A stretch of DNA of 64,000 nt. It comes from Diplonema papillatum. Its lineage: Eukaryota > Euglenozoa > Diplonemea > Diplonemida > Diplonemidae. The notes under the pieces are model-generated. The model saw only the letters and a program-made list of their open reading frames with translations. It had not been told where the DNA came from and searched no databases. Shown here one piece after another: positions 1-64,000 of this stretch. Position numbers and translations under genes: made by a program. The stretch is from positions 1 to 64,000 of the forward strand of contig JAPJBO010000816.1 of the NCBI GenBank assembly GCA_030068145.1. Direction: 5' to 3'. Position 1 is the stretch's first letter. Every line of letters starts with the position of its first letter.

Positions 1-2
1 CT

Positions 3-149
3 CGGGTCATGTGCCGCCTGTGCAAAGTCATCCAGCAGAAGCACTTTGCAGCCGTGGGTGAGAAAGATGCCAGAAGGGAAGACATTGCCAGGAAAGCTCT
101 GAAAGCCTGCCCTGAAAGCGGTGAAGCCTGCTTCAAAATCATGAAGTGA
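3..149 (+). CDS. 3' end of an unidentified gene (partial)
   Basis: An open frame enters from the left edge and ends in TGA at 147-149, giving 48 residues. It begins RVMCRLCKVIQQKHFAAVGE and has four cysteines, one CxxC (CRLC), and a basic helical middle. Codons end mostly in G or C, as in the confirmed genes of the window. There is no start codon of note and the upstream part is outside the window, so this is read as the last exon of a plus-strand gene. I do not recognise the family. The call rests only on the open frame and codon choice. Confidence 0.4.
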   Translation, partial: RVMCRLCKVIQQKHFAAVGEKDARREDIARKALKACPESGEACFKIMK

Positions 150-860
150 ACGCGTCGTAGTCAACCGCTTCGACGACGATTGAGAACGGCTGATGATCGG
201 CTGTTACTTAACGTGACCTCTTCGCTTACAACGCTTGTCCTACTTCGTTCACCAAGCCTTGCAGAATCACCAGAATAGCATAAAATGATGCAGGTAGAAG
301 CCTGAACAGGCCTTAGAACAGTGAAAGTGGGCGCCAAAACCGAGGAAAGCGTCCCGCAAATCAGACCAGAGTTCTTAATGGACCCCAAAGCAGCACAAAC
401 GAAGCCCGAAACGGTGGATGTGGCGCCAAAGCCGGTGCAATTTGACCCCAAAGCCTGTATAGACAGGCAGGGCGTAGTTCGGTCTGTCCCCAATGCAGGG
501 GGCCATTCTCCTTATCTTTGCACGTCCCGGAACACCTGTGAGTGAAAGAAACCACGAAGCCCGAGGTCGAATGCACCTGGAGAGTGCTAGAGAACGCCGA
601 AAACGTGTGTTTGGGCTGGGATCTTGCTCAGAGAAGCGACCCAGCATCACGGTTGTATATGTGTCTACTATGGCGGTTTACGGCCAGCAGACGGGGGGAC
701 CCCCTAAAAACCCACAAAATCGCATTTGGGACATCATAGAAGGCTCTCCGGAGGCTTCTGAGGGCGTATTTGAACGCAGAATGATGTTTTAGGAAGGGTA
801 TGGGGCCTCAGTACCCGTCAGACCCTGGTGAAACTATGCGGGGATTTTTCCGCCCAAACC

Positions 861-928
861 CCCCCCCCCCCCCCCCCCCGACCCCCACCCCCCCCCCCAC
901 CCCACCCCCCCCCCCCACCCCCCCCCGA
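861..928. repeat. C-homopolymer tract, G-quadruplex-prone on the minus strand
   Basis: About 68 bases that are nearly all C with single A or G interruptions. The minus strand carries more than four G-runs of at least four and could form a G-quadruplex. Smaller runs of the same kind occur near 1135 and 57380. Confidence 0.8.
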
Positions 929-1044
929 GACGAAGAACGAGGTGCACACAACACCGCGGTTAGTCCCTCAAGGTTTCATTCCCCACTTTGGGAGCCGTAC
1001 ACTCCCCTCTTTACAACTTTCTATTTTCTATTTTGCATCCCTTT

Positions 1045-1150
1045 CCTAGACGACATCTTCCTCGAAGAAGACTTGATGCTAGCATCAACCATGCATGAGA
1101 GGCAGTGCTCTGCCTAAACATTAAACTAAGATTTCCCCCCCCCCCCTTTT
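1045..1150 (+). repeat. Dispersed repeat L (copy 1)
   Basis: Matches 23540-23645. Shared landmarks in order are GAAGACTTGATGCTAGCA, CATGAGAGGCAG, TCTGCC and ACTAAGATT followed by a C-run. A short piece (ACTAAGATTTCCCCCCCC) also lies at 57369-57386. Too little sequence to assign to a transposon class. Confidence 0.6.
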
Positions 1151-1599
1151 TTGGCATCGTACCATATTATCAAAAGCCTGCACCCACGCGGCGTTGACTG
1201 TGGCTGGTCTTTGTACGGGCTGCTTTGATGTTACTTTGATCAAACTCACACTAAGCTGAAACTACTACTACTACTACCCCCCCCTTTCCTGGCCACGGCC
1301 AAGGAGGAAAACATTCCGCTCTGGCCGTTGTTCTCTCTGCTCCCTTCTGCCAGAAAAAGCAGGTTATTTCCCCTGTCCGTTCATCCTTCACAAGACGCAG
1401 CGGCGCGGAAAAAAAAGCGACACAGCTTCTTGTTTCTGTTGCCCCTCTTCTCCTTCGCCCTGCAAAGATGCCACGTTCGCGAAAAATGAGCCCTCGTCCG
1501 AATGTTGTTACACCGCCACCGGTTGGCCGTCACTACGCGCTGTGCATCAACAGAGCATTGAGTTCTGCCAGTGCTCTGCACTGAAATGGCTTCCGAAGC

Positions 1600-1795
1600 G
1601 TGACGATAAATTTCGTTTATTTTTGGCAGGATTCCGTTGTGTTCACACAGGCCGGAAAAATAAACGAGTTTATTTTTGGAATTTATTTTGTGTGGCAGCA
1701 TTTATTTTGTGTGCCGCCAGCCATTTTCAGGTGAAAAAAAGTAAACGAAATTTATTTTGTATCGCGAAGAAAATATACGTTTATTTTTGCCGTCA
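1600..1795. repeat. A/T-rich patch with inverted motifs
   Basis: Several copies of motifs such as TTTATTTTTGG, ATTTATTTTGT and their complements (AAACGAAATTTATTTTGT against ATAAATTTCGTTTATTTTTG) occur within 200 bp of otherwise GC-rich DNA. The arrangement is partly palindromic. It could be a degraded small mobile element or a structured untranslated region. Confidence 0.4.
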
Positions 1796-2410
1796 TCAAC
1801 CCTTCCGCGCACCCCAGCCTGCGAGCTCAGAGACGCGCCTCCCAGGAGGGGGCGGAAGCGACCCCTGTAGGAGCTCGCATCCCCGACAGAAGCCACGAAG
1901 TTCGAAGCGATCGCGGCAGGCCGCAAACGACTCTACGCTTCGATCACGAAAATGGAATGTCTGACTTCTTCCCCATCGTCTTCGACCCGGAAACAGCCAA
2001 AACGGCCCGGAAAGTCGGCACCGCGAAAGCGAGCGGAAATAGAACTTGACTCGGAAATGACCAGTTTAGCCTCATCCTCATCATCGTGACTCTCCCGACG
2101 GACTACGTCGTAAGGTAACACTACCCTGGAACCTCTGAACTAATACCCGGGCAACTCACGCAAAAAAAAAAAAAAAAAAAAAAAAAGCAGCAAAACCCAA
2201 AAGCAAGGGAAGAAAACACACACTCACACACTCACTCACACACAAAAGAAAGAACCCCCCTCCCACCCGCCCAGGCCCAAACCCCGCTGCAGAGCGGCAA
2301 GAAGCGCACGAGCCCCTTGGAGAAGGAAAGGAGAGCGGGGGCGGGCGAAAAAAGAAAACAAGAAAAAAAAAAAAAAAAAAAAAAGAGTTAAAAAGACCCG
2401 GCGCGGCACG

Positions 2411-2797
2411 ATGGGCTGCACGAGCAGTCAGGAGCAAAAGACGCCGGCGGGGAAGACGCATAAGGTCAAAGGTGAGAAGCCGAAGTGCGTGATCTACGAG
2501 CTCCCGGCGGACAACCCGCCGTCGGGGGAGCTGGTCCGCACGGGCAGCGTGAAGAGCGCCAGCAACCACGCGTTCGCGCCGATGGCTCACGTGGCCAGCA
2601 GCCAGATGCACGATCTCGACATGTCGGTGCTGCCCTTCGAGCCGCATACGAAGCCCCCGGAGGAGTGGACGACGTGGTGCTCCGCGTTCACCGAGAAGTA
2701 CGAGATGAAATCCGAGGTCGGGCAAGGTCAGTACGCCACCGTGTGGAAAGCTGACGTCCGGCCTGACGTGTACGCACGACTGGCCACCCTTTCGAAC
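2411..2797 (+). CDS. CAMK/CDPK-like protein kinase, exon 1
   Basis: Starts ATG-GGC-TGC, so the protein begins MGCTSS: Gly2 and Cys3 fit N-myristoylation plus palmitoylation, as in plant and alveolate calcium-dependent kinases, and suggest membrane attachment. About 95 residues of leader precede the kinase fold, which opens with the glycine-rich loop VGQGQYATVWKA (pattern GxGxxxxV). The drawn exon end is a GTATGC donor (same hexamer at 58331). An earlier GTGTAC donor after position 2767 is also in phase 0 and would give a more normal spacing between beta strands 2 and 3 before AAVK in exon 2. Exon 2 starts 5.9 kb downstream. The start codon follows an A-rich leader. Confidence 0.75.
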
Positions 2798-2944
2798 GTA
2801 TGCTTTTCTTTTTTTTAGAAACATTTCTCCTTTCCTCCTTTACTTTGATCATAGGTGTCACGGCAAGTTCTGGCAGCCGCTGCTTAGCAAAGTGCATGTT
2901 AATCCGTGTGGTTCATGTACTTAAAAGAACTCAATGCTTAACAA

Positions 2945-3592
2945 CTGCCGAGAAGCTCGACCACCCCTTTGCGCGGATTGCCCCGGCATGGGCGTGGGAG
3001 CGGAACAAGGCCTGGGGACTACCGACGTTTTATGCGTTGGTAGCGTGGCTATCAGACATGGAGTGGACCGAGAACGGGCAGGCGTCAATGCTAGAGCTTG
3101 CCATCGACTTTGAACTCTTTTCAGGCCTCAGCATACCGCTGCACGAGAATGCACCGAAGGGGGTGAGGGAGCGAGGAAACGTCCTGCGCTGCATGATCAG
3201 CGCGTTGGACAAGCTGGCGACACAGCAAGGGCTGGGGAGTTGCGAGAGAGGCGAGAGAGTATGCCCGACGACGTCGCTGTCGTTCATGGGCATCTCGGGG
3301 ATATCGGGGGTGCGGCCCAGGCCCCGCTTTCGCGAGGCACACACGGGGACGATCCTCGAAGAGCAGGTGAAGGGAAGCGATGTAGGGACGCAGTGCCCGA
3401 CGTACCCGGACTGGACGGCCGAGAGAGCGGCGAGGTGGGCCCTGCCTGTCCCACCACAGCTGCACCCCGACCCCGTGCATATGCCGGGTGTCGGTGTAGA
3501 GAAAGCACTCGTCACCTGCGCGACCCACCACCCTCGCGCCACAAGTACTCGACCTTGACGACGCAATGACAGGTGACGACGTCATAAAGTAA
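2945..3592 (+). pseudogene. LINE ORF2 C-terminal fragment, internally deleted
   Basis: Encodes the region after the CCHC finger (KLDHPFARIAPAWAWERNK onward), nearly identical to 43543-44117 in unit U4. At about 3530 it jumps to the last codons of ORF2, so roughly 660 bp of the Cys/His cluster and Lys-rich tail are absent. Its stop is followed by the standard LINE tail. High identity to U4 suggests recent insertion. It is not a functional protein by itself. Confidence 0.85.
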
Positions 3593-3662
3593 CCTTAAGC
3601 GGCGACACAGTGCGTGCTAATCCATGTGGTTCATGTACTTAAAAGAACTCAATGCTTAACAA

Positions 3663-6062
3663 AGGCGGCTGCCCTGGCGGAAGGCCTCCGCCATGCGCCG
3701 TTCCGGTACGAAAAGCGGGTCCGGATTGTGCAGTCGAATGTGCTACCGGCGGCGCTGTCAGGCTGCTCTTTCGCGCCGGTATCGAAGGTGGCGATGAAAC
3801 GGCTGACGACGTCGGTGATGGGACTGATCTGGGGTGGATCCAACCCGAAGCGCGCGAGGGAGATGGTCCTAAACTTTCAGGAGAAGGGCCACCTGACGGA
3901 TCCCGGTACATGCCTAGCATATAGGGTGACGACAGCGTTTTACGCGGCGTGCGAGAGGTTGCCACGACTGCTGCCTCTGATGGAGAGCATCCGGGGAAGA
4001 TACGCCGAGGGGGACCTACCCCTGGGGCCAGTTGGACTGGCGATGAGGAGCATGGAGGAGTGTGGACACGTATGGGGACCCGGGCCCCTGTCTCGCACGC
4101 TGAGGAATGGAGCAACATATGACCCGTTAACCTCGGCACCTTCGAAGAGGGGACATGAAGTTAGGGCGGACTTGAGGGCGAAGACGTGGTCCCGACTGGT
4201 GGCGAGGCGGCCGGGATTTGAGGGCATACAGAGAGCCGACCTGGAGCGGACGAACTCCTTCTGGAGGATGCGTGAATGTCCCGCGCACACCGCGAGGCTT
4301 ATACGTGTAGCGTTGGCGGGGGGGGTGAACACGGCTGAGTACACGTCGCGGATGAGGCAGGCCGGAGCTGAGCCGCAGGCGCCCAGCTGCAAGCACTGTG
4401 GAAGCGGCGACACCGAGGACGAGAAACACGTATTCTGGGACTGCGGAGCGTACTCGCACATACGGCGACGAGAGGCACATGCCGAGCTGATGGCAGCCAA
4501 CCGGGCCGACTGGCCCAGATGCACGCTGGAACACGGTGTGGTAGTACCCGAGAATGCCCAATTCTCGAGGCGGCTCCAGGAGATGATGGCTGAAATCCTT
4601 GCGGAACGGGCTGGGCTCGAAGCACGTGGCTGGGTGGCCAGGAACCCCACGACCCCCTGGTCGAGAGCGAATGCGATGCCTGCCGAGAAATTTGACCACC
4701 CCTTCGCGCGGATTGCCCCGGCATGGACGTGGGAGCGGAACAAGACCTGGGGACTACCGACGTTTTATGCGTTGGTAGCGTGGCTGTCGGACATGCAATG
4801 GACCGAGAACGGGCAGGCGTCAATGCTGGAGCTTGCGATCGACTTTGAACTCTTCTCGGGCCTCAGCATGCCGCTGCACGGGAATGCGCCGAAGGGGTGA
4901 GAGAACGGGGAAACGTCCTGCGCTGCATGATGAGCGCGTTGGACAAGCTGGCGGCACAGCAAGGGCTGGGAAGCTGCATGAGAGGAGAGAGGGTGTGCCC
5001 GACGACGTCGCTGTCGTTCATGGGCATCACGGGGATATCGGGTATACGGCCCAGGCCACGCTTTCGCGAGGCACACACGGGGACGATACTTGAGGAACAA
5101 GTGAAAGGAAGCGATGTAGGGACGCAGTGCCCGACGTACCCTGACTGGACGATCGGGAGAGCGGCGAGGTGGGCCCTGCCTGCCCCACCACAACTGCACC
5201 CAGACCCCGTGCATATGCCGGGTGTCGGTATAGAGAAGGCACTCGTCACGTGCGCGACCCATCACAAAGGGAAGTGTGAGGCGTGCAGAGCACTCGTCCG
5301 AAGGGACGTTCCCACGGTAGAGATGTGCTGCCGGCACCATCACCACGCGAACGATGGGCAGCCGATCGCGGTGTGCACAGAGCACAGCACGACGAAGTGC
5401 GGCGAGTGCAAGACGGCGGCGGCGTGTTGCCGCAGCGGGCATCATGCCTGCCGCACGCATGGCAGAGGAACCTGCCAAGAGTGCAAAAGGCTCCCTACGC
5501 TGACGCAGAGGCGACCGGCGGCATGTTGCAGCCGCGGCCACCACCAGTCCAACAAGCCGAACGTCCAGTCAACCCCCGGACGCAACAAGAAGAAGAGGCC
5601 CTCCTCACCCACCCAGGTGGGTGTACAGCGGGAAACGCCAGTAGGAAAGCGAGCGGCGCGAGCGCCGCTCGCGGCAACGAAAAAGGAGACGGCGACGACC
5701 GGACGGGCGACCAAGAGGCCGCCACCAACGCCAGGAACCAGCGAACGACCAGCGCTGAAGAAGAGGGTGCTCGGCACCCCGAAGGAAGGCCCGATCGCCG
5801 GCCGCAAGCGGAAGAAGACGAAGGCGACCACACCCGACTCAGGGGTGCATCGAAGGAAGAAGAAGGTACCGAGGGCAAGCAGCTCTCAGAAACGACCGGG
5901 GACCACGGGCACACCAATGCCCTCGAAAGTGAAAAACGGGCACACGTGCCCGCCCTCGTACTCGCCGACTCAGTCTCTGGAATCGCAAGAAAGCCAAACC
6001 CCGCTAGCTCCACAAATGCTCGACCTTGACGACGCAATGGCAGGTGACGACGTCATCCGATA
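3663..6062 (+). pseudogene. LINE ORF2 fragment: late RT, CCHC finger, Cys/His cluster, Lys-rich tail
   Basis: Begins inside the RT thumb region (KAAALAEGLRHAPFRYEKRV), collinear with 42519 onward in U4. It contains a CCHC finger of the form CX2CX8HX4C (CKHC...H...C, near 4390-4440), then a Cys/His cluster with repeated CxxC, CC and HHH motifs (about 5255-5540) that is more complete than in U4. It closes with a Lys/Pro/Arg-rich tail ending DLDDAMAGDDVIR. The frame changes once near 4897, so this copy cannot make one continuous product. A 5'-truncated copy. Confidence 0.85.
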
Positions 6063-6076
6063 ACCTGACTTTCAAG

Positions 6077-6174
6077 GCAGTGCATGCTAATCCATGTGGT
6101 TCATGTACTTAAAAGAACTCAATGCTTAACAAAACTTGACGTGGGCGGCTTTGGATTTACATCTGAATGACACC
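6077..6174 (+). other. LINE 3' tail and right structured end of unit U1
   Basis: The tail reads GTGCATGCTAATCC...CTTAAAAGAACTC and ends AATGCTTAAC, the sequence after which new copies enter. It is followed by GACGTGGGCGGC, a weak stem-loop (TTTGGAT / ATCTGAA) and TGACACC. The same order follows the last tail in U2, U3 and U4 with different stem sequences. Confidence 0.7.
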
Positions 6175-6238
6175 TCAACGCAAAAAAAGTAGTCGACAAC
6201 TAACAAGTAGAAGAATAAAACAAAACTACGCAATTCTT

Positions 6239-7175
6239 TTTCGAGACATTGCAACGTGTTCCAAAAATGTAAGCCTGAGCAATGAGCGAACCAACACCAA
6301 ACTGAAGATCATGTCACTGTCACAGTTTACATGTCCGTGCTTCTCATGGAGATCCCTATTGGTAAAAAGAAGAAGAACAACCTGAAGAGAGGGCCCAAAC
6401 TCGGCCTGCTCAAAGAAAAAAGTGTGGATGCGTCAATGCAACAGTTTTTTGAAAGGATAGCGAAAGAGCGAAGGTACATTTCTTTTGAAAGTATGCCAAT
6501 ACTGCAGGGAATAGTTGACTAGACCTCTTGAGTTTGTGCTAACCACGAATTGGGGAGTCGGGAGAACCTACAAAGCCAAAAGCAGGACCGACCCCCCCGT
6601 TCGTGAGAAAAAGCGAAGAATAAACACTTACCACACACAACGCTAATAAAAGCACCTTCTTTTTCCATCTATCTTTGTCAAGAGCTGCAACTCAACTATT
6701 CTTACATAAGCGCCAGCTTGAAAGGAAATGCTCGACGATGCTGCCCGACAAAGAACAGTAAGGGATCCAAGTGCTGTAGCTACCGAACCGCGTGTTGAAC
6801 GGACGTGAGGTCATGCGGGTCTACCCCTACACGACAAATCACACAACTGGTCAAAGTCCTGAGTGAGAAAGCAACACACGGTGGTGTAAGCGAAGAACAA
6901 ATAAAATTGTGTTGTATTGTATTTGCCCCTTATCTCTATATGTCCTCCCTTCCATCCGGAGTCGAAGCAACAACGTCGAGTATTTTCGAGACATTGCAAT
7001 GTGTTCCAAAAATGTAAGCCTGAGCAATGAGCGAACCAAGACCAAACTGAAGATCATGTCACTAGCACAGTTAACATGTCCGCTTCACATGGAGATCCTT
7101 AAGTGCATCCCAAAAATGTGGATGCGTCAACGCAACATTTTTGAAAGGATAGCGAAAGAGCGAAGGCATATCTTT
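6239..7175 (+). mobile_element. SINE-like chain D-B-D
   Basis: Three short elements abut. Family D (6239-6495 and 6986-7175) has the landmarks GAGACATTGCAA, GTAAGCCTGAGCAATGAGCG, ACATGGAGATCC and GAAAGGATAGCGAAAGAG. Family B (6704-6985) starts ACATAAGCGCCAGCTTG and ends GTCGAGTATTTT. The second D starts directly at the T-rich end of B. A third D copy is at 22291-22565. No open frame is shared among copies, so these look like non-coding retroposons. Confidence 0.65.
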
Positions 7176-7285
7176 TTGATTGTTGCACCATCGGTGCAAC
7201 AATCATCTTTGACAGAGGGTCACCACCCAAGAAGGCACCGGAAGACGCGGTGAACGCATCCCGCCCTGGAGAAATATGTGTGTAA

Positions 7286-7537
7286 CACCGGAAACCACGC
7301 TGCAAGGACTGTACAATGAAGCGTTTGCCGGCGGAAACCTGTTGCCGGTTCAAACAGCACCACCGTGAGGGGGACGGCCTGCGACCACGAATGCTCTTCT
7401 GCCCTGCCCACAGATTGGGACGCTGCGGTGATTGCACAGCGGGCGGCCTGGAGATCGTGCATTGCTGCCAAAGGCATCACCCACAGAAAAACACAGACCC
7501 CCACGCACAGCCTGGGGGAGCATCTGCAGTAACGTGA
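7286..7537 (+). pseudogene. Cys/His cluster fragment of a second, diverged LINE lineage
   Basis: An open frame of 83 codons reads CKDC...CC...HH...DG...CPAHRLGRCGDC...CCQRHH. The spacing of CxxC, CC, HH, DG, CxxH and CGxC follows the Cys/His cluster of the main LINE (CEAC...CC...HHHH...DG...CTEHSTTKCGEC), but the residues between are mostly different. It is therefore a related but distinct family, truncated on both sides. The region downstream ends in a (TC)n tract at about 7709-7728, resembling 60420-60486, which may be the 3' end of this lineage. Confidence 0.6.
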
Positions 7538-7734
7538 AACCGGAAGAAGCGTGGACGTCTCTCGTACAGGAAGGCACCACGGTAAAACGGGTCGGGCCAC
7601 GGCTCGCTCCGCGCCCACGGCGCAACGACTTGCGCCCGCCGTAGTAGTACGGGATAGTAGTGGGGCGACCGGATACTCCTCGGAGAGATGGTCCCTGCAC
7701 TCTAACTCGTCTCTCTCTCTCTCTCTCTTTTTTT

Positions 7735-7953
7735 GTATAAGCATCTGCTTTGTAGGAAATACTTGAGGAGACTGCCCCTTAACACAAAATCTCGAAGGAG
7801 GTAAATGTGCTGTACCCCACACGAGGTACAGGTAAATCTGGGTTTAGTGGCGGGCGTAAGCGTTCAACAAAAAAAGACCCACTTTGTAGTTGTATTGTTT
7901 TCTCCCCCTCTAGCCTCCGTCGAAATGAGCACAAGGCAGTCCTCGAGTATTTC
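7735..7953 (+). mobile_element. SINE-like element A (copy 1)
   Basis: Starts GTATAAGCATCTGCTTTGTAG after a T-run, contains GGAGGTAAATGTGCTGTA, GGCGGGCGTAAGCGTTCAA and CCCACTTTGTAGTTGTATTG, and ends CTCGAGTATTT. About 215 bp and non-coding. Other copies: 9474, 11146, 14662/14793, 20990, 23694, 29937, 46031 (partial) and a tail at 25780. The first 42 bases align with family B without gaps, so A and B are diverged subfamilies. Confidence 0.75.
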
Positions 7954-8155
7954 TTTAGCCACGTGCAATGTGTGAAGAAACCGAACCGCCCAAGTAGGAC
8001 CTTCTGATCATGATTATTTGTCAATATGCCACCTGAAACCACGTCCAAAATTTGGGCTCAGGGTAGTGCGGTCAACGAAAACTCTTGTTTCCCTTTCTAC
8101 TTTCTCCTACTCTCGCGGTGTACGGTTTTTTTGTACAAGCACACGCGCCTCGTCT

Positions 8156-8205
8156 TTTTCAAGCACTGGCTGAAGAACCTCGCCGATGTGCAGATGACCT
8201 TCGTG
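8156..8205 (+). repeat. Shard of kinase exon 2 inside intron 1
   Basis: The segment TTCAAGCACTGGCTGAAGAA onward matches exon 2 at about 8981-9025 (same words with CGG for TGG, then GAACCTCGCCG and GTGCAGATGA). It lies about 480 bp before the exon and beside LINE unit U2. Only about 45 bp is shared, so it is not an alternative exon of useful length. Confidence 0.7.
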
Positions 8206-8227
8206 GTACCTGCTTTTTACTGCACTC

Positions 8228-8339
8228 AATGCTTAGCAAAACATCGTGCTAATCCCTGTGGTTCACGTCCTCAAAACGAACTCCATTCGCTTAACAATAC
8301 TTGACACAGGCGGCTTTAGATCTGCGCCTAAATGACACC
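8228..8339 (+). mobile_element. LINE unit U2 (old, tails and right end only)
   Basis: Contains a partial LINE tail (ACTCAATGCTTAGC), a second diverged tail (GTGCTAATCCCTGTGGTTC ... CGCTTAAC), then GGCGGC, a short hairpin and TGACACC at 8333-8339. No coding body is present. The left GGTGTCA end is not clearly recognisable; GGTACC at 8215 may be its remnant. Divergence from the other tails suggests the oldest unit here. Confidence 0.55.
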
Positions 8340-8644
8340 TCAACCACAATACATTGTCGACAACAAGCAAAATATAAGAGTGAATCAAAATCACGTATTT
8401 TTTTTGCAGAATTTGCACGTCTCAAATCTTCAATGCACAACCCGACTCCTAGCTTCAGTTGTCAACCGGAAGACTCTGGAGCACCGGACTACTTAAACCT
8501 CATTAAGTTTACTTTAATTCAGTCTCAGAAGACCCACCGCAACCCACCCGAATTCTCCTGTTGTAGGCTCGGGTGGTGTGCTCAGTCCTGCCATGCGCTT
8601 TGCTCCAGTTCCTTCCGTGTACTAAAGTAATAAACACTGCGCAG

Positions 8645-9457
8645 GGCCACCACGTCCACCGCCACGCTGCAGTGAAGGTGGTGCAGAGAGAGAGGGTGGA
8701 CCCGGTGTACTGGCAGCAGACCAAGGACGAGGCGAAGCTGCTCTCGCAGTTCCGGCACCCGAACATCGTCGAGCTGATCGAGGCGTACGAGACGCCGGAC
8801 ACGCTGCTGCTGGTGACCCAGCTGTGCAGGGGGGGCGAGGTGCTGTGCTCGGTGACGGAGCACGTCCAGATTTACTCGGAGGTCGCGTGCGCCGGGATCA
8901 TCGCCAGCGTGCTGGCTGGGGTGTCGTACCTCCACGGGCTTGGTTTCATGCACCGCGACCTGAAGCCGGCGAACCTCATATTCAAGCACCGGCTGAAGAA
9001 CCTCGCCGGCGTGCAGATGAAGCAGAAGCGGATGGCCATCGAGGAATCGCATGTATCGCAGACCTTCGGCGACGACGCCGTTCCCGCTGCCGGCTCCCCC
9101 TCGGCAAACCCGCAGGACAACCCCCCTGCGTTCAAGAAGCTGGGCCAGCAGAAGAGCCAGAGTATCGCGATCGGCGAAGAGGTCAAGTTCGAAGTGTGCC
9201 AACGCGTCGACAGCAACGACGGCTCGCCGACGACTCCCTTCGCGGCCGTCGCCCGGCAGACGTCGAACAGCCACCTGGCGCGGGGCAACCTGCCGCAGAG
9301 CAAGGAGTGCAAGTTCCACGTGCAGCGCGGGCACCACCACGCGCAGCACGTCAAGTGCGACGAGAAGCAGGAGCTGTTCCTCACGCAGCTCAAGAACGCG
9401 ATGCTCAAGAAGCACGACCACGGCAAGCACCCGGAGGCACCCAGCAAGCACACCAAG
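8645..9457 (+). CDS. CAMK/CDPK-like protein kinase, exon 2
   Basis: Follows an AG acceptor (TGCGCAG) in phase 0. Carries AAVK (the ATP-anchoring lysine), a Glu in DEAKLL for the lysine salt bridge, RHPNIVEL, the hinge region, SYLHGLGFMH and the catalytic HRDLKPAN (exon residues 103-110). Instead of reaching DFG within about 12 residues, the exon continues for about 160 residues of polar, low-complexity sequence with His/Lys/Gln clusters. It ends at a GTTCTG donor after CACACCAAG. A SINE-like element starts 16 bases after the donor. The long insert between the HRD and DFG positions is unusual for this family. Confidence 0.85.
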
Positions 9458-9473
9458 GTTCTGTTTTCTTTTT

Positions 9474-9677
9474 GTATAGGCACCCGCTTTGTAGGAAATG
9501 CTTGAGGAGACTGCCAATTGCGATAGATCAAAGGAGGTAAATGTGCTGTAGCCCACACGAAAAACAGGTAAATCTGGGTTCAGTGGCGGGCGTTAGCGTT
9601 CAACAAAAAAGACCCACTTTGTAGTTGTATTGTTTTCTCCCCTCTAGCCTCCTTCGAAATGAGCGCAAGGCAGTATT
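9474..9677 (+). mobile_element. SINE-like element A (copy 2), 16 bp after the exon 2 donor
   Basis: Same landmarks as the copy at 7735. It starts GTATAGGCACCCGCTTTGTAG only 16 bases after the kinase exon 2 splice donor, so nearly the whole 5' part of the intron is this element. Confidence 0.75.
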
Positions 9678-9733
9678 TTATGGTAGCATTGCGCGGTCCT
9701 TCACTGTCGACCGGACCAGGTCCACATCACTAA

Positions 9734-10290
9734 CAGACTAAACAGAACGAAAGGTCGAAGGACACTACATTGCGCCCGTAACGGAAAAATTGTCGGAAAC
9801 GCAAAAACCGGTTCTATCACTCGAAACAGTCTAAACAGAACGAAAGGTCGAAGGACACTACATTGCGCCCGTAACGGAAAAATTGTCGGAAACGCAAAAA
9901 CCGGTTCTATCACTCGAAACAGTCTAAACAGAACGAAAGGTCGAAGGACACTACATTGCGCCCGTAACGGAAAAATTGTCGGAAACGCAAAAACCGGTTC
10001 TATCACTCGAAACAGTCTAAACAGAACGAAAGGTCGAAGGACACTACATTGCGCCCGTAGCGGAAAAATTGTCGGAAACGCAAAAACCGGTTCTATCACT
10101 CGAAACAGTCTAAACAGAACGAAAGGTCGAAGGACACCGCATTGCGTCCACCACGGGGTATCGTCGGAAAACACAAAAACAGGTCCCGAGTCCGCGACAG
10201 TCTAAAAAGAACGAAAGGCCGAAGGACACCAAATCGCGCCCGCAACGGGGGATCGTCGGAAAAACACAAGAAAACTTTCACTCTTAAAGA
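9734..10290. repeat. 93-bp tandem array
   Basis: Five near-identical units start at 9734, 9827, 9920, 10013 and 10106, with a degenerate sixth at 10198. Each unit includes CAGTCTAAACAGAACGAAAG and AACGCAAAAACCGGTTCTAT. The period is a multiple of three, so one minus-strand frame stays open, but its repeating product has no sign of being a gene. Lies in kinase intron 2. Confidence 0.85.
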
Positions 10291-10736
10291 ACATTTCCGG
10301 AGTTGGGGCTTGCACTGATAAACGAAGCAACGGACGATCAGCATCAACTGACCAAAGGTGATGAAAATGATAAGGCAAAGGTTTCTTGTTCTTCGCGTGT
10401 ACAGGGTATAAACCTCTCTGGGGGGGGTTTCCTGTATTAGCACTTTTTCGTTGGCTTCGTTTTCTCTTTCATGTGCAACCGTTGTTCCGGAAATGTTCCC
10501 GTCAGTACAGATGTACTATTAAAAAAAAAAAAAAAACAGAAGGGATCGGAGCGGTAGGGAAAAGGGAGAGTGAATGACTAACGATATCAACGGAAGGAAA
10601 AAAAAAAAAAAAAAAAAAAAAAACGCTAACCCAAACAACTTCCGCCGGTAGAGAAACCTCGCCTAAAGAAATCAACTGCCTTCGGGTAGGCTAGTCTGAC
10701 ACTAGTTGTCGTCGGGAAAAAAAAAAAAAAAAACAG
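10291..10736. other. End of kinase intron 2, with A-runs
   Basis: No gene. Contains three A-homopolymers (about 10520, 10597 and 10717). The last one runs directly into the acceptor: seventeen or more A residues then CAG, with no pyrimidine tract. Confidence 0.6.
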
Positions 10737-11024
10737 GTCGGGATGGTGAACTCCGACGTGGTCATCTGCGACTTCAGCCACTGCCTGCACACCAATGGCG
10801 GCAAGATCACGTCGGTGGACGGCCTGGTTTGCTCGGAGCTCTTTGCAGCGCCGGAGCTGCTGGCGATGCTGGTGAAGGCGGGCAATTTCTCGACCCTGCC
10901 GGGGGCTGAGCTCCTCAGCGACCTCCCAGAGCCCGTCGGGCACTATTCCGAGAAGTGTGACATCTGGTCCATTGGCATCGTTGCCTACATGCTGCTGACT
11001 GGCGTGCATCCGGTGCTGCCGCAG
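10737..11024 (+). CDS. CAMK/CDPK-like protein kinase, exon 3
   Basis: Phase 0 on both sides, 96 codons. Begins VGMVNSDVVICDFSHCL: the position of the metal-binding DFG triplet reads DFS. Asp is kept, Gly is replaced. Next come the activation segment with AAPELL (the APE motif) and GHYSEKCDIWSIGIVAYMLL, a typical CAMK subdomain IX. It ends at a GTATCT donor after CTGCCGCAG. DFS replaces a nearly invariant glycine, so activity could be altered, though Asp, Lys and HRD are all present. Confidence 0.85.
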
Positions 11025-11031
11025 GTATCTC

Positions 11032-11361
11032 TACTTTTAGTGCTAACAATCTTGCGGGGTTGCCTTCAATGTAATGGAGTATGTGTAAGGCTAAAACATG
11101 GGCACTTTTTCCCACGTGCATGTGAAGAGGGAGTCTAAATTTCTTGTATAGGCACCTGCTTTGTAGGAAATACTTGAGGAGGCTGCTAGCATAGCTAGAA
11201 TATCAAAGGAGGTGAATGTGCTGTAGCCCACACGAAACGCAGGTAAAATCAATAATGGGTTCAGTGGCGGGCGTAAGCGTTCAGCAAAAAAGACCCACTT
11301 TGTACTCGGATCCCCCTCTAGCCTCCTTCGAAGTAAGCACAAGGCAGCCCGTCGATAATTA
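11032..11361 (+). mobile_element. SINE-like chain C-A right after the exon 3 donor
   Basis: Element C (partial, 11032-11080) begins TTTTAGTGCTAACAATCTTGC eight bases after the GTATCT donor. Element A (11146-11361) follows. Element C is recognised elsewhere by TTTTTAGTACCAACGATCTT, CTTCAATGTATTGTGCAGGC, CAGGGTAAATACAAGTGGGA and CGAAGCGCCTGTC. Confidence 0.65.
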
Positions 11362-11401
11362 CTTGGGGCTACAGGGTGCGCCAAACGCGCCGCGCCACGC
11401 C

Positions 11402-11885
11402 AGCCTTGATGCGGGCCAACTTTTCTGAAGGGACTGGCCTTTCGAAGCCTTGATGTGAGCAAGTTTTCTGGGGGCACTGGCCTTTAGAAGCCTTGATGTC
11501 GGCCAACTTTTCTGGTGGGACTGGCCTTTCGAAGCCTTGATGTGAGCAAGTTTTCTGGGGGCACTGGCCTTTGGAAGCCTTGATGTCGGCCAACCTTTCT
11601 GGAGGGACTGGCCTTTCGAAGCCTTGATGTGAGCAAGTTTTCTGGGGGCACTGGCCTTTAGAAGCCTTGATGTCGGCCAACCTTTCTGGAGGGACTGGCC
11701 TTTCGAAGCCTTGTTGTGAGCAAGTTTTCTGGGGGCACTGGCCTTTAGAAGCCTTGATGTCGGCCAACCTTTCTGGAGCCACTGGCCTTTCGAAGCCTTG
11801 TTGTGAGCAAGTTTTCTGGGGGCACTGGCCTTTAGAAGCCTTGATGTCGGCCAACCTTTCTGGAGGGACTGGCCTTTCGAAGACT
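11402..11885. repeat. 87-bp tandem array
   Basis: Units of 87 bp, each built of two half-units of about 43 and 44 bp (AAGCCTTGATGTGAGCAAG and AAGCCTTGATGTCGGCCAAC), repeated about five times. The multiple-of-three period leaves minus-strand frames open. Two isolated half-units recur at 15342-15400. Confidence 0.85.
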
Positions 11886-11956
11886 CAGGAGCCACACTGC
11901 GTGCCGTGGGAGCCAAAATGACTTCCCTCGATCCTGAGACGGCATCGTTTACAGCA

Positions 11957-12318
11957 GTAACTACGACGACACGTGGGCAGCGTGTTTTGGTGGTGAATCA
12001 GAGTTCCTTACCTGAAAATGACACACAGGGTAAATACAAGTGGGAGACCGATCAACCGGCACGCCCGTACAAATGAAGTGCCTGGCTTTGTTTTAGTGAA
12101 AGTTCGCTTGAAACTCCGAGGACTTGAAGTCTCCGGGTGACCTTTGGCAATATTGGGAAGATATCTTACCTGAAAATGAGACAGGGTAAATACAAGTGGG
12201 AAACCGATCGACCGGCACGCCCACACAGAACGAAGTGCCTGGCTTTTCTTTAGTAAAAGTTCGCTTGAAACTTCGAGGATTTGAAGTCTCCGGGTGGCAG
12301 TATTGGGGGAAGATATCT
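11957..12318 (+). mobile_element. Element C derivative, tandemly duplicated
   Basis: Two direct copies of about 160 bp (about 12009-12168 and 12169-12318). Each has CAGGGTAAATACAAGTGGGA, CCGGCACGCCC, AAGTGCCTGGCTTT and GAAGTCTCCGGGTG. The first halves belong to element C and the second halves are specific to this locus. Confidence 0.6.
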
Positions 12319-12443
12319 CCTGCTCCGGCCCAAAGCTCAACCCTTTCTCAAAGGGAGCCGAGGGCCAGAACAGGAACTTTGACGCGAAAAAAATTCGTTC
12401 GGGATCGACGGTAACACAAATGCGAGTCGGTGAGGGCCTGAAA

Positions 12444-12720
12444 GGGGATCTAAACCTGTCAATGAACACAATTGGTGGACAAGTCTGGTGCCAGCACCCG
12501 CGGTAATTCCAGCACCAATAGCGTATATTAATGCTGCTGCTGTTAAAAAGCTCGTAGTTGGATCCAGAGCTCAGGTTGCAAGGTGGCCCAGTTTGCTGGG
12601 CATCAGCGTACTGCTGGTATTCAGATGGCTGGGATCAACCCCTCGCATCAAGACCTGTGCTCTATGAACGGTGGTAATGATGCCTTGCAAGTAATCTCTT
12701 CATCGGGATGAAAGCGCTTA
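12444..12720 (+). rRNA. Small-subunit (18S) rRNA fragment
   Basis: Contains the universal 530-loop with GTGCCAGCACCCGCGGTAAT, then TCCAGCACCAATAGCGTATA and AGCTCGTAGTTGGAT. The CACCC version and ATTAATGCTGCTGCTGTTAA are typical of Euglenozoa. Flanks on both sides (roughly 12330-12890) may be more of the same gene, including a V4-like region, but I cannot confirm it. A complete 18S would need about 2 kb and the conserved 3' blocks are not seen, so this is a fragment inside kinase intron 3. Confidence 0.75.
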
Positions 12721-13424
12721 CGCGTACACCATACGCATACGGGTCGACCACCGATGTTGGTATTTTAGCGGGCGAGGGGTCACCTCGCGACGAAATCTCA
12801 GTGCTAGTCTCTCTCCCATCTCTGGCGGGACACCCATACCCCTGAACCGAACTTAACCACGTACGGACGGAGGGGGGGTGGGTTAATTTGGGAAGAAGGG
12901 ACTTTTTTGGGTAAGCCTCAGGTCATACTCAGAGGGGGGGTAGATGGGTCAGAAATAGGAACCGAGGGGCCCATATTGCTGCCCGACGAAGGTCGCATTT
13001 GAAAGACCTGAGCCATAACGTTCCAACAAAACAAACGACGGCCACTTTCGATGAGTATTTGGCTTCGTACATGCTCACAGGAATACTCTTGTATTAACGG
13101 TCACCCGGAGACTATAAAACCCCGGATCCCTAAGCGAACTTGCACTCTATTAAACGACGCATATATGCGTCGTTCGTCCGTATGTGGTTAATCGTATCCT
13201 GATGTCATCATCCCCGAGAGCTCAAGCCGAAGCGACTTTTCGGAGAATCACACGACGACCCAGGCATTAGATCCTCGCACGGGTGTGCGGCCAGAGAAGG
13301 AAAAGAGATTCTAACCCGAGTCTAGAGGTTAGGTAAATTTGAAGTAGCTCTCTAGCGATGTCCCGCTTTTCTGGGGCAGGCCATAGGTACCCCTACGTGC
13401 GCAGTCTATCGTCACAGGCTGTTG
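12721..13424. other. Intron 3 interior, possible further rDNA-derived sequence
   Basis: No gene. GC-moderate, with G-runs near 12870 and 12940 and a perfect 22-bp palindrome at 13153-13174 (AACGACGCATATATGCGTCG plus TT). Part may be variable-region rDNA, but no conserved rRNA block is recognisable. Confidence 0.35.
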
Positions 13425-14165
13425 CCGCACATCAAGTTCAAACGACTACTGCCCATCCTGCAGCAAGTGTCGCCCAGCCGCATATAAAGTTCAGACGACT
13501 ACTACTGAGCAGTCCATCCTGCAGCAAGTGTGGCCCAGCCGCGTATTAAGTTCAAACGATTACTACTGAGCAGTCCATCCTGCACGCAAGTGTGGCCCAG
13601 CCGCATATTAAGTTCAAACGATTCCTACTGAGCAGTCCATCCTGCACGCAAGTGTGGCCCAGCCGCATATTAAGTTCAAACGATTCCTACTGAGCAGTCC
13701 ATCCTGCACGCAAGTGTGGCCCAGCCGCATATTAAGTTCAAACGATTCCTACTGAGCAGTCCATCCTGCACGCAAGTGTGGCCCAGCCGCATATTAAGTT
13801 CAAACGATTCCTACTGAGCAGTCCATCCTGCACGCAAGTGTGGCCCAGCCGCATATTAAGTTCAAACGATTCCTACTGAGCAGTCCATCCTGCACGCAAG
13901 TGTGGCCCAGCCGCATATTAAGTTCAAACGATTCCTACTGAGCAGTCCATCCTGCACGCAAGTGTGGCCCAGCCGCATATTAAGTTCAAACGATTCCTAC
14001 TGAGCAGTCCATCCTGCACGCAAGTGTGGCCCAGCCGCATATTAAGTTCAAACGATTCCTACTGAGCAGTCCATCCTGCACGCAAGTGTGGCCCAGCCGC
14101 ATATTAAGTTCAAACGATTCCTACTGAGCAGTCCATCCTGCACGCAAGTGTGGCCCAGCCGCATA
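13425..14165. repeat. 62-bp satellite
   Basis: About 12 units. A typical unit carries CATATTAAGTTCAAACGATT, CTACTGAGCAGTCCATCCTG and AAGTGTGGCCCAGCCG. The first two units are variant and the later ones nearly identical, as expected when an array grows by local duplication at one end. It ends 16 bp before the next kinase exon. Confidence 0.9.
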
Positions 14166-14181
14166 ACTATAAACCACACAG

Positions 14182-14379
14182 ATTGAGGCGAGCGACCACT
14201 GCATGGTATCGATTATCAACGGGATTATCCGTTGGGAAAGACCTCCGACCGGGGCGGAATCGTGGAAGAAAGTGTCGGAAGACGCGAAGGACTTTGTCAC
14301 GCGCTGCCTGCAGCGCAATCCGGAGAGCAGGCCCAGCGCCCAGGAGCTCCTCCAGCACGAATGGATCACCTCGCGGAAG
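14182..14379 (+). CDS. CAMK/CDPK-like protein kinase, exon 4
   Basis: Phase 0, 66 codons, after AACCACACAG. Reads IEASDHCMVSIINGIIRWER ... VSEDAKDFVTRCLQRNPESR ... AQELLQHEWI, the classic C-terminal lobe of CAMK-group kinases, including the invariant Arg of subdomain XI and the HxW end-mark. It ends at a GTATCG donor after GAAG. Together with exons 1-3 this gives a full catalytic domain of normal order. No EF-hands follow that I can recognise, so a calcium-dependent kinase in the strict sense is not shown. Confidence 0.85.
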
Positions 14380-14442
14380 GTATCGTCTATTTTGGGTACC
14401 AACAAATCATGCCTGTTGCCTTTCACGCGCTTCTTCTTGCAG

Positions 14443-14496
14443 TCCTCGTCAGACACTGCGAAGGGCAAAGAGAGCTGCGACTCAACTATATTTTAG
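14443..14496 (+). CDS. Possible kinase terminal exon (alternative 1)
   Basis: After TTCTTGCAG an in-frame reading SSSDTAKGKESCDSTIF ends in TAG at 14494-14496. The 63-bp gap from exon 4 is itself open and in frame, so it could be spliced or read through. The stop lies at the edge of a SINE-like element C copy, which weakens the call. Confidence 0.3.
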   Translation, partial: SSSDTAKGKESCDSTIF

Positions 14497-14963
14497 CACC
14501 TACAATCTTGCGGGTTGCCCTTCAATGTATTGTGCAGGCTAAAAAGACGTAGGCAGCGTGTTTGGTGGTTGATCAGAAGTCCTCACCTGAATACACACAG
14601 GGTAAATACAAGTGGGAAAACGACCGGCACGCACAAACAAAACGAAGCGCCTGTCTTTTTTGTAGAAGTCCCTGCTTTGTAGGAAATACCTGAGGAGACT
14701 ACCAGTTGCGAAATCTCAAAGGAGGTACATAAATAGTGGTTACTCGTCAGCATCCGATGACTCCCCACTATCGCAACAAAAATATTCCAATCTCAAAGGA
14801 GGTAAATGTGCTGGACCCCACACGAAACACAGGTGAGTTTGGGTTTAGTGGCGGGCGTAGGCGTTCAACAAAAAAAAAAAGAGACCCACTTTGTAGTTGT
14901 ATTGTTTTCTCCCCCCCCTCTAGCCTCCGCCGAAATGAGCACAAGACAGTCCCTCGAGTGTTT
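14494..14963 (+). mobile_element. SINE-like chain C-A-A
   Basis: Element C (14494-14660), then the first about 70 bp of element A (14662-14732), then a longer A copy (14793-14963) carrying GGAGGTAAATGTGCTG and GGCGGGCGTAGGCGTTCAA. Each element starts at the T-rich end of the previous one. Confidence 0.65.
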
Positions 14964-15017
14964 TCCCCCAGGGCATTCATCCAGTCTAATCAACATCAAC
15001 AGGCACGGTGTCTGCAG

Positions 15018-15104
15018 GACTCGCACGCATGCAAGAACATCATGTTCGAGGCTGCCATCCAGGCGATGGCAGGATCCGAGCGGCAAGCGTCAGGCAGACA
15101 CTGA
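15018..15104 (+). CDS. Possible kinase terminal exon (alternative 2)
   Basis: After GTCTGCAG a phase 0 frame reads DSHACKNIMFEAAIQAMAGS and ends in TGA at 15102-15104. Third codon positions are GC-rich like exons 1-4, unlike alternative 1, and the helical sequence would suit the segment after a CAMK catalytic domain. No domain match. Confidence 0.35.
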   Translation, partial: DSHACKNIMFEAAIQAMAGSERQASGRH

Positions 15105-16024
15105 CAACCCGTGCTTCGACGAAGACGGACCGACAGGAACGGCAACTCCTGACGCGGGTATCCTGAGCGGTTGACGTTCAAAGTACTTGGCAGACAAGTG
15201 GACAAGTCATGCCATTCCTTCCCTCACCCGGCATACTGCGGCCCACCGGGGGCCGCCCCCCAGCGAGGTCGTGCGTGTGGCTCCAACTCGAGGCACACTC
15301 CCCCCATGCCGCCGAGGCACCACGGGTCAGCGGACTCATCTTTAGAAGCCTTGATGTGGGCCAACTATTCTGAAGGGACTCATCTTTAGAAGCCTTGATG
15401 TTAATCCTCGGGGTGGATGTTCCCATTGTTCTCGTACCATTCCACGCCGGCACTCCATCGGCTGTGCAACGATCTTCCTGTTCGATGCTGGTGGCTTCTG
15501 ACGATTTCGCAATCGTCTCTACATAAGGCATGGATTGGTTTCGGCGGGAAAAAGGAAAAAAAGTGGGTAGCGTTCGGCCACCATAGCTCCACGAACGTAG
15601 TCCCACACTCTCCGCTTAGTCCACGGGGGCCGTGCGTGAAGCATTTTTTTCGGGTTACAAAAAAAAGAACCCGCCAGAAAAAGCGGCAGTCTCACACTCG
15701 CAAGTTTGGTCCGGCTTGTGGTCAGTGCGTAAGGCATTTTTCCCCTCCGTTACCAAAAAAAAAAAAAAGAAAAGAAAAGAAAAAGAAAAAAAAAAAAGAG
15801 GTTTCGCAACGGAAACCGTGCACACCCCCCGGCCCCCGTCACCGCCCCTTAGCGGGGCGTCTTTGTTTCGACCCTGAACGGGTTGGCCTGTCTTGCTGCT
15901 GCCCTGTAAGGGTGTCTTGTTTGCCCCCCCCCCCCCGTCTCTTTTCCATTCTTGCATTTCAGGCCTGCAAGCCCCATCAAAAGCAATCGAAAAGAAAACA
16001 AAAGAGCGTTTTACCACCTTGCGC
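15105..16024. other. Repeat-rich interval without a gene
   Basis: Contains two stray half-units of the 87-bp array (15342-15400), A-runs near 15670, 15760 and 15790, and a C-run near 15931. No supported coding frame. Confidence 0.45.
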
Positions 16025-16427
16025 GGTGCCACGGGATGTTTGGCAGCCGCAGTGCATGCTAATCCATGTCGTTCATGTACTTAAAAGAACTCAATGCTAA
16101 ACAAGAAGAAGAAGGTACCGAGGGCAAGCAGCTCTCCGAAACGACCGGGAACCACGGGCACACCAATGCCCTCGAAAGTGGACAACAGGCACTCCTGCCC
16201 GCCCTCGTACTCGCCGACTCAGTCTTTGGGATCGCAAGAAAGCCAAATCCCGCTAGCGCCACAAATGCTCGACCTTGACGACGCAATGGCAGGTGACGAC
16301 GTCATCCGATAACCTGGCTATCGAGGCAGTGCATGTTAATCCGTGTGGTTCATGTACTTAAAAGAACTCAATGCAAAACAAACATAACATGGGCGGCGCC
16401 GAAGCTTTACCAGCTTCGGCTGACACC
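16025..16427 (+). mobile_element. LINE unit U3 (small, with both ends)
   Basis: Left end GGTGCCACGGGATGTTTGGC then AGCCGC (one change from GGTGTCA), followed directly by a LINE tail (16051-16101), a 210-bp fragment of the ORF2 C-terminus (KKKVPRASS ... DDAMAGDDVIR, stop near 16313), a second tail (16327-16380), GGGCGGC, a strong hairpin (CCGAAGCT / AGCTTCGG) and TGACACC. TTGCGC lies just outside the left end and two bases outside the right end, a possible target duplication. Confidence 0.75.
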
Positions 16428-16842
16428 ATTTGCGCACTAAACCATGGTTAAGAAGACGACTGAAAGCACAGACACAAAGATAGCTCAAAGCATTTGCAAA
16501 ATAACACGAAAAGCCTCTAGGCAAAAACCCGTTTTCACACTTCTTCTCTCTATGGCCGTAGTTACGTCGCTGCGCCCCCTCGGTGTGTTGCTGCCTTGTC
16601 TTGTTGCTGCCCTCGCGAAATCAGTTGCCGGCGCGCTGTTGCTGCCCTCACCCTGTTCTCGGCAGCCAATACGGAAACTCTAAAACACCGCGGTAAACAC
16701 CTCCGGGGGTGGCGCCGAGGGACCCCCCTCAATGCGGGAGTGGTGCTCCCGCAAAGCGCGAGTGGCCACTCCCGCACTCTTTCCGTATACGGCTGCTGAA
16801 GTCCGGGGTGTACTATTACACGGTGTGCTCCAGCACCGGACG
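16428..16842. other. Interval without a gene
   Basis: Holds three GTTGCTGCCCT-like words (16589, 16602, 16638) and an inverted pair GCGGGAGTGG / CCACTCCCGC (about 16734-16772). No supported coding frame. Confidence 0.4.
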
Positions 16843-17355
16843 GACGCTGAACCGCAACAGTATCGGTTCAGTGTCAATCAGGGTGAGCTCACTCTAAGTG
16901 ACGCTGAACCGCAACAGTATCGGTTCAGTGTCAATCAGGGTGAGCTCACTCTAAGCGACGCTGAACCGCAACAGTATCGGTTCAGTGTCAATCAGGGTGA
17001 GCTCACTCTAAGTGACGCTGAACCGCAACAGTATCGGTTCAGTGTCAATCAGGGTGAGCTCACTCTAAGTGACGCTGAACCGCAACAGTATCGGTTCAGT
17101 GTCAATCAGGGTGAGCTCACTCTAAGTGACGCTGAACCGCAACAGTATCGGTTCAGTGTCAATCAGGGTGAGCTCACTCTAAGCGACGCTGAACCGCAAC
17201 AGTATCGGTTCAGTGTCAATCAGGGTGAGCTCACTCTAAGTGACGCTGAACCGCAACAGTATCGGTTCAGTGTCAATCAGGGTGAGCTCACTCTAAGTGA
17301 CGCTGAACCGCAACATTATCGGTTCAGTGTCAATCAGGGTGAGCTCACTCCCTGT
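16843..17355. repeat. 57-bp satellite
   Basis: Nine near-perfect units, starts every 57 bp from 16843 to 17299. Each carries GACGCTGAACCGCAACAGTA and GGTTCAGTGTCAATCAGGGT, with the internal inverted pair GCTGAACCG / CGGTTCAG. Nineteen codons per unit leave a 217-codon plus frame open, but it lacks signs of being a real gene. Confidence 0.9.
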
Positions 17356-17924
17356 GTTGGTCACCTGAGTCCTCTCCTCGGCTAGTCGACGAACCGTGAC
17401 CCGTGCCCGTACGCCCAGCAGAAAACGCAAGAACAATCCCCATCCGAACGGAGAACACACTAACACCCCGCCCTCTATTGTTCCGAGAACTCTGAACCTT
17501 TGAAAAAAAAAAAAAAAAAAAAAAGGACCTCGTACGTCAACCGGAGACTTAAAACCCACCGGCCTGCTCAAAAGACAACGAACCCGTCTCGATTACCGGC
17601 TTTTTTTAAACCTCGAAAAAATACGTTGGAAAGCATTGCGGTGCTACGCGTGTCTCCGTGATGGTGATGTGTGAGTCGCATCAGCCGTTACATGCAGAGT
17701 TTCGTTGCCATGACACGACGCACTACCTCTCCCGGGTCCCCCCCCCACTCACCCCCCAACAACCAATGTTAATGGCCGACCTGAGGTTCGACTTCCGCAC
17801 AGTGTGTCTCCCATAGCGTTTACAGTGTAATCTCGTCTTCTCAAGATTCCGCTCGCCCCGGGTTAATGGCCGCACGGGGGGCCGGAGGGGGAAGAGGAAG
17901 ACACCTCTACATCTTTCTTTTTTT
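17356..17924. other. Interval without a gene
   Basis: Includes an A-run at about 17503-17524 and one copy of the dispersed word GTCAACCGGAGACTTAAA (about 17537) shared with the array at 27.5-29.8 kb. No supported coding frame. Confidence 0.4.
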
Positions 17925-18075
17925 ACGTAGCGCCAGCTTGGAAGGAAATGCTCGACGATGCTGCCAGACAAAGACCCGAAGGGGGATCCCAAGTGTCCCA
18001 GGTTTCACCCGGCCTGCCAGTTACCCGTTCCAGCTTTAGTCCAGTTCAACATCAATCCAATTACGGTATATGCCC
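17925..18075 (+). repeat. Truncated element B joined to dispersed repeat F
   Basis: Starts as element B (ACGTAGCGCCAGCTTGG, GAAATGCTCGACGATGCTGC) and after about 60 bp passes into repeat F (GTGTCCCAGGTTTCACCCGG, TTTAGTCCAGTTCAACATCA). F recurs at 23389-23462 and, inverted, at 23020-23064. Confidence 0.55.
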
Positions 18076-18204
18076 TTGGGAATCCGTATTCCAAGGCCGA
18101 ATGGGGAGCCCAGACGCATCCGCAAAGCCTTCTTCTGAGCAGCGCACCCCGTTTCTCTGGGTTCAGAGGTCCCCGCTGGTCACGCAGACCGTCTGCCCCA
18201 CATG

Positions 18205-18342
18205 CGGAGTTAAAAACGCGGGTGTCACACCCACTTTTCGGATGTGGATTTACACGCGTTTTGATTGTGGCACCCGCTGTTCGGATGTGACTCGGGCGCA
18301 CCCTCTTTAACTCCAGCTTCTGAGGCTGGACCTCACCGTGTA
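18205..18342. repeat. Repeat G with inverted ends (copy 1)
   Basis: Begins CGGAGTTAAA and ends TTTAACTCCAGCTTCTGAGG, so the ends are inverted. The middle has CACGCGTTTTGATTGTGGCA. The second copy is 27870-27998. Size and inverted ends suggest a MITE-like element, but no target duplication was confirmed. Confidence 0.5.
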
Positions 18343-18715
18343 CGACGAGGTCAAATACCATTGAACGTGCAGCTTCCTTTTGCTAAGCAAGGCTACGAGG
18401 AGATCCCGTGGAAGAAAACCAGCCGGTGATCCGGTGTTTCAGTTTGCTCAAGGGGGTCCTAGTCTCTTTCAGCAGTGTGTGTAAGACGAGGTCAAATACC
18501 ATTGAACGTGCAGCTTCCTTTTGCTAAGCAAGGCTACGAGGAGATCCCGTGGAAGAAAACCAGCCGGTGATCCGGTGTTTCAGTTTGCTCAAGGGGGTCC
18601 TAGTCTCTTTCAGCAGTGTGTGTAAGACGAGGTCAAATACCATTGAGGGTGCAGCTTCCTTTTTGCAAAGCAAAGCTACGAGGAGATTCCGTGGAAGAAA
18701 AAGTTGGCTTTGGTA
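18343..18715 (+). repeat. 141-bp tandem repeat, about 2.6 units
   Basis: Unit starts at 18344, 18485 and 18626 (GACGAGGTCAAATACCATTG). The first two units are essentially identical and the third diverges after about 75 bp. No gene. Confidence 0.85.
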
Positions 18716-18753
18716 CCGGAAGATTTGGATCGCATTTTTTCCCGCCGCCACGG

Positions 18754-18810
18754 GGGATAACAGACTGCGTGTTTTTCCTTGAACGGGAAAAACACGCAGT
18801 CTGTTATCCC
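18754..18810. repeat. Perfect 25-bp inverted repeat, 7-base loop
   Basis: Arm 18754-18778 (GGGATAACAGACTGCGTGTT plus TTTCC) is perfectly complementary to 18786-18810, loop TTGAACG. Such an arm would form a very stable hairpin in RNA or a cruciform in DNA. No T-run follows. Function unknown. Confidence 0.85.
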
Positions 18811-20690
18811 GGAGGTTTTATGATCCCGCAATCGAACCAGGTTGTAATACCTAGGCACATAAACACCTTCTCCGGTAGCTCACGGTTCAGCCGACTTCCG
18901 CGGCCTTCTTCCGCGAGTAAAAGGGTGCTTCTTTCCAGGGCAGGATCTCTCATCTTGCAAGGTGGCCGGTGCTTCCTCACGGGCCCCGACGCACGCCTGC
19001 GTCCTCTCCATCCAACCCTCTGTTTAGCTTCTTTCTCTGTATCTCCAAGTTCTCCCTCGTGTTGGCACCACGAAGCGAGGTCCGTCGCTGCTAGCGGGCC
19101 CAGAGAAGGGAAATAAAATCACTTGCACCGGGAAGTTTCTCTTCCCGCAGTCCTGCTCGGATGCTCGTTTCGTTTAGGCTGAAATAATGGCTGCAGAATG
19201 CGAAAACAAGGCAAAATCACCTCCGCAAGCCAATTCCTAGGCAATTCCTTTAAGAAGAAGAAAGAAGAAAAAGGCCGCTCCTGGTCCAGGAACGTGACGG
19301 TCAACCACAGCTTGCAAAGCTTGAGTCGGAGGCAGCTCATTGCCACAACCCCGTCCGCTCTGCCCTGCGGCTGACCGCCTCGACGAGCTTGTGTTCAGCG
19401 CGAGCGCCAAGCCCCAAGGTGCGCCAAGCCTTGATGCTTTAGTTTGGGAAATCGGTAGCCACTTGACCCGTAGGCCCGTGGCTCTGCAGTACCGCCGAAC
19501 ACGTCAATTCCTTAAGGAAAATAGATTGTGTGTGCCGGGGGGTATCGGTCCCGAATTACTCAGCCAGTGTGCAAAACATCAGAAACCCCGACGGGGCGTC
19601 ACCAGAAATCCAAAACTCGAATCCTATCCACTCAGGTGCCCCATAAAAATGCTGGGAAAGTTTTCGTCGCCGCCACAAATTCCTCACACAATATCCCTGC
19701 AGGAAAGGAAGGCAGAAAAACACCACGTCCCTTCCACTACCCGACTCCCAGCCTCAGTGTCAACCGGAGACCCTAAACCACCGAACCTCTAAACCACCAT
19801 ACACGCTAGAAGAAATAAAGCACCGGCTTCCTGCAAAGAAAAGGAAATCCCAGGAAGCTTGAATCTCTTATATCATAAGGGAGCACCCCAACCCCCCCTT
19901 TGCAATTGTTGACCGGCAGCATGGCCGAAGGTTGGAGAAAGCGCGGGAAAAGAAGGAACAAAAAGGAAAATAGATTGTGTGTGCCGGGGGGTATCGGTCC
20001 CGAATTACTCAGCCAGTGTGCCGGCTCCCCCACCCCTGTGAGTGGCCACTGTACTGACCCGCTGACACTCTTGTCACGACACTGGGCCTCCACACCGTGG
20101 TGGATATACTGTAGCATCAACAGGCGCGTGCAGTTAATTGTGGTACAACAAGTTGCACCCCGGGGGTTTTTGGATACGCAAATACTAGAGAGGCCGCTCA
20201 TCGTGGCTGACATACACGCACAGTGCCTGACTTTAGCGTCTGACACGCGTGACACAGCCGTGTCTAGAAAGTGAGATGAGAGGCGCCGGCCCACTCTGTC
20301 AAAAGGACAGTACCACGAATGCAAGAAGAGTCTGTCGGATGCTAGCGTCTGTCAAGAGCATGCGTGACTTGCATGTGTTTCTCCACCGGCTTCTGTCAAA
20401 GGACCATACCACCAGTGCAAGAAGAGTCTAAATCGCGAAGTAGGATCCCTTGCTGGAGCTAGCCCAGACGAAACACAGGTAAAGCTGGGCTTGGTTCCGG
20501 GGGCGTAAGCGTTCAACAAACGAGACTCACTTCCTTATGGTAACAAGCTTGCTTGTCCATATCAAAAAGTGTCGAACCCTCACACACAGTCGCTTTCCCG
20601 CAACTTTTCCTTCCCTTCAAGCAACAGTGGCCGGCCCAATTGCACCCCCCCCCGCAACACATTACGGAACACGGTTCGGTTTTTTTTTTT
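18811..20690. other. Interval of unresolved origin
   Basis: No convincing gene. A 55-base segment including GTGCCGGGGGGTATCGGTCC is present twice (about 19517-19572 and 19971-20026), and GCAAGAAGAGTCT occurs twice near 20319 and 20419. At 19242 and 19504 the words CAATTCCTTTAAG and CGTCAATTCCTTAAGG resemble the complement of a conserved 18S block, but the surrounding sequence does not follow 18S, so I do not call rRNA. Confidence 0.35.
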
Positions 20691-21152
20691 ACATAAGCGC
20701 CAGCTTGAAAGGAAATGCTCGACGATGCTGCCCGACAAAGAACAGAAGGGATCCAAAGTGCTGTAACTACCGAACCACGTGTTGAACGGACGTGAGGTCA
20801 TGCGGGTCTTCCCCTACACGACAAATAACACAAACACAACAGGTCAAAAGTCCTGAGTGAGAAAACAACACACGGTGGTGTAAGCGAAGAACAAATCAGA
20901 TTGTGTTTGTATTGTATTTGCCCCTTACCTCTATATTTCCCCCCTTCCATTCGGAGTCGAAGCAGCTACGTCGAGTATTTTTTGTTTTTGTATTAGCACC
21001 TGCTTTGTAGGAAATACTTGAGGAGGCTGCCAGCTGCAAAAGATCAAAGGAGGTAAATGTGCTGTAACCCACACGAAACACAGGTAAATCTGGGTTCAGT
21101 GGCGGGCGTAAGCGTTCAAAAACGCACACGCACAAGGCAGCCCCTCGAGTAT
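20691..21152 (+). mobile_element. SINE-like chain B-A
   Basis: Element B (20691-20981), full length from ACATAAGCGCCAGCTTGAAA to GTCGAGTATTTT, followed after a T-run by an A copy lacking part of its 3' half (20990-21152). Confidence 0.7.
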
Positions 21153-21296
21153 CTTTGTTTTTGTTTCGTTATTTTTCCATCACAGACATTCACAGTCCGA
21201 AAAAAAAAATGATCGAAAAAAGGAGAAGGAAGCCCGCACCTCCGACTTCCTGTTTTCCGCCCTCTCTGAGTCTGCCCCTCTCTCTCTCTCCCTATT

Positions 21297-21475
21297 ATTT
21301 TTTAGTAGTACCAACGATCTTGCGCTGTTGCCCTGCAATGTAAAGGGGGGGTCGAATAAGAACACCTGTGTTACTATTCGATTTGTCGACAACTAAAAAA
21401 TATACAACCCGTACCCCCTTTATTGTGAAGGCTAACAAGACGCAAGCAGCGTGTTTCGGCGCGTTGATCAGAAAT
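21297..21475 (+). mobile_element. Element C, split copy
   Basis: The start (TTTTTTAGTAGTACCAACGATCTTGC) and a later part (GGCTAACAAGACGCAAGCAG) of element C are separated by about 80 bp of unrelated sequence at about 21345-21425. Confidence 0.5.
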
Positions 21476-21680
21476 TCAGGGCTTCTATATGAAAAGCAAA
21501 CTTGGGCCGTCTCCCAAGTTTACTGTTTACCGAAAAAAAAAAAAAAAGATAATTTTCTGAACAGGCAGTTCTTTTTTTGGGTGTTGACCAGGGTCAGTCA
21601 GGGCACCATGCCATCGAAGAAGCGGGCGAGATTCGATCGATCACTGGACACACTCGCTGGCTTTTTAGCTCCAAATGCAG

Positions 21681-21907
21681 AACCTGCTGGGCATGCTCGA
21701 GTGCGCCAGGAAGGAGAAGTGTCAGCAGCTCAAGTCGAAAGCGCAACCTCAGCCAATATTCGGGTTATCGCACCCACGACTGCCACTAGACAACTCGCTC
21801 TCCGAGGATTCGCATACCAATCGACGCATGCAGGAATTTTGTAAATCGCAGAGAAGTCTAGATTACGTAGACCTCGACACCTTTTTGTCTTGCATTGACC
21901 GGAGCAG
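21681..21907 (+). CDS. Exon-like block, unknown protein
   Basis: After CCAAATGCAG a phase 0 frame reads NLLGMLECARKEKCQQLKSK and continues through SLDYVDLDTFLSCIDRS to a possible GTGCTG donor in phase 2. A matching phase 2 acceptor exists at 22592. Phase 0 at its start would also let it follow kinase exon 4, so this may be the kinase C-terminus or part of a separate gene. No domain recognised. Confidence 0.4.
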
Positions 21908-22204
21908 GTGCTGGCGCCAGGAAATTAGATCTAACGGGGCTAACGTTCTCAGTTGGAACACAAAGAGACCCTGTTGCCCCCTGCAACGTCTTCTCCCGAT
22001 CTTCTTGCCGCAGCGCGTTCTGACTGCCAAGTTGGCACCTGGCTGGGGGAGCGAGCATGACACAGCGGTATCCAACGTGGGACGAGAAGCGTCGGAAACT
22101 TCTGCCAACATTCCAACTGCCCAAGTTTCACCCACTGCACTCCCAACTTTCCCGCCAAACCTCCGACCCATATAAGTCCCTGATTCAGAATTACTGAAAT
22201 GAAA

Positions 22205-22565
22205 AAGAAGGTCACAGTACAGTGGAACCGACACGCACAAACAAAGCGAAGCGCCTGTCTTTTTTTTTCTTGTTTTTTGTTTTTTTTTATCGAGACATTG
22301 CAATGTGTTCCAAAAATGTAAGCCTGAGCAATGAGCGAACCAACACCAAACTGAAGATCATGTCACTGTCACAGTTTACATGTCCGTGCTTCACATGGAG
22401 ATCCCTAACTCAAGACATACCAGGTGAAAGAGAAGAAGAACAACCTGAAGAGAGGGCCTGGAACTCGGCCTGCTCAAAAAAAAAAAAGAAAAAAAGAATT
22501 GTGTGGATGCGTCAACGCAACAGTTTTTGAAAGGATATCGAAAGAGCGAAGACATATTTCTTGTC
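22205..22565 (+). mobile_element. SINE-like chain C-D in the intron between the exon-like blocks
   Basis: The 3' end of element C (ACCGACACGCACAAACAAAG CGAAGCGCCTGTC) runs through a T-rich stretch into element D (GAGACATTGCAATGTGTTCC onward, 22291-22565). Confidence 0.6.
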
Positions 22566-22592
22566 GTATAAGATCGCAGACGATTGTGACAG

Positions 22593-22836
22593 ACACACCG
22601 AATCACTGCCTGACCTTTCTACTTTCGATTTATGCATCATCCGCGACGGTGAAGCCGAAGCAGCAGACGGAGCCAGTATACGCAGTAGGAGGAGGATGTA
22701 CTATGCATACAGCAGGATTCCCCAGCAGAGCAAACACACGATAGTCAAACTCCGTTTTCCGTGTGGGCGGGCGAACTCGGTTGCTTCCCACGCGTTTACG
22801 GGCTCCTCTGTCTCTGCGCACCCCGGACTTCAGTGA
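22593..22836 (+). CDS. Exon-like block, unknown protein, C-terminus
   Basis: Completes the split Arg codon from 21907 and reads HTESLPDLSTFDLCIIRDGE, an Arg-rich SRRRMYYAYSR, and ends HPGLQ with TGA at 22834-22836. The DNA around 22580-22700 resembles 48560-48660, where the frames disagree through small indels. So it is either a paralogous exon pair or a shared repeat. Function unknown. Confidence 0.35.
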
Positions 22837-22872
22837 CCTGGGTTCTTCTTGGAAGCAAGTAAGGCTTTGCTT

Positions 22873-22935
22873 TTTAGTACCAACATCTTGCCAGGTTGCC
22901 CTTCAATGTACTGTGCAGGCTCAAAAAGACGTAGG
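22873..22935 (+). mobile_element. Element C fragment
   Basis: TTTTTAGTACCAACATCTTGCC through CTTCAATGTACTGTGCAGGC TCAAAAAGACGTAGG, about 15 bases after AAGCAAGTAAGG, a plausible splice donor. Confidence 0.55.
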
Positions 22936-23019
22936 CGGTGTGCCTTGGTCAAACAAAGCTGTGCTTGCACTCGTAGTGAGCCATTGTCATAAGACAAAGG
23001 AGAGTCGTCGCTTCATGAG

Positions 23020-23462
23020 ACAATATACCGTAATCGGATTATGTTGAACCGGGTAAAACCTGGGCCACCCCCCAAAAAAAATGGGGCTGGGTGTCCCAGG
23101 TTTTACCCGGGTCGGCTTCTTTTTTTTTTGTATGAAAAGAAGCTTGTTTCTTTGAAGACCAATAATAATCTGAACGACAGGTTTGCCGCTCCAATCCGTC
23201 CAGAGAAGCAAAGTAGCTTGCTTCTCTCTCCGGAATTTGTGACTTTCTGTACTTTGCAGAACATCGCGACGCTGGTGCTTGCCCGCGCCTTGGGGTGCTC
23301 AATACTCAGCTCGGCCCCTAGATGCCGCTGCCATAGGAGGCTGCAGGACCACCAATGGTGCAGTCACGCAGGTGACTACCCCGGGTGTCCCAGGTTTTAC
23401 CCGGTCTGTCATGTACCCGTTCCAGATTTAGTCCAGTTCAACATTATTCCAATCACGGTATA
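23020..23462. repeat. Repeat F, one inverted and two direct copies
   Basis: CCGGGTAAAACCTGGG (23049-23064) is perfectly complementary to CCCAGGTTTTACCCGG at 23095-23110 and again at 23389-23404. The first pair encloses a G/C-rich, A-rich loop and would fold as a hairpin. The last copy continues with TTAGTCCAGTTCAACATTAT as at about 18035. Confidence 0.7.
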
Positions 23463-23693
23463 GTAGGTCTGCACAACAGCTCTGCACTGCCCTCCTCTTG
23501 AAAAGACGCTTAGAACAAAGAAAGTTATCGACGGAGCTCGAGGCTCTGCATTTCCTCGCAGAAGACTTGATGCTAGCACCAAACTTACATGAGAGGCAGG
23601 ATTCTGCCCAAAAGCAAGAGACTAAGATTCTCCCTCCCGCCCCTTTGTGTTCATACCTTGTGGCTCAGTCATCGGTTGCAGTTGTTTTTCTTT
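23463..23693. other. Short interval with repeat L (copy 2)
   Basis: Repeat L occupies about 23540-23645 (see 1045-1150). No gene. Confidence 0.55.
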
Positions 23694-23910
23694 GTATAAG
23701 CATCTGCTTTGTAGGAAATACTTGAGGAGACTGCCAGTTGCAAAAGATCGAAGGAGGTAAATGTGTTGTCGCCCCCACGAAACACAGGTGAATCTGGGTT
23801 CAGTGGCGGGCGTAAGCGTTCAACCAAAAACGACCCACTTTGTGGTTGTATTGTTTTCTCCCCTCTAGCCTCCTTCGAAGAAAGCACAAGGCAGCCCTTC
23901 GAAAGTATTT
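23694..23910 (+). mobile_element. SINE-like element A (copy 6)
   Basis: GTATAAGCATCTGCTTTGTAG to GGCAGCCCTTCGAAAGTATTT, full length, landmarks as in the 7735 copy. Confidence 0.75.
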
Positions 23911-24129
23911 TTGCTTCACATTCCAATTCCCAGTCCCTCTATCATTGGCATAGTCTTTTCGCCAAGGGGTCCTCTCTGGGACGGAAGCTGGGTTCCCTCC
24001 AGACGTTTCGACGAATCCGAAGGTGCTGATCGAAACCACACGAAAACGGGGAGACACATAGAAAGATGCTCTCCCTGTTCTGCGTGTACAAGCCTTAACA
24101 ACGCGTGGATGATCCAACTCTGATAATCA

Positions 24130-24920
24130 AATCTCGTGCCTGGCTGTCAACGTTTTTGGCCACGTTGTTCTGATCAGCATACTAAATTGTCCTCATCAGT
24201 ACTCCATCGGTCAACGTTCTGACCGCGTTTTCTTTGTTCAGCCTTTTTGTTCTGATCAGCAATCTACTGTCTGACCTTTGTTGTCAACGTTTTGACCACG
24301 TTGTTCTGATCGGCAATCTAATTGTTCTAATCAGTCCTCTATCGGTCGACGTCCTGGCCACGTTTGTTCTGATCAGCATAAAATCTAATGCCTGACCAAT
24401 TGTTTTACAAAAGCGCCAGCTTGAAAGGAAAAATGCTTGACGATGCTGCCTGACAAAGAACAGAAGGGATCCCAAGTGCTGTAATTACCGAACTACCACG
24501 TGTTGAACGGACGTGAGGTCATGCGGGTCTACTCCTACACGACAAATCACACAAACACAACAGGTCATATGTCCTGGGTGGACGAGCGTCGCCAAGCAAA
24601 GCGGTGGCGCGGTACTGGGGCACCGGGGACAGTCACAACTCGCCCGGCAGAAATAAACGAAAATGAACACCCAGACTACAGAGCGGCGTCGGCCCGATGC
24701 CTTACACATACGGCCCCGCCGCGAGTGCGGGAGTGAGAAAACAACACACACGGTGGTGTAAGCGAAGAACAAATCAGGTTGTGTTTGTATTGTATTTCCT
24801 ACCGTATATTTCCTCCCTTCCATTCGGAGTCGAAGCAGCTACGTCGAGTATTTCTGAGCACTCTACAGCATAAAATCCAATGCCTGACCATTGTTCTGAT
24901 GAGCACTCTATCGGTCGGAT
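24130..24920. repeat. Degenerate tandem repeat interrupted by element B
   Basis: Diverged units around GTCAACGTTTTGACCACGTT and TTGTTCTGATCAGCA fill 24147-24406 and resume at about 24868-24920. Element B (24407-24854) lies between them and itself contains about 165 bp of foreign sequence (about 24575-24735). No gene. Confidence 0.55.
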
Positions 24921-25455
24921 GCCCGCCCGCCTTTGCCGCAAACAGCTGCCTGCAAAACCGCCACAGGTCAGCTTCCCGGGCCATGCTCACGAGCAGGAGT
25001 TCGAGAACCGAAGTGGCGAAAGGGATGGAAACAAAAACCTTCCAACGTCGGATCACCCCGGAAAGCAAAAAAATGAAACGATAAAGAAGAGAGGAAGCGA
25101 AGATCTTCAAGAAGAAAAAGTTCTTAAAAAAAGGTAGTGATGCTTCCGTCCTTCTGGAGCGCTAAGGCTTCCAGGAGGGAGGACCCCGGACCAAAACCCG
25201 TGCTGATGAGGGCAAGGTGCGGTGTTGACGCGCGTAGCCTTTTCCGAGCTCGTTTTCCCGCTCTCCTCCCCTGGCCCTCACACTCTTACAGAGGCCGAAA
25301 AGAAAAGAAACAGCGAACCCGGGGTTAGTCTTCTGTCCAAACGCAACCAAACAAGGCATTCCTGCAGGCCCATGCGGAGGTGTGCAGTGAAGAGTGAACA
25401 CCGGCGCCGTTACGCACCTTCAGCACCATTTGGCTGGGGAAGGCAAATTGTTTTG

Positions 25456-25653
25456 ACATAAGTGTCAGCTTGAAAGGAAATGCTCGACGATGCTGCCTGA
25501 CAAAGAAAGGGATCCCAAGTGCTGTAACTACCGAACCACGTGTTGAACGGACGTGAGGTCACGCGGGTCTACCCCTACACGACAAATCACACAAACACAA
25601 TAGGTCAAAGTCCTGAGTGAGAAAGCAACAAATCGTGGTGTAAGCGAAGAACT

Positions 25654-25685
<32 letters not shown>

Positions 25686-25828
25686 TCAGATTGTGTTTGT
25701 ATTGTATTTTTGTCCGTCTACCTCTATATTTCCTCCCTTCCATTCGGAGTCGAAGCAGCTACGTCGAGTATTTTCTTCCCCTCTAGCCTCCTTCGAAGTA
25801 AGCACAAGGCAGCCCCTCGAGTATTCTC
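25456..25828 (+). mobile_element. Element B with (TCA)n, fused to an element A tail
   Basis: B runs from ACATAAGTGTCAGCTTG to GTCGAGTATTTT with a (TCA)n microsatellite at about 25653-25681. It then continues directly as the last about 50 bp of element A (CCTCTAGCCTCCTTCGAAG ... CTCGAGTATT). Both ends share TCGAGTATT. Confidence 0.65.
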
Positions 25829-26583
25829 GCAGCAACCACCCGCGTTGCGAATCCTTCTTTCCTGCCGGGGAATGTGGGTCCTGACGGACCACACTGAAGG
25901 CAAGGAGGCCCCACCCCGGCCTATCGTACTGTCTACCAATATCTCGAGAAAGCCGCGATCTCTGTCGTAGCCCTTTCGGAAACGGACGAACAGAAAAGAA
26001 CAAGAGCTCGTCGCTCGCACAACCGCGGCTGATACAAGGCTAATGTGAGCCAGACCACCCTATTTCCGGAAACTGCATCGAATTGCCTGCTGCTGTACAT
26101 CACAGTCTAATAGTAATCACAAGGTTTCACAACGGAGGGATACAACACCCGAAACGAGCTGCACCCTCTTACTTTTCTCAACCCCCCGCCATACCCAAGC
26201 CTCTACGGTCAACCGGAGACTTTAAAATACCTTCTAATTAAAAAATAACGCTAGTAGTAGCAGTGTCACAGGCTATCATAGGCTATCAAAAGCTATCACA
26301 GGCAAGCGCGGTCGAAGAAGTAGTCACCTTGTGTTTGAACTTGATATGCAGCAACAATCTGTGACGATAGACTGCACAAACCGCAACAGACTACCTCTTT
26401 GCACGCGTCGCGTCATGCTTCGGTCGCTTCTTGCCCCGCGTGCTGTTTGTCTCCGGTGCGCGCTTTGCATCCGATGTGCAGTTTGACGACGAGCTCGAGG
26501 AATCACCAGATGTTTCGGCGCACTTCCTTTTCTCCCTCGCGGGTTGTCCCCGCGGCCGAGATCTCGACTCACCTTGTGACTCA
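25829..26583. other. Interval without a gene
   Basis: Includes repeat I (TGCATCGAATTGCCTGCTGC, about 26080), which recurs at 30213 and in weaker form near 60110, and one more GTCAACCGGAGACTTTAAA word. No supported coding frame. Confidence 0.4.
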
Positions 26584-27230
26584 TGCAGGCCACCGCTACA
26601 TATATTCTGCATTCTAACATCAAACTGGTACAGTGGATCCCACTCGCTAATGCAGGCCACCGCTACATATATTCTGCATTCTAACATCAAACTGGTACAG
26701 TGGATCCCACTCGCTAATGCAGGCCATCGCTACATATATTCTGCATTCTAACATCAAACTGGTACAGTGGATCCCACTCGCTAATGCAGGCCACCGCTAC
26801 ATATATTCTGCATTCTAACATCAAACTGGTACAGTGGATCCCACTCGCTAATGCAGGCCACCGCTACATATATTCTGCATTCTAACATCAAACTGGTACA
26901 GTGGATCCCACTCGCTAATGCAGGCCATCGCTACATATATTCTGCATTCTAACATCAAACTGGTACAGTGGATCCCACTCGCTAATGCAGGCCACCGCTA
27001 CATATATTCTGCATTCTAACATCAAACTGGTACAGTGGATCCCACTCGCTAATGCAGGCCACCGCTACATATATTCTGCATTCTAACATCAAACTGGTAC
27101 AGTGGATCCCACTCGCTAATGCAGGTCATCGCTACATATATTCTGCATTCTAACATCAAACTGGTACAGTGGATCCCACTCGCTAATGCAGGCCATCGCT
27201 ACAGATATTCGGCATTCTAACTTCAACAAG
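26584..27230. repeat. 67-bp satellite
   Basis: Nine full units plus a partial one, starts every 67 bp from 26584 to 27187. A unit has TGCAGGCCACCGCTACATAT, ATTCTGCATTCTAACATCAA and TGGATCCCACTCGCTAA. A diverged relative lies at 60240-60290. Confidence 0.9.
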
Positions 27231-27869
27231 CGTAGTCTATTACAGCAAGCATGATCCATCACGTGCGGAGAGATAACCGCGACGCCGGCGACGCAGATTA
27301 TCGCCACAGATTCTTTGCATTTCAAACCAAACTAACGCAGTTTATCAGCAGGGAGCGGACCGGCTCTTATTGATAATGATGGGAAGAGAGAGTTGCATTT
27401 CGTGTGTTGCACGCAGTTTCCGATCGTTTTTGCGTAAAAGCTGGATGACAGGACGCAAGTGAAACCACGGTTCGCGGCGACGAGCTTCTCGTTCCCTCCA
27501 CACATTCCACGTTTGGCACAAAAATGACCTGAGGGAGGACCCCATCTTCGCCCGAACCGTCAACCGGAGACTTAGAAAGCACCGGCCTTCTTTTAAAAAC
27601 AACAACAACAACACCAATACACTGACTGGAAGACTGGCGTGTCTGCCACGCGCCGACCATTTGTGCCGATTGGAACGATTGGCGCAAATCACGTACCACA
27701 CGTTTGCTAAGCCCGCCCCGTCGTGTTCCCAGGCTGCGAACTAGAAAAGGACCTCTCCTCCGCCCCTGTCAGCCGGAGACATAAAAAAATCACCCGGCTT
27801 TCGTATGTACACAAGGAAAAAGTCTACACGGTAGAGTCCAGCCTCAATCAGCGCGGAGTGAAAAAAAAA

Positions 27870-27998
27870 CTGGAGTTAAACAAGCGGGCGCCACGCCCGC
27901 TTTTTCGGTGTGGACTTCCACGCGTTTTGGTTGCGGCACTCCCGCTTTTCGGGCGCATCATTTTCAACTCCAGCTTCTGAGGTTGGACCTCACTGAGT
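27870..27998. repeat. Repeat G with inverted ends (copy 2)
   Basis: CTGGAGTTAAA at the left, CAACTCCAGCTTCTGAGG near the right, CACGCGTTTTGGTTGCGGCA in the middle, as in the 18205 copy. A GCGGGCG / CGCCCGC hairpin lies just inside the left end. Confidence 0.55.
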
Positions 27999-28124
27999 AG
28001 AACATCGCTCAGCACCGACCACCAGTCGATGGGTATGACTCTTTTTCCGGGAAGGCACTCAGCTTGACCTCCTCCCAGTCAACGGCATCCGGGGGGGGGC
28101 GCAGTCGTCTTTCGACTTGAGCAG

Positions 28125-28305
28125 CTCAGCCATTTCTAAGATTATTTCTTTGTTTGTGCGTGCCGGTTGATCGTTTTCCCACTTGTATTTACCCTGTGTG
28201 TATTCAGGTAAGGAATTCTGATCAACCACCAAAACACGCTGCCTACGTCTTTTTAGCCTGCACAATACATTGAAGGGCAACCCACAAGATATTGTTAGTA
28301 CTAAA
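28125..28305 (-). mobile_element. Element C, full length, minus strand
   Basis: The complement has every landmark of element C in order, from TTAGTACTAACAATATCTTG through CAGGGTAAATACAAGTGGGA to the end near AACAAAGAAAT. Together with 33255-33378 it shows that C inserts in both orientations. Confidence 0.7.
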
Positions 28306-28579
28306 AAAACGTACACGTCAGAAAGCAGAAAAGAAGAAACTACAACTACGACTCAACACGACGGTGACTGGACGGAACACCGAAACCTTGCTATATACAC
28401 ATGCGCCCTTTTTGTTCCCAGGCTCTGACCGGACCCTTTTAAGAGGACCCCACTCCCAGCACCAACAGTCATCAGCGCAATAACGTATAATGTTGCAACG
28501 CCCATTTGTGTTCCTTGTTCCTAGGCTGTGTTCGAACTAGGAAAGGACCTCTCATCCGCCGCAGCTATCAGCCGGAGAC

Positions 28580-28611
<32 letters not shown>

Positions 28612-29936
28612 ACACCCCGGCTTCGTATAGACAAGAAACAATCTAAAGCACTCTATCAGCGCCAACCGTTACGTCGAATGGAATGACTAGCACAAAAAAA
28701 CGTACACGCAAATACTTGGCAGAAACCCGCTGGAATGACTCGATCTTCGTAGGATCTGATCGAACATTTTAATAGCCCGCCCCTGCTTCGGCCGTCAAGA
28801 ATCTTTCAGCGTCGACCAGGAATGATTCTCACAAAAACGGAATTTCAAGCGAACTTTTAACTCTAAAAAAAAACGCTTGTAAAAAAAAACGTACACGTGC
28901 ACCAGTGTCAGCAGCAGAAAAGCTTGAACCGCTCTACCGACGGGGAACACCGCAACCGCTGTGCACGCCCTTTTTGTTCCCAGGCTGATCGAACTTTTTT
29001 AAAGGATCCCACCCGTCCACAACGTCTGTCTGCGGCGACCATTGCGTCGATTGGGATGATTAGCGCAAACACGTACATGTTGCTGTACCCTGTCCTTTGT
29101 GTTCCCAGGCTCTGACCGAAACTGTCAACTGCAGACTTGAAGGCAGAGACGGTCTGGAGTGTCTGTCAGCCGCTGCTGATGAACTACACAAATGGTGTCG
29201 TGGTGTTGCACCACGCAGGATACGTAGCACCTGCTGTGAGTACTCACACCGTTGCTGCAGCAGGGCCATTGGTTGCGTCGTTTCCGTCGCTCAGCACGAA
29301 AAACGTACAGAGCTACACGTGAAAAAAGTGTCAGTGTAAGCAGGAGAGCGGGAACCGACAGGAGAACACCCGCAACCTAGCTACACCGGCGGGAGTGACG
29401 ACGACTCAGGTAGCCAAATGCCGCGTCTTCTAATTAAAGACGTGCATGAATGGACCAATGAGATTCCTTCTGTCCCTACCTAGTATCTGGCGAAACAGCA
29501 GTCAAGGGAACGGACTTGAAACTGTCAGCGGGGAAAGAAGACCCTGTTGAGTTTGACTCTTGTCTGACTTTGTGCAGTGAGTGTAGAATAGGTGGGAGGC
29601 CGCAACAATGAAATACTACTCTTGTAGTCGCTTTACTTATTTAATGATGGGAAGACGGCAGCTGCTCCCTTGTAGGTACACCCCGCCCTTAGTGTGTTCC
29701 AGGGCTCTGACTAGAAAAAAAGAACGGAGGAATGAAAACACTGGCTTCTTGAAGATATCTGTCGGCGCCGACCATCGCGTAAGCCGGAATCCTAAAAGCA
29801 ACTCCTGGGCGCGGGTTGGGCTGGGTCTGAGGTCGTTTTGAACGCGTGCTGTTTCTCACGGATTGCCGAGGGAATCTGCGAGGCTTGACGAATCTGCATA
29901 CAGGGTGTCTGTTCTTCGGGGGAAGCATTTCGTTTT

Positions 29937-30156
29937 GTATAAGCACCTGCTTTGTAGGAAATACTTGAGGAGGCTGCCAGCTGCAAAAGGTCAAAGAAGG
30001 TAAATGTGCTGTAGCCCACACGAAACACAGGTGAATCTGGGTTCAGTGGCGGGCGTAAGCGTTCAACCAAAAACGACCCACTTTGTAGTTGTATTGTTTC
30101 TCCCCCTCTGGCCTCCTTCGAAGTAAGCACAAGGCAGCGCCTCGAGAGACTATTTT
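29937..30156 (+). mobile_element. SINE-like element A (copy 7)
   Basis: GTATAAGCACCTGCTTTGTAG to CTCGAGAGACTATTTT, full length. Confidence 0.75.
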
Positions 30157-30369
30157 CCCCGTTCCAGGAAATCGGGATGGTCCGAATCGGCGGGCCCATC
30201 CCTATTTCCTGGAACTGCATCGAATTGCCTGCCGCTGTTCATCATAGACCGTGGTGGACCTCGAGGTCCATCCCTATCTTCTAGAGCTGCATAGAACTGC
30301 CTGGAATTGCATTATTCTGTCCATCACGGTCTATTAGGAGGGACAGACCGGCTTACAGAGACACGGCAC

Positions 30370-30520
30370 TGAAAAGCGGAGAAGCTGACAACCTCCCACG
30401 CTCTATCCGTCTCCCGAAGGATCCCGCACTCACCCTTCGGAGAGGAGTCGCAACCCAAAAGCAGCGTGTCGGAAACTTAAAGTCGACTGGTGAAAGTGAC
30501 AAGTGGGCTATACTTTGATT
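30370..30520 (+). repeat. Repeat K (copy 1)
   Basis: GGAGAAGCTGACAACCTCCC, CTCTATCCGTCTCCCGAAGG, then GTGACAAGTGGGCTATA. Copy 2 is on the minus strand at about 56785-57185, where a tRNA-like sequence lies between the two parts. Confidence 0.6.
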
Positions 30521-31597
30521 CAGCCGTTACCCACTTTCAGCCCTGAGCTTAAACCACGCACACACACTGGCTATACTCCGCGTCAGGAAAATCGCATCTG
30601 AGATCCTGACAGATATATGATAAGATGCCAAAAAACCCCACCTCTCCTTTGCACTAATAAAACATTTTTTGACGTCCTTTGCACTAATGAGACATTTTTT
30701 GACTTTATTGTTTATTGTCGTGTACACGACGCACAAGTCCCGAAATTGCAAGGGATTTCACATGCGACATGACATGGGGTCGCATGTTTTCTTTACCTGT
30801 GTTATCTCGTGATGACGTTGTGTCTTTTCACAAGTTGTGCCATATGCTAGCAAGTTGGCCGTGTGCCAAGGGGACGTTACGAGGGGTCGTGCATACTGCG
30901 TTGACTAGAAAACGAACACTAGTCGCAGCCCTGGGGGGAAGCCGCTACGCTAAAGTCTGCCCACAAGGCGTGAAGGCCACCTTCCAAACCTGACAGAGTA
31001 TCGCTATCCTGTCAAAGCTCTTGAGGTGACGGTCTTCCAAGCATGTCCGTGAAAAGGATAGAAGCACGGTGTTGAGCGCATGCCATACCAAACACGTTTC
31101 GCGGTCACCTCCTTCCATGCTGATGGGTCCACCAACTGTGTCCGTGGCTCAAAGAACCGGAACACGGGGCAGATAGGACACCGTGCGGTGTTGAGTACGC
31201 CATTCCAAGCACGTTTTTGCATTTCCCCCCTCTCCCTTCGGGTGCTCCACCTATCTCCCCTTTTCCTTTCTTTGTTTGCCTTCTTTCTGCTTCTCGTTCT
31301 TTTTTTTTATGCCTCGTCTTTTCATTTTCTATGCTCCTTCGTTATTGCCGTCCCCCCTCCCCCTTCGGCTCTCTAGTTCACCGCCGACCTTGTGTAGTCC
31401 TCCGTTTCTGCGCCCGCGATTGAGAATGAAAACGAAGTACGTGCGAAGTCCACGGGAACCGCGCAGCTACAGGGTGGGGGGCGGCTCCTTGTTGATACTC
31501 CATGTCCAAACGGGGCTTATCGTCCAGAGTATCTGGCACACGCGTGAACATCTGTATTGAAATCGCTCAGGCGTTTCACAAAGAGAAACCTGCCAGA
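30521..31597. other. Interval without a convincing gene
   Basis: A direct pair of TCCTTTGCACTAAT(A/G)A-ACATTTTTTGAC occurs at about 30650-30705, and GGTGTTGAG(C/T) with CCA-ACACGTTT-like words recurs at 31070 and 31190. A 92-codon plus frame (30715-30993) has no gene-like features beyond being open. Confidence 0.4.
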
Positions 31598-33026
31598 AAG
31601 GTGCCGACACACACTGGGAAGGGAGGGACAGACACACAGGATGGGAGGGGCAGACACACACTGGGAAGGGAGGGACAGACACACACTGGGAAGGGAGGGG
31701 CAGACACACACTGGGAAGGGAGGGGCAGACACTGGGAAGGGAGGGACAGACACTGGGAAGGGAGGGGCAGACACTGGGAAGGGAGGGACAGACACACACT
31801 GGGAAGGGAGGGGCAGACACACACACAGGGAGGGAGGGGCAGACACACACTGGGAAGGGAGGGACAGACACACAGGAAGGGAGGGGCAGACACACACTGG
31901 GAAGGGAGGGACAGACACACACTGGGAAGGGAGGGGCAGACACACACTGGGAAGGGAGGGGCAGACACTGGGAAGGGAGGGACAGACACTGGGAAGGGAG
32001 GGGCAGACACTGGGAAGGGAGGGACAGACACACACTGGGAAGGGAGGGGCAGACACACACACAGGAAGGGAGGGGCAGACACTGGGAAGGGAGGGACAGA
32101 CACACAGGAAGGGAGGGGCAGACACACACTGGGAAGGGAGGGACAGACACACACTGGGAAGGGAGGGGCAGACACACACTGGGAAGGGAGGGGCAGACAC
32201 TGGGAAGGGAGGGACAGACACTGGGAAGGGAGGGGCAGACACTGGGAAGGGAGGGACAGACACTGGGAAGGGAGGGGCAGACACTGGGAAGGGAGGGACA
32301 GACACTGGGAAGGGAGGGGCAGACACTGGGAAGGGAGGGACAGACACACACTGGGAAGGGAGGGGCAGACACACACACAGGAAGGGAGGGGCAGACACTG
32401 GGAAGGGAGGGACAGACACACAGGAAGGGAGGGGCAGACACTGGGAAGGGAGGGACAGACACACAGGAAGGGAGGGGCAGACACACACTGGGAAGGGAGG
32501 GGCAGACACACACTGGGAAGGGAGGGGCAGACACACACTGGGAAGGGAGGGGCAGACACACACTGGGAAGGGAGGGGCAGACACACACTGGGAAGGGAGG
32601 GGCAGACACACACTGGGAAGGGAGGGGCAGACACACACTGGGAAGGGAGGGGCAGACACACACTGGGAAGGGAGGGGCAGACACACACTGGGAAGGGAGG
32701 GGCAGACACACACTGGGAAGGGAGGGGCAGACACACACTGGGAAGGGAGGGGCAGACACACACTGGGAAGGGAGGGGCAGACACACACTGGGAAGGGAGG
32801 GGCAGACACACACTGGGAAGGGAGGGGCAGACACACTCTCACTGGGAAGGGAGGGGCAGACACACTCTCACTGGGAAGGGAGGGGCAGACACACTCTCAC
32901 TGGGAAGGGAGGGGCAGACACACTCTCACTGGGAAGGGAGGGGCAGACACACACTGGGAAGGGAGGGGCAGACACACACTGGGAAGGGAGGGGCAGACAC
33001 ACACTGGGAAGGGAGGGGCAGACACA
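31598..33026. repeat. Short-period satellite, GGGAAGGGAGGGRCAGACAC family
   Basis: About 57 units, mostly of 18, 24 or 27 bp and some of 33 bp, built from CACACACTGGGAAGGGAGGG plus RCAGA. Units alternate GGGACAG and GGGGCAG at the left and are homogeneous GGGGCAG at the right. All periods are multiples of three, so frames of more than 400 codons stay open on both strands; these are artefacts. The array lies in the duplicated 5' flank of the SLC6 gene. Confidence 0.95.
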
Positions 33027-33046
33027 CTCCGTCCCCAGCAACCGAT

Positions 33047-33200
33047 GGCGTTGCGAGCCGCCGAGCAGGCAGGGCCCGTGGCTACGGCTGGGGACGGCGG
33101 GCTGCTCGTGCCGTGTGGGGTTGTTGCGGTTCCGGACGAGACGGAGCTTCCGGTCGTCTTTCGGGACGCGAGGTTGCGTGCAGCGGAACGCCCCCCTACT
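33047..33200 (+). pseudogene. Copy of the SLC6 gene 5' end
   Basis: About 150 bp from ATGGCGTTGCGAGCCGCCGA match the intact gene start at 33421 at over 90 percent, including 20 bp before the ATG (CACTCCGTCCCCAGCAACCG). The match ends near GGGACGCG and sequence then becomes unrelated. Only about 45 residues of the non-membrane N-terminus are covered. Confidence 0.85.
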
Positions 33201-33254
33201 CGGGCAACGACTACATTCGGGATCGCCGGAAGCACGAAAAAAAAGACGAGCGCT

Positions 33255-33378
33255 TCGTTTTGTCTGTGTTTTTTTTCAGGCAAGGAATTCTGATCAACCT
33301 CGAAAAAACGCTGCCTACGTCTTTTTAGCCTTGCACAATGCATTGAAGGGCAACCCGCAAGATCGTTAGTACTAAACA
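33255..33378 (-). mobile_element. Element C, minus strand, between SLC6 5' copy and gene
   Basis: The complement runs from TTAGTACTAACGATCTTGCG through CTTCAATGCATTGTGCAAGG to TTGCCTGAAAAAAAAC. It separates the 5' copy from the intact gene. It may include the polyadenylation or acceptor signals of the neighbourhood, but none is proven. Confidence 0.65.
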
Positions 33379-33420
33379 ACAAAGGTGCCGACACACACTA
33401 CACTCCGTCCCCAGCAACCG

Positions 33421-35211
33421 ATGGCGTTGCGGGCCGCCGAGCAGGCAGGGCCCGTGGCCATGGCTGGGGACGGCGGGCTGCTCGTGCCGTGTGGGGTTGT
33501 TGCGGTTCCGGACGAGACGGAGCTGCCGGTCGTCTATCGGGACGCGGCGGGGTTGCAACCCCCTGCTCGGTTGCCGCCGGGGCCCCCGAGCGGCGAGCGG
33601 CAGGAGTGGAAGTCGAGCGTCGACTACCTGATGGTGCTCCTCGGGTACGCCATCGGCATCGGCAACGTTTGGCGGTTCCCGTACCTCGTCGCGAAGAACG
33701 GGGGAGGCGCGTTCCTCGTCCCGTATCTGCTCTGCCTCGTGTTCGTGGCGGCGCCCCTCTTTTTGATGGAGATGATCCTGGGACAAGCCACCCGCTGCTC
33801 GACGATCGAGTGCTACCGCAGGATCCACCCCCGGTACGTCGGCATTGCCGTCGCGAGCACCTCGATGGTGTTCGTGATTTGCACGTACTACAACACCCTC
33901 CTCGCGTACTGCGTCTTGTACTTCGCCGGCAGCTTCCAGTCGCCCCTCCCGTGGTCGGAGGCCGCGGTGGCCCACCGGATGCGGGAGACGATTTGGGAAA
34001 ATTCGACGGCTTCGCACTACTACTGGGAACACGTCATCCTCGACCGGTTTTCCCGCGCCGAGCTCGAGGATTCCGGCGGGGCGGCGGGGGGTGTGCGCTG
34101 GCACCTGGCCGGCGCACTTTTCGTGGTGTGGTGCTGCGTGTTCGTCGCGGTGAGCCGCGGGATCCAGAGCTCGTCGAAAGCGGCGTGGCTGACGGTGCCC
34201 CTGCCGCTGGTCTTGATCGTGGTCATGCTCCTCCGCGCCGTCACCCTCCCCGGGGCCGGCGATGGCATCGCGTACTACCTGAGCCCGAATTTCGAAAAAT
34301 TGGGGGATCCCGCCGTCTGGGCGCTGGCCGGGGGGCAAATCCTGTTTTCCCTCTCCCCCGGGATGGGCACGGCGATCACGATGAGCAGCTACACCAAGCG
34401 CGGGGAGGACGTCCACCGGGCCTCGCTAATCATCGCGGCCGCGAACTCGTCGTTTTCCGTCTTGTCCGGCTTCGTGATCTTCGCGCTGCTCGGTAACATG
34501 TCACACAATTCCGGGACGCCCGTCGCCGCCCTCGCGGAGCAAAGCTCGTCGGGCCTCGCCTTCGTTGTCCTGGCCGAAGGCCTGGGCCAGTTCGGCCACG
34601 GGGCCAACCTTTTCTCGGCGCTGTTCTTCCTAATGCTGCTGACCCTCGGACTGGACAGCACCTTCGCGTGGGTCGAAACGTTGAACTCGGTCTGCGACGA
34701 CCACTTCGAGTCCGTCGCCCGTCGCGGCGGCTCGCTGGCCCCGTTTCTCCCCGCCGGGTGGCGCCCGAGCAAGACCCAGCTAGCGCTGGCCACCTCCGCG
34801 GCGCTGTACTTGGTCAGCCTCCCGTACTGCACGCGCGTCGGGTTTTACCTGATCGACGTCGTCGACCACTTCTGCAACAACTACGTGCTGTTCACGGTCA
34901 TCACGCTCGAGTGCGTCATGGTCCGCCGCGATTTCGGCGTCGGCCGGCTGCTGCGGCACGTCGCGACGGCCACGGGCAAGGCGCTCAGCCCGTTCTGGGC
35001 CGTGTGCTGGACGTTCACCGCGCCGGTCGTCTGCCTCTCCCTTCTCGTCGCGCTTCTCGCTTCCGACCTGTCCACGACGTATGAGGACTACCCGGCCAAC
35101 CTCATCGCGTTCGGCGTCTTTTCCGCCGTGCTCCCGCTGGCTTGCATACCAGGGGTGCCCCTCGTTCAGTTCCTCAAGGACAGATGCTGCGGCACACGCC
35201 GTCAATGCTGA
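33421..35211 (+). CDS. SLC6-type (SNF) sodium-coupled transporter, intact
   Basis: A single exon of 596 residues, close to the family's usual 550-650. After about 60 residues of hydrophilic N-terminus, helix 1 carries the family signature GYAIGIGNVWRFPYLVAKNG followed by GGAFLVPYLL. About 12 membrane helices follow. The helix 6 region reads GQILFSLSPGMGTAITMSSY, and helix 8 reads LGLDSTFAWVETL, both matching the sodium and substrate site of this family. Expected role: plasma-membrane uptake of an amino acid or related small molecule driven by sodium; the substrate cannot be told. The ATG at 33421 is the first in frame after an upstream GTG. No introns, unlike neighbouring genes. Partial copies of its start and end flank it. 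Confidence 0.93.
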   Translation: MALRAAEQAGPVAMAGDGGLLVPCGVVAVPDETELPVVYRDAAGLQPPARLPPGPPSGERQEWKSSVDYLMVLLGYAIGIGNVWRFPYLVAKNGGGAFLVPYLLCLVFVAAPLFLMEMILGQATRCSTIECYRRIHPRYVGIAVASTSMVFVICTYYNTLLAYCVLYFAGSFQSPLPWSEAAVAHRMRETIWENSTASHYYWEHVILDRFSRAELEDSGGAAGGVRWHLAGALFVVWCCVFVAVSRGIQSSSKAAWLTVPLPLVLIVVMLLRAVTLPGAGDGIAYYLSPNFEKLGDPAVWALAGGQILFSLSPGMGTAITMSSYTKRGEDVHRASLIIAAANSSFSVLSGFVIFALLGNMSHNSGTPVAALAEQSSSGLAFVVLAEGLGQFGHGANLFSALFFLMLLTLGLDSTFAWVETLNSVCDDHFESVARRGGSLAPFLPAGWRPSKTQLALATSAALYLVSLPYCTRVGFYLIDVVDHFCNNYVLFTVITLECVMVRRDFGVGRLLRHVATATGKALSPFWAVCWTFTAPVVCLSLLVALLASDLSTTYEDYPANLIAFGVFSAVLPLACIPGVPLVQFLKDRCCGTRRQC

Positions 35212-35495
35212 GGGCGTCGACGAGGAAAAATCCATCCCAAAAAAAACAAGCCTGTCTCGCCTTTCGCCGGTTGAGGTGAAAAAGAAGAGCGAGCGACCAA
35301 AAGAACGCTGTCCCAGACAACTGACGAGCGTGTGGTGGCAAGTTCGTGCCGTGCGAGCCACGCAACCGTGAAGCTTGGTGCTCAAGCGGCGTTTGTGCGC
35401 CTCTGTGACCTGGTTCGGCCAAAGAAATCTCAGCTGAGATGATGAGGTGCGGGTTGAGTTTCAAACGAACATCAAAAACCCCCATAAACGCTGCA

Positions 35496-35744
35496 CGGCT
35501 GCTGCGGCACGTCGCGACGGCCACGGGCAAGGCGCTCAGCCCGTTCTGGGCCGTGTGCTGGACTGCCTCTCCCTTCTCGTCGGCGCTTCTCGCTTCCGAC
35601 CTGTCCACGACGTACGAGAACTACCCGACCTACCTCATTGCGTTCGGCGTCTTTTCCGTCGTGCTCCCGCTGGCTTGCATATCAGGGGTGTCCCTCGTTC
35701 ACTTCCTCAAGAACAGATGCCGCGGTTCACGCCGTCAGCAGTGA
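35496..35744 (+). pseudogene. Copy of the SLC6 gene 3' end
   Basis: Matches 34947-35211 (RLLRHVATATGKALSPFWAV onward) with about 90 percent identity and a small deletion inside the last membrane helices. The frame continues to its own stop (QQ, TGA). It lacks helices 1-10 and any start, so it is not a separate transporter. It could be used as an alternative 3' exon, but nothing shows this. Confidence 0.85.
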
Positions 35745-36516
35745 CGCGTTGTTTTTGCTGAGGGAAGACCGCCTCGTTGGATGCAGCAACAAGAAAATGC
35801 GCTTTTAACACATCCAATTCAGGGGTTTGCGTTTCGTGGTGCCCGCATAGCAAACCTTCTCTTCTTCTCTTCGTGGTACTCGGATTCGGTGGAGGAATCT
35901 GAATCCTGAACTTGAATCCAGCCACTTTGAACATTCATACAACACACACACAACCTCACTGAGAACGCGTCCGATGTGAACACCCTTGACGCTTGCACTC
36001 ATCACCGACCGCTGACAATCAACCGTGCTTTCAACGTGCACCCTCGCTACAAAAGCAATCCCCCCCCTCTCGCACACGACATTCGCGATGGTGAGACCAC
36101 GCGCTCGGCCCAGTCTTTCCCTTCCAGTTGCACCAGCATTTGTTTTAAGTGCACGCCGCAAAGCCGGCGTTTCCGGCCGTGTCGCCCCGCCCGGAGAAGA
36201 AAAAAAGAGGACGAGGGGAAGGCGAACGACAACTGAAAGCACGTCGACCTCGGCTGATTGTCAGGCCGAACAAAAAAATAAGCCACCGTTGCTTCTTCTT
36301 TTGCGCTGTCTTCAATGCGTGGCCTACACGAGCCAAGAGCCAGTAGCTACGCAGGTAGGTACCAACCATTATAGGCCGGGATGAGGAACAATCTCATGAA
36401 CAGCTAGGGTGTCTTTGCACAACGTTTTCTTGGCATGTGTCCTACCATGTCTCCCCAGTGCAGCGTGCAGTGGGCCAGCTGAGCTTTTGGCTCGGAACCC
36501 GGATTCTCATATAGAA
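35745..36516. other. Interval without a gene
   Basis: No supported frame. It ends at the left end of LINE unit U4. Confidence 0.5.
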
Positions 36517-36550
36517 GGTGTCACGGGAAAAGCCGGCAGCCGCTGCTTAA

Positions 36551-37079
36551 CGGCCACCACCAGTCCAACGAACCGAACGTCCCGTCAACCCCCGGACGCA
36601 ACAAGAAGAAGAGGCCCTCCTCACCCACCCAGGTGGGCGTACAACGGGGAACGCCAGTAGGAAAGCGAGCGGCGCAAGCGCCGCCCGCGGCAACGAAAAA
36701 GGAGACGGCGACAACCGGACGGGCGACCAAGAGGCCGCCACCAACGCCAGGAACCAGCGAACGACCAGCGCTGAAGAAGAGGGTGCTAGGCACCCCGAAG
36801 GAAGGCCCGATCGCCGGCCGCAAGCGGAAGAAGACGAAGGCGACCACCCCCGACTCAGGGGTGCAACGAAGGAAGAAGAAGGTACCGAGGGCAAGCAGCT
36901 CTCAGAAACGACCGGGGACCACGGGCACACCAATGCCCTCGAAAGTGAAAAACGGGCACACGTGCCCGCCCTCGTACTCGCCGACTCAGTCTCTGGAATC
37001 GCAAGAAAGCCAAACCCCGCTAGCTCCACAAATGCTCGACCTTGACGACGCAATGGCAGGTGACGACGTCATCCGATAA
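36551..37079 (+). pseudogene. LINE ORF2 C-terminal Lys/Pro-rich tail
   Basis: Open throughout from KKKRPSSPTQVGVQRGTPVG to DDAMAGDDVIR and stop; nearly identical to 5550-6062 in U1. It starts right after CTTAAC of the left end. The tail is rich in Lys, Arg, Pro and Thr and was probably used for nucleic-acid binding or nuclear localisation. Confidence 0.85.
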
Positions 37080-37147
37080 CCTGACTTTCAAGGCAGTGCA
37101 TGCTAATCCATGTGGTTCATGTACTTAAAAGAACTCAATGCTTAACT

Positions 37148-38374
37148 CCTCCCCCACCAGAGAAGAACAGGGTACGCTGGATCCACCCACAATGCCCCCC
37201 CCACCCCCCCCACAGTCACGCACCCCTCCCCCCCATCAACAGTCCAACCCTACGCATTTATGTAACAGTAAAAGAACAGAAGAATCAGTCAGAGGATCTG
37301 CACGAGAGCGGCTGTTAACAGCTGGGGACGTCGAACAGAACCCTGGTCCTGGCCGCACGGAGATGAAGTTCGCGACGCTCAACGTGACCAGCATGCTGCA
37401 GTACATAGTAGCGGTTAACGCGGTGGAAGCCGACCTTCTTTGCTGCCAGGAGGTCACACTCCTTCGATGCAAACGGGCACAGGCGGAGGAATACCTGCGG
37501 AATTGGTGCTGCCACTGGGGTCCGCCACTTCCCGGGAGACTCTGTAGAAGCTCCGGTAGTCGCTCGACGACGAACGCTGCGAACGGGGGACTCTGCACTC
37601 TAGTACAGAGGCCGATACCGGCGTACGACACGTTGGCAGCGCTCTCGCACGTGGCGTTACGGTCCCCGGACCGGGTAAGCCATACTGTAGTCGCAACAGG
37701 GACCGGCAGCACCTTCGTGCACGTGTTCAATGTCTACTGCCCATCAGGAAACGGGAGGGCGGAGAACGAGGAACGTGAGGACATGCTGGAGAAGGTCCTC
37801 TTTGCGGCGGCAGACAGCCTCGGCGACGTCCCCATACTGGTGATGGGAGACCTCAACACGGAAGAAGATCGGTCCCCTGTTCTGCGGAAGGCACTTAGGA
37901 ACGGATGGTCCGACGCAGCGGAACTGCACCATGCGCGCACCGGGAACACGCCTCCGCCACCGACCTTTACCAGCGCCCGGACGTCAGGCACGAGGATCGA
38001 CCGCATACTCCTCAACCGCATAGCGGCGTGTGCATTCCGTCAATGCGTCACCACCGCGGTGAACGTACCGGGACACCGGCTCGTGACAGTGACCCTGGAT
38101 ATTGCAGCGCTGCGCCAAAGCGTGTGGCGATTTAAGGTGCCGCGGGAAATCCCGACAGAAGGGGGGGTCCAAGTGGGACCTCTCGGAAGCAGAAGCCGAC
38201 AGGGAAGCCGTACAGAGACTGGCCAACTCCGAATTCGCGGAACGGTTGGCGGCGCAGCGGGTGGAAGAGGCCTGGCTCGAGTGGTCACGGGTCAGTGAGC
38301 AGTACTTGCAGGATGCATTCGCAGTCCCTGTGGAAGAGAGAGGAAGGCAGCCTGGAACTTTGCTTGGCCCTTGA
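37148..38374 (+). pseudogene. LINE ORF2 part: Pro-rich linker, 2A peptide, APE-type endonuclease
   Basis: A Pro-rich stretch leads into SVRGSARERLLTAGDVEQNP and GPG, a canonical 2A motif, then the endonuclease: MKFATLNVTSM (catalytic Asn), LLCCQEVTL (Glu), VMGDLNTEED (Asp, Asn), GTRIDRILLN (Asp) and GHRLVTVTL (His) in the correct order. About 250 residues, the usual size. After a G-run near 38163 the coding continues in another frame (WDLSEAEADREAVQRLANSE) up to the satellite insertion. The endonuclease would nick the target for target-primed reverse transcription. Confidence 0.88.
37324..37350 (+). other. 2A ribosome-skipping motif GDVEQNPGP
   Basis: Codons for G-D-V-E-Q-N-P-G-P match the consensus D(V/I)ExNPGP exactly, preceded by a short Leu-rich stretch. 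In 2A peptides the ribosome skips the bond between the last Gly and Pro, giving two proteins. 2A sequences are known at the N-terminus of some non-LTR elements, including trypanosomatid ones. Here it would separate an upstream product (the OTU domain in unit U5) from the endonuclease-RT protein. Confidence 0.9.
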
Positions 38375-38559
38375 CCCCCGCCTACGGTGAGGTCCTTTTT
38401 GGGGGTTTTTTTTGGTGGCCTTACCAGCCTCACGACAATGGGGGGGGTCCGGGGGGCTTCGCCCCCCGGCGAACGGTACGGTACATGAGTTTGCTCGAAA
38501 TGAGCGGTCCGGGGGCCACACCACTCGGCGACCCGTTCCAGCAGGTACTTTACGGTCGA

Positions 38560-38990
38560 ATTGGGCAGGTAACGCTCGTGTAACGCTAGTTTACAGCCAT
38601 ACTTGGTATGTCACGCTCATGTAACGCTACGTTACAGTCGAATTTGACATGTCACGCTCGTGTCACGCTACTTTGGAGTCGAATTCGACATGTAACACTC
38701 GTGTCACGCTACTTTACGGTCGAATTGGGCAGGTAACGCTCGGGTAACGCTAATTTACAGTCATATTTGGTATGTCACGCTCATGTAACGCTACGTTACA
38801 GTCAAATTTGACATGTCACGCTCGTGTCACGCTACTTTACGGTCGAATTGGGCAGGTAACGCTCGGGTAACGCTAATTTACAGTCATATTTGGTATGTCA
38901 CGCTCGTGTAACGCTACGTTACAGTCAAATTTGACATGTCACGCTCGTGTCACGCTACTTTGGAGTCGAATTCGACATGTAACGCCTTGG
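38560..38990. repeat. Degenerate tandem repeat TGTCACGCTCGTGTAACGCTA
   Basis: Units of about 46-62 bp built from GGTATGTCACGCTCATGTAA, CGCTACGTTACAGTC and AATTTGACATG; the array also shows a longer period near 122 bp (38700 against 38822). Confidence 0.75.
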
Positions 38991-39239
38991 GTCGAAATAA
39001 GCGGACGCCGAACGCCACCCCCAATTATAGGTGTTCCTCCGGTGGCCCGCGCAGCGGCGATTTCTTTTTTTTTTTTGCGAGCGGGGTTTGGGGCCAGAAC
39101 CTTATGCAGCCCGTTTTTCCCTTCAGAATAGACACCAACCCCGTTTTCTCTCGCGAGTTTTAATATAGGGGGGGGTCCGGGGGGCACCGCCCCCCGGGAG
39201 ACGGTACGGTACATTGAGCCTCAGCTGCCCCTCTCCCCC

Positions 39240-40436
39240 CTGTACAATTTCCCGAGGTGGGACAATTTTCCAATGCTGGGTTTCGAGGTCGGAAAACCTA
39301 TTTGGACAATTTCCCGAGGTGGGACAATTTTCTAATGCTGGGTTTCGAGGTCGGAAAACCTATTTGGACAATTTCCCGAGGTGGGACAATTTTCCAATGC
39401 TGGGTTTCGAGGTCGGAAAACCTATTTGGACAATTTCCCGAGGTGGGACAATTTTCCAATGCTGGGTTTCGAGGTCGGAAAACCTATTTGGACAATTTCC
39501 CGAGGTGGGACAATTTTCCAATGCTGGGTTTCGAGGTCGGAAAACCTATTTGGACAATTTCCCGAGGTGGGACAATTTTCCAATGCTGGGTTTCGAGGTC
39601 GGAAAACCTATTTGGACAATTTCCCGAGGTGGGACAATTTTCCAATGCTGGGTTTCGAGGTCGGAAAACCTATTTGGACAATTTCCCGAGGTGGGACAAT
39701 TTTCTATGCTGGGTTTCGAGGTCGGAAAACCTATTTGGACAATTTCCCGAGGTGGGACAATTTTCCAATGCTGGGTTTCGAGGTCGGAAAACCTATTTGG
39801 ACAATTTCCCGAGGTGGGACAATTTTCTAATGCTGGGTTTCGAGGTCGGAAAACCTATTTGGACAATTTCCCGAGGTGGGACAATTTTCCAATGCAGGGT
39901 TTCGAGGTCGGAAAACCTATTTGGACAATTTCCCGAGGTGGGACAATTTTCTATTGCTGGGTTTCGAGGTCGGAAAACCTATTTGGACAATTTCCCGAGG
40001 TGGGACAATTTTCTAATGCTGGGTTTCGAGGTCGGAAAACCTATTTGGACAATTTCCCGAGGTGGGACAATTTTCCAATGCTGGGTTTCGAGGTCGGAAA
40101 ACCTATTTGGACAATTTCCCGAGGTGGGACAATTTTCCAATGCTGGGTTTCGAGGTCGGAAAACCTATTTGGACAATTTCCCGAGGTGGGACAATTTTCC
40201 AATGCTGGGTTTCGAGGTCGGAAAACCTATTTGGACAATTTCCCGAGGTGGGACAATTTTCTAATGCTGGGTTTCGAGGTCGGAAAACCTATTTGGACAA
40301 TTTCCCGAGGTGGGACAATTTTCCAATGCTGGGTTTCGAGGTCGGAAAACCTATTTGGACAATTTCCCGAGGTGGGACAATTTTCCAATGCTGGGTTTCG
40401 AGGTCGGAAAACCTATTTGGACAATTTCCCGAGGTG
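39240..40436. repeat. 62-bp satellite, about 19 units
   Basis: Near-identical units with GGACAATTTCCCGAGGTGGG, ACAATTTTCCAATGCTGGGT and CGAGGTCGGAAAACCTATTT. No unit carries a stop in any plus frame, so frames up to 423 codons are open; they are a by-product of the repeat. Very low divergence suggests recent amplification. Confidence 0.95.
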
Positions 40437-40985
40437 GCACAAGCGTGTTCTGGCCGAGATCACGCGTGTGCACCTCTCAAAGTGACAGAACTTTGACGTC
40501 TCCGTCCAAATTGTGGCAGCACACGTGTGTTCTTGCCGAGAACACGCTTGTGCCGCCGGGTGCGAGCTGGTCGCACAAGCGTATTCTGGCCGGTCGCAAT
40601 TTTGTTGGATGCATTTTGCCCGGCAGCTGGACGTTTTTCCATTTTAGTCAGGTGGAGGCACAAGCGTGTTCTGGCCGAGATCACGCGTGTGCACCTCTCA
40701 AAGTGACAGAACTTTGACGTCTCCGTCCAAATTGTGGCAGCACACGTGTGTTCTTGCCGAGAACACGCTTGTGCCGCCGGGTGCGAGCTGGTCGCACAAG
40801 CGTATTCTGGCCGGTCGCAATTTTGTTGGATGCAATTTGGTGCTGTAGACGCGGGAATCCCGGCAGCTGGATTTTCCATTTTAGTCAGGTGGAGGCACAA
40901 GCGTGTTCTGGCCGAGATCACGCGTGTGCACCCTCGTCAGAACTTTGACGTCTCCGTCCAAATTGTGGCAGCACACGTGTGTTCT
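40436..40985. repeat. ~221-237-bp tandem repeat, 2.4 units
   Basis: Units start at 40436, 40657 and 40894 (GGCACAAGCGTGTTCTGGCC). Each has inverted words AAGCGTGTTCTGGCCGAG and CCGAGAACACGCTTGT. Confidence 0.85.
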
Positions 40986-40988
40986 TCT

Positions 40989-43900
40989 CAGGAAGGGGTA
41001 CCGGCCGGGGGATGAAGACATTGCCGAGGAGGGTCTGTGTCACGGCGGGCACTGCGACCGACGGGTCGGGGGCAGCGAACAGCAGGCAGCTACGGCTCAG
41101 AAAGGCCATCCACCGGATGGAACGCATCTGCAGCTACCTCGCGCAACGTCGCGGGCCGGAAGCTGTTCCACATGAGGTATCCCTCTGCTGGCAGAACTGC
41201 AAGCGGCTGGCACAAGCGTGCATGGTGGGCGACCAAGGCGCAGGGGGGTTTCCGGATCATGAGAAGGCGAAACAGCTGCTCACAGCGTTGCGGGAGGAGA
41301 CGAGTAGGCTCGGGAGAGAAGGATCTGCGGCCAGGTTTACGAAGTACCGAGACAAGCTGAACGAGAGGGCGGACGCGAGCAGACGATGTCTAGCGACCGT
41401 CTGCGCCGGTCGCGCTGAGCCATCGGGAATGTTGCGCACCGGAGCGAAGATGACTGCAAATGTGGACGAGATGGACGAGGTGTTGCACACTGCGTGGGAC
41501 GCTATCCTGCGAAAGTACAAGGACCGGCCAGAGCCGGAGTACGGTCCGTTTCGGGATCGGTTCCGGAACGATCACGGGGGAGGAGCTGCGGACTCTGCTA
41601 AGGAAGAAGCGAAGAGAAGCGCGTCAGGCGTGGATGGCTGGCGCATGGCTGAACTGCGGAATGAGTTGCCGCTTCCCCTGCTGAATGCGCTAGCGGATGT
41701 CATGAACCTGGTCGAAGTGACTGGGGTTTGGCCGGCGAGCATGACGTGTCGATGGTGCCGAAGGATGAGAGCCAAAACCCGTTGCACACGAGGCCAATAA
41801 CCGTCACGTCCGCTGTGTACCGCCTATGGGCGTGCCGCAGGCTTGCGGACATAGTCCTGTGGCAGGAGAAGTGGATCGAAGAAGGACAGAAGGGCTTTCG
41901 ACCGGGTCACCGTATCGAGGACGTCCTGATGGAGATAGGGCTCGAGATGGAGGACGCCTTGCTAGATGGAGAGCCGCTCTACGGGGTGGCGCTGGACTTC
42001 CGGAAATGTTTCGACATGGTCCCGCGAGAGATAGTGCTGCGCCTGGCCGGTGACTTAGGGTTGCACAATCGGGTTCTCAAGCCGCTGAGGGCGATCTACA
42101 GACTGCTCGCGAGACGCTTCAAGCTGCCTCTAGGGGTGGGCAGGGAGTTTAGTGTGACCAATGGTATCCTTCAAGGGTGCCCTGTGTCCGTCATCCTCAT
42201 CAATGCCCTGCTGTCGGTAGTGATGAAGGCGGTCAAGAAAGAAGCGGAGGCAGACGATGCCACGCTGCTATCCAGGCTGTCGGAGGCCGCCCTGCAAAAG
42301 GGGGTGGACGTAGTAGACGAGTTCTGCACGCTCACCGGAATGGAGCTAAACCTCCAGAAAACGGTCGCGTTCTCGACGAGACGTAGGCATCAGTCGACGC
42401 TCAGACTCCGCAGCGTGGATGCGCTGCTGCGGTTTGGCAAATCTGTCACGTGCCTGGGGGTCCTAGTCTCGACGGCGAAGAATAGGACAGAAAGGTCCGA
42501 CTCGGAGAGGGTGGAGAAGGCGGCTGCCCTGGCGGAAGGCCTCCGCCATGCGCCGTTCCGGTACGAGAAGCGGGTCCGAATTGTACAGTCGAATGTGCTA
42601 CCGGCGGCGCTGTCAGGCTGCTCTTTCGCGCCGGTGTCGAAGGTGGCAATGAAACGGCTGACGACGTCGGTGATGGGACTGATCTGGGGTGGGTCCAACC
42701 CAAAGCGCGCGAGGGAGATGGTCCTAAATTTTCAGGAGAAGGGCCACCTGACGGACCCCAGTACATGCCTAGCATATAGGGTGACGACGGCGTTCTACGC
42801 GGCGTGCGAGAGGTTGCCACGACTTCTGCCTCTGATGGAGAGCATCCGGGGAAGGTACGCCGAGGGGGACCTACCCCTGGGGCCAGTTGGACTGGCGATG
42901 AGGAGCATGGAGGAGTGTGGACACGTATGGGGACCAGGGCCCCTGTCTCGCACGCTGAGGAATGGTGCAATATTTGACCCGATAGCCTCGACACCCTCGA
43001 AGAGGGGGCATGAGGTGAGGGCGGATTTGAGGGCGAAGACGTGGTCCCGTCTAGTAGCGAGGCGGCCGGGATTTGAGGGTGTGCAGAGAGCTGACCTGGA
43101 GCGGACGAACTCCTTCTGGAGGATGCGAGAATGTCCCGCGCACACCGCGAGGCTTATACGTGTAGCGTTGGCGGGAGGAGTGAACACGGCTGAGTTCACG
43201 TCGCGGATGAGGCAGGCCGGAGCTGAGCCGCAGGCGCCCAGCTGCAAGCACTGTGGAAGCGGCGATACCGAGGACGAGAAACACGTATTTTGGGACTGCG
43301 GAGCGTACTCGCACATACGGCGACGAGAGGCACATGCCGGGCTGATGGCGGCCAACCGCGCCGACTGGCCCAGATGCACGCTGGAACACGGAGTGGTAGT
43401 ACCCGAGAATGCCCACTTCTCAAGGCGGCTCCAGGAGATGATGGCTGAAATCCTAGCGGAACGGGCAGGGCTCGAAGCACGAGGCTGGGTAGCCAGGAAC
43501 CCCACGACCCCCTGGTCGAGAGCGGATGCGATGCCTGCCAAGAAGCTCGACCACCCCTTTGCGCGGATTGCCCCGGCATGGGCGTGGGAGCGGAACAAGG
43601 CCTGGGGACTACCGACGTTTTATGCGTTGGTAGCGTGGCTATCAGACATGGAGTGGACCGAGAACGGGCAGGCGTCAATGCTAGAGCTTGCGATCGACTT
43701 TGAACTCTTTTCAGGCCTCAGCATACCGCTGCACGAGAATGCACCGAAGGGGGTGAGGGAGCGAGGAAACGTCCTGCGCTGCATGATCAGCGCGTTGGAC
43801 AAGCTGGCGACACAGCAAGGGCTGGGGAGTTGCGAGAGAGGCGAGAGAGTATGCCCGACGACGTCGCTGTCGTTCATGGGCATCGCGGGGATATCGGGGG

Positions 43901-44836
43901 TGCGGCCCAGGCCCCGCTTTCGCGAGGCACACACGGGGACGATCCTCGAAGAGCAGGTGAAGGGAAGCGATGTAGGGACGCAGTGCCCGACGTACCCGGA
44001 CTGGACGGCCGAGAGAGCGGCGAGGTGGGCCCTGCCTGTCCCACCAAAGCTGCACCCCGACCCCGTGCATATGCCGGGTGTCGGAGTAGAGAAAGCACTC
44101 GTCACCTGCGCGACCCACCACAAGGGGAAGTGTGAGGCGTGCCGAGCACTCGTCCGAAGGGACGTACCCACGGTAGAGATGTGCTGTCGGCACCATCACC
44201 ACGCTGACGATGGGCAGCCGATCGCCGTGTGCGTGGAGCACAGCACGACGAAGTGCGGCGAGTGCAAGACGGCGGCGGCGTGCTGCCGCAGCGGGGCCGC
44301 CGCCGGCCCACCACCAACCCAACGAACCGAACGCCCCGGCAACCCCCGGACACAGCAAAAAGAAGAAGAGACCCCTCTCACCCACTCAGGTGGGCGTACA
44401 ACGAGAAACGCCGGCAGGAAAGCGCGCGGCGCAGGCGCCGCCCGCCGTAGCGAAGCAGAAGACGGCGACGACCGGACGGGCAGCCAAGAGGCCGCCACCA
44501 ACGCCAGGGACCGGCGAACGACCAGCGTTGAAAAAGAGGGTGCTCGGCACCCCGAAGGAGGGCCCGATCGCCGGCCGCAAGCGGAAGAAGGCGAAGGCGA
44601 CCACACCCGAGTCAGGGGTGCAACGAAGAAAGAGGAAGGCCCTTAAAGCAAACAGCTACCAGAAACGTTCGACGTCCCCAAGCACTCCAGTGCCCTCGAG
44701 AGTGAAAAACGTGCAAGCCTGTCCGCACCTGTGCCCCTCCACGCAATCTCCAGAACCGCAAGAAAGCCCAGCGCCCCTGGCGCCACAAGTACTCGACCTT
44801 GACGACGCAATGACAGGTGACGACGTCGTAAAGTAA
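40989..44836 (+). pseudogene. LINE ORF2 part: reverse transcriptase, CCHC finger, Cys/His cluster, tail
   Basis: After about 240 residues of linker come RT motifs: RPITVTSAVYRLW, QKGFRPGHRIEDVL, YGVALDFRKCFDMVP (motif A Asp), GILQGCPVSVILINALLS (motif B) and ADDATLLSRL (motif C). Only about 20 residues separate B from C, where LINE RTs usually have 35-40, and the Tyr before ADD is absent, so a piece is missing here. Then the thumb, a CCHC finger (CKHCGSGDTEDEKHVFWDC), a Cys/His cluster shorter than that in U1, and a Lys-rich tail ending DDAMTGDDVVK. The frame changes near 41090, 41745 and 44285. No RNase H domain is seen. Confidence 0.88.
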
Positions 44837-44852
44837 CCTTGAGCGGCGACAC

Positions 44853-44977
44853 AGTGCATGTTGTACTTAAAAGAACTCGTGTGCATGCTAATCCATGTGG
44901 TTCATGTACTTAAAAGAACTCAATGCTTAACGGCTTATCACGTGGGCGGCCCTGAGATTACCCCCTCAGGTGACACC
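44853..44977 (+). other. LINE tails and right structured end of unit U4
   Basis: A shortened tail (GTGCATGTTGTACTTAAAAGAACTC) is followed by a complete one ending AATGCTTAAC, then ATCACGTGGGCGGC, the hairpin CCTGAG / CTCAGG and TGACACC. Confidence 0.7.
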
Positions 44978-45059
44978 ACTTTATCTTTTGCCATACTGCA
45001 ACTCTCTTAACGAGGTTGGCAGAGAGACTCAGTATACTAAGTACGTGCGCTCGGCTAAG

Positions 45060-45640
45060 GCCGGCGCGTGGCGAGACTGGAGGCAGCAGTTAAAGTTCGG
45101 GGAACAGTAAAGTTCGGGCGAAGCTAAGTTCGGGCAATGCTGGGAAGCTAAGTTCGAGTGATGCTTAGTTCGGGCGTTGCTAAGCGCTCAGGCTGCGCTG
45201 GTACTAAAAAACAGTTCGGGCACGAAGCGAAGTTCGGCCAGGGTGTAAAGTCCGGGTGAAGCCAAGGTCGGTGCTCGTACCCGGGGGGACACCCCCCCCG
45301 GACCCCCCCCGACCCACCGAGTGCGGGAAAAGTTTGGCGCTGGTACCCGGTGGGCGCCCCCCCCCCGCCCCCCGGCGAAGCAAAAGTTCGGGCGGAGCTA
45401 AGTTCGGTGAAGCTCAGTTCGAACGATAATGAGTTCGAGTGATCCTAAGTTCGGATGGAGCTAAGTTCTGGTGAAGCAAAGTTCGGGCGCAGCTGAGTTC
45501 GGGCGAAGCAACGCTCGGGCGAAGTTAAGTTCTGGCGAAGCAAAGTTCGGGCGATGCTAAATTCTGGTACGGGCGCAGCTGAGTTCGGACGAAGCAAAGT
45601 TCGCACGAAGCTGAGTTCTGGTGAAGCAAAGTTCGGTTCT
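45060..45640. repeat. Degenerate ~17-bp tandem repeat AAGTTCGGGCGAAGCTA
   Basis: Dozens of diverged units of about 15-20 bp (AAGTTCGGGCGAAGC and AGCTAAGTTCGGGTGA variants), interrupted by C- and G-rich tracts at 45280-45375. No gene. Confidence 0.75.
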
Positions 45641-45807
45641 CGTAGCAAGTTTGGCCTGTGATGGCAAGCTCGGCCGCCCGACTCCGTTTCCCGGGGTGAC
45701 CCAAATACCGCGAGATACTGAGAAACTCCGCCAAAAACGCAATTTTCGGGCACATTTGACCCCGAAACGCAACAAACCTCGAAAACAATCTTCGACCGGA
45801 AAAATGT

Positions 45808-45878
45808 CATGGGCGGGGTTCGAACCCGGACTCACCGGCCTGAAGGCCGGCGCCCGGTCACTCTGCCACCCGCATACC
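45808..45878 (-). tRNA. tRNA-like sequence (possible tRNA gene relic or SINE head)
   Basis: On the minus strand TGGCAGAGTGA fits an A box at 10 of 11 positions, and GGTTCGAACCC fits a B box exactly, with normal spacing. The T-loop TTCGAAC is standard. The central stem, however, is the even palindrome CCGGCC-TTCA-GGCCGG, which does not leave a seven-base anticodon loop, and the acceptor strands pair poorly. So the pol III promoter elements are clear but a working tRNA is doubtful. No isotype is assigned. Confidence 0.45.
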
Positions 45879-46030
45879 TTCTGCGAGGAAAAAAAAGCTT
45901 GCCCGGCTCTTTCCAAAAACATTACACTTTTTTCATGAAGAAAAGCCGGGTTGGCTCGAATAGAGGCTATTCACATTGCATGTTCATAGGACCTCCAGTC
46001 TCGAAAAATACTCTGCACACATCATTTCTT

Positions 46031-46141
46031 GTAGAAGCACCTGCTTAAGCGTTCAACACAAAAAGACCCACTTTTGTAGTTATATTGTTTTCTCCCCCTC
46101 TATAGCGTCGAAATGAGCACAAGGCAGTCCCTTGAGTATTT
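46031..46141 (+). mobile_element. SINE-like element A (internally deleted copy)
   Basis: GTAGAAGCACCTGCTT is joined directly to AAGCGTTCAACACAAAAAGACCC and the usual 3' end CCTTGAGTATTT, so about 100 bp of the middle is missing. It lies just upstream of the gene starting at 46211. Confidence 0.65.
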
Positions 46142-46210
46142 TTGTGTATCCACACCACCTCTACGCTGAGCAACCCAAATGCCGTCACAGGCAGAAGACA
46201 AAGGGGGATA

Positions 46211-47885
46211 ATGGCCCTCCCGCTCACGATCGAGCTGCAAGGCCGGGACACGAACGAAGTCCGCTACGGCTGCTTCCCCTGTCGGAGGCTGTACGCGTCG
46301 CAGCTCCTCCTTGAGAAGCACCGATGCACAGACGAGTGGTGGTGGGAGCGTCCTGCACGGAAGCCGCCCTTCCACATTGTGCACACGAAGCACACCGCGG
46401 ACGCTGCCGTCGTTGAGCCGCTGATGCGTCCTTCCGGCCCGGGAACCCACGAGCTTCCCCCGGCCCCGCAGCAGTCCGTTGCCGTTGACATACCGCAAAC
46501 GCCGGTCGTACCGCAGGGTCCGCAAACGACCGCCGCCCACGCCCATCCTGCCGCGCACGAGCAACCGTCCTACAGTCCAACAACGGTGGTTTCACATCAC
46601 GAGCAGCCGTCTCACAGTCCAACAACGGTGGTTTCGCATCACGAGCAGCCATCGTACAGTCCAGCAACGGTTGCGGCGCAGGCCGTTTCACATAAAGAGC
46701 AGCCATCTTACAGTTCGACACCGGTGGTTTCACATCACGAGCAGCCATCTTGCAGTCTAACAACGGTTGCGGCGCAGGCCGTTTCACATCACGAGCAGTC
46801 ACCGCAAGCTACGGCCGCGCAACCTGCGTTCGACCACGGGCCACTTGACTCCGCACCCGCCCCTTCCGCGAGCACACCAACGCCGCCCTTCCCCGACACC
46901 CCATCGACAGTCTCCAACGTCGCTAACCCCACCCAAAGCCCGGCCGGCAGTCCAACACCGCCCGCCACATCCCACCCGCCAGACTCGAACTTCAACAGCG
47001 CGGACTCGACGCCGCAAGATGCAGTCGAGCTGGACGAGGACGAGCGGGCCCTCGCCGAGTTGCAGGCGCAGCTGGAAGAAAAGAAGAGGATCGTCGCGCA
47101 GAAGAAGGAGCGGCTGGCCGAAGAAGAGCGACGGAAAGCCGGAGCCGCGAAAGAGGCGGCGGCCCGTGCGCAGGAAGAGGCGCGCATAGCGGAGGAACAG
47201 GCAGAGCTGTGCCAGCGGGAGGCAGAACGGTTGCAAAGGCAGCGAGAGGAGGAGGCGGCCCGGCTGCAGGAGCATCAGTTGCAGCGACAGCAAGAGGAGG
47301 AGGCTCGGCTGCAAGAGCATCAGTTGCAGCGACAGCAAGAGGAGGAGGCTCGGCTTCGACAGGAGCAGCAACAGTTGCAAAAGCAGCTGGAGGAGGAACA
47401 GCTGCAGAAGCAGCGAGAGGAGGAGGTTCGGCTTCAACAACAGCAGATGCAGCGAGAGGAGGAGGCTCGGCTTCAGCAGCAGCAGCAGTTGCAGATGCAG
47501 CGAGAGGAGGAGGACCGAGCGCAGCAGTTACTGAGACAGCAAAAAGAGGAAGAGGCTCGGCTGCAGCATCAGCAACAACTCCTGGAACAACAGTACCAAC
47601 AACAACAATACCAACACCAACAACAACAACAACAACAACAGCAACAGCAGCAACAACAACAACAACAGCAACAACAACAACAACAGCAACAACAACAACA
47701 ACAACGTGAACAGCAAGAACAGCAGCAGCAGCAGCAGCTGCGGGATCCAGCACCTGTACAAGCACCTGCACAAACACCCCCACCAGCACTGTCCACAGTG
47801 TTGCAAGGATCGAACGTCATCCGGCGATTCTGGGCGCCCGGCGAGAGGCCAATCAGCACGGTTCTCGACCGACACATCACCCAAG
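46211..47885 (+). CDS. Zinc-finger, Gln/Glu-rich coiled-coil protein, exon 1
   Basis: Starts at the ATG of MALPLTIELQGRD. A C2HC-type finger lies at residues about 20-40 (CFPCRRLYASQLLLEKHRC). Residues about 115-205 carry seven or so copies of a 14-residue repeat around HHEQPSYSPTTVVS. From about residue 275 it is a long charged coiled coil rich in RQQEEEARLQ words, then a poly-Gln tract (CAA/CAG) and QAPAQTPPP. The exon ends at a GTATTC donor in phase 1. The phase and the sense of the next exon (48249) match. Read-through of the donor would add 28 residues and stop at 47971. Function unknown; the build suggests a structural or RNA-granule protein. Confidence 0.75.
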
Positions 47886-48248
47886 GTATTCCGCTGCCGC
47901 CTTTTTACTTCTGTGTGACGTGCGCGGTGCAACCCCCACTTGGCGACCGTCGAGTTTGCACTTATTCTTGATGGAACGTACAAAAGGGTTTCCATCTTTT
48001 CTCGAGAGCTCTGACGGCACGATCTTTGTTTTTTTTGTCTGCAGCGTATAGAGCCTGACAGGTGAGCAGCGCTGCGCGTGCCTTCATTGTGAAGATTACT
48101 GCTGCGGCCATCTGGGTGGCAGCTGTATCAGGTCAAGTGGCGAGAACCGAGGCCCGTGTGATGGCTGAGTGCACAGCTCATTCGGGACAAAGCGAAGAAG
48201 ATAACCTCACCTTCTGAAAAGCTCAGCATATCTTCCCTCATCAACTAG
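47886..48248 (+). other. Intron of the zinc-finger/coiled-coil gene
   Basis: Runs from GTATTC to AACTAG. A Cys-rich reading (RCACLHCEDYCCGHLGGSCI) at about 48070-48140 after CTGACAGGTGAGC could be a small exon in another frame, but no phase-compatible junctions were found. Confidence 0.45.
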
Positions 48249-48457
48249 GTTATGCGACGCTCGGGCGGCACTTTGCCCACCCACCTACCGGCGAGGGAAC
48301 GCTCTGCATCCTGACGCACAAGGAGTCTGTGAAGTGCTCGTGCAGCATTCTGCAGGCCTTGGCATCCATTCAAGAACCTGTTGAGTTCTGGGAGCTGGAA
48401 CACGGCGTTCCCCGCCACTTGCGTCCGGAGCCAGGCGAGTATGATAAGCTTGAGTTG
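48249..48457 (+). CDS. Zinc-finger/coiled-coil protein, exon 2
   Basis: Two bases complete the Gly codon split at 47885; the frame then reads YATLGRHFAHPPTGEGTLCI ... CSCSILQALASIQEPVEFWE ... PEPGEYDKLEL up to a GTATGC donor. The sequence is compact and globular, unlike exon 1, and could be a C-terminal domain. Family not recognised. Confidence 0.6.
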
Positions 48458-48611
48458 GTATGCGAGCTTTCTTTTGTCATCGTCGTATCCGAATCGCAGA
48501 TCTTAGATGTGAAATGTATCCGACATTAAACACTTGTACAAGGTTAATATCTTCGTGTCGATAGTGACAAACCAGAATCACTGCCTGACCCTTTTTTGAA
48601 TCTTGCACCAG

Positions 48612-48906
48612 CAGACGAACTCTCAGTATACCCAGTGAAGAAGAGGATGTTTATGTCGTAGTGCGGAAACGGCGTGCGAAGGGTGAGCGCCTTGAAATAT
48701 TGACGAACTTGTCTGACGTGCCACGCCCAAGCTTGCTCCAACCGCTGCACCTTGCGCCGACCTCCGCTGGCCGGCGGCAGCCCAATCTTGAAGTGATAGT
48801 GCCGATGCATGCACTGCGGCTGTGTGCGCTCGGATCGGCGGGGCTGCTTGGAGTCTCTCGTGTGCTCGTAAGATATAGCTCCGTTCTTCTCGGGGTTGAA
48901 CCCTGA
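48612..48906 (+). CDS. Possible terminal exon, unknown protein
   Basis: A plus frame reads SIPSEEEDVYVVVRKRRAKG ... LEILTNLSDVPRPSLLQPLH ... VLLGVEP and stops at 48904-48906. All AG acceptors at its start are phase 2 (or 1), while exon 48249-48457 ends in phase 0, so a missing small exon or a different gene must be assumed. The DNA at its start is similar to 22580-22700. Confidence 0.35.
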
Positions 48907-49332
48907 CGTAGAATCCTGGTTCTAAGTGGGCCACTTCTGGTAAGCAGGACTGGCGACGCGGATTGAACCGAGAGCTGACTTAAGGTGTCCGAGTGATCGC
49001 TCATCAGATCCACAAAGGGTGTCGGTTCATCTTGACAGCCATGGAAGTCCGATAATGAGTGTGTAACAACTCACCTGCCGAATGCACCGGTCCCGAAAAC
49101 AGATGATGCTCAAGCGAACCCGTGCGCAGTCCATAGTCACACATTGCTACTGATCCCGCGGCAAACGTGCGCCGGAGACAAACGGGAAAAAAAGACCGAA
49201 GCACGACACGACGCGTGCAAAAGGTAGTCACCAGGGACTTGAACGGGCCACGGGCCTACGGCTCAAGTGACACACTGATTTCCCAAACCTGAGCACCAAA
49301 GCGTGGCAAGCCTGTCTACCCCTGGGACACGA

Positions 49333-49647
49333 ATGCAACAACTCAAACAGATCGACAGCGCAAATTGCGAGACTAAAACCGCGCTTCTGCACAAGACCGC
49401 CGAGTACCAGAAGCTGTCGGGCGTGAAGTTGATCAGCGGAGACGTGTCGTACACGCACCGCTCCCTGACGCCCTTCGCTTTTACAGCAGCGGGCGAAGGC
49501 CGGCTGCACGACCTCGGCATCGCGCCCAAGGAGCAGCGCGTAGCGGCGGCGGTCAACGCCGCCGCCACTGCCATCGGCCCGGCCGACAACCGGCATGCCG
49601 TTGAGCTGAAGAAGACACTCCAGGCCTTCTCACAGCCTCCATCGTAG
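49333..49647 (+). CDS. Hypothetical protein or terminal exon
   Basis: From ATG 49333 the frame reads MQQLKQIDSANCETKTALLH ... KLSGVKLISGDVSYTHRSLT ... ELKKTLQAFSQPPS, 104 residues. GC-rich third positions support coding, and the alternation of a short helix, a PFAFTAAGEG-like strand pair and a C-terminal helix looks like a small folded domain. It may be a complete short gene or the last exon of the gene upstream. No family assigned. Confidence 0.45.
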   Translation: MQQLKQIDSANCETKTALLHKTAEYQKLSGVKLISGDVSYTHRSLTPFAFTAAGEGRLHDLGIAPKEQRVAAAVNAAATAIGPADNRHAVELKKTLQAFSQPPS

Positions 49648-49759
49648 AGCCGAGGTGAAGGGGACGGTCTTAGCATCTTCGCAAGTCCGAATACCTCAAG
49701 CGCGTTCTCAGCATGTTTCTCGACCCAGGAGCTATCGTTCTCGGGTCGGGCTCGGGCGG

Positions 49760-50800
49760 CGACCATTGGTCGACAACTCGTTTTACAGTGGTGGAAGACC
49801 ACTCGTTTTACAGCAGTCGCCCACTGGCCAAACAGTGGTCGACAGCTCGTTTTACAGTGGCGGAAGACCACTTACAACAGCAGTCGCCCATCGGCCAGAC
49901 AGAGGTCGACAGCTCGTTTTACAGTGGTGGAAGACCACTCATTTTACAGCAGTCGCCCACTGGCCAAACAGTGGTCGACAGCTCGTTTTGTGGTGGAAGA
50001 CCATTCATTTTACAGCAGTCGCCCACTGGTGAGACAGTGGTCGACAGCTCGTTTTACAGTGGTGGAAGAAACAGCAGTCGCCCACTGGCCAGACAGTGGT
50101 CGACAGCTCGTTTTACAGTGGCGGAAGACCACTTACAACAGCAGTCGCCCATCGGCCAGACAGTGGTCGACAGCTCGTTTTACAGTGGTGGAAGAAACAG
50201 CAGTCGCCCACTGGCCAGACAGTGGTCGACAGCTCGTTTTACAGTGGCGGAAGACCACTTACAACAGCAGTCGCCCATCGGCCAGACAGTGGTCGACAGC
50301 TCGTTTTACAGTGGTGGAAGACCACTCGTTTTACAGCAGTCGCCCATCGGCCAGACAATGGTTGACAACTCGTTTTCCAGTGGTGGAAGACCACTCATTT
50401 TACAGCAGTCGCCCATTGGCCAGACAGTGGTCGACAGCTCGTTTTCCAGTGGTGGAAGACCACTCGTTTTACAGCAGTCGCCCATCGGCCAGACAATGGT
50501 TGACAACTCGTTTTCCAGTGGTGGAAGACCATTCATTTTACAGCAGTCGCCCATCGGTCAGACAGTGGTTGACAGCTCGTTTTCCAGTGGTGGAAGACCA
50601 CTCGTTTTGCAGCAGTCGCCCATTGGCCAGACAGTGGTCGACCACGTTTTGCAGTGGTCGCTCATTGGCGACCACTCGTTTTACAGTAGTCGCCCATTGG
50701 CTAGACAGGGGAAGATCGCTCGTTTGACAGTGGTCGCCCGTTAGCCAGACAGTGGTCGACAACTCGTTTTTCAGTGGTCGCCCATTGGAACACCACTCGT
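49760..50800. repeat. ~69-bp satellite with a GTCGAC word per unit
   Basis: About 15 units of 57-69 bp with GGTCGACAGCTCGTTTTACA, GTGGTGGAAGACCACTCGTT and CAGCAGTCGCCCATCGGCCA. Subunits share CTCGTTTTACAG, so shorter periods show within the unit. Frames stay open on both strands without being genes. A stray piece lies at 60378-60404. Confidence 0.9.
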
Positions 50801-51279
50801 TCTACATCGGCGTATGTCGGACTTTTTTTTTTGGGCCGGCCCGCGGCAAACGGTGATGAGGGTGGAAATTGGCCCCTCAGGGATTTCAGCGTGCAACACT
50901 TGGGTTGTTTGTTTCAGCGCGGTCGCCAAGCTCCGTGCCGCATGCACCCACCCGCCTTCTTGGCGGATCTTGTTTTCCACTGAATTGTTCATGTAAGAAG
51001 CGGCGGTAGCACCTTGGGGCCTTGCCAGCCCTTGTGTTCTCGCCTTCGGCAATGGTAAGCACGCCCTGCTTTCCAACTCGCATGGTTGCGATGCGCCAGC
51101 CGTAGGATCTCTAGAGGAACGAAAAAACGAGGGGGAAAACACGCGCCCATCATTCGTAGTTCAAACAACCGCCGTTCCGGAGAGAAAGCCCCTACCTCCT
51201 AGAAAGAACCAACCACCCTGCGGGTCGGCTGGTCTGACCCAAGCGGGTACAGACCTCCATTCTATTCCCGTTGCGCTCT
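50801..51279. other. Interval without a gene
   Basis: No supported coding frame and no strong repeat. Confidence 0.45.
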
Positions 51280-51661
51280 TTTTAGTACCAACGATCTTGC
51301 GGGTTGCCCTTCAATGTATTGTGCAGGCTAACAAGACGTAGACAGCATGTATTGGTAGTTGATCAGAATTCCTGCCAATTACTTGAATATACACAGGGTA
51401 AATACAAGTGGGAAAACTATCAACCGGCACGCCCAAACAAAACGAAGCGCCTGTTCTTTTTTACATAAGCGCCAGCTTGAAAGGAAATGCTCGACGACGC
51501 TGCCCGACAAAGAACAGAAGGGATCCCCAGTGCTGTAACTACCGAACCACGTGTTGAACGGACATGAAGTCATGCGGGTCTACCCCTACACGACAAATCA
51601 CAACAGGTCAAAGTCCTGAGTGTGAAAACAACACACGGTGGTGTAAGCGAAGAACAAATTT
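51280..51661 (+). mobile_element. SINE-like chain C-B
   Basis: A full element C (TTTAGTACCAACGATCTTGC to CGCCTGTTC) followed after TTTTTT by element B (51463-51661, 3' end missing). Confidence 0.7.
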
Positions 51662-51887
51662 GTAGGCAACTTTGTAGGCACCCGAGGACGCCTCCGGCTG
51701 CGGGGGTTTAAAGGTGAAATTGCGCCTTTCTTCTATCAGCGAGTAACCGTATCCGAGCCCGGCCCATGAAGCACGCGGGAAACAGCGTTCGCGCACGCAG
51801 GCTCAACCGACAGCATGTAAATTTTAATTGAAACCGTTCTCCAGCATTCTAGCCCACGTGCCCCTAGAACACCCCGAAGATTCTTCG

Positions 51888-52065
51888 GACGGTTCTGTCA
51901 GTCTTGTGTGTCGAACGTGATGTATTGTCGACAGCTGATTTGTAACCGCGGGAACGACGGTGCGCCAAGTGATCTCATCTCGCTAGGCGGTGGTTTGAGC
52001 AATCGGCTTCTTAGTTTATCGGACGGTTCTGTCTGTCTTGTGTGTCGAACGTGACGTATCGTCGA
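51888..52065 (+). repeat. Direct repeat pair before the large coiled-coil gene
   Basis: About 45 bp (CGGACGGTTCTGTCTGTCTTG ... TCGAACGTGACGTATCGTCGAC) occur at 51890 and 52019, 130 bp apart. The second copy ends 44 bp before the start codon and is followed by GGTAACGCAG, which could be the trans-splice acceptor for the spliced leader. Confidence 0.6.
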
Positions 52066-52108
52066 CGTGGTAACGCAGAACACACTCTGTCAGGAAGGGG
52101 AGGGGACG

Positions 52109-54157
52109 ATGCAAGACCAGCAAAAGAAAGAGAAGAAGCGGAAGAAGGGAAAACGAAAGGACGACACCGCGGCGAAGGCGCTCGAAGATGCGCTGCGGCA
52201 GAAGCTCGCCGAGCAGGAGGCGCTCAAGGGCGAGCTCGAGGTCATCCGCAGCGGCGGCGGCGGCGGCGCGTCCGCTGCTGCTGCTGCTGCCGCCGCGCAG
52301 CAGCAGCAGCAGCAGCTGGCGCTGCAAGGCGTGATCTCGGACGACCAGACCAGCGACACCACCATAACCACGATTTCGTCGGTCGAAAAATTCTTCGAAG
52401 CCCCCCGGGCCCCCTCGGCCCACCCCTCCTTCGCGACCGCCCAATCGTGCTACCCCGGCGAGTCGCAGGTGCGGCTGAACAGCCTCTCGTCGTCGACCAC
52501 CGCGCACACCGCTCTATCCACCACCCGATTCCCCAGCCATCACCTCTCCCCCCCTGCCCAACCGCACGCCACCCCGACCCTCCTCTTCCAGCAACCCGCC
52601 GCCGAACCTGCCCACCCGCAGCAGTTTCCGTCGACTGCGAACCACGGCGCAGCGGAGGCATGCCCCGCGCCGCCGTCAAACACGCCGAAGGCGTGCCCAA
52701 GCAGCAACCCGTTGAAGCAGCCCAGCCAGAGCGCCCCGCGGCCGGGCCCGCCGCCGGAAGGTTGCTACGCGTCCGTCGTGCGCCCGGATTCCGAGCCCGC
52801 CCCCCCCGGCGGCGCCCGCCACCCCCCCCAGCAAGCGCTCGCGATGACGTACCAAGAGCGGCTGTCCCGGCTCGAGGCGATGGTCCGTGGCACCGAGGCC
52901 AAGCGCGCGCAGCGCGCTTTTTCCCTGCAGCAGCAGCTCGCCGAGAAGCAGAGCCTGCTGCTCAAGTTCGAGTCCGACATCGACCGGGCTGACGCCGCCG
53001 GCCCGGCGCCACTCAGCGCGCCGCCGCCCCATCCACGTGTGCCGCAGGACGGTTCGGGGGCTGCGGGCAAGGACAGCCGGGAGACCGCGCCGCTGTCTCC
53101 GTCCGACGTCGATTCGCCGCCCAAAAACAGGTGCTCCCCGACTGCGCTCGAGCCGGTGACCAGCCCGTGGCTGCAGCAGGCCGCCGCGGGGGCTCACCAC
53201 GATCCCAGCCAGCGGCAGCTTGTTCAGAATTGCAACCAGCACCACGTCAACCAGGACCCCCTCAACCAGCATGCCTACCAGCACCACAGCAACCCGGATC
53301 CAAACCAGCTTCAGCTCCAGCATCACTACCAGCATCACGTCAACCAGGAGCACACCCAGCATCCTTACCAGCATCACATCAACCAGGAGCACAACCAGCA
53401 TCACCAGCAGCATCACTGCAACCAGGATCACAACCAGCATCAGCATCAGGAGCAGCACCAGCATCCTTTCCAGCCCCAGGAGCACAGCCAGCATCCCTAC
53501 CACCAGGATCACAACCAGCATCCCTATCCTTATTACCAGGGTGACAACCAGCATCCCTACCAGCACCAAGAGCACAACCAGCACCAGCACCAGCAGCACC
53601 ACACCCCCCGGGCGCAAGCTGCATCGCGGTGCGACCCGATCGCGCTTTCCCTCGCGCGCCACACGCCGCCCGCCCCCGACTGCGGCGGGTTCTTCGCCCG
53701 CAGCGACCGGACGCCGCCCGCAGGCACCGCGGGACCTGCTCCGGCGGAAGCCCAGCCGGGGCCTGGGGGGGCCCCGACCCCAAGCCGCGCCGCCGCGACG
53801 CCCCAGCACCTCGGGTACAAGCACAACGCAACGGCGCCGACGCCGCCGGCGCAGGGCTACGCACGAGAAGCGTTCCACCCGCAGCCGACACACGAAGCTC
53901 CCCCGCCCTGGCAGGTTTCCGTTGCGCCGGGGCACGGGTTCGCGGGCGGAGACGCGCCTTGGCAAGGCGGGTCGCCGGCCACCCAACAGCAGCAGCAGCA
54001 GCAGCAGCAGTCCGCAGCCCACCAGCCGTGGCAAGCTGCCGGGACCCCCCGGCAGCTGCTTGCGGGGGGGCTGTGTGCACCGGGACAACTAGCCCCCGCG
54101 TCCAACGGCGGCGATTTAGCGGCGCCGTCCCCTTGGCAAGGCGGGTCGCCGGCCACC

Positions 54158-54200
<43 letters not shown>

Positions 54201-56743
54201 CCGCAGCCCACCAGCCGTGGCAACCTGCCGGGACCCCCCGGCAGCTGCTTGCGGGGGGGCTGTGTGCACCGGGGCAACTAGCCCCCGCGCCCAACGGCGG
54301 CGATTTCGCGGCGCCGTCCCCTTGGCAAGGCGGGGGCGGCGCCGCGCCGTGCGTCCAAACCCGCGCAGCCGGCCTGCGGCTGGAGTGGAACCCCGCCGGC
54401 TCGCAGCCGGTCGCCTTTCCGGCGAGCGCCGAGTACTTCGTGCGGAGGGGCAGCGCCGACGTCGAAGCTCGCCTCCCGCAGCCGGCGGCAGACGGGGCGG
54501 CCGGGCAGTGGAGGAGGGGCACGCCGGAGCGCAGCAGCTACGACATGCTCAGCCTCGGCATGCAGGCCTTCGACACCGTCACCGAGGGAGAGAGCCCGAC
54601 GCCGCTGCAGCGCATCGCGCAGCAGAAGACGCCGCCGCCGCAGAACAACACTGCGGGCTTCGCGGCCTTCAGGGAGAGGGAGAAGGAGAGGGCGGCCCAT
54701 GACGGCTCCGGAACCGGCGCTCGTGGGGCGGAAGAAGAGAGCGGCGCGGGTAGAACCGGCGGCAGCAGTTCCCGCCCCGGCCAAAACTGTTGCAGCAACG
54801 ATTGCAACTCCGACAACAACAACCACAACTACGACGACACGAACGGGCGCGGCAATACCTACAACGACAACAACGACGGGCTCCATGCGTTTAGCAGCGT
54901 GAACCGCAACAGGAGCCCCGGCAACGGCGACAACCGCAGCAGTAACAACAACAACAACAACAGCAACGCTGTCGGCGACTACGAGGGAAGCGCCCACGTC
55001 GGCAGCGACCGCCGTGCAGACGAGTCCGGGCTCGAGAGAGGAGGTGGAGGTGAGGAACAGGGCCGAGCACAGCAGTGCAATGTCAACCCCGCCCACAGTG
55101 TCCACGGTGTCCACGGTGTCCACGGTGTCCACGGTGCAGAGAGAGTTCACCGCCGGTCGCCGTCGCGGAACGGGTCGAAGACGCCCGATGACGGCGCGCG
55201 GCAGTTCGCAAGGAGCGCGACGCCCCCGTCGACCAGGGCCGCCTCGCACCCTCCCCACACCTGCTCCGCGGCGCCCGCCGCCGCCGTCCTCGGCCGCGAG
55301 AACCGCGCCCACAGCGCGGACTGCAACAACAGCAACAGCAACAGCAACGACCGCACCGTCAGCAACGGCGGCGGTGTGCGCACGACAAGCGGCAGCAGCA
55401 GCAGCAGCGGCAGCTTGACGGCGGCGAGGGTCAGCCTCGAGCCGCCCGCCAGGCGCGGGAGCCCGGCCGCCCGGGCCGGCTCCGCGTCGGCCTCGTCGAG
55501 GGGCGGCGACCCCGCTGGCTCGAGGCTCGGAGACTGCGCCGGCAGCGGCGGCGGCGGCGGCAGCAACCCCCGCGCTGCTGCGAGCAACAACAACAACAAT
55601 AGCTACAACAATAACTACAACAACAACAAGACCAACAACGACGGCGACAACGCCAACCGCACCTGCAACCGGCCCCGCGGCGGAGAAGAAGCGACGGGTG
55701 CATTCCGGCCTGTGGCTTCGCGGTCGTCTGCGTCCCAAGGTTCGGCTTCCTGCGCGAACTGCCGGCCGCGGTCCGTGTGCACGACGACGGCCTCGCACTG
55801 GGAGACGCCGCCGCGTGTGCCTTCCCCGACGACGCCGGAGCCTGACGCGCTGACGCCGAACCAGCTCCCCCTTGACGCCGCCTATGGGCAGCGACCGTGC
55901 CTGCGATGCTCCCGCGTGGCGTCGGAAGCCGCGTATTCGAATGCGGAGTTCGAGAGCTGCCTGTCGCAGCCCGTGTCGCCGCGGCGGTCGGCCGGGCACG
56001 GTTCTTCTTCTTCCGCGAACGAAGCGGCGAAGGCTGACCCGGCGCAGGGTGCCGCCGCGCTGCAGGCGACGCGGATCGACAGCGAGCTGATCTCGCGGGT
56101 CTGCCACAAGGTGAAGCCGCTGCTGCGGCTGTTTCCCCACGGCCTCGGCCTCCCCCCCGGGCCCGCGTCCGACGAAAGCTTCGCGCCCGCCGCGCACCCC
56201 ACGGCGGCGCACTCGAAGACGCCGGACGGCCACGCCTTCACCGTCCGATTCTCCGAAGCGTCGGAAGCCCCCACCCCAGGCGCCCAGCCCCGCCACAACA
56301 GCGCATCATCATCGTCGGCGGACGCTGAAGCGAAGCTGCTGCACTACACGCTGCTCGTGAAGCAGTTCGAAGAGACCGTCCTCAAGCTGACCGAGTGTCT
56401 CGACGACAAGGTGGCCGAGCTCGAAGCCGCGGAGCGCCGCTGCGAAGAAGACGGCGCCTCGTGGGCCCAGGCCCGCGAGACGCTCGAAGACGAAGTGTGC
56501 CGGGCGCGGGCCGAGGTAGAGCAGCTGCGGGCGGCGCTGCAGGCGGCGGCCGCGGCGCGCGACGCGGCGGCGAGGCAGGAGGCCGGTGGGGGCGGCCCCG
56601 ACCGCGTCGTAGAGGAGCGCTGCAAAGCCGTCGTCGGCGAGCTGCAGGCGGGCGTCGCCCACAGGGCTGCCACCTGGCACGCGGAAGCTGACCGGACGCG
56701 CGCGGAGCTTCTGCAGTGCCAAAGCGACGTGGCCGCGCTGCAG
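52109..56743 (+). CDS. Large low-complexity coiled-coil protein, exon 1
   Basis: Starts at MQDQQKKEKKRKKGKRKDDT (a GTG lies upstream in frame, ATG chosen) and runs 1,545 codons without a stop to a GTGTGT donor after GCGCTGCAG. Order: basic N-terminus, poly-Ala/poly-Gln, Pro/Ser-rich region, short helix with MTYQERLSRLEAMVRGTEAK, a His/Gln/Asn block of HHxNQ repeats (about residues 370-510), two near-identical segments PWQGGSPATQ...NGGD separated by poly-Gln, an Asn/Ser-rich block, and a charged coiled coil from about residue 1400. The prion-like middle suggests a condensate or scaffold protein. Function unknown. Confidence 0.88.
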
Positions 56744-56828
56744 GTGTGTGTGTTTGTGTTTGAGTTCAGGGCTTTTGAGTGGATAATATAGCCCACTTGT
56801 CACCACCGCTTTTGGGCCCATGGTTCGG

Positions 56829-56902
56829 CGGTGCCAGCCATTCGAACCTAGACATCTCGCCTACCGGAAGCGAGGATCATCCCACTAGACTACTGGCACC
56901 GC
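56829..56902 (-). tRNA. tRNA-Pro-like relic inside repeat K
   Basis: On the minus strand GGTGCCA pairs perfectly with TGGCACC as a 7-bp acceptor stem. GTCTAGTGGGATGAT is a standard D-arm and CCTCGCTTCCGGTAGGCGAG resembles the tRNA-Pro anticodon arm, but with two extra loop bases around CGG. The T-loop TTCGAAT is present, yet the T-stem does not pair. This looks like a decayed tRNA or the tRNA-derived part of a SINE rather than a working gene. Confidence 0.5.
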
Positions 56903-57298
56903 AAAGGGGGGAGGGGAGAGAAAGATGGGAGGAGGGCGGAGAGGAGAAGGAGAAGGAGAAGGAGAATGGGGTAGGATAGGTAGGAAAGGGAGGGTGAAAA
57001 AGATGGGTGTGCCACTCCTGGATGTAGTGCAGCTCCAGGGCAACACGTGTGGCGGACTCTGAGTTGCCCCAGAGCTACCCGCCACCCCCGTGAAAAGTTC
57101 CCATAATCTCTGGGAAGGGTGGCGGGATCCTTCGGGGGACGGATAGAGCATGGGAGGCTGTCAGCTTCTCCATCCGGGCTAGCACCCGTCAGTCGCCACC
57201 TGGTGGGTCACAGTTTTGAGTCCTGTTCCGAGACTGCGACGAACCACTGTTTGGGTCTGACATCGATTTAGTTTCTCACATCTTGAGGGTTGTCCTAC

Positions 57299-57357
57299 AA
57301 CATCCGGGAGATGATCGTCGAGCTGAAGCAGGACTACAAGCGGATTTACGAGCAGAA
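57299..57357 (+). repeat. Shard of exon 2 in the preceding intron
   Basis: About 60 bases (ACATCCGGGAGATGATCGTC ... TTTACGAGCAGAAGAA) are identical to 57742-57800 inside exon 2. The copy lies about 440 bp upstream of its source, in the same orientation, and is followed by the ACTAAGATTTCCCC piece of repeat L. Confidence 0.9.
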
Positions 57358-57526
57358 GAACACATTAACTAAGATTTCCCCCCCCGCATCAGGCAAACAC
57401 GTACGCACAGCATTGAGAACGAGTGTAAAAGAACGGAGGTGGCACAAACTACCAGACCAACGGGGACCACCGCAAAATTTCTTGCCTTTCCTTCTTCCTC
57501 AAAACCAGCACCAACAACAACACCAG

Positions 57527-58330
57527 GCCGTCGTGAACGACAAAGACTCCGAGCTGCAGAACAAAGTGGAAAAGCTGGGGGACCTGGTCAAGGAAGTGGA
57601 CGGCAAGGAGGCGAAGGTGCAGTCGCTGCTGGCGCGGCAGCAGCAGCTGACGCACGACCTGGAGGCGAAGGAGGACGCGATCGCGGACCTGCGGCTGCGC
57701 TCGGTGCAGGCCCGCGGCCCCGGCGCGCCGACGGCGGACGACATCCGGGAGATGATCGTCGAGCTGAAGCAGGACTACAAGCGGATTTACGAGCAGAAGA
57801 AGGCCTCCGACGACGAAGAAGTCCGCGACTTCTACGCGTACTGCAAGGAGCAGCTCGAAGTGCGCGAACAGCGCATCGAAAAGGCGAAAGCAGACGCGAA
57901 GCGGGAGCTGGCCAGCATGGCGGAAAGGCAGCAGAGCCTGAAGGCAGAAGTCGTCGATCTCCGCGCGGCTCTGAACAAATCGACAGACGCCCTCGCGTCC
58001 GAAAGGCAGGCCAACTCAGCCGTCGTCGCACAGAAGGACACGGCGCTGATGCAGATCAGCACCCGGTACGAAGAAAGCATGAACCAAGTCACGCTGCTCG
58101 AGCGCGCCTTGCAGTCGGCGGTCAACCTGCAGGCCCCGGGCCCCGCAGGCAGCAGCCGCGACCGTGCCGAATCCAACGGAGGAGACGACAAGCGGGAGGC
58201 CCTCCTCGCCCTGTCGCAGGAGGTGCACGCTTTGAAGAGGGAGGCATCCGACAAGCAAGCTGCGATCGACGGCCTGGAGAGGCGCCTCCACGACAGCGAG
58301 CTGGAGCTCGTCTGCCTGAAGGGAACGCAG
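57527..58330 (+). CDS. Large low-complexity coiled-coil protein, exon 2
   Basis: 268 codons, phase 0 at both ends. Almost entirely coiled coil: VNDKDSELQNKVEKLGDLVK ... EVDGKEAKVQSLLARQQQLT ... IREMIVELKQDYKRIYEQKK, with heptad Leu/Ile spacing and high Glu/Lys/Arg. It ends HDSELELVCLKGTQ before a GTATGC donor. It may mediate dimerisation or assembly. No catalytic motif. Confidence 0.88.
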
Positions 58331-58835
58331 GTATGCGCTTATTCAAAACGCGGACGCAACGCTTGGGCGAGTCACTAGGTCTGAGGACAATCGTAGGCGC
58401 GTGGGGGGAAAGTCATGGCGAATTCGTTCTTGTTGCGGTCTCGTAAGTCACAAAACAACTTGGCTAGCCACGGTTAAAGTGTGCATATAAGTCTACATCC
58501 TTTTCACTACCCGAATCCCACCCTCAATGGCAACCGGAGGCCTAAATCACCGAACCTCTGAACCACAATAAACGCTAGACAATCTCCACCTGCAATTCCC
58601 GCCTGATGGACACGCCAGCAACCAACTGTGGGTGTTTCCGGCCCAGGTTCGAAGTTGTACACCAGAACACTTCCGGGGAGTGATAAACGAAGCAACGGGC
58701 GATCAGCATCCTGATGCTGAGTCTGACACATTTTGGTGAGGGCGAAAAAGCTTTGTTTTGCTATAACTAGTTACACTACCTCCTTAGAGAGGGTGCCTGC
58801 TCAGGTTTTGCACTTTCCCTTCCTCGAAAACGCAG
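58331..58835 (+). other. Intron 2 of the large coiled-coil gene
   Basis: GTATGC ... GAAAACGCAG. Holds one family H copy near 58515-58575 (GGCAACCGGAGGCCTAAA) that closely matches 19752-19810. Confidence 0.7.
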
Positions 58836-59687
58836 GACGACCGGGGCACGGCCGACGCTGCGGCGGAAGAGGTCGAGCACCTGAAGGAGCGGTTGCAGGC
58901 GGCCGAGCGCGCCGGGGCGCGGCTGCAAGACGAGCTCGACGCGAAGGACAGGCAGCTGGGTGCCGTCGAGAGCCGGATGAAGGCCGAGTTCGAACGACAG
59001 TTCGCCGACTTGCAGCAGGTGCAGGGACAGTTCGGACAGTACGAAGGCGAAGTGTCCGCGCTGCGGGCCCAAGTCGGCGACGCGCAGGCGGAAGCCGAGC
59101 GGCAAAGCTCGCTTTGCGGGCAAGCCCAGGCGGCCCTGGAGGCCCTGCAAGGCGACTACCGAGGCGTCCTGCGCGAGCGCGACGCGCTGCTGGCGAGGCT
59201 CGCGCTGTCGCCGGCGCCCGATCACTCACCGCAGTCCGCCGGAAACGACGCGCTCCGCGCCGCCCAAAACCTCGAGTCCTACCGCATGTCGCTCGCCACC
59301 GAGAACCAGCTCATCCTCCGCGAAACCCAAAACCTCGAAACCCAGCCCCACCCGCAAAAGCAGCACCGCCCGGGCCTCCACAGCAAAACCCCGGCCTTCC
59401 CCGCCCGCGACCCATCAGCCTCCCCCTTCGACCATCAATCGGCTTTCACCCACCACGCACCCCAGTCCATCCCCAGTTCCACCGCGCACTTCGCGCTAGG
59501 TCCGCACGGGCCGGGCCACTCCGAAGCAGCAGACAACCCGCACAGCAATCAGAACGCGGTTGCCTACGCGGTGCAGGTCGACGCGAGAAGTCGCGGGATG
59601 TCAGGCGCGCCGCGGATCGCCGCCCCGCAGTCGGTCGCGTCGGGCCCGTACCAGCCGGAGCTGGGCTCGCCGCCGCCGCCGGCGCAC

Positions 59688-59721
<34 letters not shown>

Positions 59722-60077
59722 CGTTCGCGCCGTTGACGGGGCCTTACTGCCCGGACGAGGACTTGGAGCAAAGCTCGCCGCCCCGCCACCACCACCACCA
59801 CCACCACCACAACCGCCAGCACGAGACCCTCCCCCCGCTGCAAGCCCCGGTGCCGCCGCCGCAGCAGCAGCAGCAGCAGCAGCAGCATCTGCCGCTGTAC
59901 CAGCATCCGCCGCTGTCGCAGCCCGCGAGCGCGCAGTCCGCGGGGTACTACCCGCAGAACCTGCACCCCGTGCACCTGCAGCAGCAGCAGTACCTGTCGC
60001 AGGGGCGCCGCCTGTCCACCGAGCCCGTCCAGTCCAACGCGGGGCACAGACCGCCGTTGCTGATCCCAGCTCCATAG
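58836..60077 (+). CDS. Large low-complexity coiled-coil protein, exon 3
   Basis: Follows TCGAAAACGCAG in phase 0 and ends with TAG at 60075-60077; 413 residues. The first about 130 residues continue the coiled coil (EEVEHLKERLQAAERAGARL ... RERDALLARLAL). The rest is disordered: Pro/His/Ser-rich, poly-Gln at about residues 285-296, poly-His, more poly-Gln and a Tyr/Gln/Pro-rich end. With exons 1 and 2 the protein totals about 2,226 residues. Confidence 0.88.
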
Positions 60078-60453
60078 TATACTACTGAGCCCGTCCACCC
60101 CTATCCCCTGGAACTGCATTGAATCTGCTTGCTGCTGTCTAACAGATTATCGCCACAGATTCTATGCATTGTAACCCAAACTACAACAGCCCATCAGCAG
60201 GCTACACGACCGAAGAGGTAGTCACCCAGTGGCTAGTGCAGGCCATCGCTGCAGGTATTCTGCGTTTTAACCTCAACCAACACAGTGTATCACAGCTACC
60301 ACAGGCTGTCTGCACTGCCAGCACTGGGCACGGCAGGCCCCTCGAGCATTTTGCGGCGGGTAGTGAAGAAGGTTGTCTTCCAGTGGTCGACCACTCGTTC
60401 TACAGCGCCAAAAAAAGCTCCCCGGAGAGATAGTCCCCGCACTGTAACAACTT

Positions 60454-60484
<31 letters not shown>

Positions 60485-61420
60485 TTCTTATCCTTCATTG
60501 CGAACTTCCCCCCTCTCTCCACCCCGATAGAGCCACCCGTATGTGGTCCTGGTCTCCCCTGTGCAACGTGTACGAGACCCTAGATTTCTTTTCGACCAAA
60601 AAATAGAGAATGCAAGATGTCTTTTTGCCGCCTCCCCTTCCCTTGAGCTGCGTGTGCTTGGATCCTGTACGAAGCGGTTCCTCATTTTGTGCCGTGCTGA
60701 CCAAACCACCCCACCGGAAGGCCCATCGCCACAGTTCTCAGGTCAGATCGATTGTTACGTAATTCTTGACAATAATCGTACGGGATATATATTCGGCTTC
60801 TTTTCATGTATAGCCCAGTCGGGCACAAGCAACATTTCTGTTGGTGAAAATGGACGGGATCCTCTGCTACTGGATTCTGTGGGGGGTTATGCTTCTCGCA
60901 GGGCACACCCAGCTACTGGTTGGAGGACTTCCGTTCGCGAAGAAAACCGCTTGTCTTTCTTCTTTCGTTTCTGCTCCTTTTTTCTTTCAAGCCTTGTTCA
61001 TTCGCCTTGCCCTTTTGGGACCCGGTTGTACGATGCCATCCTTTTACCCTTTCGCCTACATACCGAGTGCAAATTGACAGGACTTCGAGCGCTGCCGATC
61101 ATGCAGACAATCAGGGGTTCTTGCTGAGTTTCGACGTGCTTGTGTTCAGTAGCAGAGAATGATTAACTCGGAATGCAAACACCCAGTTCTTGGTGTTCGT
61201 GTGTTCCTGGGTCTGCTGCGTACCTCAAGCCAGAAAGACTAAGCGCGTTTGGCTACACCCGTGACCCTTGCCCAAGAACAGCTTCGTGGAATTTCTCCCA
61301 AAATCCAAACCTGAAACGGTAACATACCCAGTTTCACTGGAGTGCCCGTTCCCGGCGAGCTACGAGGGAACGAACCTGTAAGAGTGCCAACGCTACTCTT
61401 TCAATAACGTACATATAAAA
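60078..61420. other. Interval without a gene
   Basis: Mosaic of dispersed fragments: repeat I (about 60090-60150), a relative of the 67-bp satellite unit (60147-60300), a piece of the 69-bp array (60378-60404), and a (TC)n tail after GGAGAGATAGTCCC (60423-60486). A 195-codon plus frame at 60543-61127 lacks gene-like codon use. Confidence 0.5.
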
Positions 61421-61479
61421 GGTGTCACGGGATAAGCCGGCAGCCGCTGCTTAACGGTGTGCAGGCTCAGGGCCAGCAG

Positions 61480-63442
61480 ATGGCGACCCTGATGGCTGCC
61501 GTCAACGGCCTGGTAGAACAGGCCCGTTCGAGTGGTGCACGGGTGAGGGACGCTCGCTCCATCTGGTTGGACGAGGAGGACGAGGAGGAGGCCGAGCGGG
61601 GGATCGATCCAGACGGAACCGACGGGGAGGTGGAGGGCTCGGAGATGCGTGGGAAGGCATCGGTGGACGAAGCACAGGACGGCGGGAAGAATAAAAAGAA
61701 AGGAAAGCGTTCGAAGGCAGAGGACACGGGCGGAAGAGGCGGAAAGGGCAAGACGAATGCAGGTGAGGACGACGACGGCAGCGGCGGCGGAAACGGCGTG
61801 GCGAAGCAAGAAGCGTCGACTGGAAGAGGGAGCAAGAAGAAGAAGAAGCACAACGGGGGCTGGACGGAGGTGTCGGGCAAGAAGGAGAGGAAGCCGACGG
61901 CCGAGCGCGCGATGGAAGAGGTCGGGCAGAGGAAGGCCGAAGAAGACGGGAAGCCAGTCGAAGGGGCGAGGAAGGCGAAAATTGAGCTGAGGCAGGAGGA
62001 TTGGGGAGTGCCAGTGGTAGAACACACCAAGCTGGCGGAAGCCACGGTGGCATTCGCGCCCATGGCGAGAAGATACGACGTGAGGGGATGCCGGAGGGCT
62101 CGGCCATGGTCACAGTGGCGGCTCTGGAGGGCAGTAGGCGGACAGACGTGGTCTGCAGGGTTGACGGCGCGGAGAAGGTGCTGCCGGCATACGTGACGAG
62201 GTCTCCGGAGGGGGATGTGGTGTACGCGCCCGCGGATGTGAAGGAAGTCGACCGCCCGCCGACGTCGACGGTGCTGATTTGCGCCGAGATGGATGCACGC
62301 TGGTGCGGAGCGGAGACGCTGGCAGCCCTGCAGGAACCGTCGGGGGGGCGGGTGCTGAAGGCGGAGTGCAGGCGGCTCGCGGAAGAGGCAGGGGTGAAGC
62401 TGGGCCCGCACAGCATGTTTAATGTGCGGCGGGTACACCGGGTGTACCAGCTGATGGTACGGGTCGAAGGAGAGCACGTCGAGAAGCTGCTGAAGGTTTC
62501 GGGCAGAAGAGGGCTCTTCCTACGCATGCCGCGGTGGAGGGAGGCCAACGAGGTGGTGTGGCTAGCTGACGCGGAGGCGTCGCTGAAGAGCGCTCTCATG
62601 TTCGCACAGAGGGAAGGCTGCCTAGGCCTTGCTCGCAGTCGCGCGCGGCTGGGGGTGAGGGTCGAAGGCGGCAAGTCCGAGCAGGTGCGGCGAAAGCTAG
62701 GCGAAGCGGCGGCGAAGCAGGGGCCGCCCGCGATGCATTACTTGGTGAGGGGAGCACAGGCGCGCGATGCCGCTTCGGATCTTGAGGCGACCATGAAGGC
62801 GGCGGGATGGACGTGTCGCCAAGTCGCGTCCTACCGGAGCAAGACGCATGGGGACACGCGCGTCGTTGCCAGCGAGGAGCCGCCCCCGCATCGACTGATA
62901 AGCGCGGGAGGAGCGCTGATGAAGGTCGACGACGAGACCGAGGAGGACAGGTCCGGACGGCGGCCGAAGTCGCAGGTGTGGGATGCAAGGGCGGAGAGGA
63001 CGCCGAAGGTCTCGTCGTACCTCGAGGCGATGCGACGGCAGGGACAGGAGAAGACGAGTACACCCGAGCAACCGAAGGGCGCGGGCGACAATAATGGCGC
63101 GGTGCAACAGCTCCGGGCGGAGAACGCGGAGCTACGCGCGAAGAACGACGCGCTGCGTGGAGACATCGCAGCACTCGGCGCTCAGATGGCCAAGCTGACC
63201 GAGATGGTCGCGACGATGAGGCCGAAGACACCCCCGGCGATGCCCGTAGACCGAACCCCGGCAAGAAGAAGGCGCCGAAGACGCCCGTCGCCACACCGAC
63301 GAAGCAGAAGACGGGACGGGCCGAGGCTCCGTCTGAAGACGTCCACATGACGCAACCGAAGCGTCCGCTGGGAACGCCGGGGAAGTCACCGTTAGCGAAG
63401 ACGAAGAAGGCGCACCAACCGGCGTCGGCGAAGCGTTCGTGA
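61480..63442 (+). pseudogene. LINE ORF1 (nucleic-acid-binding protein), frame-disrupted
   Basis: First ATG at 61480 (MATLMAAVNGLVEQARSSGA); the open frame extends upstream to the element start. Residues 1-200 are acidic then Lys-rich (KNKKKGKRSKAED). The middle, from about 62080, is a folded region with AMVTVAALEGSRRTDVVCRV and VLICAEMDARWCGAETLAAL. Near the end is a Leu-heptad coiled coil (VQQLRAENAELRAKNDALRG) and a basic tail ending AKRS with TGA at 63440-63442. The coding sense moves between frames near 62080 and 63250. The likely role is RNA binding and RNP formation, as for other LINE ORF1 proteins. Confidence 0.75.
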
Positions 63443-63457
63443 CTGACGAACGACGAG

Positions 63458-64000
63458 ATGCGTGGCGGAGGGAAGACGCTCGAAACGCTGGGGTCTAGGT
63501 TGAAGGAAGCGGCGGACGCGATGGGAGCTAGTGTGCAAGAGATTCCTGGGGACGGTGCCTGCCAGTTCGCAGCGGTCGTGGCCGGGCTGCCGGGATGGTC
63601 GGTAGGGGGGCTTCGTGCGCGTGTTGTGGACGCGATGTTGGAGGACCCGACGTTCGAGGCTCACTTCGCGCCGTCCGAAAGGTACGGCAGCTGGGAGTTC
63701 TACGTGGAGGCGATGCGGGGACCGTACGAGTACGGGGACGAGATGACGCTGACGGCAGCCGCAACGGTCACCGGGACGACAATCTGGGTACTGGACAGCA
63801 GGAGTCCGCACATCCTGCGACGGTACGCACCTCGCGCGGGCGCCACAGGGGAGCAGGCGGTAGTCACGTATGTACCGGAACACTACGACCGACTCCTACT
63901 CCCGGGCAGCGCAATGGCAGAGCTGGCGCGACGTACAGGCACGGTGGAAACTGCGGCAGTCCTACAATCAATCAAAGAATCAGCAAGACAGCGGCTGATA
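63458..64000 (+). CDS. LINE ORF2 N-terminus: OTU-type cysteine protease domain (partial)
   Basis: Starts 15 bp after the ORF1 stop in the same frame and is open to the window edge (181 codons). GDGACQFAAV holds the catalytic Asp-Gly-x-Cys of OTU deubiquitinases, followed by helices, YGDEMTLTAAATVTGTTIWV and the His motif PEHYDRLL, all in family order and at family spacing (about 150 residues). The last residues SIKESARQRLI align with SVRGSARERLL just before the 2A motif at 37312. So the protease should be released from the endonuclease-RT by ribosome skipping. OTU domains are known in a few LINE lineages; their role is not settled. Confidence 0.88.
   Translation, partial: MRGGGKTLETLGSRLKEAADAMGASVQEIPGDGACQFAAVVAGLPGWSVGGLRARVVDAMLEDPTFEAHFAPSERYGSWEFYVEAMRGPYEYGDEMTLTAAATVTGTTIWVLDSRSPHILRRYAPRAGATGEQAVVTYVPEHYDRLLLPGSAMAELARRTGTVETAAVLQSIKESARQRLI

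What the first reader, a model, noticed from the sequence alone, without database searches (positions are those of the whole stretch)
2854..64000. LINE copies sit in a cloverleaf-like inverted site: GGTGTCA-hairpin-GCCGC / GCGGC-hairpin-TGACACC
U1 (2854-6174), U3 (16025-16427) and U4 (36517-44977) have both ends. U2 shows the right end and U5 the left end. The outer 7-mers GGTGTCA and TGACACC are complementary, the inner GCCGC and GCGGC are complementary, and a hairpin sits between on each side. If the LINE is removed, the remaining sequence could fold as a four-way junction with a 7-bp outer and a 5-bp inner stem, like a tRNA cloverleaf, and with TGCTTAAC in the central loop. The LINE always enters after that loop word. 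Either this is a structured, multi-copy host RNA or DNA target, or the ends belong to a larger transposable unit that carries the LINE. I know of no described system of this exact form.
Basis: partly seen in the sequence, partly recalled or inferred. Interest (0 to 1): 0.88.

Follow-up and report, generated by a model that had tools for sequence, protein, structure and literature searches.

The report
Retroelement RNA knot hosting another retroelement
The odd inverted site is a folded RNA element near the 3' end of several families of Penelope-like jumping genes in the protist Diplonema, and a second kind of jumping gene (a LINE) inserts into one loop of it; the fold matched no family in the RNA library searched.

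Summary
The site is real; it is neither a host RNA nor part of the LINE. It is an ~80-nt element in the 3' UTR of several Penelope-like element (PLE) families of Diplonema papillatum. Uninterrupted copies abound: 205 exact U1-type sites (0 in the control), and 40 of 40 scored U4/U5-type hits at >=98%. The fold is not a cloverleaf: P1 encloses hairpins P2 and P3, with covariation in P1 and P2 and family-specific pairing in P3. GCCGC/GCGGC would be a pseudoknot from the P2 loop; it hardly varies and is untested. Three full carriers (F2, F3, F5) encode N-terminal GIY-YIG, RT and OTU or USP protease; the F2 RT folds like telomerase. A LINE with APE-type nuclease inserts after TGCTWAAC in the P2 loop: 1254 of 2501 exact tails precede TGGGCGGC by 4-20 bp. 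The word follows the host family in 99 of 100 listed rows, so it is a target-site duplication. In a sister PLE (71% identical protein) the segment with the element is replaced by sequence that does not align. PLE copies keep one strand over 100 kb and more, with the genes. Function is unproven: RT recognition is likeliest; a new self-cleaving ribozyme is not excluded.

The parts
2811..2853 (+). upstream piece of the U1-type (F2) Penelope-like element; 5' edge approximate
   Evidence: blastn of window 1401-2890 to F2 loci starts between 2803 and 2853 in different loci
2854..2888 (+). U1 left half of the RNA element: P1 GGTGTCA, P2 5' strand CAAGTTCT, core GGCAGCCGCTGCTTAGC
   Evidence: sequence
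2889..6122 (+). LINE material inserted in U1: at least three concatenated pieces, each closing with the tail ...AAAAGAACTCAA
   Evidence: tail copies at 2892-2942, 3610-3660, 6080-6130
6123..6130 (+). U1 right copy of the target word TGCTTAAC
   Evidence: rule
6131..6174 (+). U1 right half: P2 3' strand AAAACTTG, GCGGC, P3 hairpin TTTGGAT/ATCTGAA, P1 TGACACC
6175..6239 (+). 3' remainder of the U1-type PLE after the RNA element
   Evidence: blastn to most F2 loci ends at about 6239
8296..8339 (+). U2 right half of a diverged F2 element
16025..16050 (+). U3 left half (F3 type): GGTGCCACGGGATGTTTGGCAGCCGC
16051..16371 (+). LINE insert in U3: a short tail copy, then a 5'-truncated 3' end of the LINE; word TGCAAAAC at 16372-16379
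   Evidence: tail copies at 16052-16102 and 16329-16374
16380..16427 (+). U3 right half: P2 3' strand, GCGGC, P3 GCCGAAGC/GCTTCGGC, P1 TGACACC
36517..36551 (+). U4 left half (F1 type)
36552..44923 (+). LINE material inserted in U4 (a truncated copy, then a longer copy with tandem-repeat arrays inside)
37138..38298 (+). LINE reading frame with a 2A-like sequence (GDVEQNPGP, NPGP at 37339) and an APE-type endonuclease domain
   Evidence: Pfam Exo_endo_phos 8.9e-12; translation; '2A-like' is recalled knowledge
41728..44646 (+). LINE reading frame with reverse transcriptase
   Evidence: Pfam RVT_1 4.6e-16; 98% identity over 87% of the query to a protein named for Diplonema papillatum, P0013
44924..44931 (+). 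U4 right copy of the target word TGCTTAAC
   Evidence: rule
44932..44977 (+). U4 right half (F1 type): GGCTTATC, GCGGC, P3 CCTGAG/CTCAGG, P1 TGACACC
44978..45008 (+). 3' end of the F1-type PLE shared with genomic copies
   Evidence: blastn to L011 and L025
61295..61455 (+). 5'-truncated F1-type PLE 3' UTR ending in the U5 left half (61421-61455)
   Evidence: blastn to L011: 61295-61457 at 100%
61456..64000 (+). insert at the U5 site, running off the window; weak OTU match at 63458+; whether it is the same LINE as in U4 was not tested
   Evidence: OTU 20.3 bits, below the 23.3 cut-off

Best explanation
The inverted site is a conserved cis-acting RNA element of about 80 nt in the 3' UTR of several PLE families of Diplonema papillatum (in the one complete copy with terminal repeats, inside those repeats). 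Fold: P1 (7 bp) closes a three-way junction with P2 (6-8 bp) and P3; the P2 loop carries GCCGC, which would pair as a pseudoknot with GCGGC in the P2-P3 linker. Shown: the anatomy, the carriers, empty and filled sites, covariation, the LINE's site preference and a target-derived word at both ends. Inferred: (a) the pseudoknot; (b) that the element works as RNA, most likely as the handle by which the PLE RT recognises its own template and starts cDNA some tens of nt downstream; (c) that the LINE's APE-type nuclease cuts the DNA of the loop word TGCTWAAC, held constant by selection on the PLE's RNA, which gives the LINE many dispensable landing sites.
For: Empty sites: 40 of 40 scored hits (of 1927 candidates) at >=98%; 205 exact, 0 in control. 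F1 copies are 5'-truncated with a common 3' end. The element is the longest alignable stretch in 6 of 6 pairs of 3' UTR pieces from F1, F2, F3, F5. Covariation on 6 chosen sequences: 96.9% of cells paired against 31-52% when slid, 5 of 16 pairs changed on both sides, 0 of 500 shuffles as high on four of five measures; own-family P3 arms pair and foreign ones hardly do; P2 likewise in F1 and F2. Carriers: GIY-YIG above cut-off in L117, L118, L119, L120, OTU or UCH in each; L117 RT model: 15 best PDB hits all telomerase; L117 has 247-bp identical terminal direct repeats, each with the element. LINE: 1254 of 2501 exact tails followed by TGGGCGGC within 4-20 bp, 0 in both controls; word TTAAC with F1/F2 and TAAAC with F3/F5 in 99 of the 100 listed rows. 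For RT recognition: present in OTU- and USP-type carriers at a like distance from the stop codon (read), and replaced as a block between conserved flanks in a sister family.
Against: The pseudoknot helix is almost invariant (4 of 5 pairs never vary, one only breaks), and a competing hairpin GCAG-CCG-CTGC in the same loop is in the minimum free-energy folds of F1 and F3. The F2 minimum free-energy fold does not show P2, and the F3 fold does not show P1. P2 arms of F3 pair better with an F5 arm than with their own, and one of two F5 arms does not prefer its own. The further-pair-types measure does not exceed its shuffles (458 of 500). In L118 and L121, related PLEs, no such element was found by pattern or by eye, so not every RT of the group needs it. 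1247 of 2501 exact LINE tails are not followed by the exact right-half word; some seen are followed by another LINE copy, but this was not counted genome-wide. No function was tested.
Confidence: 0.8

Rival explanations
1. The element is a new self-cleaving ribozyme that does in these PLEs what the hammerhead does in other PLEs: process transcripts at the terminal repeats.
For: PLE hammerheads lie in the pLTRs (PMC11167929 parts 1-2; PMC7761336 passages), as does this element in L117; junction plus proposed pseudoknot with 38 of 84 alignment columns invariant, many in unpaired stretches; genes are likely co-transcribed in groups (PMC10161547 abstract), so an element would gain from RNA processing.
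Against: No Rfam ribozyme family matches. 5' alignment edges of 30 F2 copies show no pile-up at P1: 3 of 30 lie within 3 nt of its first base. The complete copy L117 starts about 101 nt upstream of it.
Confidence: 0.15
2. The element acts in host RNA metabolism (splicing, RNA stability, export or polyadenylation) and is kept because PLE copies lie in the sense strand of genes and introns.
For: PLE copies run with the genes: 68 of 73 neighbours >=20 kb apart on one strand; kinase places and the nearest listed PLE agree in 22 of 24 cases; U1 and U2 appear to lie in one intron of a kinase gene.
Against: The same bias would follow from how or where PLEs insert, without any role of the element; related families in which it was not found exist (L118, L121).
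Confidence: 0.2
3. A multi-copy host small RNA gene (cloverleaf-like) that the LINE targets, as first read.
For: Stems and loop conserved, multi-copy.
Against: The copies examined sit in 5'-truncated PLEs with shared neighbouring sequence; no tRNA in the window, no Rfam match; pairing fits P2 across the loop, not a left hairpin.
Confidence: 0.02
4. A DNA-level inverted target: the LINE nuclease recognises the inverted DNA, and conservation is due to recurrent homing, not to RNA.
For: Insertion is at one word with a target-site duplication.
Against: P2 and P3 differ in sequence between families while pairing is kept, and lie outside the word; copies without any LINE keep the pairing.
Confidence: 0.05

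Closest known systems
Penelope-like elements with N-terminal GIY-YIG (Chlamys/Naiad type; names and features recalled; DOI 10.1093/molbev/msab225 is not held)
   Same: Telomerase-like RT (tested in L117), GIY-YIG before the RT (4 ORFs), terminal direct repeats (L117), tandem units (L118), 5'-truncated copies (F1).
   Different: C-terminal OTU or USP protease; in OTU types also a C2H2-like finger (by eye, no Pfam match); a conserved RNA element other than a hammerhead. Whether such extensions are already described was not checked in a held paper.
Penelope/Poseidon elements with pLTR hammerhead ribozymes (PMC11167929, parts 1-2 of 4 read; PMC7761336 and PMC3846280, passages)
   Same: pLTRs; a conserved structured RNA in them.
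   Different: GIY-YIG is C-terminal there; the RNA is a hammerhead; here a three-way junction with proposed pseudoknot and no Rfam match.
Tx1L of Xenopus, an APE-type LINE that inserts into the transposon Tx1D (recalled; only the reference Christensen et al. 2000 was seen, in the reference list of PMC8869645)
   Same: APE-type LINE with a fixed insertion site inside another transposable element.
   Different: Here the host is a retroelement and the site is the loop of a conserved RNA structure present in several host families.
Target-specific LINEs of structured RNA genes (R2, U2-targeting Utopia: titles and abstract starts seen; SLACS/NeSL recalled)
   Same: Multi-copy RNA-coding target, fixed position.
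   Different: Target is a mobile element's own RNA element, not a host RNA gene.

Membership tests
Penelope-like element (carrier) | telomerase-like reverse transcriptase | tested here: met
   one carrier only: AlphaFold model of L117 residues 640-1240 (13-row alignment, mean pLDDT 72.9): the 15 best of 397 PDB matches are telomerase, E 4e-9 to 1e-5, TMq 0.34-0.45
Penelope-like element (carrier) | GIY-YIG endonuclease | tested here: met
   above the Pfam cut-off, N-terminal, in 4 of 4 full or near-full ORFs (L117 F2, L119 F5, L120 F3, L118); no full F1 ORF was seen
Penelope-like element (carrier) | pLTR direct repeats / tandem units | tested here: met
   L117: 247-bp repeats at 100%; L118: 5726-bp tandem spacing; in L119 and L120 no self-repeat was found in the region fetched
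Penelope-like element (carrier) | hammerhead ribozyme in pLTR (common, not universal) | tested here: not met
   no hammerhead match in L117-L124 at E<=1; L121/L118 hold a core-like string without a recognisable stem I (by eye)
Chlamys/Naiad clade | GIY-YIG N-terminal to RT (recalled) | tested here: met
Chlamys/Naiad clade | place in the PLE tree | not tested
   no reference sequences at hand; paper not held
target-specific APE-type LINE | APE endonuclease plus RT | tested here: met
   PF03372 and PF00078 in two frames of U4; both in one 1656-aa homologue, P0013
target-specific APE-type LINE | fixed target in many copies | tested here: met
   1254 of 2501 exact tails followed by TGGGCGGC within 4-20 bp; about 2 expected if unrelated, a rough estimate
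target-specific APE-type LINE | target-site duplication | tested here: met
   word at the right end follows the host family in 99 of the 100 listed rows; the odd row, TTAAC with AAAGATTA, is nearest to F3 (distance 2) and next to F2 (3)
target-specific APE-type LINE | nuclease cuts the target word | not testable with these tools
   needs an enzyme assay
self-cleaving ribozyme | match to a known ribozyme family | tested here: not met
self-cleaving ribozyme | element ends fixed at a cleavage site | tested here: inconclusive
   no pile-up at P1 in 30 F2 copies; ends further inside the element were excluded by how the copies were picked
self-cleaving ribozyme | cleavage activity | not testable with these tools
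   bench assay needed
tRNA-like cloverleaf | four-way junction with inner 5-bp stem | tested here: not met
   left arm pairs across the loop word in the hand pairing of each of the four families; ARAGORN 0 in the window, which holds only interrupted copies

The most novel reading that the evidence does not exclude
The element is a new class of self-cleaving RNA (three-way junction with a loop-linker pseudoknot) that has taken the place of the hammerhead in N-terminal-GIY-YIG PLEs and moves between PLE lineages as a cassette, while LINEs parasitise its most constrained loop.
Probability: 0.15. Interest if true: 0.92.

Novelty: new variant of a known kind. Interest (0 to 1): 0.66.

Why it matters
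How Penelope-like elements choose their RNA is poorly known. Here is an RNA fold with covariation, shared by several PLE families and replaced in a sister family, so the question becomes testable. It also shows one retroelement using another's constrained RNA module as a landing site, and it ties retroelement direction to the unidirectional gene arrays of a euglenozoan.

Tried and rejected
Cloverleaf/tRNA: rejected. Hammerhead in L118/L121: a CUGANGA...GAAA string with a GCUCU/AGAGC complement was noticed by eye, but I found no stem I or cleavage site and Rfam has no match; I had noted it as a hammerhead and withdrew that. A similar junction-pseudoknot reading for L118/L121: two sequences only, not seen in the minimum free-energy folds. 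5' ends at P1 as a sign of self-cleavage: no peak. The element outside this genome: 0 exact-pattern hits in viral contigs and genome contigs, neither a collection of eukaryotes; relatives of P0010 in viral contigs: none confirmed. Homologues of the F1 3' reading frame: none at E<=0.001. A covariance model was built but could not be run on this genome and was not used further. One search timed out; one search failed on a file name and was repeated; the count of core variants was too narrow to use.
Full report
OBSERVATION. The five sites exist at the stated places. U1, U3 and U4 show both halves, U2 the right half, U5 the left half. Deviations: U3 has GGTGCCA on the left and no loop word before its LINE; U1 has TGCTTAGC. 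No uninterrupted site was seen in the window. The window lies in a 271-Mb assembly of 2910 contigs; proteins almost identical to the window's LINE are named for Diplonema papillatum, a euglenozoan.

EMPTY SITES. A 98-nt query made by joining the flanks of U5 and U4 gave 1927 candidates in the genome; the 40 that were scored are all 98-100% identical. A pattern for the U1-type empty site gave 205 exact matches and none for the reversed control. A looser right-half pattern meant for other types gave 814 matches against 147 in its control, so some of those are chance. Regions of 301-310 nt around 40 chosen matches (20, 20) and the window gave four types: F1 (U4, U5), F2 (U1, U2), F3 (U3) and F5 (not in the window). 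Several of the 40 were interrupted, truncated or too decayed to use.

STRUCTURE. The arm between P1 and GCCGC on the left pairs with the stretch that follows the loop word: F1 GATAAGCC/GGCTTATC, F2 CAAGTTTT/AAAATTTG (one G-U), F3 GATGTTT/AAACATA (6 of 7), F5 CATGATTC/GAACATG with one bulged A. P3 differs in sequence between families and still pairs. P1 switches from GGTGTCA/TGACACC to GGTGCCA/TGGCACC. Duplex energies: P3 arms are best with their own family in each case; P2 arms are best with their own partner in F1 and F2 and in one of two F5 copies, while both F3 left arms and one F5 left arm pair better with another F3/F5 arm, these being alike. On six representatives that I chose, 96.9% of cells pair against 31-52% when slid by 1-3 columns; 5 of 16 pairs have changes on both sides; four of five measures are reached by 0 of 500 shuffles, the fifth (further pair types) by 458. 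That count covers P1, four P2 pairs and the proposed pseudoknot; P3 and the rest of P2 do not register in the alignment and were compared by hand pairing and duplex energies only. The pseudoknot GCCGC/GCGGC is nearly invariant and so untested. Minimum free-energy folds show P1, P2 and P3 for F1, P2 and P3 but not P1 for F3, and P1 and P3 but not P2 for F2; F1 and F3 show a hairpin GCAG-CCG-CTGC that competes with the pseudoknot. No Rfam family matches the window sites at E<=1, the element of L011 (one hit at E 9, outside it) or L117-L124 (only miRNA-like hits in a tandem repeat of L124).

CARRIERS. F1 copies are 5'-truncated at many points and share one 3' end about 30 nt after P1. Longer F1 copies end in a frame with an OTU-like stretch, weak by Pfam (13.5 bits, cut-off 23.3), and a C2H2-like finger seen by eye; no full F1 ORF was read. 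A search with an RT piece listed 150 scored places of 543 candidates, many with open frames of about 1450-1550 aa; F2 elements lie 1.1-1.2 kb past the RT match in at least six of them (C3, C16, C114, C233, C336, C349). Four loci were read: L117 (F2, 1547 aa), L120 (F3, 1457 aa, its element interrupted by a LINE), L119 (F5 type, 1513 aa) and L118 (1448-aa family, element not found). All four carry N-terminal GIY-YIG above the Pfam cut-off; L117 and L120 have OTU, L118 and L119 UCH/USP; RVT_1 itself is below cut-off in the two where it appears and not listed in the other two. A model of the L117 RT region matches telomerase in its 15 best PDB hits. L117 has 247-bp terminal direct repeats at 100% identity, each with the element; L118 repeats at 5726 bp; no such repeat showed in L119 and L120 as fetched. 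I call these Penelope-like elements; the paper on N-terminal GIY-YIG PLEs is not held, so clade names are recalled.

MODULE SWAP. L118 and L119 proteins are 71% identical over 1452 columns. Their 3' UTRs align at both ends (L119 about 4901-5046 and 5385-5460) but not between, and the element of L119 lies in the middle (5158-5241). L118 and L121, neither with a recognised element, align to each other across that middle. L119 shares the element instead with OTU-type families whose proteins are about 34% identical. Either a cassette was exchanged or it was lost and replaced in the L118/L121 line. Between the 3' UTR pieces of F1, F2, F3 and F5 the element is the longest aligned stretch in 6 of 6 pairs, but four short stretches outside it align as well: 18 nt (F1-F2), 34 nt (F2-F3, before the element in one and after it in the other), 46 and 26 nt (F2-F5).

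LINE. The LINE in U4 has an APE-type nuclease, an RT and a 2A-like GDVEQNPGP. Its exact tail with either loop word occurs 2501 times (0 in control); 1254 of these are followed within 4-20 bp by TGGGCGGC (0 in control). Of the first 100 listed, TAAAC goes with F3/F5 38 times and TTAAC with F1/F2 61 times; one TTAAC row (AAAGATTA) is nearest to F3. The word at the right end is therefore copied from the host site. Tails are also seen followed by another LINE copy, since each insertion restores the word (15 of 32 tails in held sequences were classed 'other', some of this kind; that sample is biased towards the element, and the script's F3 class also takes in F5 hosts). A second tail type uses the same site in L002, L090 and L109.

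STRAND. Of 200 listed PLE element places (100 each; some of the latter may be chance matches), 68 of 73 neighbours at least 20 kb apart on a contig share a strand, 42 of 47 at 100 kb or more; for 100 LINE tails 57 of 60 at 20 kb. Of 115 kinase places entered, 21 share a contig with one of 240 listed PLE places and 19 of 21 agree in strand; with the 18 places that I had left out, 22 of 24. The genome paper reports unidirectional arrays of five up to 120 genes in nearly 90% of contigs over 50 kb and transposable elements in introns; its main text has no occurrence of 'Penelope' (PMC10161547, abstract and passages found by term; supplements not seen). Why PLEs follow the genes (insertion into transcribed DNA, loss of antisense copies, for instance through RNAi, or both) is open.

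MECHANISM. I think the element is most likely the RNA handle of the PLE RT: it sits near the 3' end in each family that has it, across OTU and USP carriers, and behaves as a module. In the one PLE that I read about in vitro, initiation is internal to the RNA, the authors hypothesise a protein-binding motif within the first 172 nt of the ORF, and hammerhead mutants do not affect insertion (PMC11167929, parts 1 and 2 of 4 read). That is an analogy only: there the region is at the start of the ORF. A new ribozyme is the boldest reading not excluded; the 5' ends of 30 F2 copies give no support (3 of 30 alignment edges within 3 nt of P1, edges being shaped by subfamily divergence too).

VERDICT. 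A structured RNA element of PLEs that matched no Rfam family, and a LINE adapted to it: each part a variant of a known kind. The paper searches made were aimed at PLE hammerheads, PLE domain order, target-specific LINEs and the Diplonema genome, not at this fold, so I make no claim that it is unpublished.

Noticed in passing
G000; window U1-U5 and the two Pfam-named genes all on +: PLE and LINE copies keep one strand over hundreds of kb and agree with kinase places (22 of 24), truncated copies included; suggests sense-only insertion or retention in co-transcribed gene arrays.
   Followed up: partly
window about 2411-9505: U1 and U2 appear to lie in one ~5.8-kb intron of a protein kinase gene (glycine-loop exon from 2411; rest of the kinase domain in ORF 8573-9505).
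   Followed up: partly
window 12375-12640, 29373-29733, 48884-49153: Scattered fragments of SSU and LSU rRNA (two above the Rfam gathering score); the genome paper reports about 3600 dispersed 28S pieces.
   Followed up: no
L118 and L121 3' UTRs: In the slot of the element these families share another ~300-nt segment with CUGANGA, a GCUCU/AGAGC complement and GAAAC; hammerhead-like core without a recognisable stem I, no Rfam match.
   Followed up: partly
window about 930-1140; L118, L119, L121: By eye, a 5'-truncated 3' end of the L121-type PLE, with the shared stretch GAAGACTTGATGCTAGCATCAA.
   Followed up: no
window about 37312-37350: 2A-like GDVEQNPGP before the LINE endonuclease domain.
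   Followed up: no
F2 3' UTR (before the element) and F3 (after it; window about 16500-16540): A 34-nt identical stretch with a GCCTCTAGGC hairpin lies on opposite sides of the element in two families.
   Followed up: no
L124: A PLE ORF with a 30-bp in-frame tandem repeat (PEQSMTRPVT) before its C2H2-like finger.
   Followed up: no
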